Shown here: positions 1 to 39,327 of the stretch, one piece after another | How positions within the stretch are numbered: the stretch's first letter is position 1 | Layout of the letters: every line of letters starts with the position of its first letter | Source: an uncultured eubacterium 1-6 | Lineage (GTDB): Bacteria > Bacillota > Clostridia > Lachnospirales > Lachnospiraceae | DNA length: 39,327 bases | Assembly: GCA_903789595.1 (NCBI GenBank) | Contig: CAIFEZ010000018.1 | Span: 1 to 39,327, forward strand | Direction: 5' to 3' | Notes under the pieces: model-generated | What the model saw: only the letters and a program-made list of their open reading frames with translations | Databases searched by the model: none | Told to the model about the DNA's origin: nothing | Program-made: the position numbers and the translations under genes

Positions 1-41
1 GTTAGACCAACAATGGAATCTAACTCATAGAGTTTAACTTA

Positions 42-899
42 ATGACATTGATTCAGTATAAGGACAGCCTGAAGCTGCCGGAGGGCACAGACGCGAAGGC
101 GCTGAAGATTGTTCATCTGAAGGAGCAGACAGACGGAACCGAGGTTCAGGCAGTTGCAGGAACGATTGCATCGAAATCGGGTGAGCTGCTTCAGGCAAGC
201 TTCACTTCGGACAGCTTCTCGAAATTTGGTATTGTGGAGCCGTCTGAGGACAACAGTTCACTGAATAGCAATTATCTGGTGACGGCGGCGGGTGTATCCG
301 ACCAGGTATCCAGACTGAACATCGCAAAGCTGGATACTTCCGGAAAGTACCTGAAGGGAGCAAGACTCCAGATCCTTGATCGGGCAACCGGAAATGTCAT
401 GGCTGACTGGACAACGACCGACGGTCCGGAGACCTTCGCGAGATGGTTTGATAAAGCACAGACCAAGTCGCTGAATGTAGATACATATTACATTCTGCAC
501 GAGGTATCCGCGCCGGAAGGCTATCAGCTGGCAGACGATATTCTGTTCAAGATCAACAAATATGACAGCAGCATCACCATCTACAAGCTGGACGCAAACG
601 GCAATCTTGTGGTTGACCAGGAAGCGATTGACAAGTGGGTAAGTGATCACACGCTGGATATGATTGATGTCCCGGTAGAATACCAGACAAAGAAGGTCAG
701 AATGCAGAAGACCGTCAAGTATGAGAAGCTGATTCAGGGCAAGGACAAGGTTGTCTATGTCACAAATGCGAAAGCTGTCAAGACAGGAGACGCATCTAAT
801 ATTGCAATGTACGCGATCCTGCTTGCATCAGCCGTAGCGGTGCTGATCATCCTGTTCCGTGCAAGACGCGCAGGAAAGAGAAAGGCAAATAGGAATTAA
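42..899 (+). pseudogene. 3' part of SpaA-type cell-wall-anchored surface protein
   Basis: Open frame of 285 aa without a credible beginning: there is no ribosome binding site before the ATG at 42, an in-frame stop lies at 21-23, and the protein opens inside a beta-rich domain. Residues about 90-210 resemble a SpaA/prealbumin-like domain (ASPKGARLQILD-like stretch, then a HEVSAPEGYQLAD motif), typical of pilin or adhesin subunits. The C-terminus has a KTGDAS motif, a hydrophobic segment (about residues 255-272) and an RARRAGKRK tail, which fits a variant cell-wall sorting signal. Known for the family: sortase links such proteins to the wall. Inferred: the N-terminal part has been lost by frameshift or recombination just left of the window, or this is a silent 3' cassette. 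A terminator follows at 1022-1069. Confidence 0.6.
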
Positions 900-913
900 C
901 AGCTGAGAAAAAC

Positions 914-1018
914 GGTAATCGTTGAGAGAATCGGTAATCGTCGAGAGGACCGGTAATCATTGAGAGAATCGGTAATCGTCGAGAGGATCAGTAATCTCTG
1001 AGAGAGCTTGAAATCTCC
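914..1018. repeat. 19-bp tandem array after the surface protein gene
   Basis: The motif GGTAATC recurs at 914, 933, 952, 971 and (as AGTAATC) 990, an exact 19-bp spacing, with a sixth degraded copy near 1009. The units alternate slightly (GAGAGAATC versus GAGAGGACC), so the array may have grown in two-unit steps. It starts about 15 bp after the stop codon of the surface protein and ends at the terminator. Confidence 0.85.
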
Positions 1019-1021
1019 GAA

Positions 1022-1069
1022 GGGACTGGCGTGCACGCTTCATCAAGGCGCTGCAACGCCAGCCCTTTT
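1022..1069 (+). terminator. Intrinsic terminator of the surface protein gene
   Basis: GGG-A-CTGGCGT (1022-1032) pairs with ACGCCAGCCC (1056-1065), a 10-bp GC-rich stem with one bulged A, followed at once by TTTTGTGTT. It separates the surface protein from the GGDEF-like gene. Confidence 0.75.
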
Positions 1070-1146
1070 GTGTTGTGAAGGAGATCGTGGCATGTCCAGT
1101 CAATCCGTGCTAAAATGCAAGAAGCAGGTGGGAGAAATCGATCAAA

Positions 1147-1815
1147 ATGAAGAAAATGAATTTTGCAAAAACTATTCAGCTGGCAGTATTTGGGCTTTTG
1201 GCAGCTGTGGTGATATTCGAGGTAATCGTTGATAACGGCAGAAACGTGCGGTTGATCAGTTTTCTGTTGTGGGTGTCACTGGCGCTTTCCTTCTTTTTTA
1301 TTTTTCTGGACTTTAATTTTTATGCGAAAGAAGAAGAGTCCTATGAGAGGCTGATGAAGAATCTTAGCTCGGATCAGATGACGAAAATCGGTAACCGCTA
1401 CAGCATCGATAAACTGATTGACAAGTACGATAATCTGCCGCTTCCGGAGAATTTCGGCTGCGTGGTGCTTTCGCTGTCGAATATCCGCGAGATCAATGAA
1501 AAGTATGGAAGACAGGAAGGAAACGCGGCGATCCGTCGTTTTTCTCTGATCCTGAAGATGGCGTCGGTCGGACACTGCTTTGTGGGAAGGAACGGCGGCA
1601 ACAAATTTGTCGCGATGTTTGAGAACGGATCCGAGAAGACGATCCGTCATTTCCTGGACCGGATTCGTGACAAGGTGGATGCGAACAATGCGGACAGCAG
1701 CAACACGCCGATGAAATTTGAGTACGGGATCGCTTTTCATGAGGGAGAGGCGGCGAAGGAAGTCACAGATTTGATTTCTCTTGCGGACAAGAGAGTGGGA
1801 GAGGTATCGTTGTGA
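1147..1815 (+). CDS. Membrane protein with degenerate GGDEF domain
   Basis: 222 aa. Two hydrophobic helices (about residues 8-28 and 36-56) precede a cytoplasmic domain with the outline of a diguanylate cyclase: DQMTKIGNRYSIDK near residue 76 matches the start of GGDEF domains. The signature itself reads GGNKF (150-154), and the metal-binding Asp before it is replaced by Ser/Leu (SLSN at 109-112). Enzyme activity is therefore unlikely; a binding or regulatory role is inferred. The start is supported by AGGTGGGAG about 12 bp upstream. The stop overlaps the GTG start of the next gene by 4 bp, so the two are probably translationally coupled. Partner and signal are unknown. Confidence 0.7.
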   Translation: MKKMNFAKTIQLAVFGLLAAVVIFEVIVDNGRNVRLISFLLWVSLALSFFFIFLDFNFYAKEEESYERLMKNLSSDQMTKIGNRYSIDKLIDKYDNLPLPENFGCVVLSLSNIREINEKYGRQEGNAAIRRFSLILKMASVGHCFVGRNGGNKFVAMFENGSEKTIRHFLDRIRDKVDANNADSSNTPMKFEYGIAFHEGEAAKEVTDLISLADKRVGEVSL

Positions 1816-2819
1816 GAGAACATGATCCCGCGTATATTCGCGGGCTGCTGGAGGAATGGCGCCAGGGGGATGCGAATGCCTTTGCGGCGCTGTATTCCGT
1901 GACTTATCGGAAGCTGTGCGGGCACGCGTACGAGCGGCTGAAGGATATCTATCTGACACAGGACGCGGTGACGGAGACGTATCTTATCGCCGGGGAAGAG
2001 CAGAAGCCGGAACATGTTTCGCTGGTTCCATGGTTGGCTGGCATCTGCGATTCTGTGTGTGACAAGCTCCTTCGATATTCCGGTGATTCAAAAGAAAAAC
2101 CGAAGGCGGGTTTTGCAGAACCGGAAGTTCCGCAATTGGATGAGGATACTGCGGAACAGATGCTGTATAATATCCTGGATACCCTTGGGATGGAGCAGAA
2201 TACCGTACCGCTTCAGAATCTGAATATTTACATGAGTTATCGACGACAGCGAAGCCGTCTGATGACGTTGATCGTATGGATCATGGCAGCGATGATTTTC
2301 TTCCTTCCGCTTCTTTTGATCCGGCCGAATATGACGCTGGAGAAGACCTCCAACGCAGATGAAGCCGGGAGACCAGTGTATACCGTGCGGGTCAACTCGA
2401 TTCCGGAGATTTATTCGGTGACCGCGACGATCGGGAAGGATCAGATGCCGGTATACCAGGAGGGGGGAGCTGTATATACGATCCGGCCGACACAGGACGG
2501 AGTCATGCAGGTGACGGTTACGGCGGATAACCGGCGCAGCGTCCGCGGGTCAGTACTGGTCGACAGGGAGGATACCGAGCCGCCGCGTCTTGTGAAGCGA
2601 AGCGTCGATGACAATAACTCGGTGACGCTCACACTCACAGATGAGAGCGGTGTCGACTTTTCTGGAATCAGCGGAAGCAATTCAAAGGGCAAGGCGGTGA
2701 AGCCGCTGTCCGTCAATGAGAGAACCGGGGAGGTTACATTCGCGTATCCTTCAGAGAAGATAGCAGTTTCCGTGCCGGATCGGACGGGAAATGTTCTGCG
2801 ACTGATTCTGAATCCCTAG
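1812..2819 (+). CDS. Sigma-70 region-2-like domain fused to membrane anchor and outside domain
   Basis: 335 aa, GTG start with GGGAGAGG about 7 bp upstream, overlapping the GGDEF-like gene. Residues about 14-90 read like region 2 of an ECF sigma factor: DANAFAALYSVTYRKL, then a TQDAVTETYL box and VPWLAGICDSVCDKLLR, matching the usual helix order including the core-binding helix. No region 4 helix-turn-helix follows. Instead an acidic linker leads to one transmembrane helix (about 149-170) and an outside part of about 160 residues rich in beta strands, resembling Ig-like folds (DTEPPRLVKRSVDD). Orientation is inferred from the Arg-rich stretch before the helix. It could be a membrane-held regulator, or a degenerate sigma domain used for protein contacts. 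I do not recognise a named family. Confidence 0.6.
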   Translation: MREHDPAYIRGLLEEWRQGDANAFAALYSVTYRKLCGHAYERLKDIYLTQDAVTETYLIAGEEQKPEHVSLVPWLAGICDSVCDKLLRYSGDSKEKPKAGFAEPEVPQLDEDTAEQMLYNILDTLGMEQNTVPLQNLNIYMSYRRQRSRLMTLIVWIMAAMIFFLPLLLIRPNMTLEKTSNADEAGRPVYTVRVNSIPEIYSVTATIGKDQMPVYQEGGAVYTIRPTQDGVMQVTVTADNRRSVRGSVLVDREDTEPPRLVKRSVDDNNSVTLTLTDESGVDFSGISGSNSKGKAVKPLSVNERTGEVTFAYPSEKIAVSVPDRTGNVLRLILNP

Positions 2820-2830
2820 TTGAACACCCA

Positions 2831-2868
2831 AGGCGACGGAAAGCAAGAATTCACGAAATTCGTCGCCT
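2831..2868 (+). terminator. Hairpin after sigma-like gene
   Basis: AGGCGACG (2831-2838) is complementary to CGTCGCCT (2861-2868), with an additional inner GAATT/AATTC pairing. It lies 11 bp after the stop codon at the right place for a terminator, but no T run follows, so termination is uncertain. Confidence 0.4.
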
Positions 2869-2952
2869 GACGTAATGTACCCGCGGGGTGACCAGTCGAT
2901 GGAAAGCAAGCAAACAGGGAACGTTCTGGCAGGAGCGTGAAGAGCGACATTT

Positions 2953-3513
2953 ATGACATATCATGAGGACATGAAATCCAGACAACCAAATACGGAAGGA
3001 AAACCATCGAACAGTAAGACGGTGGGAAGATACGGCACCTGGAAGCGATGGCTCCAGATGCTGATACAGTACGTGGTGATTTTTGCTATTGGGCTTACAC
3101 TTCTGTTCCGGTTTGTGGTCGGTGTGGCGAGGGTCTCCGGGAATTCAATGGATCCGACATACCACAACGGACAGACGGTCTGGTTTAACAGGCTGGATCA
3201 CGCATATCAGGCGGGGGATGTTGTGTGCTTCCGTCTTCCGACCGGTGAGCTTTTGGTGAAGAGAGTGATCGCGGTCGGTGGGGACACCGTAGATCTGCAG
3301 GACGGGAAGGTTCTGGTCAATGGAAAGCCCCTGGATGAGAGTGCCTATGCGCACGGACGTAGCGACGAGGAAGAAGGAGAGGTGTCCTATCCGTATAAGG
3401 TGCCGGAAGGCAGCTATTTCGTGATGGGAGACAACCGGGAGCATTCCGCGGATTCGCGATCCTTCAAGGCGATCGTCGGGGCGGCCATTAAAGGAAAGCT
3501 GTTCGGCGCATAA
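2953..3513 (+). CDS. lepB: Signal peptidase I
   Basis: 186 aa, the usual size of Gram-positive type I signal peptidases. A charged N-terminus is followed by one transmembrane helix (about 34-57). Box B, SGNSMDPT, contains the nucleophile Ser65; box D, LLVKRVIAVGGD, contains the general base Lys103; box E, MGDNREHSADSR, lies at 158-169. The enzyme removes signal peptides from secreted proteins at the outer face of the membrane. The start is uncertain: AGGAG lies 17 bp before the ATG at 2953, longer than normal, and a second Met at 2971 has AGG too close. It sits just before a transglutaminase-like lipoprotein and the pilus-like operon, and might serve exported proteins of this neighbourhood; that is inference. 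Confidence 0.93.
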   Translation: MTYHEDMKSRQPNTEGKPSNSKTVGRYGTWKRWLQMLIQYVVIFAIGLTLLFRFVVGVARVSGNSMDPTYHNGQTVWFNRLDHAYQAGDVVCFRLPTGELLVKRVIAVGGDTVDLQDGKVLVNGKPLDESAYAHGRSDEEEGEVSYPYKVPEGSYFVMGDNREHSADSRSFKAIVGAAIKGKLFGA

Positions 3514-3540
3514 TCGGCTTGTCGAAGGATGCAGCGCGGA

Positions 3541-3759
3541 AATATCTGGGGCAGCTATTGCGGCCGGAGGTGGATGATAATATCCGGATCAGCCATTGCA
3601 GCCGGAGGTGGATGATAATATCCGGATCAGCCATTGCAGCCGGAGGTGCATGATAATATCCGGATCAGCCATTGCAGCCGGAGGTGCATGATAATACCCG
3701 AAGCAGCCATTGCGGCCGGAGGTGCATCATGATATCCGGAGCAGCCAGTGCGGCCGGAT
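3541..3759. repeat. 38-bp tandem array, six copies
   Basis: The block CAGCCATTGCAGCCGGAGG and following bases recur with the repeat register at 3553, 3591, 3629, 3667, 3705 and 3743, an exact 38-bp period. Copies two to four are nearly identical; the outer ones are more diverged. The array fills the spacer between lepB and the transglutaminase-like gene almost completely, ending about 20 bp before its ribosome binding site. Copies are contiguous, so this is not a CRISPR. Confidence 0.92.
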
Positions 3760-3792
3760 TTACATTAAATATGCGGAAAGGAGGAGTGGAAA

Positions 3793-4800
3793 ATGTCCCA
3801 ACAGTTGTTCAGGAAAATGCATGAAAGAAAGACGGCATTGTACCTGGTCGTCTGTTGGATTTTTTTTTCTCTTTCTTCCGTCTTTCTGACCGGGTGCGGA
3901 AGCGGTCCGGGCGGCGGTGATTCCGCGGCGGCGGTCCAAAGCGCCGGGGGAGGCGGAACCGGGAGTTATGTCTGGAAACCGCGCACATCCGACGAAGAGC
4001 TTCTGCTTCCGACGGCGGATGGAACGACGACATATCAGAATCAGGACGGAAGCATTGTACTGGATCTGTCGCATACCGAGAACGGCTATCTGATGATAAA
4101 GGACACGAATGAGACAAAGGTACAGATCCAGATCACCAATCCGAACAAAGAGACGTGGCCGTACCCTCTCAAGGCTGGAGGCGCATTTGAAGCTTTCCCG
4201 CTGACCTGCGGCAGCGGCGATTATTCGGTGAAGATTCTGGAGAATATTTCCGGAGATCAGTACGCGGTCGGACTGTCGCAGAATTTTTCGGTGAAGCTGA
4301 AGGATGAGTTTCAGCCGTTTCTCTATCCGAACCAGTACACCGATTATTCGACTGACAGCGAGGTGGTGAAGCTCGGCGAGAAGCTTGCGGGGGATGTGAA
4401 ATCAGATCTGGAGTATGTGCAGAGCGCGTATAATTATGTGATTTCCAAAATCGATTATGACGAGCAGCTTGCGGAAAGCACACCGGTGAATTACATACCG
4501 GATCCGGATCAGACGCTTGACACAGGAAAAGGGATCTGTTTTGACTACGCTTCTCTGATGACCGCGCTCCTTCGAAGCCAGAAAGTGCCGACGAAGCTGG
4601 TGACAGGCTATTCCGGAAAGGCGTACCATGCCTGGGTCAGCGTGTATCTGGAGGACCGGGGATGGGTGGATCATATTATCTATTTTGACGGAAAAAAATG
4701 GACCCTGATGGATCCGACGCTGGGTGCGAACAATGACGAGAAAGATGTCAAAAAGTATGTGGGAGACGGAAGCAACTACACAGAAAAATATGTGTACTGA
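3793..4800 (+). CDS. Transglutaminase-like lipoprotein
   Basis: 335 aa. AAAGGAGG lies 8 bp before the ATG. A hydrophobic signal ends in the lipobox LTGC (Cys35), followed by a Gly/Ser/Ala-rich linker to about residue 58, so the protein should be lipid-anchored outside. The C-terminal third is a transglutaminase-like core: GKGICFDYAS with Cys249, AYHAWV with His279 and LMDPT with Asp307 form the expected Cys-His-Asp triad. Family members act as proteases, peptide N-glycanases or cross-linking enzymes; the substrate here is not predictable. The middle part (about 60-190) is beta-rich and unrecognised. It lies 30 bp before the GspF-like gene and may be cotranscribed with it. Confidence 0.8.
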   Translation: MSQQLFRKMHERKTALYLVVCWIFFSLSSVFLTGCGSGPGGGDSAAAVQSAGGGGTGSYVWKPRTSDEELLLPTADGTTTYQNQDGSIVLDLSHTENGYLMIKDTNETKVQIQITNPNKETWPYPLKAGGAFEAFPLTCGSGDYSVKILENISGDQYAVGLSQNFSVKLKDEFQPFLYPNQYTDYSTDSEVVKLGEKLAGDVKSDLEYVQSAYNYVISKIDYDEQLAESTPVNYIPDPDQTLDTGKGICFDYASLMTALLRSQKVPTKLVTGYSGKAYHAWVSVYLEDRGWVDHIIYFDGKKWTLMDPTLGANNDEKDVKKYVGDGSNYTEKYVY

Positions 4801-4830
4801 AAAATCTCGGGTGATGGGCCGGAAGGGAGA

Positions 4831-5985
4831 ATGATCAGGATGAACGGGGAAGAAGTGAAAGAGGAACAAGGCATTTTGCGCGGCGGAGAGGACGGCGGCA
4901 AGAAGCGGCACAGCGTGTTCGGCGGGAAAAGGCCGGGGAGAGTCGGGAAGATCCGGCATCTCTCGAATCTGGAAGCGGCTGCCTTTGCCGGTCAGATGGC
5001 GGTTGTCCTGAAATCCGGGATTTCCGGGATCGAAGGAATTACGCTGATGTATGAGAATTCAGAGGACCCGGAGGAACGGGAAATTCTGAAGCGGATCCTG
5101 GACGAATCTGCGTATCCGGGAGCGCTTGCGACCGCGATGGAGAAGACCGGTGTTTTTCCGACTTACATGGTTCGTCTGGTCCGGATCGGGGAAAGAACCG
5201 GAAATCTGGATACGGTGATGGCCGCACTGGAGGAATATTACGAAAACGAGGAAGAAATGCGCCGAGAGTCCTCAGACGCGATGCTCTACCCGTTGATTCT
5301 TACCTGTGTCATGTTTGCCGTCATCGTTGTGCTTGTACTGCGGGTGATTCCGGTCTTTGAACAGGTGTATCGGGAGCTGGGTACAGAGCTGACCGGATTT
5401 CCGTTGTTGCTGAAGGAGATCGGCGACGGGATCCGGACCTATTCCATTTCGGTTCTGCTGATCCTCGGATCGCTGGTACTGATTATCTTTGTGAGCAGGC
5501 TGACGGAAGAGGGGCGGACATTCTGGCACAATTTCGGTCGGCATTTCAAGGCGGCGCGAAGAGAATACGAAGAGACAGACGCTTATCGTTTCTCCCGCGT
5601 AATGTCTATGACACTTTCCAGCGGACTTACCCCGGAGGAAGGGCTGGATATGGCGATTGACCTGATCTCGGAGAAGGACTTCCGGGATAAAATCGATGAG
5701 GTTCGCAAGGATATGGCGAAGGGAATTCCCATGGCACAGAGTCTGAAGGATCACGGGATCTTTTCCGGTATGTACGCCAGGATGGCGATCCTGGGAGAAA
5801 AGTCCGGATCTCTGGATCAGGTCCTTGGCGATATTTCCGTATTCTACAGACAGCAGGCGCAGGAACGACTCAATCATTTTATCTCTTCGATCGAGCCGAT
5901 TCTGATCATCATACTTTCGGTGCTGACGGGAGCGATTCTGCTGAGCGTCATGCTGCCGCTTCTTGGAGTAATCTCCTCTCTGTAA
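4831..5985 (+). CDS. Type II secretion/type IV pilus inner membrane protein, GspF/PilC family
   Basis: 384 aa, start ATG with GGAAGGGA upstream; a second Met two codons later is possible. Two GspF-type helical bundles are visible: residues about 45-165 (LEAAAFAGQMAVVLKSGI) and 250-375 (AYRFSRVMSMTLSSGLTPEEG). Three hydrophobic helices lie near 150-172, 205-228 and 355-380. Known role: the polytopic platform that couples the cytoplasmic ATPase to pilin assembly. It is the first recognisable gene of a run that ends with a PilT-type ATPase at 9397. The N-terminus (first 35 residues) is charged and not typical. Confidence 0.88.
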   Translation: MIRMNGEEVKEEQGILRGGEDGGKKRHSVFGGKRPGRVGKIRHLSNLEAAAFAGQMAVVLKSGISGIEGITLMYENSEDPEEREILKRILDESAYPGALATAMEKTGVFPTYMVRLVRIGERTGNLDTVMAALEEYYENEEEMRRESSDAMLYPLILTCVMFAVIVVLVLRVIPVFEQVYRELGTELTGFPLLLKEIGDGIRTYSISVLLILGSLVLIIFVSRLTEEGRTFWHNFGRHFKAARREYEETDAYRFSRVMSMTLSSGLTPEEGLDMAIDLISEKDFRDKIDEVRKDMAKGIPMAQSLKDHGIFSGMYARMAILGEKSGSLDQVLGDISVFYRQQAQERLNHFISSIEPILIIILSVLTGAILLSVMLPLLGVISSL

Positions 5986-6020
5986 AACGATGTGCGCCGC
6001 GAAGATCATGGATCGAGTTC

Positions 6021-6145
6021 GGAAGCAGATGGCACACGGGAATCGTACGAAAGCAGATGGCATACAGGAACCGTACGGAAGCAGATAGCATACAGGAACC
6101 GTACGGGAGCAGATGGCATACAGAACCGTACAGGAGCAGGCAGAT
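6021..6145. repeat. 28-bp tandem array in the pilus-like operon
   Basis: The motif GCAGATGGCATACAGGAACC recurs with its start at 6025, 6053, 6081, 6109 and (partly) 6135, a 28-bp spacing. The copies are well conserved except the first. The array occupies the gap between the GspF-like gene and the small membrane protein at 6177. Confidence 0.88.
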
Positions 6146-6176
6146 TTCATTTGATTGATAGAAGGAGGACCAGGCG

Positions 6177-6512
6177 ATGGCACGTTTTGCAAGAAAGAAA
6201 CACAGCCGAAATCATACGTACAGACGTCTCGGCGCGGCGGTTCTGGTGATACTGGTCTTTGGCATCGGGATTCATCTGGTCTCTGTCGGTAACGTAAACC
6301 GCCAGGAGAAGAGCCTTCGGCAGGCCCTTGAGAATGATATCACGGCCTGCTATTCGATGGAGGGAAGGTATCCGGACAGTGTGGATTATCTGAAGCAGAA
6401 TTATGGTCTTGTGTACAATGAGAAGCTCTTTTATGTGGATTATCAGGTGACGGGATCCAACATTCGTCCGATTGTCACTGTGATTCGCAGAGACGACGGA
6501 AGTAAAGAATAG
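6177..6512 (+). CDS. Small pilin-like membrane protein
   Basis: 111 aa; AAGGAGG lies about 9 bp before the ATG. A strongly basic N-terminus (MARFARKKHSRNHTYRR) precedes one hydrophobic helix (about 18-38) and then a short hydrophilic domain containing DITACYSMEGRYPDSVDYL, a pattern seen in small pilin-like proteins of Gram-positive bacteria. There is no GFTLIE-type prepilin peptidase site. The position between GspF and the other pilin-like genes supports a role in the same machine as minor pilin or assembly protein. Function is inferred from context. Confidence 0.65.
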   Translation: MARFARKKHSRNHTYRRLGAAVLVILVFGIGIHLVSVGNVNRQEKSLRQALENDITACYSMEGRYPDSVDYLKQNYGLVYNEKLFYVDYQVTGSNIRPIVTVIRRDDGSKE

Positions 6513-6557
6513 TCGAAGATAAAATGTTTCCGGAGATAGTGACACGGAGGAAATGAC

Positions 6558-7289
6558 ATGAACCGGTTTCGGGAGAGGAGAAAATCGAATGCGTCATTGA
6601 TCGGAGCCTTTGCTGCTGTATTGCTGGCACTGTTTTTTGCCGGAAGTGCGATTCTGGTTCTTCTATTCGGCGTGCGGGAATATGAATCGACGGTCCGGAA
6701 ATCATCGGATGATTTTTCATCACGCACCCTGCTGACCTATATCACAGAAAAAATTCATCATTATGACACGGAGGGGAATATCAGTATCCGGACGGTAGAC
6801 GGCGTCCCGGTTCTCGTACTGGAAAGTGTTGATTCCGGTATAAAGTATGAGACTCTCATTTATGAATATAAGGGCAGCGTGCGGGAGCTGACCGTGACCG
6901 AGGAAAACAGATGGCAGCTGGATGCGGGAGAACCGATACTGGAAGTGAAGGCGTTCATGCCGGAGGAAATAAAACCGGGACTGTTCTATTTTGATTGTCT
7001 GGACAGCAAGGGGGAGCGGGCAAATACTTACGTATATGTACGTTCCTCGGGTTCCGGCGAAACGGATGCAGGGACCCGGACGGCGGCGTCAGAAGGGCAG
7101 GAAGCGGAGAAAACTGCTCGAAAGGCGGCGTCAGAAGGACAGGAAGCGGAGGCAACTGCTCGAAAGGCGGCGTCAGAAGGGCAGGAAGCGGAGGCAACTG
7201 TTCGAAAGGCGGCGTCAGAAGGGCAGGAACCAGGAACTGTGGATCAGTCGGCGGTGATTCAATCAGAAGGTGAGGGTCGAGCTTCATGA
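6558..7289 (+). CDS. Pilus-operon membrane protein with repetitive C-terminal tail
   Basis: 243 aa, ACGGAGG 8 bp before the ATG. One transmembrane helix (about 14-38) is followed by an outside domain to about residue 165 that resembles the DUF4860-like proteins found in clostridial pilus-like operons; this recollection is tentative. The tail from about 172 to 232 consists of four near-identical 14-residue units (AASEGQEAEATARK), coded by a 42-bp tandem array. The ATG of the next gene overlaps the stop codon (ATGA). No prepilin motif is seen. Probably an accessory subunit of the assembly machine. Confidence 0.6.
   Translation: MNRFRERRKSNASLIGAFAAVLLALFFAGSAILVLLFGVREYESTVRKSSDDFSSRTLLTYITEKIHHYDTEGNISIRTVDGVPVLVLESVDSGIKYETLIYEYKGSVRELTVTEENRWQLDAGEPILEVKAFMPEEIKPGLFYFDCLDSKGERANTYVYVRSSGSGETDAGTRTAASEGQEAEKTARKAASEGQEAEATARKAASEGQEAEATVRKAASEGQEPGTVDQSAVIQSEGEGRAS
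7080..7250. repeat. 42-bp in-frame tandem array
   Basis: Four copies of a 42-bp unit (GGCGGCGTCAGAAGGGCAGG and following) encode the 14-residue repeats in the tail of the protein at 6558-7289. The copies are almost identical, which indicates recent expansion and keeps the reading frame. Confidence 0.9.
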
Positions 7290-7753
7290 AAAAACGCGAA
7301 TCGTTTTTATTCCTGATCGAGCTGATGATCTCAATTTTGATTTTCTTTGGGATCGCGGCGATCTGTCTGCTGGTTTTTTCCAAGGCGCATCGGATGAACC
7401 GTTCTTCGCAGGAGCTGAATACGGCTTCCCGTGCGGAGGCGAACGTGGCGGAGCTGGTCATCAGCGCGGGAAGTATCCCGGAGGCGGAAGAACGAATCAA
7501 GGAGGTCTGTCCGGAGGCAGAGTTTTCCGATCTGCGTGAGGATAAGGGTGTTTCCCTTGTGATTCCATACGATTCGAGCCTGAAGCTGACGAAAAAGCGT
7601 GCGGCGTATCAGCTGACGGCGGTGATCCGTGAGGAAAGCGGTATGATCCATGCGGACATGCATTTTTATCCGGTAGATGAAAAGGGGCAGCGGACGGGAG
7701 AATCGGTCTATGACCTCGCGACACGGAATGTGATGCAAGATACGGAGGAATGA
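7286..7753 (+). CDS. Pseudopilin-like protein with unusual leader
   Basis: 155 aa, overlapping the previous gene by 4 bp. The N-terminus ESFLFLIELMISILIFFGI is a type IV pilin-like hydrophobic helix with the conserved Glu, but the Gly that prepilin peptidase needs at -1 is absent (Ser-Phe instead) and the spacing is shifted by one residue. The remainder is a hydrophilic domain with AELVISAGSIPEAEERIKE, similar in layout to minor pseudopilins. The next gene again overlaps by ATGA. Whether it is processed is open. Confidence 0.65.
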   Translation: MKKRESFLFLIELMISILIFFGIAAICLLVFSKAHRMNRSSQELNTASRAEANVAELVISAGSIPEAEERIKEVCPEAEFSDLREDKGVSLVIPYDSSLKLTKKRAAYQLTAVIREESGMIHADMHFYPVDEKGQRTGESVYDLATRNVMQDTEE

Positions 7754-8235
7754 GAGTCAGAATGAACATGCCATATTTCAGAAAAAAACGAACGGAGCAG
7801 GGGACTGGATTCCCTTTTCCTCTGGGAATGTCGCTGCTGTTCGTTTCTTTTCTTGCACTCTGCATCTTCTCTTTCGCGGTGCTCTCCCTTCTTACGGCGA
7901 GAAACGCATATCGGATCAGCCGGAAGATCGCAGAGCATCAGTCTGCGTATTATGCTGCTTCGAATAAGGCGGAGGATCGGATCGCCGAGCTGAACGCCAA
8001 GTGGAAGGCTGCGGAAGGAACCGGGCAAAAGCCTCCTGAAAAGGTATCTTTTCAGGTCGAAATTGACAGCGGGAGTAGCCTGTCTGTCGTTCTGGAGACA
8101 AGGAGCAGGACCGCGGACGCGGAGAATGACAGGGACGCTGACACGGGATATAGGATCACGGAATGGAAAGTGATTTCGACAGGCAAGTGGGAACCGGAGA
8201 CAACGATTCCGGTCATGACGCCGGGCGTATCCTGA
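7750..8235 (+). CDS. Pilus-operon membrane protein, PilX-like layout
   Basis: 161 aa from the overlapping ATG at 7750; the Met codons at 7762 and 7768 are alternatives because GGAGG is only one base from 7750. One long hydrophobic helix (about 25-48, MSLLFVSFLALCIFSFAV) is followed by RNAYRISRKIAEHQSAYYAA, the arrangement of pilus-associated proteins whose helix continues into an amphipathic stretch. No prepilin cleavage motif. Its place directly before the PilT gene suggests a subunit of the same complex. Confidence 0.6.
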   Translation: MRVRMNMPYFRKKRTEQGTGFPFPLGMSLLFVSFLALCIFSFAVLSLLTARNAYRISRKIAEHQSAYYAASNKAEDRIAELNAKWKAAEGTGQKPPEKVSFQVEIDSGSSLSVVLETRSRTADAENDRDADTGYRITEWKVISTGKWEPETTIPVMTPGVS

Positions 8236-8335
8236 ATGCTGAATGTGTAGGAACAATGGCAGGACCGGATGAACAGAGCGGAAGGGTTTTTTAATATTTT
8301 TTTAACGGAAGAAAAGCTATCGAGGGACAGTGGAG

Positions 8336-9397
8336 ATGGACATCAGAGAGATTTTGAAAAAGGGAGTGGAGATGCACGCGTCGGATATCTTCATCGTTGC
8401 CGGCGCGACTCTCACGATACGAAAAGACGGTGAGATAGAGAGTGTCTCGGAGACAAAGTTAACAGCGGATGATACAAAGCAGCTGCTCATCGGAATCTAT
8501 GAGCTGGCGGAGAACCGGGATCGGACGCCGCTGAAAAGAGATGGGGATGATGATTTTTCCTTCCATATCGCGGGGCTTTCCCGGTTCCGGGTGAGCGCGT
8601 ATAAGCAGAGAGGGTCCTATTCGGCGGTTATCCGTATCGTGGCCTTTGAGCTGCCGGATCCGTCGAAGCTCGGGATACCGGAGAGTGTGATCCGCACAGG
8701 CGCGCAGAGACGTGGCATGGTGCTGGTCACAGGCCCTGCGGGGAGCGGCAAGACGACGACGCTCGCCTGTATCATTGATGCCATCAACGCGCAGAGAAAC
8801 GCTCATATCATTACGCTGGAGGATCCGATCGAATATCTGCACAGGCACCAGAGGAGTATTGTGAGCCAGAGAGAGATCCGATCGGATTCCAACAGCTATC
8901 TGACGGCGCTTCGCGCATCGCTCCGGCAGAGCCCCGACGTCATTCTGCTCGGCGAGATGCGGGATTATGAGACCATCTCTGTGGCAATGACTGCGGCAGA
9001 GACCGGACACCTTATTTTTTCTACGCTTCATACAATGGGTGCGGCCAATACCATCAACCGGATCATCGATGTTTTTCCGGCGAATCAGCAGCGGCAGATC
9101 GCGGTTCAGCTGTCCACCGTTTTGATGACCGTCATTTCACAGCAGCTGGTTCCATCTGTGGATGGAGGCAGAATCCCGGCCTTTGAGATCATGACGGTCA
9201 ATCCCGCCATTCGGAATATGATCCGCGACAGCAAGATCTATCAGATCAACGGTGTCATTTACGGATCCGCGACGGAGGAGATGGTATCAATGGACAACAG
9301 CCTTTTTTCTCTGTATGAGGCGGGAAAAATCACAAGGGAGACGGCGCTGGAGTATGCGACAAATTCGGAAATGCTTGAACGGCGGCTAAAGGGATAA
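8336..9397 (+). CDS. PilT-type secretion ATPase
   Basis: 353 aa from ATG 8336 (GAGGG 9 bp upstream); a GTG at 8330 would add two residues. Walker A GPAGSGKTTT (about 133-142), Asp box TLEDPIEYL, Walker B LLGEMRDYE (204-212) and His box TGHLIFSTLHT are all intact. The N-terminus DIREILKKGVEMHASDIFI and the C-terminal end typical of PilT (MDNSLFSLYEAGKITRETAL) place it with PilT, the retraction-type ATPase, rather than PilB/GspE, and the GspE zinc motif is missing. It is the only ATPase in the operon, so it may drive assembly here. A stretch of T residues (8287-8304) lies just upstream. Confidence 0.92.
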   Translation: MDIREILKKGVEMHASDIFIVAGATLTIRKDGEIESVSETKLTADDTKQLLIGIYELAENRDRTPLKRDGDDDFSFHIAGLSRFRVSAYKQRGSYSAVIRIVAFELPDPSKLGIPESVIRTGAQRRGMVLVTGPAGSGKTTTLACIIDAINAQRNAHIITLEDPIEYLHRHQRSIVSQREIRSDSNSYLTALRASLRQSPDVILLGEMRDYETISVAMTAAETGHLIFSTLHTMGAANTINRIIDVFPANQQRQIAVQLSTVLMTVISQQLVPSVDGGRIPAFEIMTVNPAIRNMIRDSKIYQINGVIYGSATEEMVSMDNSLFSLYEAGKITRETALEYATNSEMLERRLKG

Positions 9398-9522
9398 GGA
9401 CCTCGGCTTCAGGGCAAAACATTGCGGATGTGTAGATATGAAAATGCGCAGCGAACCACTTGAAAAGTGTTCCATAAATCGCATGAGAGGTGCACCACGA
9501 TAAGATAAGGTATAATTGTAAT

Positions 9523-9550
9523 TTGACATTTCTCCGGTTTGCAGTATAAT
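9523..9550 (+). promoter_or_regulatory. Promoter of the His-rich GTPase gene
   Basis: TTGACA (9523-9528) and TATAAT (9545-9550), both perfect consensus, with a 16-bp spacer. It should give strong transcription of the gene at 9632. Confidence 0.8.
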
Positions 9551-9588
9551 GATAGGGCTACGCAATAGAATAGTACACAACCTAATTG

Positions 9589-9607
9589 GCCGCTGACAGC
9601 GGCTTTT
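9589..9607 (+). promoter_or_regulatory. Leader hairpin, possible attenuator
   Basis: GCCGCTG-A-CAGCGGC (9589-9603) is a perfect inverted repeat followed by TTTT, between the promoter and the start codon at 9632. As RNA it forms a short GC stem with U residues, similar to an intrinsic terminator, so it could attenuate the G3E GTPase gene. No ligand-binding fold is visible. Confidence 0.5.
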
Positions 9608-9631
9608 CACAGAACAGGAGAGTGATTTCAT

Positions 9632-10804
9632 ATGGCAAAAATAGATATTATTTCAGGTTTTCTGGGTGCAGGCAAGACCACGCTGATCAAGAAGCTTCTT
9701 GCGGATGCCCTGAAGGGACAGCAGGTAGTGCTGATCGAGAATGAATTCGGCGAGATCGGAATTGACGGCGGTTTCCTGAAGGATGCGGGCATCGAGATCA
9801 AGGAGATGAACTCTGGATGCATCTGCTGCTCTCTGGTCGGTGATTTCGGCGTTGCGCTGAAGGAGGTCGTTGACAAGTATCATCCGGATCGTGTGATCAT
9901 TGAGCCGTCCGGTGTCGGGAAGCTGTCTGATGTCATCCGTGCGGTTGAGAAGAATGCCGGTGCTGCGGATCTTGAGCTGAACAGTGCGACGACGGTTGTC
10001 GATGTCACAAAGGCAAAGATGTATCTGAAGAACTTCGGGGAGTTCTTTAAGAATCAGGTCGAGGCTGCCGGAATGATCATCCTGAGCCGCATGGATACGC
10101 CGAAGGCCACGGACGCGAAGGTCGAGGAGGCTCTGGCGCTGATCCGTGAGCTGAATCCGAAGGCGACGGTGATCACCACGCCGGTGGAGCAGCTCAGCGG
10201 CAAAAAGGTTCTGGATACGATGGAGGGCGTGAAGATCGACCTGTCCCTCGTTGAAGATGAGGACGACGAGGACGAGCATGAGCATCATCACCATCATGAC
10301 GGCGAGGATGCGCACCATCATCACGATCATGACGAAGACGAACATGAGCACCACCATCACGATCATGACGAGGACGAACATGAACACCATCATTATGATC
10401 ACGATGACCATGATGAGGACGAGCATGATCACTGCTGCCACCACCATGATCACGATGAGGATGGACATGAGCATCACCATGATCATGACCACTGCAGCTG
10501 CGGACATCATCACCATCACCATGACGCGGACGAGGTGTTCACAAGCTGGGGGCAGGAAACGATCCGGAAGTACACCCGCGACGAGATCAGCAGCATCCTG
10601 AAGGCACTGTCCGAGTACAATACCTATGGCACGATTCTCCGTGCAAAGGGAATGGTCGAAGGAACCGACGGCAAGTGGATCTACTTCGACATGGTTCCGG
10701 AAGAGGCGGATGTCCGCGAGGGCGCGCCGGAGTATACCGGACGTCTGTGCGTCATCGGGTCCGAGCTGAAGGAAGATAAGCTGAAGGAACTGTTCAAGCT
10801 GTAA
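9632..10804 (+). CDS. G3E (CobW/COG0523) GTPase with His-rich metal-binding loop
   Basis: 390 aa; AGGAGAG about 8 bp before the ATG. Walker A GFLGAGKTT (9-17), the ENEFGEIGID segment, the family metal motif SGCICCSL (Cys63, Cys65, Cys66) and the IIEPSGVG switch are clear. The guanine motif reads SRMD instead of NKxD. A region of about 100 residues (roughly 208-305) is almost entirely His, Asp and Glu with two Cys motifs, and a CobW_C-like domain follows (FTSWGQETIRKYTRDEI to the end). Known for the family: GTP-driven metal insertion or storage. Zinc or nickel is plausible; the actual metal and client are not visible. Confidence 0.9.
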   Translation: MAKIDIISGFLGAGKTTLIKKLLADALKGQQVVLIENEFGEIGIDGGFLKDAGIEIKEMNSGCICCSLVGDFGVALKEVVDKYHPDRVIIEPSGVGKLSDVIRAVEKNAGAADLELNSATTVVDVTKAKMYLKNFGEFFKNQVEAAGMIILSRMDTPKATDAKVEEALALIRELNPKATVITTPVEQLSGKKVLDTMEGVKIDLSLVEDEDDEDEHEHHHHHDGEDAHHHHDHDEDEHEHHHHDHDEDEHEHHHYDHDDHDEDEHDHCCHHHDHDEDGHEHHHDHDHCSCGHHHHHHDADEVFTSWGQETIRKYTRDEISSILKALSEYNTYGTILRAKGMVEGTDGKWIYFDMVPEEADVREGAPEYTGRLCVIGSELKEDKLKELFKL

Positions 10805-10834
10805 TAAGATCTGCCGCAGAGCTTCGCGATATTT

Positions 10835-10935
10835 TGCTGTTCACGCGCCGCTAAAACGGCAAAGATTTCACAGCCGGTTTGCGAAGGACAACAGGACTGT
10901 AAATCCTTGCCGTATAGAGCTGGGCGTAAACAGCA
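10835..10935 (+). other. Structured intergenic element between the two GTPase genes
   Basis: TGCTGTTCACGC (10835-10846) pairs with GCGTAAACAGCA (10924-10935), 11 of 12 positions. Inside lies a GCCG/CGGC hairpin (10847-10860) and the core CTGTAAATCCTTGCC (10897-10911), which recurs in two other spacers (16611-16680 and 26982-26996). It could be a folded RNA or a short dispersed repeat. The spacer has no coding potential that I can support. Confidence 0.5.
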
Positions 10936-11021
10936 GCTGCGGATAAGAGCAGTTAGATATAAAATTGCCGCAGATATAGTGACAAAAATAAAAAACACAG
11001 AAAATATAGAAAGTACAGAGT

Positions 11022-11978
11022 ATGGACGAGAATGAAATTGAAGTTCCGATTTATCTGATCACGGGATTTCTGGAAAGCGGAAAAACCTCCTTCCTGAATT
11101 TTACGATTGCGCAGGATTATTTCCAGATCGACGGGCCGACCCTTCTGATTAATACAGAAGAGGGTGAAGAGGAGTACGATGAAAAGGAACTGCTGAAGTA
11201 CAATACGGTGATCGAGACGATCGATGAGCAGGAGCAGTTCAGCTACGAGACGCTTCGGGCGTTTCAGAGAAAATACAGTCCGGAGCGGGTGATCCTTGAG
11301 TTTAATCCGCTCTGGAGCGTGGACAAGCTGTGGAAGATGAGATTCCCGAGGGGCTGGGGCATCGTGCAGCAGATCGTGACGGTGGATGCGTCCACCTTCC
11401 AGGTCTATCAGACAAACATGAAGTCTCTGTTCGCGGAGATGAGCCGGCAGGCGGACATGGTGCTGTTCAACCGCTGCACGAAGGACATGCCGCTCTCCAA
11501 TTTCCGCCGGAGCTTCAAGGTTGTGAATCCGGGCTGTGACGTACAGTTCCTGGATGTGGACGGCCAGCCGGTGGATATTTTCGAGGATTCGGTTCCCTAT
11601 GATCTGGATCAGGATATTATCGATATCGATGATGTGGACTACGGAATCTTCTTCGTGGATCTCCAGGACAACCCGGACCGCTACAAGGGCAAAAAAGTGC
11701 GCTTCAAGGGCATGGTGCTGAAGAGCCGGGAAGCCGGCGCGGACTTCTTCATGCCGGCGCGCACAGCGATGACCTGCTGCGCGGCCGATATGCAGTATAT
11801 CGGCTATCTGTGCCACAGCAAGAATGCCGCAAAGCTGACCGAGGGAAGCTGGGTGCAGCTGACGGCGAGGGTCGATTATAAGTTCGTCCCCATGGCGCAG
11901 GAGGAGGAGCCTGTCTTCCAGGCAATCACAATCAAGGCCGCGGAGCCGCCGGCAGTAGAGACGGTGTATTTCAATTAA
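11022..11978 (+). CDS. G3E GTPase-like protein with YcgQ/DUF1980-like C-terminus
   Basis: 318 aa. Residues 10-24 hold a Walker A, TGFLESGKTSF, and the layout to about residue 200 follows G3E GTPases (LLINTEEGEEEYDEKELL, then ILEFNPLW, then VLFNRCTKD as the guanine motif). The CxCC metal motif of the neighbour is missing. From about 205 to the end the sequence changes: DYGIFFVDLQDNPDRYKGKK and the ARTAMTCCAADMQYIGYLC stretch resemble the C-terminal domain of YcgQ/TIGR03943 proteins, partners of the YcgR permease. A GTPase fused to this domain would be a metallochaperone linked to transport, but this is inference. No clear Shine-Dalgarno sequence is visible before the ATG. Likely cotranscribed with the His-rich GTPase. 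Confidence 0.7.
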   Translation: MDENEIEVPIYLITGFLESGKTSFLNFTIAQDYFQIDGPTLLINTEEGEEEYDEKELLKYNTVIETIDEQEQFSYETLRAFQRKYSPERVILEFNPLWSVDKLWKMRFPRGWGIVQQIVTVDASTFQVYQTNMKSLFAEMSRQADMVLFNRCTKDMPLSNFRRSFKVVNPGCDVQFLDVDGQPVDIFEDSVPYDLDQDIIDIDDVDYGIFFVDLQDNPDRYKGKKVRFKGMVLKSREAGADFFMPARTAMTCCAADMQYIGYLCHSKNAAKLTEGSWVQLTARVDYKFVPMAQEEEPVFQAITIKAAEPPAVETVYFN

Positions 11979-12130
11979 GGTCTCAGAGCCGCTGGCAGCA
12001 GAGACAGTGTATTTCAATTAAGGTCTCAGAGCCGCCGGCAGCAGAGACGGTGTATTTCAATTAAGGTCTCAGAGCCGCCGGCAGCAGAGACAGTGCGCTT
12101 CAGCGAATCGCGTGGAGCCGCCGGCAGTTG
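11943..12130. repeat. 43-bp tandem array that copies the end of the GTPase gene
   Basis: GAGCCGCCGGCAG recurs at 11943, 11986, 12029, 12072 and 12115, an exact 43-bp period. The first unit is the real 3' end of the coding sequence, with the last codons and TAA stop; the next two repeat these codons and the stop almost unchanged, the fourth is altered after GAGACAGTG and the fifth is diverged. Confidence 0.92.
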
Positions 12131-12209
12131 AGATCGTGCATTGGTTTATTTCAAGTGAGTTACATCGCAGTTGCATCGGATTGACGATCCGGTGTAACAG
12201 GAACAGGAT

Positions 12210-12264
12210 ACAGACATGAACCGGGGACCCGCCTATGGCGGGCTGCCGGCTGTGTCTGTTTTTT
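12210..12264 (+). terminator. Intrinsic terminator after GTPase genes
   Basis: ACAGACA (12210-12216) pairs with TGTCTGT (12253-12259), enclosing CCGG/CCGG and CCCGCC (12228-12233) with GGCGGG (12237-12242), followed by six T. A strong Rho-independent terminator. Another small hairpin (CATCGGAT/ATCCGGTG) lies just before it. Confidence 0.85.
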
Positions 12265-12374
12265 CGCGATTTTTAACGATTTATCACATTGAGAGAACCG
12301 CAGGTTCTCGGGAAGGAATATTTTTTGGCAAAAATCGGCTGAGGCCGCGTTTCCGTCTGACTGAGAAACAGAGA

Positions 12375-12440
12375 GTTAAGAAACAGGGCGTTAAGAAACA
12401 GGGTGTTAAGAAACAGGGCGTTAAGAAACAGGGAGTTAGA
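12375..12440. repeat. 15-bp tandem array before pth
   Basis: GTTAAGAAACAGGGC repeats at 12375, 12390, 12405 and 12420, with a partial fifth copy (GTTAGA) at 12435. The last copy supplies the GGGAG ribosome binding site of pth, so the site itself is part of the repeat unit. Confidence 0.92.
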
Positions 12441-12441
12441 T

Positions 12442-13029
12442 ATGTATCTGATAGCAGGACTGGGAAATCCGGGAAGAAAATACGACGGCACGAAGCACAA
12501 CATGGGCTTCGACGTCATCACAGAGCTGGCGGACCGTTATCATGTGCCTTCCTCAGGCCTTTCGATGAAGGCGATGTACGGGAAGGCAGTGATCGGCGGA
12601 GAAAAGGCGATCCTGATCAAGCCGCTCACCTATATGAATCTGTCCGGCGAGGCGATTCAGGAGTATGTTCATTATTATAAGATCGACCCGGAGACGCAGC
12701 TGGTCGTCGTGTATGACGACATCGATCTGGAACCCGGTCAGCTTCGGATCCGGAAGAAGGGAAGCGCCGGGGGACATAACGGCATGAAAAACATCATCCA
12801 GTGCCTCGGAACCGACCGCTTCGCGAGAATCCGCGTGGGAATCGGCGCAAAACCGGAGCACTGGGATCTGGCGGACTACGTGCTGGCTCCGTTTCCGGGA
12901 GATGTGAGGGAGACGATCGACGCGTCGATCCGGGACGCCGCGGACGCGGTCGAGATGATTCTGCAGGGCGAGATTGACGCGGCGATGGGGAAGTATAACC
13001 AGAGCCGGAAGAAGACGGAGCAGGCGTAG
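12442..13029 (+). CDS. pth: Peptidyl-tRNA hydrolase
   Basis: 195 aa, the typical length. The start at 12442 follows from the conserved N-terminus MYLIAGLGNPG and the GGGAG 9 bp upstream; longer open frames upstream run through the tandem array and are not real. Family residues are present: Asn in GLGNPG, the catalytic His in KHNMGFDV, Asp in VVYDDIDLEPG and the GSAGGHNGMKNI motif. It releases tRNA from peptidyl-tRNA that drops off the ribosome. Followed about 100 bp later by mfd, the common pth-mfd order in Firmicutes. Confidence 0.97.
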   Translation: MYLIAGLGNPGRKYDGTKHNMGFDVITELADRYHVPSSGLSMKAMYGKAVIGGEKAILIKPLTYMNLSGEAIQEYVHYYKIDPETQLVVVYDDIDLEPGQLRIRKKGSAGGHNGMKNIIQCLGTDRFARIRVGIGAKPEHWDLADYVLAPFPGDVRETIDASIRDAADAVEMILQGEIDAAMGKYNQSRKKTEQA

Positions 13030-13043
13030 AAGCTCACGGCATC

Positions 13044-13111
13044 ATCCGGGCCGACATTGGTCTGAGAAAGCGGGCGTTGGCATATCCGGGCCGACATTGG
13101 CCTGAGGAACA
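13044..13111. repeat. 40-bp duplication between pth and mfd
   Basis: ATCCGGGCCGACATTGG plus the following CTGAG occurs twice, 40 bp apart (about 13044 and 13084), with a partial piece (GGGCGTTGG) between. It fills most of the pth-mfd spacer. Confidence 0.75.
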
Positions 13112-13131
13112 GAAGAAAGAGAAAAAACAGT

Positions 13132-16575
<3,444 letters not shown>

Positions 16576-16585
16576 AACGTAAAAC

Positions 16586-16691
16586 GTTACTGTTCAAGGG
16601 ATATCTGAAGGGCAGGGATTTACGGATAAAACTTTGAACAGCCAGTAATGCTCAGACAAAGGTACTGTGAAATTCTTGCCTGAGCAGTAAC
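16586..16691 (+). other. Three-way-junction-like inverted repeat element after mfd
   Basis: An outer stem GTTAC (16586-16590) with GTAAC (16687-16691), extendable by ACG/CGT around one bulge, encloses two arms: CTGTTCAA (16590-16597) with TTGAACAG (16634-16641), and TGCTCAG (16649-16655) with CTGAGCA (16680-16686). Each arm contains a copy of the core seen elsewhere (GGCAGGGATTTACG at 16611-16624, inverted, and TGTGAAATTCTTGCC at 16666-16680). It may be a structured RNA, a terminator-like 3' end of mfd, or a small dispersed repeat. The spacer 16576-16886 otherwise holds only the foldase promoter. Confidence 0.6.
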
Positions 16692-16730
16692 CGTGATACG
16701 AATGGCAGTTGTGAAATGTGTAATTTCAAG

Positions 16731-16759
16731 TTGCCCTGTCCCGGCATTGAGTATATAAT
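16731..16759 (+). promoter_or_regulatory. Promoter of the foldase lipoprotein gene
   Basis: TTGCCC (16731-16736) and TATAAT (16754-16759) with a 17-bp spacer. A leader of about 120 nt follows, with a weak GTGCC/GGCAC hairpin near 16771. Confidence 0.65.
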
Positions 16760-16886
16760 TTAAACATTGGTGCCGGGAAAGACGGGCACTGGAGTAGGGC
16801 TGCTTTTAGCATCAGACGTGAATTCCCTGCCTTATGAGTGATGTGTAAAAGCTTCGATTAGAATGAATGATTCGGAGGAATCGGTA

Positions 16887-18116
16887 ATGAAGAAGTTTAA
16901 GAAGGCGTCTCTGTGCGGAGTCCTGGCGATGGCCATGATGGTCTCTGTATTTGCGGGATGCGGAAAAGTTGACGGTACGAAGACTGCCCTGGCAGTTGGC
17001 GATGAGAATGTCAGCCTTGGTACGGCGGCGTTTTTCCTGAGATATCAGCAGGCTACAACGACCTATATGCTGAAGCAGTACGGATTGTCTTCCGGCACGT
17101 TCTGGAGCAATCAGTACACGGCGGCTACGAGCTCTCAGGATGCCATGACCTACGGAGACAACCTCAAGAGCTCCGTGAAGGACACGATTGTGCAGGATGT
17201 TCTTCTGCGCGCGCACGCTTCGGACTACAGCGTAACCATCCCGGATGAGCTGGCGACGCAGATCGCGGACGCGGCGAAGACGACTTATGAGAAGAACCAG
17301 AAAAAGCTGGATAAGATCGGTGTTTCTGAGGACAACATCAAGGAGGTTCTGGAGCTTCAGACCTACCAGCAGCTGATGTTTGATCCGATGACCGCGGATA
17401 CGGACACAAACGTTACGGATGATGAGGCGAAGCAGTCCAGCATCACCTATGCGCGGATTGCGCTGACCAAGACCGACAGCAGCACCGGAACGACGACGGA
17501 CGCTACGGATGACGAGAAGGCCACCTACAAGAAGGAGCTGGAAGAGCTTCTGACGCAGGTGAAAGACAGCGGCGACGTCGCGAATGCCGACATGAAGACG
17601 ATGGCGAGCAACCTGGACAGCACGAATATCGCCTACACCACCTATTCCTACGGCGCGGACGACACGGTAATGCCGAGTGCGGTCATCGACGCGGCAAAAA
17701 GCCTCTCTGACGGCGAGATCTATGACGGCGTGATCGACACCGGGGATTACTATTATCTGGTGAGAATGGACAAGACCTTTGATCAGGATGCGACCGAGAC
17801 CAAGAAGCAGAGCATCGTGTCAGAGAGAAAACAGACCAACTACAACAACAAGGTTCAGGAGTGGAAGGACGCCGTTCAGGTCGTTGAGGAGAGCCCGTGG
17901 AAGAAGCTTGAGGTGAACGATACCGACGCTTACACCGAGCTTGTAGCTTCTTCATCGTCCTCATCTACCTCTGTATCGGGAAGCTCCGTAACGTCATCAT
18001 CCGCGGCAGGCACAAGCGGCTCCGTAACGTCATCATCCGCGGCAGGTGCAAGCAGCTCCGCATCTTCATCGTCTGCAGCTTCGAGCAGCTCCGTGACGTC
18101 ATCGTCTGCACAGTAA
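16887..18116 (+). CDS. SurA/PrsA-like peptidylprolyl isomerase lipoprotein
   Basis: 409 aa from ATG 16887, chosen because GGAGG lies 9 bp upstream and the signal MKKFKKASL starts there; an upstream in-frame ATG at 16863 lacks a site. Lipobox VFAGC with Cys25. Residues about 35-180 resemble the SurA N-terminal chaperone fold, and 180-310 (YARIALTKTD, then DGVIDTGDYYYLVRMD) resemble a PPIC-type rotamase. The last 60 residues are almost only Ser, Ala, Thr, Val and Gly, with the unit SSVTSSSAAG repeated, a likely flexible tail. Known role of the family: folding of exported proteins outside the membrane. Confidence 0.82.
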   Translation: MKKFKKASLCGVLAMAMMVSVFAGCGKVDGTKTALAVGDENVSLGTAAFFLRYQQATTTYMLKQYGLSSGTFWSNQYTAATSSQDAMTYGDNLKSSVKDTIVQDVLLRAHASDYSVTIPDELATQIADAAKTTYEKNQKKLDKIGVSEDNIKEVLELQTYQQLMFDPMTADTDTNVTDDEAKQSSITYARIALTKTDSSTGTTTDATDDEKATYKKELEELLTQVKDSGDVANADMKTMASNLDSTNIAYTTYSYGADDTVMPSAVIDAAKSLSDGEIYDGVIDTGDYYYLVRMDKTFDQDATETKKQSIVSERKQTNYNNKVQEWKDAVQVVEESPWKKLEVNDTDAYTELVASSSSSSTSVSGSSVTSSSAAGTSGSVTSSSAAGASSSASSSSAASSSSVTSSSAQ

Positions 18117-18309
18117 CGCTCATATCCGGAAGAATCTGTAAATTCATCGATGCATGTATACCGTAGAGCATATATACATTGGTGCGGGTGTATCATCCGG
18201 CAGATACAGGGCAGCGTGCGTATGACATATGGCAGCGGGCAGACATTGCTCAGTGTGAGCGCATACCACATGATGACAGGAATGTGCGGAGAGAAAGGAA
18301 CAGACAGGA

Positions 18310-19278
18310 TTGTATAACGATTTATTCTCAATCGGACCGGTTACCGTACACACCTACGGGCTGATGATCGGAATCGGCATCATCTGCGCGTATTTTCTCG
18401 CAGAGCACAGAGCAAGGCAGAAGGGCATGACCGAGCGGGAAAAGGACAAGATCTTCGGCCTGGTCATTGCCTGTGTGGTCTTCGGATTTCTGTGTTCGAA
18501 GATTCTGTATATCATTACAATTATCCCGGAGCTTGCGGCCGGAACGCTGACCCTCGGCGACGCGGTATCGAACGGATGGGTAATCTTCGGAGGACTGCTG
18601 GGCGGTCTTCTCGGCGGCATTCTCTACTGTAAATGGCAAAGGCTGAATGTCTGGCTGTATTTCGACGTGGCGTTTCCGGCGGTTGCTCTTGCGCAGGGAT
18701 TCGGACGGATCGGCTGTTTTTTCGCGGGATGCTGCTACGGCGTAGAAACGGACGGACCGATCTACCTGGAGTTTACGCATTCGAATTACGCGCCGAACGG
18801 CGTGCATCTGGTGCCGACCGAGCTGATTATGAGTGCGGGTGATTTCCTGCTCTTCGCTTTTCTGGTCTTATACGACAAAAAGTGGAAGAAGAAGGAGGGC
18901 GAGCTTGCCGGATGGTATCTGACGCTCTACAGCATCGGACGTTTCATCGTGGAGTTCTGGAGAGGCGACCTGATCCGCGGACAGGTCGGGCCTCTATCCA
19001 CCTCGCAGTTCATTGGATTGTTCACGGTGGCGGCGGGAATCCTGATCCTGCTCTATCTCCGAAGACATGATCCCGGAGCGGCCTTCCGCGCGAAAGCACT
19101 GAATGCCGAGAATGCGGAAGCAGCGCAGAACCCGGAGGAAACGGAGAATGCGGAAGCAGCGCAGAACTCGGAGGAGACGGAGAATGCGGAAGCAGCGCAG
19201 AACCCGGAGGAAACGGAGAATGCGAAAGCTGCGCAGAACCCGGAGGAAACAGGGATGACAGAGCAGCAGGAGAGCTGA
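18310..19278 (+). CDS. lgt: Prolipoprotein diacylglyceryl transferase
   Basis: 322 aa, TTG start at 18310 supported by AAAGGA upstream and by the conserved beginning LFSIGPVTVHTYGLMIGIG, which lies before the first ATG. Several membrane helices and the Lgt signature GRIGCFFAGCCYG followed by a YLEF segment are visible. The enzyme adds diacylglycerol to the lipobox Cys of lipoproteins such as those at 3793, 16887 and 23161. Unusual is the C-terminal extension from about residue 264: four 12-residue units (ENAEAAQNPEET) coded by a 36-bp tandem array, not needed for catalysis in the family. Confidence 0.95.
   Translation: MYNDLFSIGPVTVHTYGLMIGIGIICAYFLAEHRARQKGMTEREKDKIFGLVIACVVFGFLCSKILYIITIIPELAAGTLTLGDAVSNGWVIFGGLLGGLLGGILYCKWQRLNVWLYFDVAFPAVALAQGFGRIGCFFAGCCYGVETDGPIYLEFTHSNYAPNGVHLVPTELIMSAGDFLLFAFLVLYDKKWKKKEGELAGWYLTLYSIGRFIVEFWRGDLIRGQVGPLSTSQFIGLFTVAAGILILLYLRRHDPGAAFRAKALNAENAEAAQNPEETENAEAAQNSEETENAEAAQNPEETENAKAAQNPEETGMTEQQES
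19104..19255. repeat. 36-bp in-frame tandem array in lgt
   Basis: Four near-identical 36-bp units encode ENAEAAQNPEET (variants with S or K). The array makes an acidic, probably cytoplasmic tail. Confidence 0.9.
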
Positions 19279-19316
19279 GGCTGTGTCAGGAAACAGAAAA
19301 TGGAGAAGAAAAGACA

Positions 19317-19347
19317 CAGCCGGAAATAAGTCGGCTGGGCCTTTTTT
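19317..19347 (+). terminator. Intrinsic terminator of lgt
   Basis: CAGCCG (19317-19322) pairs with CGGCTG (19332-19337), followed by GGCC and six T. An alternative pairing exists between GGCTGTGTC (19279-19287) and GACACAGCC (19313-19321), which would exclude the terminator stem. Confidence 0.8.
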
Positions 19348-19408
19348 AAAAGCGTGTCATACAGGTACCATGCCGGTCAGCAGGTTTCACGTTTAGAAAG
19401 GGAATACG

Positions 19409-20149
19409 ATGGAGAAGACAATTGCACGGGAAATCCGCGAGAAAATCCTTTACGACTATACACAGAAAAATCGAAAGGGTATTTATGCGGAAACATCAAA
19501 GATGATGGCTTACAATTCAAATCGCATTGAAGGAAGCACATTAACATCTGAAGAAACCGCCAGTTTGTTTGACACGGGTGAGCTTCTGGCGTCTGGAAAT
19601 GTTGTGTACCGGGCGAAGGATATCGAAGAAATGAACGGACATTTCTACATGTTTAATCATGCATTGGAAACTCTGGACCAGCCGCTTTCCGCAGATCTGA
19701 TCAAGTCCTTCCATTATTGCCTGAAGAGCGGTGTATTTGAGGATCGCGCAAACGGTTATATAGCAGGGGAATTCAAGCAGAGAGCGAACATTGTCAGTGA
19801 TATCGAAACAGCGCCTCCCAAGGATGTTCCGGAACGCATAGCACGTCTTGTGGACATCTATAATCACATATCGGATCCGGAGCTGTCCGATCTGATGCAG
19901 TTTCACGCCAGCTACGAACATATTCACCCATTCCAGGACGGAAATGGACGGACAGGCCGTATGATTCTCTTTCGGGAATGTCTGCGGAATTATCTGGTTC
20001 CGGTGATTATCCGTGATGAGACGAAAGCTGTATATTACCATGCGCTGCATGAGGCGCAGGTAAACGGAAAGATTACGCCGCTGGTTGAATACGCTGTGCA
20101 GATGCAGGAACTTTACTGGAAGCGAGTAAAAAAATACTTTGAAGTATAA
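19409..20149 (+). CDS. Fic domain protein
   Basis: 246 aa, AAAGGGA about 8 bp before the ATG. The Fic motif HPFQDGNGRTGR (173-184) is complete, with the catalytic His and the phosphate-binding loop. Near the N-terminus, NSNRIEGSTLT contains SxxxEG (37-42), the inhibitory helix motif of class II Fic proteins, so the protein likely controls itself. Most relatives transfer AMP to target hydroxyl groups, others act on tRNA, gyrase or phosphocholine; the target here is unknown. No antitoxin gene lies next to it, consistent with the built-in inhibition. It stands alone between two terminators. Base composition is more AT-rich than in lgt and mfd, which may point to transfer. Confidence 0.92.
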   Translation: MEKTIAREIREKILYDYTQKNRKGIYAETSKMMAYNSNRIEGSTLTSEETASLFDTGELLASGNVVYRAKDIEEMNGHFYMFNHALETLDQPLSADLIKSFHYCLKSGVFEDRANGYIAGEFKQRANIVSDIETAPPKDVPERIARLVDIYNHISDPELSDLMQFHASYEHIHPFQDGNGRTGRMILFRECLRNYLVPVIIRDETKAVYYHALHEAQVNGKITPLVEYAVQMQELYWKRVKKYFEV

Positions 20150-20170
20150 AAAGTATCAGAATAAATCATT

Positions 20171-20210
20171 GGCCGTTCGGTTTCCAATAGCAGAGCGGTC
20201 ATTTTCTTTT
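20171..20210 (+). terminator. Intrinsic terminator of the Fic gene
   Basis: GGCCGTTC (20171-20178) pairs with GAGCGGTC (20193-20200), eight pairs including GU, followed by ATTTTCTTTT. Confidence 0.75.
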
Positions 20211-20277
20211 GTCGGTAGTATTTATCTGTCAGACAGTGGATCCTGTACACGAATATCCTGATGCTTTAAATGGTGTG

Positions 20278-20286
20278 TGCTATACT
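20278..20286 (+). promoter_or_regulatory. Extended -10 promoter candidate
   Basis: TGC-TATACT (20278-20286) forms an extended -10 element; no good -35 is seen. It would start transcription towards the small membrane protein at 20354. Confidence 0.4.
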
Positions 20287-20353
20287 GAAAACCGGATCAG
20301 GGTACAGGGTAATTATTAATTATTTTTCGTGAAAAGAGTATGTTGAGGGCAGA

Positions 20354-20746
20354 GTGGAAATAATAGGGAGACGGTGGAGATGGATTTGCGCTGCTGAATT
20401 TGTCGTGTTTTTCTTGGGATGGACGGCCGTTCTGTTGGCGGGGGCGGATTTTCCCCCGCCAGGAGGATTTTACCGTCTTGTTATTGTGGTTGGTGTGTCG
20501 GATATCGTGCAGGCGATCTATCTGAAATGGCTGTTGAAAAATCTGATAATGAGACACACCTTTCTGTTGAACGAGGTATTTTTCTGTGCGGCGGGGATCA
20601 TCGTTGCAGTGATGTTTATTCTGTGCAACGGCGGTTTTCGCAGCGGGTTCGGAATCTGGATAGGAATCGTCACAGCCGTAAGTGTGGGATACGGCACGGC
20701 CTTCTGGTGCGTGAACCGCCTGATTGCAGGATTCTTGAAAAAATAG
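20354..20746 (+). CDS. Small membrane protein, unknown
   Basis: 130 aa with a GTG start (GAGGG a few bases upstream). Four hydrophobic helices are visible (about 10-30, 41-62, 73-92, 97-120) with few charged residues between; PPPG lies in the first outer loop. No family is recognised. It resembles small ATP synthase I-type or other four-helix membrane proteins only in layout. It runs towards the minus-strand ABC transporter genes, with 17 bp between the two stop codons. Confidence 0.6.
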   Translation: MEIIGRRWRWICAAEFVVFFLGWTAVLLAGADFPPPGGFYRLVIVVGVSDIVQAIYLKWLLKNLIMRHTFLLNEVFFCAAGIIVAVMFILCNGGFRSGFGIWIGIVTAVSVGYGTAFWCVNRLIAGFLKK

Positions 20747-20763
20747 CAGCAGCATGATCTGCT

Positions 20764-21402
20764 TCAAACATAGCGGTAGTGCAGTACGGCCCGCCGGATC
20801 AGATCGAAGATCAGGCCGGAGCCGAGAGACAGAAGGGCTACGAGAAGTCCGCCGGTGAGCAGAATGTCGGACCGGAAGAGCCCCAGGCCGGTGAAGATGA
20901 TTTCTCCGAGGCCTCCGGCGCCGATCATCGCGGCAAGAGTGGCGCTGGCGATGACTTCCACGAGGCTGGTGCGGATCCCCGCGAGGATCATGGGGAGCGC
21001 CTGCGGGACGCGGACGTGCCAGAACTGATCCCGGGCGGTCATTCCGATGCCGGCAGCGCATTCCAGCATAAAGTCGGGAACACCGGAAAATCCCACGATG
21101 GTATTCAGGAGGATCGGCGGAACCGCGAGGATGGTGAGGGCGGTCACAGCCGGGCGTATGCCGGTTCCCATGACGGGTATCAGCAGAAACAGCAGCGCAA
21201 GAGACGGGACGACACGGAGAATCTGAAAGGGAGCGGAGATGATCTGCTCTCTTTTTGCTGACTTTGAAGCCAGATAACCGAGTGGGATGCTGATCGCGGC
21301 TGCAATGGCAAGGGACAGCAGACTCACGAAGAGATGCTCCCGGATCTGTAGCAGGATCTGAGGAGCGTTCTGCTGCATGTACAAGATCATTCCTTTTATC
21401 AT
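20764..21402 (-). CDS. Osmoprotectant ABC transporter permease, OpuCD-like
   Basis: 212 aa. Membrane protein of the BPD_transp_1 family: HLFVSLLSLAIAAAISIPLG near the start and the EAA-type loop ECAAGIGMTARDQFWHVRVPQALPMI shortened to its key residues (Ala-Gly then a GMT-x-DQF stretch). It forms the channel with the second permease. Last gene of the four-gene minus-strand operon; its start overlaps the previous gene's stop by 4 bp. Substrate likely glycine betaine, choline or carnitine, judged from the binding protein. Confidence 0.88.
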   Translation of the reverse strand: MIKGMILYMQQNAPQILLQIREHLFVSLLSLAIAAAISIPLGYLASKSAKREQIISAPFQILRVVPSLALLFLLIPVMGTGIRPAVTALTILAVPPILLNTIVGFSGVPDFMLECAAGIGMTARDQFWHVRVPQALPMILAGIRTSLVEVIASATLAAMIGAGGLGEIIFTGLGLFRSDILLTGGLLVALLSLGSGLIFDLIRRAVLHYRYV

Positions 21403-22214
21403 CTCCGATCACCCCTTTCCGTTTCGAAATCGCGCTCCGGATCTGCCGGCGCGGGTGTTGCTTCGCGCGGTTCGTTCCCTGCGGCAGCCGGCCGGTTTGA
21501 CAGTGTGTGGTTTGCTTCGTGGAGTTCGCTTTCGGCGGCCGCCGGGTTTGTCGGTGCGTGGTTTGCTGTGTGGAGTTCATTCCCTGCGGCAGCCGGCCGG
21601 TTCACCGCCGTGCGTTTTTCTCCGAGCTTCAGAAGGGCGTCCATGGCGACAGCGAGGCCGGCGGAGAGAACGCTTCCCCACAGAATCTTGACGACGTTCT
21701 GTGTGCGCATGCCTGAAAACAGCAGATCTCCGAGCCCTCCGGCATTGATGCAGGAAGCGATCGTGGCAATGCCGATCGTCGATACCATGGCGAGCCGGAT
21801 GCCGGCGAAGATCGCGGGACGTGCGAGAGGAAGCTGGATCCGCCGCAGAATCTGCAGCTTCGTCATACCGATTCCGCGGGCTGCTTCGCGGATCCCGGAG
21901 TCTACCTCGTCAAGTCCGGTCAGAAAATTGCGCAGAAGCAGATACTGGTTGTAAATCACAAGCACGGTCACAGCCGACGGCATTCCGAGGCCCGTGAGAG
22001 GAATCAGAAGCGCGAACAGTGCCATGGAAGGAATGGAGTAGATGAGGGAAAAAGCCTGAACCAGAAACGCACCGAGCTTTGGGACTTCCACGGAGAGAAC
22101 CGTGAGGAGTGCCGCAAGGAGCACGGAGACCGCGAGCGTAATCAGGACGATTTCCAGATGTCTCGCAAGGGGAATCAGAACCTTGTCGGGGTTGGACACA
22201 AGATATCGGATCAT
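21399..22214 (-). CDS. Osmoprotectant ABC transporter permease, OpuCB-like, with repetitive tail
   Basis: 271 aa. Residues 1-200 are a normal permease (HLEIVLITLAVSVLLAALL, EAA loop with AARGIGMTKLQILRRIQLPL). After about residue 205 comes an unusual hydrophilic tail with three copies of a 17-18-residue unit (NRPAAAGNELHTANHAPT and variants), coded by a tandem array in 21440-21600. The tail is absent in typical relatives. Start and stop overlap the neighbouring genes by 4 bp, so translation is coupled. It pairs with the permease at 20764. Confidence 0.88.
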   Translation of the reverse strand: MIRYLVSNPDKVLIPLARHLEIVLITLAVSVLLAALLTVLSVEVPKLGAFLVQAFSLIYSIPSMALFALLIPLTGLGMPSAVTVLVIYNQYLLLRNFLTGLDEVDSGIREAARGIGMTKLQILRRIQLPLARPAIFAGIRLAMVSTIGIATIASCINAGGLGDLLFSGMRTQNVVKILWGSVLSAGLAVAMDALLKLGEKRTAVNRPAAAGNELHTANHAPTNPAAAESELHEANHTLSNRPAAAGNEPREATPAPADPERDFETERGDRR

Positions 22215-22978
22215 TTCATCACATCCTTCCAGAAATCCTCCTGCTCCCGTGCGGAGGAGATCAGAGTCTCCACAAAGGGATCGGCGGGATGACGCACGAT
22301 TTCCTGCGGCGTGTCGAATTGAAGCAGCCGGCCCCGGTCCATGATCATGACGCGGGTTCCAAGCCGGAAGGCTTCGTTGATATCGTGGGTGACGAGAAGG
22401 AAGGTCCGGCTGGTCTCCTCATGAATCCGTTTCAGCTCATTCTGCAGATTGAGCCGTGTAATGGCGTCGATAGCACCGAAGGGCTCGTCGAGAAGCATGA
22501 TCTTCGGATTGGTAACCAGCGCCCGCGCGAGACCGATCCGCTGCTGCTGGCCTCCGGAGAGCTGGGAGGGATAGCGGTTCCGGTAGGTTTCCGGGTCGAG
22601 GTCCACCAGACGGAGAAGCTCCGTGACGCGGTCGTGAATCCGGGCGCGGTCCCATTTCTCCAGCTGCGGGATGATGCCGATATTCTGTTCGATGGTCATG
22701 TGAGGGAAAAGTCCCACCTGCTGTATGACATATCCCATACGGCGGCGCACCACGATGGGATTTACCGTGGAGATGTCCTCGCCGAAGAGAATGATTTTCC
22801 CCTCGCTCGGTTCAATCAGACGGTTCGTCATCTTGAGGAGAGTGGTTTTTCCGCAGCCGGATGAGCCCAGGATGGTGATGAATTCACCCTCCTGAATCTC
22901 AGCGGATACGCGGTCGACGGACAGGACATCGGAGCCCGGATATTTTTTGGATATGTTCTGATATTGGATGGCTTTCAT
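22211..22978 (-). CDS. Osmoprotectant ABC transporter ATPase, OpuCA-like
   Basis: 255 aa from the ATG at 22978, chosen because GAGGAAG lies about 9 bp upstream and family members begin close to MKAIQYQNISKKY; a longer frame upstream runs through a tandem array. Walker A GSSGCGKTT (38-46), Q-loop, signature LSGGQQQR, Walker B IMLLDEPFGAID and the switch His (LVTHD) are intact. OpuCA of Bacillus carries C-terminal CBS domains that sense ionic strength; these are missing here. Confidence 0.93.
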   Translation of the reverse strand: MKAIQYQNISKKYPGSDVLSVDRVSAEIQEGEFITILGSSGCGKTTLLKMTNRLIEPSEGKIILFGEDISTVNPIVVRRRMGYVIQQVGLFPHMTIEQNIGIIPQLEKWDRARIHDRVTELLRLVDLDPETYRNRYPSQLSGGQQQRIGLARALVTNPKIMLLDEPFGAIDAITRLNLQNELKRIHEETSRTFLLVTHDINEAFRLGTRVMIMDRGRLLQFDTPQEIVRHPADPFVETLISSAREQEDFWKDVMK

Positions 22979-23021
22979 ATACTTATTCTTCCTCACGAAA
23001 AAATAGAGTGAAACCGTGTCT

Positions 23022-23108
23022 GCGTCTGCGCACGAACAGAGTGGATGAAAAGCGTCTGCGCACAAACAGAGTGGATGTAAAAGCGTCTGCGCACAAACAG
23101 AGAGAATG
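23022..23108. repeat. 30-bp tandem array between binding protein and ATPase genes
   Basis: GCGTCTGCGCACAAACAGAG recurs at 23022, 23052 and 23083 (30-31 bp apart). It lies in the 180-bp gap inside the transporter operon. Confidence 0.85.
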
Positions 23109-23160
23109 AAACAGATCCGCGTTCTGGTCCGGCAAACAGATAGAAATCCCGGCTTCTATA

Positions 23161-24189
23161 TTATGACGCACTGGTTGAGACAGAATCGGAAGTACTTACG
23201 GAAAGGCTGTCTGCGATGCTGTCGTAGTACGCCTTCGCGACGTCCTCATATTCCTTCTTGTCGATGTCCACCTCGGCGTTGAGTTTTGTGAGAACCTCGG
23301 TGGTGAGCGTTTTGTCGACTGCGTTCAGCGTGTCCGCGATATCCGGATTCAGAGAAAGGGCGTCGTTGCGTACGACGGGAGCCAGGTTGTAGGGCGGCCA
23401 TGCCTGCTTGTCGTCCTCCAGAAGAACGTATTTGTCGGTCTCAGAGAGCGCACCCTCTGTGGTGTATGCCGGTGCCACATCGGCTTCCCCGCTGGCTACG
23501 ACCTGATATTTCAGGCTGTTGTCATATACCTTTGTGGATTTGAAGTTGAATTCGCCGTATACCTCATCCAGTCTGGGAAGTCCGTCCTCGCGCTGGTCAA
23601 ATTCGCCCTGGGAGGCAAAATTCAGCTCGGAGGCGTGCTGCTGAAGCTGCGAGATTGTGGTGATGCCGTACTTGTCAGAAGCCTCTTTGCTGATAAAAAG
23701 GCCCTGTCCGTCGTTTCCGGGCGCGTAGTCGAGCCAGGTTGCGTCGAACTTGTCGGCGTACTGTTTTTTTACCTCATCATAGACCTTCTGGGGATCGGTG
23801 ATCGGGTCCTCCTTCAGGATCGAGATCAGGCCGGTTCCGGTATACTCTGGGTACAGATCGATGTCGTCACTGATCAGGCTGGTGTGGATCAGGGAGGACG
23901 AGATGTCGAAGGTTCGTTCCACCTTGTAGCCGGCATCTTCGAGGGCGAGGGCGTAGATCTCTGCAACGACTTCATTTTCTGTGAAGTCCTTGGATCCGAC
24001 GCGCACGGTTCCTTCTTTTGCCTTGCCGGATTTGACGGAAGCCGCCGCGGAAGCGGAGGATACGGATGAGGAGCCGGAGACGGCAGAGGATCCCTGGCTG
24101 GTGAACTGACTGCTTCCGCAGCCGGCAAGTACTGTGAGGCCTGCGGCCAGAGTGAGAAGCAGGGTACGGGAAACGATGTTCTTTTTCAT
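23161..24189 (-). CDS. Osmoprotectant-binding lipoprotein, OpuCC-like
   Basis: 342 aa from the ATG at 24189 (AAGGAG 7 bp upstream); a longer frame has no site. Signal with lipobox LAGC, Cys24, then a Ser-rich linker. The mature part starts like OpuAC-type binding proteins: RVGSKDFTENEVVAEIYA, then DDIDLYPEYTGTGL, the segment that contributes to the quaternary-amine pocket. The last residues are Ser/Thr-rich (SVSTSDSVSTSAS). It delivers a compatible solute to the permeases at 20764-22214. First gene of the operon. Confidence 0.93.
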   Translation of the reverse strand: MKKNIVSRTLLLTLAAGLTVLAGCGSSQFTSQGSSAVSGSSSVSSASAAASVKSGKAKEGTVRVGSKDFTENEVVAEIYALALEDAGYKVERTFDISSSLIHTSLISDDIDLYPEYTGTGLISILKEDPITDPQKVYDEVKKQYADKFDATWLDYAPGNDGQGLFISKEASDKYGITTISQLQQHASELNFASQGEFDQREDGLPRLDEVYGEFNFKSTKVYDNSLKYQVVASGEADVAPAYTTEGALSETDKYVLLEDDKQAWPPYNLAPVVRNDALSLNPDIADTLNAVDKTLTTEVLTKLNAEVDIDKKEYEDVAKAYYDSIADSLSVSTSDSVSTSAS

Positions 24190-24346
24190 AAGGAAACTCC
24201 TTTCTTTTTGCGGAATTCGGAAACACACAAGAAGATTCTTCCGCTGTACAGAATCTGAAATTCTGTGGGGACCGGTATGAAACTTTTAGGAAATCTGGCT
24301 GTAATCATATGATGTAATAATAAATATTTCATCATGTCGTGTTTTT

Positions 24347-24375
24347 ACTATACACGTTTCTGTGGCTTTTGACAA
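24347..24375 (-). promoter_or_regulatory. Promoter of the osmoprotectant operon
   Basis: On the minus strand TTGTCA (24375-24370) and TATAGT (24352-24347) with a 17-bp spacer. Immediately downstream an inverted repeat ATGATG/CATCAT (24309-24335) in an AT-rich stretch could be an operator. The leader is about 150 nt. Confidence 0.65.
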
Positions 24376-24397
24376 GAGATTTTTTATAATTTCGTAA

Positions 24398-25705
24398 TCA
24401 AATACGCTGTGACTGGTTCAGAGCCTGATCCATATCGCGGATCAGATCGTCGATGTCTTCGATGCCGACGGACAGGCGGAGCGAATCGGGATAGACGCCT
24501 GCCTTTGCGTTTTCCTCCGGGGAATGCCCGAAATGCGTGGACGATGCGGGATGTACAATCAGCGATTTGGCGTCTCCGACATTTGTCATGTAGTCAAAGA
24601 TGCGGACCGCCTTCAGGGTGCGGAGCGCGGCCTCCTGCCCGCCCTTCACACGGATGGACATGATGGCTCCCGGTCCCTTGGGGAAATATTTTTCAGCGAG
24701 GCTGTGGTAGGGACTGGACTCCAGTCCGGGATACAGAACCTCTGTGACCGCCGGATGCTGCTCCAGAAACGCCGCGAGCTTTCCGGCGTTTGATACGTGG
24801 CGTTCCATGCGGAGGGAGAGCGTCTCCATGCCCTGCAGGACATAGAAGGCCGTCTGTGGACTCATGTGCGCGCCGAGATCGGTGAGATACGTGATGCGGA
24901 GCCGCTTCGTGAACATCTCGCGCTTCAGGGTTTCCTCATCGATCCAGTCCTTGAAATCGTTGTAGAAGGTCTCAAACTCCGGGAAACGTCCGTTCAGATA
25001 GTTGAACTTACCGCTTTCGACCACCATTCCGGCGATGTTCACGCCGTGTCCGGACAGATACTTGGTTGCCGAGTAGCAGACGATGTCGACGCCGTGCTCA
25101 AAGGGCCGGAACAGATAGGGAGTCGCGAAGGTGTTGTCGATCACGACAGGGATGCCGTAGGAGTGGGCGAGTGAGGTGATCCGGTCTACATCCAGCACAT
25201 TCATGCCGGGATTTCCCAGAGCCTCGATATAGATGGCCTTGGTGCGGTCGTCGATGTATCGGCTGTAGGAGTCCACATCGGTCTCGTCCTCGATAAAGCG
25301 TCCCTCGATGCCGTACTGAGGCAGCGTCTTCTGAAGAAGAGTGGTGGTGCCGCCGTAGAGAGTGGGAACCGACACGATGTTGTCGCCCTGGTGCGCCAGG
25401 GTCAGGAAGGTGTCGGAGATGGCCGCCATGCCGGAGGCCAGGGAGACCGCGGCGCTTCCTCCCTCCAGAGAGGTCAGGCGCTTTTCCAGTACGCGGTTTG
25501 TGGGGTTGGAAAAACGTACGTAGGAATCGCCTTCTTCTTCATATTTAAACAGCCGCAGGCAGCGCTCGTAGCTGCCGAGTTCGAACGCGGCGGTCTGATA
25601 GATCGGAACCGCCTTGGACAGAAAATGCTCCGACGGGTCGTAGCCCGCGTGCAGCTGCCGTGTGGTAAAGCCAAGGGTATTGTCGTTAAAAGCCTCGTAA
25701 CTCAT
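24398..25705 (-). CDS. O-acetylhomoserine sulfhydrylase (Cys/Met metabolism PLP enzyme)
   Basis: 435 aa, GAAGGAG 7 bp before the ATG. Length and motifs fit MetY: YVRFSNPTNRVLEKRL, the PLP phosphate region SLASGMAAI, VIDNTFATPY with the ring-binding Asp, and SATKYLSGHG with the Schiff-base Lys215. It makes homocysteine from O-acetylhomoserine and sulfide. The family also includes cystathionine gamma-synthases, but the long 430-residue form is typical of OAH sulfhydrylases. It lies downstream of an iron-sulfur protein on the same strand, probably one operon. Confidence 0.92.
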   Translation of the reverse strand: MSYEAFNDNTLGFTTRQLHAGYDPSEHFLSKAVPIYQTAAFELGSYERCLRLFKYEEEGDSYVRFSNPTNRVLEKRLTSLEGGSAAVSLASGMAAISDTFLTLAHQGDNIVSVPTLYGGTTTLLQKTLPQYGIEGRFIEDETDVDSYSRYIDDRTKAIYIEALGNPGMNVLDVDRITSLAHSYGIPVVIDNTFATPYLFRPFEHGVDIVCYSATKYLSGHGVNIAGMVVESGKFNYLNGRFPEFETFYNDFKDWIDEETLKREMFTKRLRITYLTDLGAHMSPQTAFYVLQGMETLSLRMERHVSNAGKLAAFLEQHPAVTEVLYPGLESSPYHSLAEKYFPKGPGAIMSIRVKGGQEAALRTLKAVRIFDYMTNVGDAKSLIVHPASSTHFGHSPEENAKAGVYPDSLRLSVGIEDIDDLIRDMDQALNQSQRI

Positions 25706-25722
25706 GAAAATTCTCCTTCAGT

Positions 25723-25840
25723 AATGTGGTATAGATCATCTTTCCGCAATGTGGTATAGGTCATCTTTCCGCAATGTGGTGCAAGTCATCTTTTCGCAAT
25801 GTGTGATACGTCGTCTTCCGCAATGCGGTATCAGTTATTT
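25723..25840. repeat. 25-bp tandem array before the sulfhydrylase gene
   Basis: AATGTGGTATAGGTCATC recurs at 25723, 25748, 25773, 25798 and (24 bp later) 25822. The first copy directly follows the ribosome binding site of the sulfhydrylase gene (read on the minus strand) and the last reaches the stop codon of the iron-sulfur protein. Confidence 0.9.
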
Positions 25841-26877
25841 TCCGTTTTTCTGGGTATCAGCTTCAGGGCGTCTGCCGGACAGGTGCTGGCGCAGATGCCG
25901 CAGCCGTTGCACTCGTCCATCCGGAAGGACAGAGAGGCATCCTTGCCGCGGCCCGTCATAGAGATGACATCGAACCGGCAGCGCTTGACACATCGCCCGC
26001 ACCCGATGCAGGGATTGGCGTCATAGGATATGATGTGCGGCGCCTTCGGCCAGAAGCCGACGCTTTTGCGGTCGCGCTGTACCCGGAAGAGGTAGCAGTC
26101 CGTCGCGTTGCAGTTGCAGATGCCGTGGTCGCTGATGGTGTGTATCAGGCCCGCCTTGTCGGCGTCCCGGATGATCTGTTTTGCCTGGTCCCTGGTGATG
26201 CGGTCCGAGACCTTTCGCGTCACGAAGCTGTTGTCTCCGTGGACGAAATTGATGCAGGTGTTGGTCGGATCCTCCGCCTGACCGCCCAGGCATTTGCAGT
26301 CGCAGCGGGCGAGGTAGAGGGGCCTCTCTTCCCGGTCGATGAAATCCAGCATCTCCTGCAGAGATATGATCTCGTCGGTGGTCGGCCTTACGCCGGGATC
26401 GGGATCAAGGCTTTTCTCATACTCGTCAAAGTACCACTGGTCCAGCTTCTTCCGGAGATCCGCCGGGAGAGTGTGATAGCGGCGCGTCTCGCTGACGCTC
26501 AGGATATCCAGCATTCCGTAGAAATTATTCAGCGTGTAGTCAAAATCCGAGGCATCCGCCGCGTCGGGATCCTCCGGCGTATCGTCCCTGCGCACCCTGG
26601 CCAGAACGCCTCTTCGGAAGGCATCCTCCGCATAGGCGGGATCGAGAGATCGGTAGGAAACCGGGTGTCCTTCAAAGGAAAGAATGAATTCCCGATCATC
26701 TTCTGTGAAAAAGAAATCAATCAGACGAACCGCAACCTCCGGCATTCGGAATTTCTCCCCGATTTCCTTCTCCTCCGGGGTGAGAGGAGCGGTGTTGAAT
26801 GCCTGATATTCTTCCTTTAAAATATAAGGAACGGCGGCGGCGATATCGATGTGATCCTGTGGTTTTATATTCTGCAT
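25831..26877 (-). CDS. 4Fe-4S dicluster protein
   Basis: 348 aa from ATG 26877 (AAGGA 10 bp upstream; a TTG two codons earlier is possible). The C-terminus holds two 4Fe-4S motifs, CIGCGRCVKRC and CNGCGICASTCP. Two further Cys groups lie before them, CDCKCLGG and GICNCNATDCY, possibly a third metal site. The N-terminal 170 residues are helical and acidic with no motif that I recognise; the start LTPEEKEIGEKF resembles proteins found with sulfur assimilation or reductive enzymes in Clostridia. Operon partner is O-acetylhomoserine sulfhydrylase, so a role in supplying reduced sulfur is possible but unproven. Confidence 0.8.
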   Translation of the reverse strand: MQNIKPQDHIDIAAAVPYILKEEYQAFNTAPLTPEEKEIGEKFRMPEVAVRLIDFFFTEDDREFILSFEGHPVSYRSLDPAYAEDAFRRGVLARVRRDDTPEDPDAADASDFDYTLNNFYGMLDILSVSETRRYHTLPADLRKKLDQWYFDEYEKSLDPDPGVRPTTDEIISLQEMLDFIDREERPLYLARCDCKCLGGQAEDPTNTCINFVHGDNSFVTRKVSDRITRDQAKQIIRDADKAGLIHTISDHGICNCNATDCYLFRVQRDRKSVGFWPKAPHIISYDANPCIGCGRCVKRCRFDVISMTGRGKDASLSFRMDECNGCGICASTCPADALKLIPRKTENN

Positions 26878-26911
26878 GGACAATCAATCCTTCCCGATTC
26901 ATATATCATAG

Positions 26912-26927
26912 TTATCAGATATGATAA
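26912..26927 (-). promoter_or_regulatory. Operator candidate TTATCA-N4-TGATAA
   Basis: Perfect inverted repeat with 6-bp arms between the promoter (26947-26975) and the start codon at 26877. The position fits a repressor site for the iron-sulfur/sulfhydrylase operon. Confidence 0.45.
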
Positions 26928-26946
26928 GTATATTTATGTTGAAAAG

Positions 26947-26975
26947 ACAATATCACTTCTGTATACGCTTGTCAA
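26947..26975 (-). promoter_or_regulatory. Promoter of the iron-sulfur/sulfhydrylase operon
   Basis: Minus strand TTGACA (26975-26970) and TATTGT (26952-26947) with a 17-bp spacer. Confidence 0.75.
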
Positions 26976-26981
26976 CAGATA

Positions 26982-27020
26982 TTTGAAATCCTTGCCTGGT
27001 CAGTTGTGCGTGAAAGGTAA
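26982..27020 (+). repeat. Copy of the dispersed CTTGCC-core element
   Basis: TTTGAAATCCTTGCC (26982-26996) followed by TGGTCAGT and, 20 bp on, GGTAACAGTT matches the elements at 10897-10911 and 16666-16691. Here the flanking stems are not well kept. Confidence 0.5.
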
Positions 27021-27080
27021 CAGTTAAGCATGAACATTTGAACGATAACGATACGGAATCTGCGCAGTGTGAGGAAAAGA

Positions 27081-27089
27081 TGGTATAAT
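27081..27089 (+). promoter_or_regulatory. Extended -10 promoter
   Basis: TGG-TATAAT (27081-27089) is a perfect extended -10, 74 bp before the ATG at 27163. No convincing -35 box. Confidence 0.55.
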
Positions 27090-27162
27090 CTGTACAGCAG
27101 ATAACATCATAAAGTATCAGTAAGCGTCATTATCATCAGAAAGAGTATGGGAGGCAGTGGAT

Positions 27163-27570
27163 ATGGATGAGATAATGAAGAGAAGTCATGAACTCAGGGA
27201 GGATCCGGAAAGACACTACAACTGTGCACAGGCGGTATTTATTCCGTTTGCGGAGAAAAAGGGGCTGACTCCTGAGCAGGCGAATGCGATTGCGCAGAAT
27301 TTCGGCTCGGGAATGCAGGCGGGACTGACCTGCGGCGCCATTACGGGAGGATTGATGGCGCTGGGACTGTGCGGAGCAGGGGATCCGGGGATTGCCGTGG
27401 AGCTTATGCGCCGGATCGGAAGTCTGCATGAAGGCCGTACACAGTGCAGGGATCTTCTGGCGGAAGAAGTCCGGACGCCGAAGGAGAAAAAGCCGCACTG
27501 CGACGCGATGGTATATGAGGCGGTCGAGGCGGTTGAGGAGATGCTCCGGGAACGGGGAATCACCTTCTGA
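27163..27570 (+). CDS. C_GCAxxG_C_C family protein
   Basis: 135 aa from ATG 27163, GGGAGG 8 bp upstream; a GTG at 27157 is too close. The family Cys pattern is visible: YNCAQAV (Cys21), TCGAITGG (Cys57), Cys95 in GRTQCRDLL and Cys113 in PHCDAM. Known members are small putative redox-active proteins of anaerobes, some with selenocysteine; no biochemical role is established. The end of the gene, with its stop codon, is duplicated just downstream. Confidence 0.85.
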   Translation: MDEIMKRSHELREDPERHYNCAQAVFIPFAEKKGLTPEQANAIAQNFGSGMQAGLTCGAITGGLMALGLCGAGDPGIAVELMRRIGSLHEGRTQCRDLLAEEVRTPKEKKPHCDAMVYEAVEAVEEMLRERGITF

Positions 27571-27620
27571 GGTGACGCAGTTGCGGAACGGGGAATTACC
27601 TTCTGAGGTGACGCAGATGC
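27549..27620. repeat. 36-bp duplication of a gene end
   Basis: GGAACGGGGAATNACCTTCTGAGG, including the TGA stop of the previous gene, occurs twice 36 bp apart (27549 and 27585). The second copy leads directly into the ABC ATPase fragment. Confidence 0.85.
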
Positions 27621-27784
27621 GGATCGGCGGGCTGACCCTCGGCAGGGACGACGCGGAGATCCGGAACCGGATCGGGGTTGTCTTCCAGAACAGTGTACTG
27701 GACGATCTTCTGACGGTGAAGGAGAATCTGTTCACGCGCGGCTCCTTCTATAAAATGATAATCAGAAAACAAAGAACTCTGTGA
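27618..27784 (+). pseudogene. Fragment of an ABC transporter ATPase
   Basis: About 55 codons read RIGGLTLGRDDAEIRNRIG then VVFQNSVLDDLLTVKENL and RGSFY, the Q-loop region of DrrA/ABC-2-type ATPases (VFQ plus LDDLLTV). There is no Walker A before it and no signature after it; the frame ends in an AT-rich stretch. It is a remnant of a lost transporter gene, joined to the duplicated end of the C_GCAxxG_C_C gene. Confidence 0.75.
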
Positions 27785-27804
27785 TTATGATTTAATCATA
27801 ATCA
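27782..27804. promoter_or_regulatory. 23-bp perfect palindrome at the end of the Crp/Fnr gene
   Basis: TGATTATGATT (27782-27792) and AATCATAATCA (27794-27804) are exact complements around one central T. The right arm includes the stop codon of the regulator gene. It could act as a bidirectional terminator (AT-only stem) or as a protein-binding site. Confidence 0.5.
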
Positions 27805-28491
27805 GGAAGCATCATGTATTTCGAAGTTGTTTTTCTCAAAGGAGATCAGTCCCTCGTTCTTCATCTTGCCGAGCTCCTTTGACAGCGCCGTGCGGTCAAC
27901 ATTGAGGTAATCGGCAAGCTGCTGCCGGTCAAAGGGAATGTCGAAGCGTCGGCTTCCCTTTTTTAATGCGACGGAGTTCAGATAGGACAGCACCTTCCCG
28001 CGGATGGTCTTTGCGGCGGTGTGAAAGCTGCGGTCGGAGAGGACCAGGTTCTTGTGCGCGGTGACCGTGAGCAGGTTGGTCAGGAGCTTCAGCGCCCAGG
28101 GATTGGCATCCGCGGCCATTTTTTTCAGATTATGGATATTGAGGAAGAGGATTCGCGAGTTTTCATTTGCGACGACATCAACCAGCAGGGGCTCCTCGTT
28201 CAGGAGCGCATAGGTCTCCGCAAAGAGCTGCCCGGGCCCGACGTGGCTAAGGATCGTGCGGTTCCCCCACATGTCGTTGCTTTCTATTGTCACGCTCCCC
28301 TCGAGCACCATTCCCATCTGCTTCGTCGTGTTCCCGGCGAGGAGAATAAAAGCCCCCTTCTTGTACCTGAGATCCGATACGCGAAGCTTTCGCAGCGCGG
28401 CGTCGATCTCCTCTCCGGTCAGGTTCCGGAAGAAAAGCGTCTTTGAGAGCCGCGCTTTATCTATCTCTGTCTTTCTGGCTGCATTTGACAT
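27802..28491 (-). CDS. Crp/Fnr family regulator, probably of hcp
   Basis: 229 aa, GGGAGG 5 bp before the ATG. The N-terminal half (about 15-135) is a cyclic-nucleotide-binding-type fold (ILLAGNTTKQMGMVLEGSVTI). The C-terminal half holds the Crp-type helix-turn-helix, RQQLADYLNVDRTALSKEL. No Fnr-type Cys cluster is present. The gene is divergent from hcp, the arrangement of HcpR-type regulators that control hybrid cluster protein under nitric oxide or nitrite stress. The DNA site was not identified with confidence. Confidence 0.88.
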   Translation of the reverse strand: MSNAARKTEIDKARLSKTLFFRNLTGEEIDAALRKLRVSDLRYKKGAFILLAGNTTKQMGMVLEGSVTIESNDMWGNRTILSHVGPGQLFAETYALLNEEPLLVDVVANENSRILFLNIHNLKKMAADANPWALKLLTNLLTVTAHKNLVLSDRSFHTAAKTIRGKVLSYLNSVALKKGSRRFDIPFDRQQLADYLNVDRTALSKELGKMKNEGLISFEKNNFEIHDAS

Positions 28492-28622
28492 TTTATCCTC
28501 CCTGTCTGCCTCATATCTGTTTCCTTTGAATTCGCAGAAAAACTCTAACGCGCGCTTCGCGGCAGGCGGTCTGTCTGCGTTTTCGAAGAACGATGCCTTG
28601 CGTAAACTGTATTTGAAATGTG

Positions 28623-28652
28623 ATATTGTCTCGATTTGCGTGGTAATGACAA
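28623..28652 (-). promoter_or_regulatory. Promoter candidate of the regulator gene
   Basis: Minus strand TTGTCA (28652-28647) and CAATAT (28628-28623), spacer 18 bp. The -10 is weak. Confidence 0.4.
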
Positions 28653-28712
28653 CATACTTCTGACTCGGATTTTACTATATTATTCCCAACAAGACAACAG
28701 AGACTGCAGTGA

Positions 28713-28742
28713 ACGGCCGTCCTTCTGACGGACGGCGGCCGT
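28713..28742 (+). promoter_or_regulatory. GC-rich hairpin in the hcp leader
   Basis: ACGGCCGTCC (28713-28722) pairs with GGAC (28730-28733) and GGCCGT (28737-28742) around a 3-nt bulge, loop 7 nt. It sits about 100 bp before the hcp start. The rest of the 350-bp regulator-hcp spacer shows only the promoter candidate above. Confidence 0.45.
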
Positions 28743-28844
28743 CCCGGGATGGCGCGGCGGAGAACGCGGCGCCGGACGCAACACCGGATCAGGCTGTGCA
28801 GGCAGGTATGGATGCCCGGAAGGGCAGTACGAGGAGGTTCAATG

Positions 28845-30488
28845 ATGGAAAACAAGATGTTCTGTTACCAGTGTCAGGAAACAGCGGGATGCAAGGGATG
28901 CACCGTGTACGGTGTCTGCGGAAAGAAGCCGGAAGTTGCGGCAATGCAGGATCTGCTGGTATACGTGACAAAGGGATTGTCCTGTGTGACGACAAAGATG
29001 CGTGAAGAGGGACTGACCGTTGACAAAGAGGTCAATCACATGGTCACCAGAAATCTTTTCATGACAATCACCAATGCAAACTTCGACCGTGAGGCACTTC
29101 AGAAGGCAGTAGAAGAGACGCTTGCGAAGAAACAGGAGCTTCTCGGAAAGCTTGCAGACAAGTCCGGACTTCCGGAGGCTGCTCTGTGGAACGGATCAGA
29201 GGCAGAGTTTGACGCAAAGGCAGCCGTTGTAGGCGTACTTTCCACCAAGGACGAGGATGTCCGCTCTCTCCGCGAGCTGATCACCTACGGACTGAAGGGA
29301 CTTTCCGCTTATTCCAAGCATGCAAATGCGCTTCTTCAGGACAATGAGGATGTGGATGCGTTCATTCAGAAGGCACTGGCGAAGACTCTGGACGATTCCC
29401 TTACGGTAGATGATCTGGTAGCGCTTACTCTTGAGACCGGAAAATACGGCGTAGACGGAATGGCTCTCCTCGACAAGGCAAATACAGAAGCGTACGGCAA
29501 TCCGGAGGTGACACAGGTAGATATCGGCGTCCGCAAGAATCCGGGTATCCTGATTTCCGGACATGACCTCCGCGATCTGGAGATGCTGCTGGAGCAGACA
29601 CAGGGAACCGGTGTTGACGTATATACACACTCCGAGATGCTCCCGGCTCATTACTATCCGGCATTCAAGAAATATCCGAACTTCGCCGGCAACTACGGAA
29701 ACGCCTGGTGGAAGCAGAAGGAAGAGTTCGAGAAGTTCAACGGACCGATCCTTATGACGACCAACTGCGTTGTTCCTCCGGCAGAAAGCTACAAGGATCG
29801 TCTGTGGACCACCGGCGCTGCGGGATTCCCGGGATGCCGCCACATCGACGGCGCTTACGGCGAGACAAAGGATTTCTCCGCGATCATCGAGCAGGCAAAG
29901 CACTGCGCGGCACCGACAGAGATCGAGACCGGAACGATCACCGGAGGATTTGCGCATGAGCAGGTCTTCGCACTGGCTGACAAGGTAGTGGACGCGGTTA
30001 AGTCCGGGGCGATCCGCAAATTCGTCGTAATGGCAGGATGCGACGGAAGACATAAGAGCAGAGAGTATTACACAGAGTTCGCAAAGCGTCTGCCGAAGGA
30101 TGTGGTTATTCTGACCGCAGGCTGCGCGAAGTACAAGTACAACAAGCTGGATCTCGGCGATATCGGCGGAATCCCGAGAGTACTCGATGCAGGTCAGTGC
30201 AACGACTCCTATTCCCTTGCTCTGATCGCACTGAAGCTGAAGGAGATCTTCCAGCTGGATGACATCAATGACCTTCCGATCGTGTTCAACATCGCATGGT
30301 ATGAGCAGAAGGCAGTCATCGTGCTTCTTGCACTTCTGTATCTTGGTGTGAAGAACATCCATCTCGGACCGACACTTCCGGCATTCCTTTCCCCGAATGT
30401 CGCAAAGGTGCTGGTTGAGAACTTCGGAATCGCGGGAATCGGAACCGTTGATGACGATCTCAAGCTCTTCTTCGGAGACGAGGCGTAA
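28845..30488 (+). CDS. hcp: Hydroxylamine reductase / hybrid cluster protein
   Basis: 547 aa from ATG 28845 (GAGGAGG 7 bp upstream; ATG 28842 is the alternative). The N-terminus has four cluster Cys in the Cx2Cx8Cx5C spacing (Cys7, 10, 19, 25), and the C-terminal two thirds contain the hybrid-cluster segments [51 protein letters not shown] and [11 protein letters not shown]. Known role: reduction of hydroxylamine or nitric oxide and NO-based S-nitrosylation, in the cytoplasm. A longer frame upstream (from 28749) is not credible because it lacks a site and the extension is Arg-rich. Codon use is strongly biased, suggesting high expression. Confidence 0.97.
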
Positions 30489-30568
30489 GGCGAAAAGCCG
30501 AAACGACAGACCGGAAGATCCTGGAACCGTGCAGTGTCAGTATCAAAGAATGTCATAGATTAATACAT

Positions 30569-30611
30569 AGAGGCACCCCTTTTCAGAACATGTCTGAGAA
30601 GGGGTGCCTCT
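30569..30611 (+). terminator. Long perfect hairpin after hcp
   Basis: Arms 30569-30587 and 30593-30611, 19 pairs with a single GU, loop ACATG. It lies 80 bp after the hcp stop. Only ACTTG follows, not a T run, but the arm itself carries CCCCTTTT, so it may also terminate, or protect the mRNA 3' end. Confidence 0.65.
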
Positions 30612-30764
30612 ACTTGAAATGGATTTGTTTATTGGCGCGGACCGTATTATTTGAACCTGAAACGAGAGACGAATATGAGCTGTTAATGTTGCTTATATTA
30701 AACAAAATCGTTAATATGTGATTTATAAAACCCATAGAATTATTCCATTGAAAAGGGTGAGATC

Positions 30765-30881
30765 ATGGCTATTAATGGGCAGAGAGGTGTAGTTTTGCTG
30801 CCGCAGCAGCAAAAGACAGAAAAAGACGAAAAAGATGTCTCTGAGCACATAGATAAGCCGCCGGAGCTGGATATCCGATGA
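30765..30881 (+). pseudogene. Eroded RHH gene copy (38-codon frame)
   Basis: ATG at 30765 with GGGTGAG upstream, 38 codons to the TGA at 30879-30881. The last 15 residues, VSEHIDKPPELDIR, match the end of the RHH protein at 33994 (VSEHMDEPPELDIR), and the downstream bases match too. The whole ribbon-helix-helix part is missing and replaced by an unrelated Gln/Lys-rich piece. It is a deleted copy, or a small frame that kept only the 3' terminator region. Confidence 0.7.
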
Positions 30882-30905
30882 TATCCGGGCCCCGGCGGCC
30901 TTCTC
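30857..30905 (+). terminator. Terminator overlapping the RHH remnant end
   Basis: GCCGCC (30857-30862) pairs with GGCGGC (30894-30899) and GGATATC with GATATCC inside, followed by CTTCTCTT. Same structure as at 34164. Confidence 0.65.
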
Positions 30906-30908
30906 TTG

Positions 30909-31004
30909 TTTACGCGAACAGCGACCCGCAGCCGAATGCAAAGTATTCGTGTGGGGCGAGCGTCGCGATAGCGAGATAAAACCCGCGAAGCGTGTTTTAT
31001 CTCG
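30909..31004 (+). repeat. 96-bp hairpin element, copy 1
   Basis: Matches the reverse complement of 34391-34486 over 96 bp with only a few differences. The end distal to hcp forms a 15-bp hairpin: CGAGATAAAAC (30972-30982) with GTTTTATCTCG (30994-31004). A second inner pairing CGAAT/ATTCG lies near 30933-30949. No coding sequence. Probably a dispersed element of this genome. Confidence 0.88.
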
Positions 31005-31078
31005 TCGGAGGAATATTGCTGATGCAGGTTCTCCGGGCGGATCAGTAGTCCGGCCCGATGTATGATGCCTGAATGATG

Positions 31079-32434
31079 TCAGGCTTTCTTGAGCATCAGA
31101 GGAGTCAGGAGGTTCAGAAGAGCCTGTGATTCTGTCGGGAAGGTAAAGATCATCTGGTTGAGCTGCATCCCTGTGAGCTTCTGGTTGATGATGAGAGCTG
31201 CGATATCGGCATTTGTGCCGGCATCCTCGCCGTAGAAAGCTCCGCCTACGAGCTCCCGCTTCTTGTTGAAGATGAATGTGAACTCAGCATCGGGCTGATT
31301 TTTTGCCTCAAAGAGAAGACGTTTGCCGAATTCCGCGACCTCGATGTCGTATACATCCGGCTGCGCCTCTGCCTGTTCCAGCGTTACTCCCACCTGGGAA
31401 ATTCTCGGGAGAGTAAACACCAGGTTCGGAATGACCGGATATTGGATCGGATTCGGATTGATTCCGAGAATCTGAGTGGCGATGTAATTGGACTCAAAGG
31501 TTGCCGTCGGAGTCAGCTTCGGGATCTTCTTATCTACGCAGTCCCCGGAAGCATAGATATTCGGTACGGAGGTCCGCATGTGGTCATCTACCTGGATACC
31601 TCTTCTGGAATAGGCTATGCCAAGGTCGTCCAGACCAAGATTTTCAGTGTTGGCTGCCCGTCCGGTTGCCTCCAGGACATAGTCTGTCTCCAGCGTGGAT
31701 CCGTCTGCAAAGGTCAGAACGAAGGAATCACCCTTCTTCTCAATCTTCTTCACTTCATGGTTCAGAAGGAAAGAGGCACCGGAGGCTTTCATCTTGTCGG
31801 TTACGCGTTTTACATATTTCTGAGGGTACATGCGGAGCACCCGGTCAGTATATTCGATCACTGTTGTTTCGGCACCCATCTGCACTGCGATGGAAGCAAA
31901 TTCCATGGCGATGATTCCGCCGCCGATAAAGGCGATACGGGAGGGAAAATTGTCGAGGTCGAGAAAATCTCTGCTGTCGTGAATAAATTCCTTTCCCGGA
32001 ATATTCTGCTTCATGGCATGTTCTCCGGTGCCGATCACAATATTCTCTGCGGTGATTTTCCTGCCGTCTACATCAACGGTATGCGGATCCACAAGCTTTC
32101 CGTTGCCGTGGATGACCGGCATATTCGCGTTCTCGAACATACCTTCCATGATTTTGTTCAGCGGGGAAATCACTTTCTTCTTGTAGTTCATCAGGCTTGT
32201 CCAGTCCGGCCTGGGGAGCTCGGAAATACCGATGCCCTGATAGCGCTGCAGACCGTCCAGATAATTGAAGGGCGTATCAAGAAGGATCTTGGCATTGCAC
32301 CCGTAGTTGGTGCAGGTACCGCCTACCACATCTCTCTCTACAAATGCCATCTTCTTGCCTGCCTGAAGCAGAATCATTGCTGCATGCCAGCTCGCATGAC
32401 CGGCTCCGATAAATACTACATCATAATCGTACAT
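31079..32434 (-). CDS. Pyridine nucleotide-disulfide oxidoreductase, mercuric/lipoamide reductase type
   Basis: 451 aa from ATG 32434 (AGGAGG 7 bp upstream; a TTG two codons earlier is possible). FAD motif VVFIGAGHASWHAAM, redox disulfide GGTCTNYGCNAK (Cys-x4-Cys), NAD motif RIAFIGGGIIAMEFAS and the second FAD motif IYASGDC are present. The C-terminal interface normally has HPTxxE with the catalytic His; here it reads FTFPTESQ, so the His base is missing. The substrate is thus open; typical lipoamide, mercuric or glutathione reduction is not expected without it. Monocistronic, with its own promoter. Confidence 0.88.
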   Translation of the reverse strand: MYDYDVVFIGAGHASWHAAMILLQAGKKMAFVERDVVGGTCTNYGCNAKILLDTPFNYLDGLQRYQGIGISELPRPDWTSLMNYKKKVISPLNKIMEGMFENANMPVIHGNGKLVDPHTVDVDGRKITAENIVIGTGEHAMKQNIPGKEFIHDSRDFLDLDNFPSRIAFIGGGIIAMEFASIAVQMGAETTVIEYTDRVLRMYPQKYVKRVTDKMKASGASFLLNHEVKKIEKKGDSFVLTFADGSTLETDYVLEATGRAANTENLGLDDLGIAYSRRGIQVDDHMRTSVPNIYASGDCVDKKIPKLTPTATFESNYIATQILGINPNPIQYPVIPNLVFTLPRISQVGVTLEQAEAQPDVYDIEVAEFGKRLLFEAKNQPDAEFTFIFNKKRELVGGAFYGEDAGTNADIAALIINQKLTGMQLNQMIFTFPTESQALLNLLTPLMLKKA

Positions 32435-32482
32435 ATTCAATCCTCCTGATTCCGGTAACCTGTGCCGTTTTTTTATATGCTT

Positions 32483-32511
32483 ATAATAGCACGGATAAAA
32501 ATTTTTGTCAA
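32483..32511 (-). promoter_or_regulatory. Promoter of the oxidoreductase gene
   Basis: Minus strand TTGACA (32511-32506) and TATTAT (32488-32483), 17-bp spacer. Confidence 0.8.
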
Positions 32512-32535
32512 TTAAATTGCATAAAATATGATTGT

Positions 32536-32662
32536 TTACCGTTGCAAATGTTATTTTTCGCTAACCGTTATAAATGTTATTTTCACTCACCGTTATCAAT
32601 ATTATTTCTCACTAACCGTTGTAAATATTATTTCGAACTTACTGTTATAAATGCTGTTTTTT
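32536..32662. repeat. 26-bp AT-rich tandem array
   Basis: ACCGTTATAAATGTTATTTT recurs at 32538, 32564, 32589, 32615 and 32641 (ACTGTT in the last), 25-26 bp apart. It lies between the divergent promoters of the oxidoreductase and SPFH genes and could contain protein-binding sites or be simple expansion. Confidence 0.9.
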
Positions 32663-32664
32663 AC

Positions 32665-32703
32665 TTGACATGCGATTGTCAATATGATATCACAATGATA
32701 TCA
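32665..32703 (+). promoter_or_regulatory. SPFH promoter with operator-like repeats
   Basis: TTGACA (32665-32670) is the -35 and TATCAC (32688-32693), 17 bp further, a plausible -10. TTGACA-N6-TGTCAA (32665-32682) is an inverted repeat, and TGATATCA occurs twice (32685-32692 and 32696-32703), spaced by CAA. Such tandem palindromes overlapping a promoter fit a dimeric repressor such as an RHH protein. Confidence 0.6.
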
Positions 32704-32760
32704 GATAAATATCTGGATCATCAGGTATTCAGCGCAGGACGCAGAGAGGAGAGTGAGTGT

Positions 32761-33783
32761 ATGGAAGAGAAGGTTATCGTAAAGGGAAAGAATGGTATGC
32801 AGTTCCTGATTTTGTGGATTGCTCTGTACGCAGCAGCGGTTTTGCTGCTAGTGGCGGGTATCTCTAAGGGAGGAGAGGATTCGCCCTATCTGCTGTTTTT
32901 CCTTCCCGGCATCATCTGGCTCTGCATCGGCTGGATTCCTTTTGCCGGACTGAAGATTCTGAAACCGCAGGAGGCGCTGGTTCTGACATTGTTCGGAAAA
33001 TATATCGGAACATTGAAGAGCGAGGGGTTTTATTATGTGAATCCATTCTGTCAGGCCGTCAATCCGGCGGCAAAGACCCGACTCGGACAGAGCGGCGATG
33101 TGGATGATTCAGAGGGAAGCAAGAAATATTTTGCAGCGGTCACTTCCTCCAAAGAGGATAGTACGGTTTCCAGGAAAATTTCTCTCAAGGCGATGACGCT
33201 GAGCAATGCTAAGCAGAAGGTGAACGATGTTCTGGGTAATCCGATTGAGATTTCCGTAGCCGTGATCTGGAAGGTCAAGGATACAGCGAAGGCAGTGTTC
33301 AACGTGGACAATTATAAGGAGTATCTGTCCCTGCAGGCTGACGCGGCGGTCCGTGATATCGTGAAGATCTACCCGTATGATGTGGCTCCGAATATTGATA
33401 CCACGGGAGACGGACTGGCGGATGACGGAAGCCTTCGCGGGTCAACGACAGTAGTGGCGGAGCGGATCCGCGCGATGATTCAGATCAAGGTGGCAGATGC
33501 AGGGCTGGAAATCACAGAAGCGAGAATTACCTATCTTGCCTATGCTCCGGAGATCGCGGCGGCAATGCTGCAGCGTCAGCAGGCATCGGCCGTCATTGAC
33601 GCGCGGAAGATGATCGTGGACGGAGCGGTCGGAATGGTGGAAATGGCCCTTGAGAGACTTAGCGAGAATGGTGTCGTAGAGCTGGATGAGGAACGGAAGG
33701 CGGCCATGGTGTCAAATCTTCTGGTTGTACTTTGCGGAAACCGCGATGCACAGCCGGTTGTGAATTCAGGAAGTCTGTATTGA
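32761..33783 (+). CDS. SPFH/Band 7 domain membrane protein
   Basis: 340 aa from ATG 32761, AGGAGAG about 11 bp upstream; a longer frame upstream runs through the tandem array. Two hydrophobic helices (about 15-35 and 40-60) precede the Band 7 domain ([30 protein letters not shown]). The C-terminal part has the coiled-coil-like stretch of SPFH proteins ([26 protein letters not shown] shortened here to its Gln/Ala-rich core). Such proteins form membrane microdomain scaffolds. Followed 200 bp later by an RHH gene, an order I recall from several Lachnospiraceae. Confidence 0.88.
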
Positions 33784-33993
33784 TAACCGTCCTTTGGAAT
33801 TCATGAAATCCCTGCCATTCGGGCATGCCGCGGACGGTGACTGAGATTCGTCAGGTGTGTAAGAATACCAAGAGGTGTGGGACGTTATATGTGTTATTAT
33901 CTGAAGTAGCGGATCATCAGTGAAATGTTGGTTCGGCGGTGGAACATATAGAGAATACGTGGACATGTTATACAAGAGCAATGAGGCGATTGA

Positions 33994-34188
33994 ATGGCAA
34001 AAAAGCAGGTGCCGCTGCGGCTGAATGAGAAACTTTACAACGCGATCGCTGCCTGGGCGGAGGATGACTTCCGCTCTGCGAACGGTCAGATTGAGTATCT
34101 GCTGACAGAGTGTGTGAAGCAGCGGAAAAAAGACGGGAAGTATGTCTCTGAGCACATGGATGAGCCGCCGGAGCTGGATATCCGATGA
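33994..34188 (+). CDS. Arc-type ribbon-helix-helix protein
   Basis: 64 aa, beginning MAKKQVPLRLNEKLYNAIAA. The short beta strand (KQVPLRL) and two helices (EKLYNAIAAWAEDD and SANGQIEYLLTECVKQR) fit the RHH fold; strand residues Gln, Leu and Arg would contact DNA. The C-terminus VSEHMDEPPELDIR overlaps a terminator. It is small, probably dimeric, and may bind the tandem TGATATCA sites upstream of the SPFH gene. A weak ribosome binding site (GAGGCGATTG) precedes the ATG. Confidence 0.8.
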   Translation: MAKKQVPLRLNEKLYNAIAAWAEDDFRSANGQIEYLLTECVKQRKKDGKYVSEHMDEPPELDIR

Positions 34189-34210
34189 TATCCGGGCCCT
34201 GGCGGCCTTT
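34164..34210 (+). terminator. Terminator overlapping the RHH gene end
   Basis: GCCGCC (34164-34169) with GGCGGC (34201-34206) and GGATATC (34176-34182) with GATATCC (34187-34193), loop CGAT, followed by CTTTCTG. The left arm is coding sequence, which explains why the last residues of the protein are so conserved in the eroded copy at 30765. Confidence 0.75.
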
Positions 34211-34263
34211 CTGCGTTTCGGTGATACGTATGATGCTGAGAAGCGCAGATCCGTATAATCCGC

Positions 34264-34352
34264 CAATCATCGGAAAAACATTTCGCCGATCGTCGGAAAA
34301 ATATTTCACCAACCATCGGAAAAATATTTCGCTGATCGTCGGAAAATAATTC
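34264..34352. repeat. 23-bp tandem array
   Basis: TCGGAAAAATATTTCNCC recurs at 34270, 34293, 34316 and 34339, an exact 23-bp period. It lies between the RHH gene and the second 96-bp element. Confidence 0.9.
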
Positions 34353-34390
34353 AACGGTACAACAATTCTCAGGAGGCAGGAGCAGATCAG

Positions 34391-34486
34391 CGAGATAAAA
34401 CGCGCTTCGCGAGTTTTATCTCGCTATCGCGACGCTCGCCCCACACGAATACTCTGCATTCGGCTGTGGCTCGCTGTTCGCGTAAA
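34391..34486 (-). repeat. 96-bp hairpin element, copy 2 (inverted)
   Basis: Reverse complement of 30909-31004. The CGAGATAAAAC (34391-34401) / GTTTTATCTCG (34413-34423) hairpin is kept with compensating differences in the loop-proximal pairs (GCGC/GCGA against CCGC/GCGT). Confidence 0.88.
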
Positions 34487-34537
34487 TGAAAGTCGGGCGT
34501 GCAAATACATAGATTGCACGCCACGAGACTGTTTTTC

Positions 34538-34546
34538 TGTTATACT
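34538..34546 (+). promoter_or_regulatory. Extended -10 promoter of the helicase gene
   Basis: TGT-TATACT (34538-34546); a TTGCAC lies 21 bp upstream, too far for a good -35. Between this and the start codon the sequence AAGAGACACTGCAG occurs at 34574 and 34608, with a part at 34625 (17-bp multiples), a further small tandem duplication. Confidence 0.5.
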
Positions 34547-34681
34547 GCTTACGAAAGATAAGCAGCGCGGCTAAAGAGACACTGCAGCAAAAGAAATGCT
34601 GCATCTGAAGAGACACTGCAGTTAAAGAGACCGTGCGGATGATGCCGCAGGACGTTCGGAAAATAGAATGGAGTCATAGAT

Positions 34682-37600
34682 ATGAGAACATGGAGAAGCC
34701 TGTTCACGCAGACGATGCTGACGAGAGGAAAGGAATATTATCGCGCAGGAAAGGCAAAGAAGCTTTCCTGGGAGAGTGATCCCGAGAAGCGGGGCGGGGA
34801 TATTTATGAAGCCACCGTGCGGGGAACCAGGAACTACCATGTCGTCATTAAGGCATCCGCCGGTGTGATCCGTGAGATGTCCTGTACCTGTCCTTATGCC
34901 GCGGACGGCAGCCGGTGCAAGCATGAGGCCGCGGTGCTGCTGGCAATCGAGGATGAATACGAGAAGCTTCACGCGGATCCGGATGAGAAAGAGGCAGGGA
35001 AATCCGGATCGGGTACGGAAGCTGCTGCGAATGGCAGCGGCTCGAACAGCGGATCGGATGAAGGCAATGCGGGCAAAGGAGCGAACAGCTGGTTTGGTGA
35101 GGGCGGTATCTATGATATTCTGGACCGTGACGGAAAGGTTCTGGAAAGCGGAGGTTCTGGCTTCGGAAGCCGTGACGCCGGGAATCCTCTGGCGGATTTA
35201 AGAAAGCTGTGGGAGGAGACGGCGCAGGAACGGGAGGATGCCGCGGGCGAGGAAGATGCGGAGGGATATCATCCTGATGATTACCGCTATTTTCACCCGG
35301 AAGAATTCCGGACACATCTGAAGATTTCCGCCGCAGAGTGGAAAGAGGCGGAAGAACTGCTCCACCCGGAACCGGGGAGGAAAAGTGTTTTTTCCGGAAG
35401 AAGGGGCGGCAGAAGAGGCGGGAAAAAGCCGGACTTTAAGATCCTGGAATTTCACGTATCAACAGGCTATCTGCAGGATCAGATGAAGCAGACGGGGCCG
35501 ATGGTCGGACAGGCAATTCTCCGGTTCCGGAATGATTATGATAAAAGGGCGGTTCTGATGTTTGACCAGCACCGGATCATTTCCTCACAGTGCGAGGACT
35601 GGGACTGCTATTACGATAACGGTTATCCGATGGAGAATCCGACAAAGCTTTGTATCCATGAAATCGTGGCTCTCCTGATGCTGGAGGATTATCTGAAGGA
35701 CCACAATCTCGGAGACGCGTCCAGCTATGATGCCGAAAGCTTTCTGTCGGAGTTTTCCCATAGAGACATGCCCGGAGAAGCAGGAACGGAAAAGGACGGA
35801 AATATGGGAGACCGTCCGTCCGGTATGCTCACGATGGAGCCCCGCCTCGAGCTGGAGGACGGGATGCTTTCTGCCACCTTTTATATAGGTAAAGACAGGC
35901 TGTACAAAATAAAAAATCTCAGTGAATTTGTGAAGGCCATGCAGAACCGGGACCGCATGAAATTCGGAAGCAAAACAGAATTTCAGATGGGAGAGGAGTC
36001 CCTGAAGAGTGACGAGGACAGGGACTGGTTTCATTTCATCCGGGAAGCTCTGGAGAATCATCTGGAATCTCAGAGATATATGGAACTCAGGAGCAGCTAC
36101 GCGGACAGCTATACCTTTGATTATAAGGCAAATCTGCCGCTGATCGGGAGCTGGCTGGATCGTTTTGCCGATCTGATCGGCGCGCGTCCCTTTGAATTGT
36201 GGGATAAGCATCTGAGTGCAGGTGAGGGGAAAAAGACCGTACACCTGAGAGACAAGGATATCACGCCGACGATTGCAGTTGTTCCGACACCGGAGAAAGC
36301 GACGGAACCGGTGGACGGCGTTCGCGTGACCTGTGATCTTCCCCGGCTGATGAAAGGACTGGATCATCTGTATTATTATCAGGGACAGTACCTGAACCGT
36401 GTGACGCGGGAATCCTCAGAGCGCGTGGAGATGCTTCTGCGGAATACCGGGGGCAGGCTTGATCTTGTCATCGGCCGGAATTATCTCGGGACATTTTATC
36501 ACGATGTTCTGCCGAAGCTCCGGGATATCGCGGATATCCGCGAGGAGCATACCGAACGGCTGAAGGGGCTGATCCCGCCGAAGCCTGCCTTCACGGCGTA
36601 TCTCGATTATGAGAGGCCGCTCTTGATGTGTACGGCTGAGGCCGCATATGGAAAGGAGATCTATCCGATTGCGGATGCTATTGAGGCGCAGGCTGAGGAA
36701 AAAGAGCTCATCCCTGCCTATCGGGATGCGGGAGCGGAGCTGGCTTACTGCAATGAACTGGCCCGGTATTTTGACAGGTATGATCCGGCAGTCCATGTGC
36801 TGTATTCAGAAAAAGACGAGGACAGGCTCTTTCAGCTTCTGGATCACGGCATCGATGAGCTTCTGGATTACGGAGAGGTCCGCATGACGGAGCAGTTCCG
36901 GAATCTGGGCATCCGCCGCAGGCTCCCGATGAAGGTCGGCGTCAATGTGGGAAGCAATCTGCTGGACCTCACGGTTTCGTCTGAGGATCTGACGGAGGAT
37001 GAAATCTATCAGATTCTTTACATGTACCGCCGGAAGAAAAAATACGTCCGCCTCAAGGACGGCAGTTTTTTCAAGCTGGAGCAGAACGATACCGTTGATG
37101 AGCTGAATGAGATGCTCGAGGCACTTCAGATTCCGCTGAAGGAGTTTGTGAAGGGCAAGATGGAGCTTCCCGCTTACCGCGCCCTGTATCTCGACAAGAT
37201 GCTGGAGCAGACGGAGGATCTGTATGCGGTTCGCGACCGGAAGTTCAAGCAGTTGATCAAGGAATTCAAAACGGTGGAGGATTCCGATTTCGAGGTGCCG
37301 GATTCGCTGGCGAAAACGCTTCGGAAGTATCAGAAGGAAGGCTATCGCTGGCTTCGGATTCTGGACCGCTACGGTTTCGGAGGCATCCTCGCCGATGAGA
37401 TGGGACTGGGAAAAACGCTTCAGGTGATCACCGCTCTTCTGGCGACGAAGCTCGAATCAGAGCAGGAAGAGCTGAGCGCGGCGGAAACGGAAAGACTGAA
37501 GACGAGTCTGAAGAATTCGAGAACGGAAAAAACAGAAGAGCTTTCTTCGGCAGATCCGAAAGCGGAGAAAACAGCAGAGCTTCCTTCGGCAGATCCGAAA

Positions 37601-38923
37601 GCGAAGAAAACAGTAGTGCTTTCTTCGGCAGATCCGAAAGCGGAGAAAACAGCAGAGCTCGATTCAACAGAGCCGGAACTGCCGGGCGTCAGTCTGATCA
37701 TCAGCCCCGCCTCTCTCATCTACAACTGGGAGGAGGAACTGCACCGGTTCGCGCCGGAGCTTAAGACACTGGTGGTGGCCGGCACCGCGGTAGAGAGGAA
37801 AAGCATGCTTGCGGATTATCGGGACTATGATGTTCTCGTCACCTCCTACGATCTGCTGAAGCGGGATATCGCGTCATATGACGGAATGAGTTTCCGATAC
37901 GAGGTGATCGATGAGGCACAGTACATCAAGAATCCGGGAACGGCAGCCGCAAAGGCCGTGAAACTGATTCGCGCAAAGACCAGATATGCGCTGACCGGAA
38001 CGCCGATTGAAAATCGGCTGTCCGAGCTCTGGTCAATTTTTGATTATCTGATGCCCGGTTTCCTGTATCGGTATGAGGAATTCCATTCAACCTTCGAACA
38101 GCCGATTGTAAACGGAGATGAGAAGGCGGGAGAGCAGCTCAAGCGGATGGTGGCTCCGTTTATTCTGCGCCGCCTCAAGAAGGACGTGCTGAAGGATCTT
38201 CCGGATAAGCTGGAGGAGATCCGCTACGTGCAGATGGGGAAGGAACAGCAGAAGATTTATGACGCTGAGGTTCTCCGGATGAAGAAAGATCTGTCAAAGC
38301 AGACGGATGAGGATTTCCGAAAGGGAAAACTGCAGATTCTGGCGGCTATTACAAGAATCCGGCAGATCTGTTGCGATCCGTCGCTCTGCTGTGAAGGCTA
38401 TCGGGGAGAATCCGCCAAGAAAGAGGCGGTGATGGATCTGATTCATACGCTGATCGATGAAGGCCACAGGGCGCTTCTGTTCTCGCAGTTTACCTCGATG
38501 CTGGGTCTGATCCGGGAAGAGCTTGTTCGTGAGAAGATTCCGTTCTATGAAATCACCGGCGCTACCCGGAAAGAGGAGCGGACGAGGCTTGTGCGGGAGT
38601 TTAATGAGAATCCGGAGGTGCCGGTTTTCCTCATCTCGCTGAAGGCGGGAGGTACCGGCCTGAATCTGACCGGGGCAGATGTCGTGATTCACTATGATCC
38701 GTGGTGGAACACCTCGGCGGAGGATCAGGCGACTGACCGCGCGCACAGGATCGGTCAGAAGCGGGTAGTCACCGTGTACAAGATGATCATCCGCAACTCG
38801 ATCGAGGACAGAATTCTGGAAATGCAGGCGATGAAGCGGGACCTGGCGGACCAGATCCTGAACGGAGACGCCCTCTCCAGCAGCACGATCACCAGAGAAG
38901 ACCTGATGCAGATCCTTTCCTGA
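34682..38923 (+). CDS. SWIM zinc finger SNF2-family helicase
   Basis: 1413 aa. The SWIM motif CTC-x8-CKH (Cys68, Cys70, Cys79, His81) lies in the N-terminal domain, followed by a long Gly/Ser/Glu linker and an unrecognised middle region typical of bacterial SNF2 proteins. Helicase motifs: I ADEMGLGKT (904-912), II DEAQ (1077-1080), LTGTPIENRLSELWSIFDYL, then SQFTSML, SLKAGGTGLNLTGAD and DRAHRIGQ. Between motif I and Ia (IISPASLIYNWEEEL) an insertion of about 80 residues carries four 13-residue repeats. Likely an ATP-driven nucleic-acid translocase acting on protein-DNA complexes; the specific role is unknown. ATG 34682 has no strong upstream site (GGAGT-like). Confidence 0.93.
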   Translation: MRTWRSLFTQTMLTRGKEYYRAGKAKKLSWESDPEKRGGDIYEATVRGTRNYHVVIKASAGVIREMSCTCPYAADGSRCKHEAAVLLAIEDEYEKLHADPDEKEAGKSGSGTEAAANGSGSNSGSDEGNAGKGANSWFGEGGIYDILDRDGKVLESGGSGFGSRDAGNPLADLRKLWEETAQEREDAAGEEDAEGYHPDDYRYFHPEEFRTHLKISAAEWKEAEELLHPEPGRKSVFSGRRGGRRGGKKPDFKILEFHVSTGYLQDQMKQTGPMVGQAILRFRNDYDKRAVLMFDQHRIISSQCEDWDCYYDNGYPMENPTKLCIHEIVALLMLEDYLKDHNLGDASSYDAESFLSEFSHRDMPGEAGTEKDGNMGDRPSGMLTMEPRLELEDGMLSATFYIGKDRLYKIKNLSEFVKAMQNRDRMKFGSKTEFQMGEESLKSDEDRDWFHFIREALENHLESQRYMELRSSYADSYTFDYKANLPLIGSWLDRFADLIGARPFELWDKHLSAGEGKKTVHLRDKDITPTIAVVPTPEKATEPVDGVRVTCDLPRLMKGLDHLYYYQGQYLNRVTRESSERVEMLLRNTGGRLDLVIGRNYLGTFYHDVLPKLRDIADIREEHTERLKGLIPPKPAFTAYLDYERPLLMCTAEAAYGKEIYPIADAIEAQAEEKELIPAYRDAGAELAYCNELARYFDRYDPAVHVLYSEKDEDRLFQLLDHGIDELLDYGEVRMTEQFRNLGIRRRLPMKVGVNVGSNLLDLTVSSEDLTEDEIYQILYMYRRKKKYVRLKDGSFFKLEQNDTVDELNEMLEALQIPLKEFVKGKMELPAYRALYLDKMLEQTEDLYAVRDRKFKQLIKEFKTVEDSDFEVPDSLAKTLRKYQKEGYRWLRILDRYGFGGILADEMGLGKTLQVITALLATKLESEQEELSAAETERLKTSLKNSRTEKTEELSSADPKAEKTAELPSADPKAKKTVVLSSADPKAEKTAELDSTEPELPGVSLIISPASLIYNWEEELHRFAPELKTLVVAGTAVERKSMLADYRDYDVLVTSYDLLKRDIASYDGMSFRYEVIDEAQYIKNPGTAAAKAVKLIRAKTRYALTGTPIENRLSELWSIFDYLMPGFLYRYEEFHSTFEQPIVNGDEKAGEQLKRMVAPFILRRLKKDVLKDLPDKLEEIRYVQMGKEQQKIYDAEVLRMKKDLSKQTDEDFRKGKLQILAAITRIRQICCDPSLCCEGYRGESAKKEAVMDLIHTLIDEGHRALLFSQFTSMLGLIREELVREKIPFYEITGATRKEERTRLVREFNENPEVPVFLISLKAGGTGLNLTGADVVIHYDPWWNTSAEDQATDRAHRIGQKRVVTVYKMIIRNSIEDRILEMQAMKRDLADQILNGDALSSSTITREDLMQILS
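37528..37680. repeat. 39-bp in-frame tandem array in the helicase gene
   Basis: Four units encode EKTAELPSADPKA and variants, lying between helicase motifs I and Ia. The insertion is where SNF2 proteins normally have a short loop. Confidence 0.9.
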
Positions 38924-38977
38924 GATCATCGCTTACCCAGAAAACATGCACGATGAAAATACCATATACTTTCACAT

Positions 38978-39070
38978 GGTCATTGCTTCCGCAAGGTCAT
39001 TGCTTCCGCAAGGTCATTGCTTCCGCATGGTTATTGCTTCCGTATGGTCATTGATTTCGTATGGTTATAG
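38978..39070. repeat. 17-bp tandem array
   Basis: GGTCATTGCTTCCGCAA recurs at 38978, 38995, 39012, 39029, 39046 and partly 39063, an exact 17-bp period, after the helicase gene. Confidence 0.92.
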
Positions 39071-39085
39071 ATAATTGAAAAGAAG

Positions 39086-39327
39086 GGGATGTCGCATTTG
39101 TGGTGTGACATCCCCTCTGCCGGATATGCCGCATTTGTAGTGTGACATCCCATCTGCCGGATATGCCGTACAATTACCGGCCAGACAATCCGCTGTCATT
39201 TCTAATGGTACACCGGGTTCTGCTATTACCATCCATCTGCCATACCCTAAAACTTGATGGTAAGTACGCCAGACAAATACCATCAAAAGCAGCCCGCAGC
39301 CATGTCAGATGGTATTTCGGCCGGTGT
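39086..39327. repeat. Repetitive, non-coding end of the window
   Basis: GCATTTGTNGTGTGACATCC followed by CTGCCGGATATGCC occurs twice, 36 bp apart (about 39094 and 39130). Further on, TTGATGGTA (39254-39262) is the exact complement of TACCATCAA (39278-39286), and more TACCATC/GATGGTA copies lie at 39226 and 39309. No gene is supported here. Confidence 0.65.

What the first reader, a model, noticed from the sequence alone, without database searches (positions are those of the whole stretch)
914..39070. Short tandem arrays fill many spacers of the window
At least eleven separate spacer arrays are visible, each with its own unit and a strict period: 19 bp (914), 38 (3553), 28 (6025), 43 (11943), 15 (12375), 40 (13044), 30 (23022), 25 (25723), 26 (32538), 23 (34270) and 17 bp (38978), plus the 36-bp duplication at 27549. 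At least four genes also have in-frame arrays (42 bp at 7080, 36 bp at 19104, 51-54 bp in the permease tail near 21440-21600, 39 bp at 37528). The units are unrelated in sequence, so they were not spread by copying one element; the shared property is the duplication process itself. This suggests a lineage-specific mechanism (replication slippage, microhomology or repair-linked duplication) with relaxed selection in spacers.
Basis: seen in the sequence. Interest (0 to 1): 0.72.

Follow-up and report, generated by a model that had tools for sequence, protein, structure and literature searches.

The report
Unrelated minisatellites throughout a gut bacterium
This gut bacterium has many short head-to-tail DNA duplications at unrelated places, most likely made by ordinary copying slippage; the arrays are real and differ between sister species, but this kind of thing is already known.

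Summary
The arrays are real: Tandem Repeats Finder (score 50 or more, period 10 or more) gives 20 in the window, and 30 dinucleotide shuffles gave 0 or 1 each. Their sequences recur nowhere in 0.8 Mb of the same genome. The genome is array-rich: 185 in 1.159 Mb outside the window, about 160/Mb, against 1 in 150 kb of E. coli K-12 by the same pipeline. The window is about three times denser still, so it is not representative. In sister species at about 80-92% DNA identity many arrays are absent or single-copy: of 15 window arrays with anchors in G011, 6 show no unit, 3 one, 6 two or more. Periods divide by three in 57 of 74 coding and 28 of 70 spacer arrays. Of 33 selected two-copy arrays, 19 share 4 bp or more at the ends, against 7.8% of simulations; over all 51 the shift is weaker. 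Best reading: minisatellite birth by short-homology slippage, filtered by selection in genes. The same kind is described for C. difficile and Methanobrevibacter (PMC6749651). What raises the rate in this clade, and why some regions are dense, stays open.

The parts
904..1005 (.). spacer array, period 19 (38 higher-order), 5.4 copies
   Evidence: TRF; no syntenic anchors in the fetched G011/G003 stretches
3541..3758 (.). spacer array, period 38, 5.7 copies
   Evidence: TRF; no anchors in the fetched G011/G003 stretches
6020..6139 (.). spacer array, period 28, 4.3 copies
   Evidence: TRF; no unit copy in the G011 interval, which has a different 30-bp array
7082..7229 (+). in-frame 42-bp array near the end of a DUF4860 protein gene (6558-7289)
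   Evidence: TRF; Pfam; no unit copy in G011
10265..10401 (+).
   Evidence: TRF; NCBIfam (below curated cut-offs); arrays in the matching stretch of G011, G003 and G015
11929..12127 (+). 43-bp array (86 higher-order) running from the 3' end of a TIGR03943-like permease gene (11022-11978) into the spacer
   Evidence: TRF; NCBIfam; 2 copies in G011; an N-gap in the G003 counterpart
12364..12438 (+). 15-bp array (30 higher-order), 5 copies, directly before the pth start (12439)
   Evidence: TRF; 2 copies in G011, 1 in G003; pth by NCBIfam
13044..13109 (.). two 26-bp copies 40 bp apart (weak 40-bp duplication) between pth and mfd
   Evidence: not called by TRF; mfd by NCBIfam
17704..17735 (+).
   Evidence: TRF; weak NCBIfam match; single copy in G011 and G003
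17982..18060 (+).
   Evidence: TRF; no unit copy in G011 or G003
19108..19250 (+). 36-bp array at the tail of an Lgt-like gene (18310-19278)
   Evidence: TRF; Pfam PF01790; G011 has a 45-bp array at the end of the aligned gene
21470..21596 (-). 51-bp array at an ORF end
   Evidence: TRF; 54-bp array in G011, no unit copy in G003
23022..23111 (.). 30-bp array over the start of an ABC ATPase ORF (22211-23065, minus)
   Evidence: TRF; Pfam; 37-bp version in G011, no unit copy in G003
25723..25831 (.). 25-bp spacer array, 4.4 copies
   Evidence: TRF; no unit copy in G011 or G003
27549..27627 (.). 36-bp two-copy duplication with 7 bp of extra end match, inside an ORF without family match (27136-27735, minus)
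   Evidence: no unit copy in G011
32538..32652 (.). 26-bp A/T-rich array upstream of a Band_7 protein gene (the listed ORF start at 32542 lies inside the array)
   Evidence: TRF; Pfam; one hit in G011 by score, two degenerate copies by eye
34255..34353 (.). 23-bp array (46 higher-order)
   Evidence: TRF; single copy in G011
34570..34631 (.).
   Evidence: TRF; 17/34-bp array in G011
37524..37659 (+). 39-bp array in an SNF2-family helicase gene (34682-38923)
   Evidence: TRF; Pfam; no unit copy in G011
38975..39065 (.). 17-bp spacer array, 5.4 copies
   Evidence: TRF; no anchors in G011/G003
39089..39168 (.).

Best explanation
These are bacterial minisatellites. At many unrelated sites a stretch of about 15-50 bp that lies between short, often imperfect direct repeats is duplicated by replication slippage (short-homology illegitimate recombination). 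Once two copies exist, further slippage or unequal exchange adds and removes copies, sometimes two units at a time, which gives the 19/38, 15/30, 23/46 and 43/86 higher-order periods. Selection removes most births inside genes unless the length is a multiple of three and the site is a tolerant tail or linker. The arrays then diverge and are lost, so sister species carry different sets. Shown here: the arrays, their independence, their differences between sister species, the frame filter, and excess end homology in part of the two-copy arrays. Inferred: slippage as the route, the direction of change (birth or loss), and neutrality in spacers. Not explained: the higher density in this clade and the dense regions.
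For: 20 arrays against 0 or 1 per shuffle, no copies of units elsewhere. Turnover: of 15 window arrays (of 20) with anchors in G011, 6 have no unit, 3 one, 6 two or more; of 8 with anchors in G003, 4 none, 3 one (two of these intervals hold an N-gap), 1 three; in reverse, of 8 G011 arrays (of 11) anchored in the window 4 have none, 1 one, 3 two or three; of 6 G003 arrays (of 8) 4 none, 2 one. Birth: in G003 a 41-bp unit, the first 41 bp of pth, is present 4.2 times; the window and G011 have it once, and a similar motif borders both ends in G003. Ends: 19 of 33 two-copy arrays with a full-length match have 4 bp or more of extra match, against 7.8% of 2935 simulated blunt duplications. Frame filter: 57 of 74 coding periods divisible by 3, 28 of 70 in spacers. 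Higher-order periods. No association with four dispersed elements: 2 of 90 spacer arrays overlap one, against 44 of 450 controls.
Against: Of 51 two-copy arrays, 17 had matches shorter than the unit and one was a double count; these 18 were left out of the 33. Over all 51 the shift is p = 0.0055 against blunt simulations and only p = 0.055 against simulations that TRF also detects. Extra end match can also be a remnant of a third copy. The unit search misses diverged copies: the G003 array at its 10576 finds none in the window although the reverse search finds three, so 'no unit' is an upper bound on absence. Slippage alone does not explain the overdispersion (index 1.9 over 58 stretches; between-contig permutation p = 0.029, 0.057 without contig C18) or the correlation of density with absolute GC skew (rho 0.50, n = 41). 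Doubled units do not fold better than doubled random spacer DNA (p = 0.49), so no structural trigger was found.
Confidence: 0.8

Rival explanations
1. The arrays are functional: many are regulatory (promoter spacing, termination, DNA binding) or act as tunable contingency loci.
For: Some abut gene starts: 12364 before pth, 32538 upstream of a Band_7 gene, 23022 over an ABC ATPase ORF start. Coding arrays mostly keep frame.
Against: Many are absent or replaced in sister species at the same place; the units are not shared between sites; the flanking gene orientations of the 70 spacer arrays (18 --, 17 ++, 16 +-, 14 -+, 5 at stretch ends) look like the background by eye, with no test made.
Confidence: 0.1
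2. The strain is a mismatch-repair mutator and this made the arrays: its mutS reading frame is broken.
For: mutS in G000 lies in two frames and neither piece reaches the family cut-off; G003 and G011 have full-length open genes. mutL is present.
Against: G003 has an intact mutS and a higher array count (52 in 211 kb). TRF matches between neighbouring copies in the window arrays are 71-95% (smallest periods except 18 at 19115), and several arrays are shared with G011, so the arrays look older than a single-indel break (inference). Loops of 15-50 nt are, from general knowledge, poor mismatch-repair substrates. The break could be a sequencing error.
Confidence: 0.04
3. Assembly artefacts.
For: 2 of 5 N-gaps in the G000 sample abut an array, one of them at the window's end; 0 of 5 gaps in the G003 sample lie within 100 bp of a called array, and the G011 sample has none.
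Against: Copies within arrays differ from one another, periods in genes mostly keep frame, and related arrays appear in the assemblies of other species. Gaps at arrays suggest that assemblers lose copies rather than make them.
Confidence: 0.02
4. A mobile element or dispersed repeat seeds the arrays.
For: The clade carries several dispersed spacer elements at about 14-76 places per Mb.
Against: 2 of 90 spacer arrays overlap one of four such elements, against 44 of 450 controls; 8 of 90 lie within 150 bp, against 79 of 450. Other element families were not tested.
Confidence: 0.03

Closest known systems
Prokaryotic satellites/minisatellites surveyed by Subirana and Messeguer 2019 (PMC6749651), in particular Clostridioides difficile and Methanobrevibacter ruminantium
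   Same: Many tandem arrays with unique, mutually unrelated units; in C. difficile most are clustered in two regions; in M. ruminantium the 36 long-unit ones are scattered and at least half are judged non-coding (first of five parts of the text, and passages, seen).
   Different: Here 38 arrays per Mb with four or more copies outside the window (30 in 780 kb; 24 per Mb if 80% match is also asked), against 23 per Mb for the densest bacterial replicon in their Table 1; the detection program differs, so the comparison is rough. Here the differences from sister species are shown site by site.
VNTR/MLVA loci of bacteria (from general knowledge and search listings)
   Same: Unit length, copy numbers, location in spacers and in genes.
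   Different: Strain-level copy variation could not be tested; only differences between species were seen.
Short-homology illegitimate recombination as a source of small variable segments in bacterial genomes (PMC2884548)
   Same: That paper holds slippage between repeats, mostly under 30 bp, likely for many variable segments (passages seen).
   Different: There variable segments of three species in general, with minisatellites a small class; here tandem arrays.

Membership tests
bacterial minisatellite | head-to-tail units of about 10-100 bp above chance | tested here: met
   20 arrays against 0 or 1 per shuffle
bacterial minisatellite | arrays differ between related genomes | tested here: met
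VNTR locus | copy-number variation between strains of one species | not testable with these tools
   the genome collection holds one genome per species
transposed satellite family (as reported for Leptospira interrogans) | same unit at several genomic sites | tested here: not met
   none of the 20 arrays found elsewhere in window plus 0.8 Mb
CRISPR array | repeats separated by unique spacers of similar length | tested here: not met
   units adjoin head to tail
slippage between short direct repeats | short homology at both ends of the duplicated unit | tested here: inconclusive
   19 of 33 selected two-copy arrays against 7.8% of simulations; over all 51 p = 0.0055 or 0.055 depending on the null
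array birth by mismatch-repair loss | high array density confined to mutS-deficient genomes | tested here: not met
   G003, mutS intact, is at least as rich

The most novel reading that the evidence does not exclude
This clade has chromosomal hot zones for tandem-duplication birth that are inherited across species although many of the arrays are not: the region around mfd is dense both in this genome and in G011 with partly different arrays, pointing to a regional cause such as fork stalling, transcription conflict or exposure of single strands, in line with the link between density and GC skew. G003 does not show the zone above its own background.
Probability: 0.2. Interest if true: 0.55.

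Novelty: new member of a known kind. Interest (0 to 1): 0.33.

Why it matters
It gives a set of closely related gut bacteria in which the birth, growth and loss of minisatellites can be read site by site, and in which the question why a few prokaryotes accumulate unrelated arrays, partly in clusters, can be tested. In practice such arrays are possible strain-typing markers and places where short-read assemblies may break. The single arrays most likely have no shared function.

Tried and rejected
Replication terminus as the cause: one recalled dif-like motif with up to 3 mismatches gave no match, so position on the chromosome stayed unknown; GC skew is positive in 19 of 20 3-kb windows over C18:1-59000. 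Foreign DNA as the reason for empty stretches: one empty stretch (L165, C8) has almost no DNA match in G011 and G003, but another (L161, C4) is conserved in both, so this explains only some (two stretches tested). Composition: tetranucleotide distance does not correlate with density (rho -0.07). Purine asymmetry: a strong first result was partly an effect of unit length; with unit-length controls spacer arrays show nothing in absolute bias (p = 0.22) and a weak signed excess (p = 0.027), while coding arrays stay biased (p = 1.5e-5 and 3e-6). Hairpin-forming units: no difference. Exact duplications only: 3 in the window, so most arrays are not very recent. Hot region in relatives: G011 yes (11 of 16 arrays in 45 of 140 kb, p = 0.005), G003 no (8 of 52 in 32 of 211 kb, p = 1). 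Rfam: no family in the window at gathering score. Paper searches: tandem repeats with Lachnospiraceae (20 of 66 listed), with gut/Blautia (10 of 299 listed), Bilifractor (all 8 listed), and four on minisatellites and slippage; apart from PMC6749651 and PMC2884548 only listings were seen, and in these nothing by title or abstract dealt with arrays in this group. An early working guess that the gene at 13132 is pyruvate carboxylase was wrong: it is mfd.

Limits: genes were called by a greedy longest-ORF script, not by a proper gene finder. Stretches of relatives were chosen by known contig coordinates, not at random, and the L002-L081 loci all lie around mfd and include congeners. Contig starts are over-represented in the first G000 sample. 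Locus L171 overlaps the window by 327 bases, so arrays 38975 (in part) and 39089 entered the counts twice and 39089 those; L171 was trimmed and the double count dropped.

Full report
What was claimed and what is there. The window is G000:C18:1-39327 of a 3.66-Mb draft genome in 66 contigs. One congener, G008, has a contig whose length (160038) and mfd position fit the record NZ_VUMV01000007.1 of Bilifractor porci, so the genus is most likely Bilifractor (an inference). With score 50 and period 10 as limits there are 20 arrays, covering 5.7% of the window. Thirty dinucleotide shuffles have 0 or 1 each.

Genome-wide count. 58 further stretches of the same genome, 1.159 Mb, hold 185 arrays, about 160 per Mb. 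The window holds 20 in 39.3 kb (509 per Mb), and the next 19.7 kb of the contig 9 more (29 in C18:1-59000). So the window is a dense part of an array-rich genome. Counts per 20 kb are overdispersed (mean 3.2, variance 6.1 over 58 stretches) and tend to agree within a contig (permutation p = 0.029; 0.057 without C18). A reader who picks windows by eye will tend to pick such parts.

Other genomes, same pipeline. G003 52 arrays in 211 kb, G011 16 in 140 kb, nine other congeners together 38 in 443 kb, twelve genomes of other genera of the family 23 in 392 kb, 80 loci around mfd, mostly of the family, 132 in 1.526 Mb, E. coli K-12 1 in 150 kb. The samples are small and not random. The excess over E. 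coli is large; the excess over the family samples is about two- to four-fold.

Turnover. Contig C138 of G011 and C24 of G003 are collinear with much of the window at about 80-92% DNA identity. For each array the matching interval was searched for unit copies at half of the full score or better. Window arrays in G011: 15 of 20 have anchors; 6 show no copy, 3 one copy, 6 two or more. In G003: 8 of 20 have anchors; 4 none, 3 one (two of these with an N-gap in the interval), 1 three. Arrays of G011 in the window: 8 of 11 anchored; 4 none, 1 one, 3 two or three. Arrays of G003 in the window: 6 of 8 anchored; 4 none, 2 one. Diverged copies can be missed: one of the G003 arrays with none in the window lies in the CobW-like loop, where the reverse search finds three. 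So arrays differ on the time scale of species splits; which differences are births and which are losses is known only where a third genome helps. The cleanest birth is in G003: the first 41 bp of pth are present 4.2 times in front of and at the gene start; the window and G011 have one copy, and a similar A-rich motif ending in ATG borders both ends of the unit in G003. At the same place the window instead repeats a 15-bp unit five times, G011 has it twice and G003 once.

Mechanism. Simple two-copy arrays without indels and with few mismatches were taken from the G000 sample (51). Where the match at lag P is at least P long (33 after dropping one double count; 17 shorter ones set aside), 19 extend 4 bp or more beyond the unit, against 7.8% of 2935 simulated duplications placed blindly. 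Over all 51 the shift is p = 0.0055 against blind simulations and p = 0.055 against simulations that TRF also detects, so this is support and not proof. Coding arrays have periods divisible by three in 57 of 74 cases, spacer arrays in 28 of 70 (28 of 68 without two double counts). Units do not fold better than random spacer DNA. They are not tied to four dispersed elements. Repair genes: over the family cut-off in this genome are mutL (12 of 13 genomes searched), recJ (12 of 13) and sbcD (13 of 21; four of the other congeners were below it). mutS lies in two frames here; in the other 12 congeners it is full-length in eight (G002, G003, G004, G007, G008, G009, G011, G012), in one open frame as two matches in G005, partial in G001, in two pieces on different contigs in G006 and not found beyond a weak paralogue-like match in G010. 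G003 with an intact mutS is as rich in arrays, so the break is not the cause.

What remains open. Density correlates with absolute GC skew (rho 0.50, p = 0.001, n = 41), and the region is also dense in G011 (11 of 16 arrays in 45 of 140 kb) but not above background in G003 (8 of 52 in 32 of 211 kb). This leaves room for inherited hot zones. C. difficile is reported to have its unrelated satellites mostly in two regions (PMC6749651; passages seen), so such clustering is not unique.

Verdict. Real, common in this genome, and well explained by slippage plus selection. A rather rich example of a known kind.

Noticed in passing
window 30904-31005 (+) and 34391-34492 (-): Two copies of a dispersed element of about 100 bp with predicted hairpins; 40 places in the 1.2-Mb G000 sample, 16 in 211 kb of G003, 6 in 140 kb of G011, none in the samples of six other congeners or in 100 other loci of the family, some of them from the genus. 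Rfam has no match in the window at gathering score. In 40 aligned copies the pairs are mostly kept but covariation is slight (1 of 28 pairs with a two-sided change). REP/MITE-like; no carrier or transposase was sought.
   Followed up: partly
window 10834-10947 and 16618-16680; L161:12957-13193: Further dispersed spacer elements, about 20-25 places per Mb in the G000 sample and also in G011; the third also in G003; the first two had no match in the G003 stretches, though short matches exist elsewhere in G003. In G011 several copies of the first two lie close together in opposite orientation, as parts of one element would.
   Followed up: partly
G000:C11:43176-45786 (L212): mutS is split into two frames by a one-base length difference near the middle of the gene; G003 and G011 have intact copies. 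Either a natural mutator or a sequencing error.
   Followed up: partly
window 39327 and L171:328-427: The window ends at an N-gap; just beyond it lies a tandem array of about 770 bp with a period of about 104 bp, so the gap may be part of a longer array.
   Followed up: no
window 42-9397: A type IV pilus-like gene set (PilC/GspF-like, PilT-family ATPase, DUF4860, a SpaA-fold protein) with several arrays between or in its genes; its first part has no DNA match in the fetched G011 and G003 stretches.
   Followed up: no
window 10265-10401: The acidic, histidine-rich loop of a CobW-like GTPase is a tandem array in G000, G011, G003 and G015 with different unit lengths, perhaps a metal-binding loop that changes length by duplication.
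   Followed up: no
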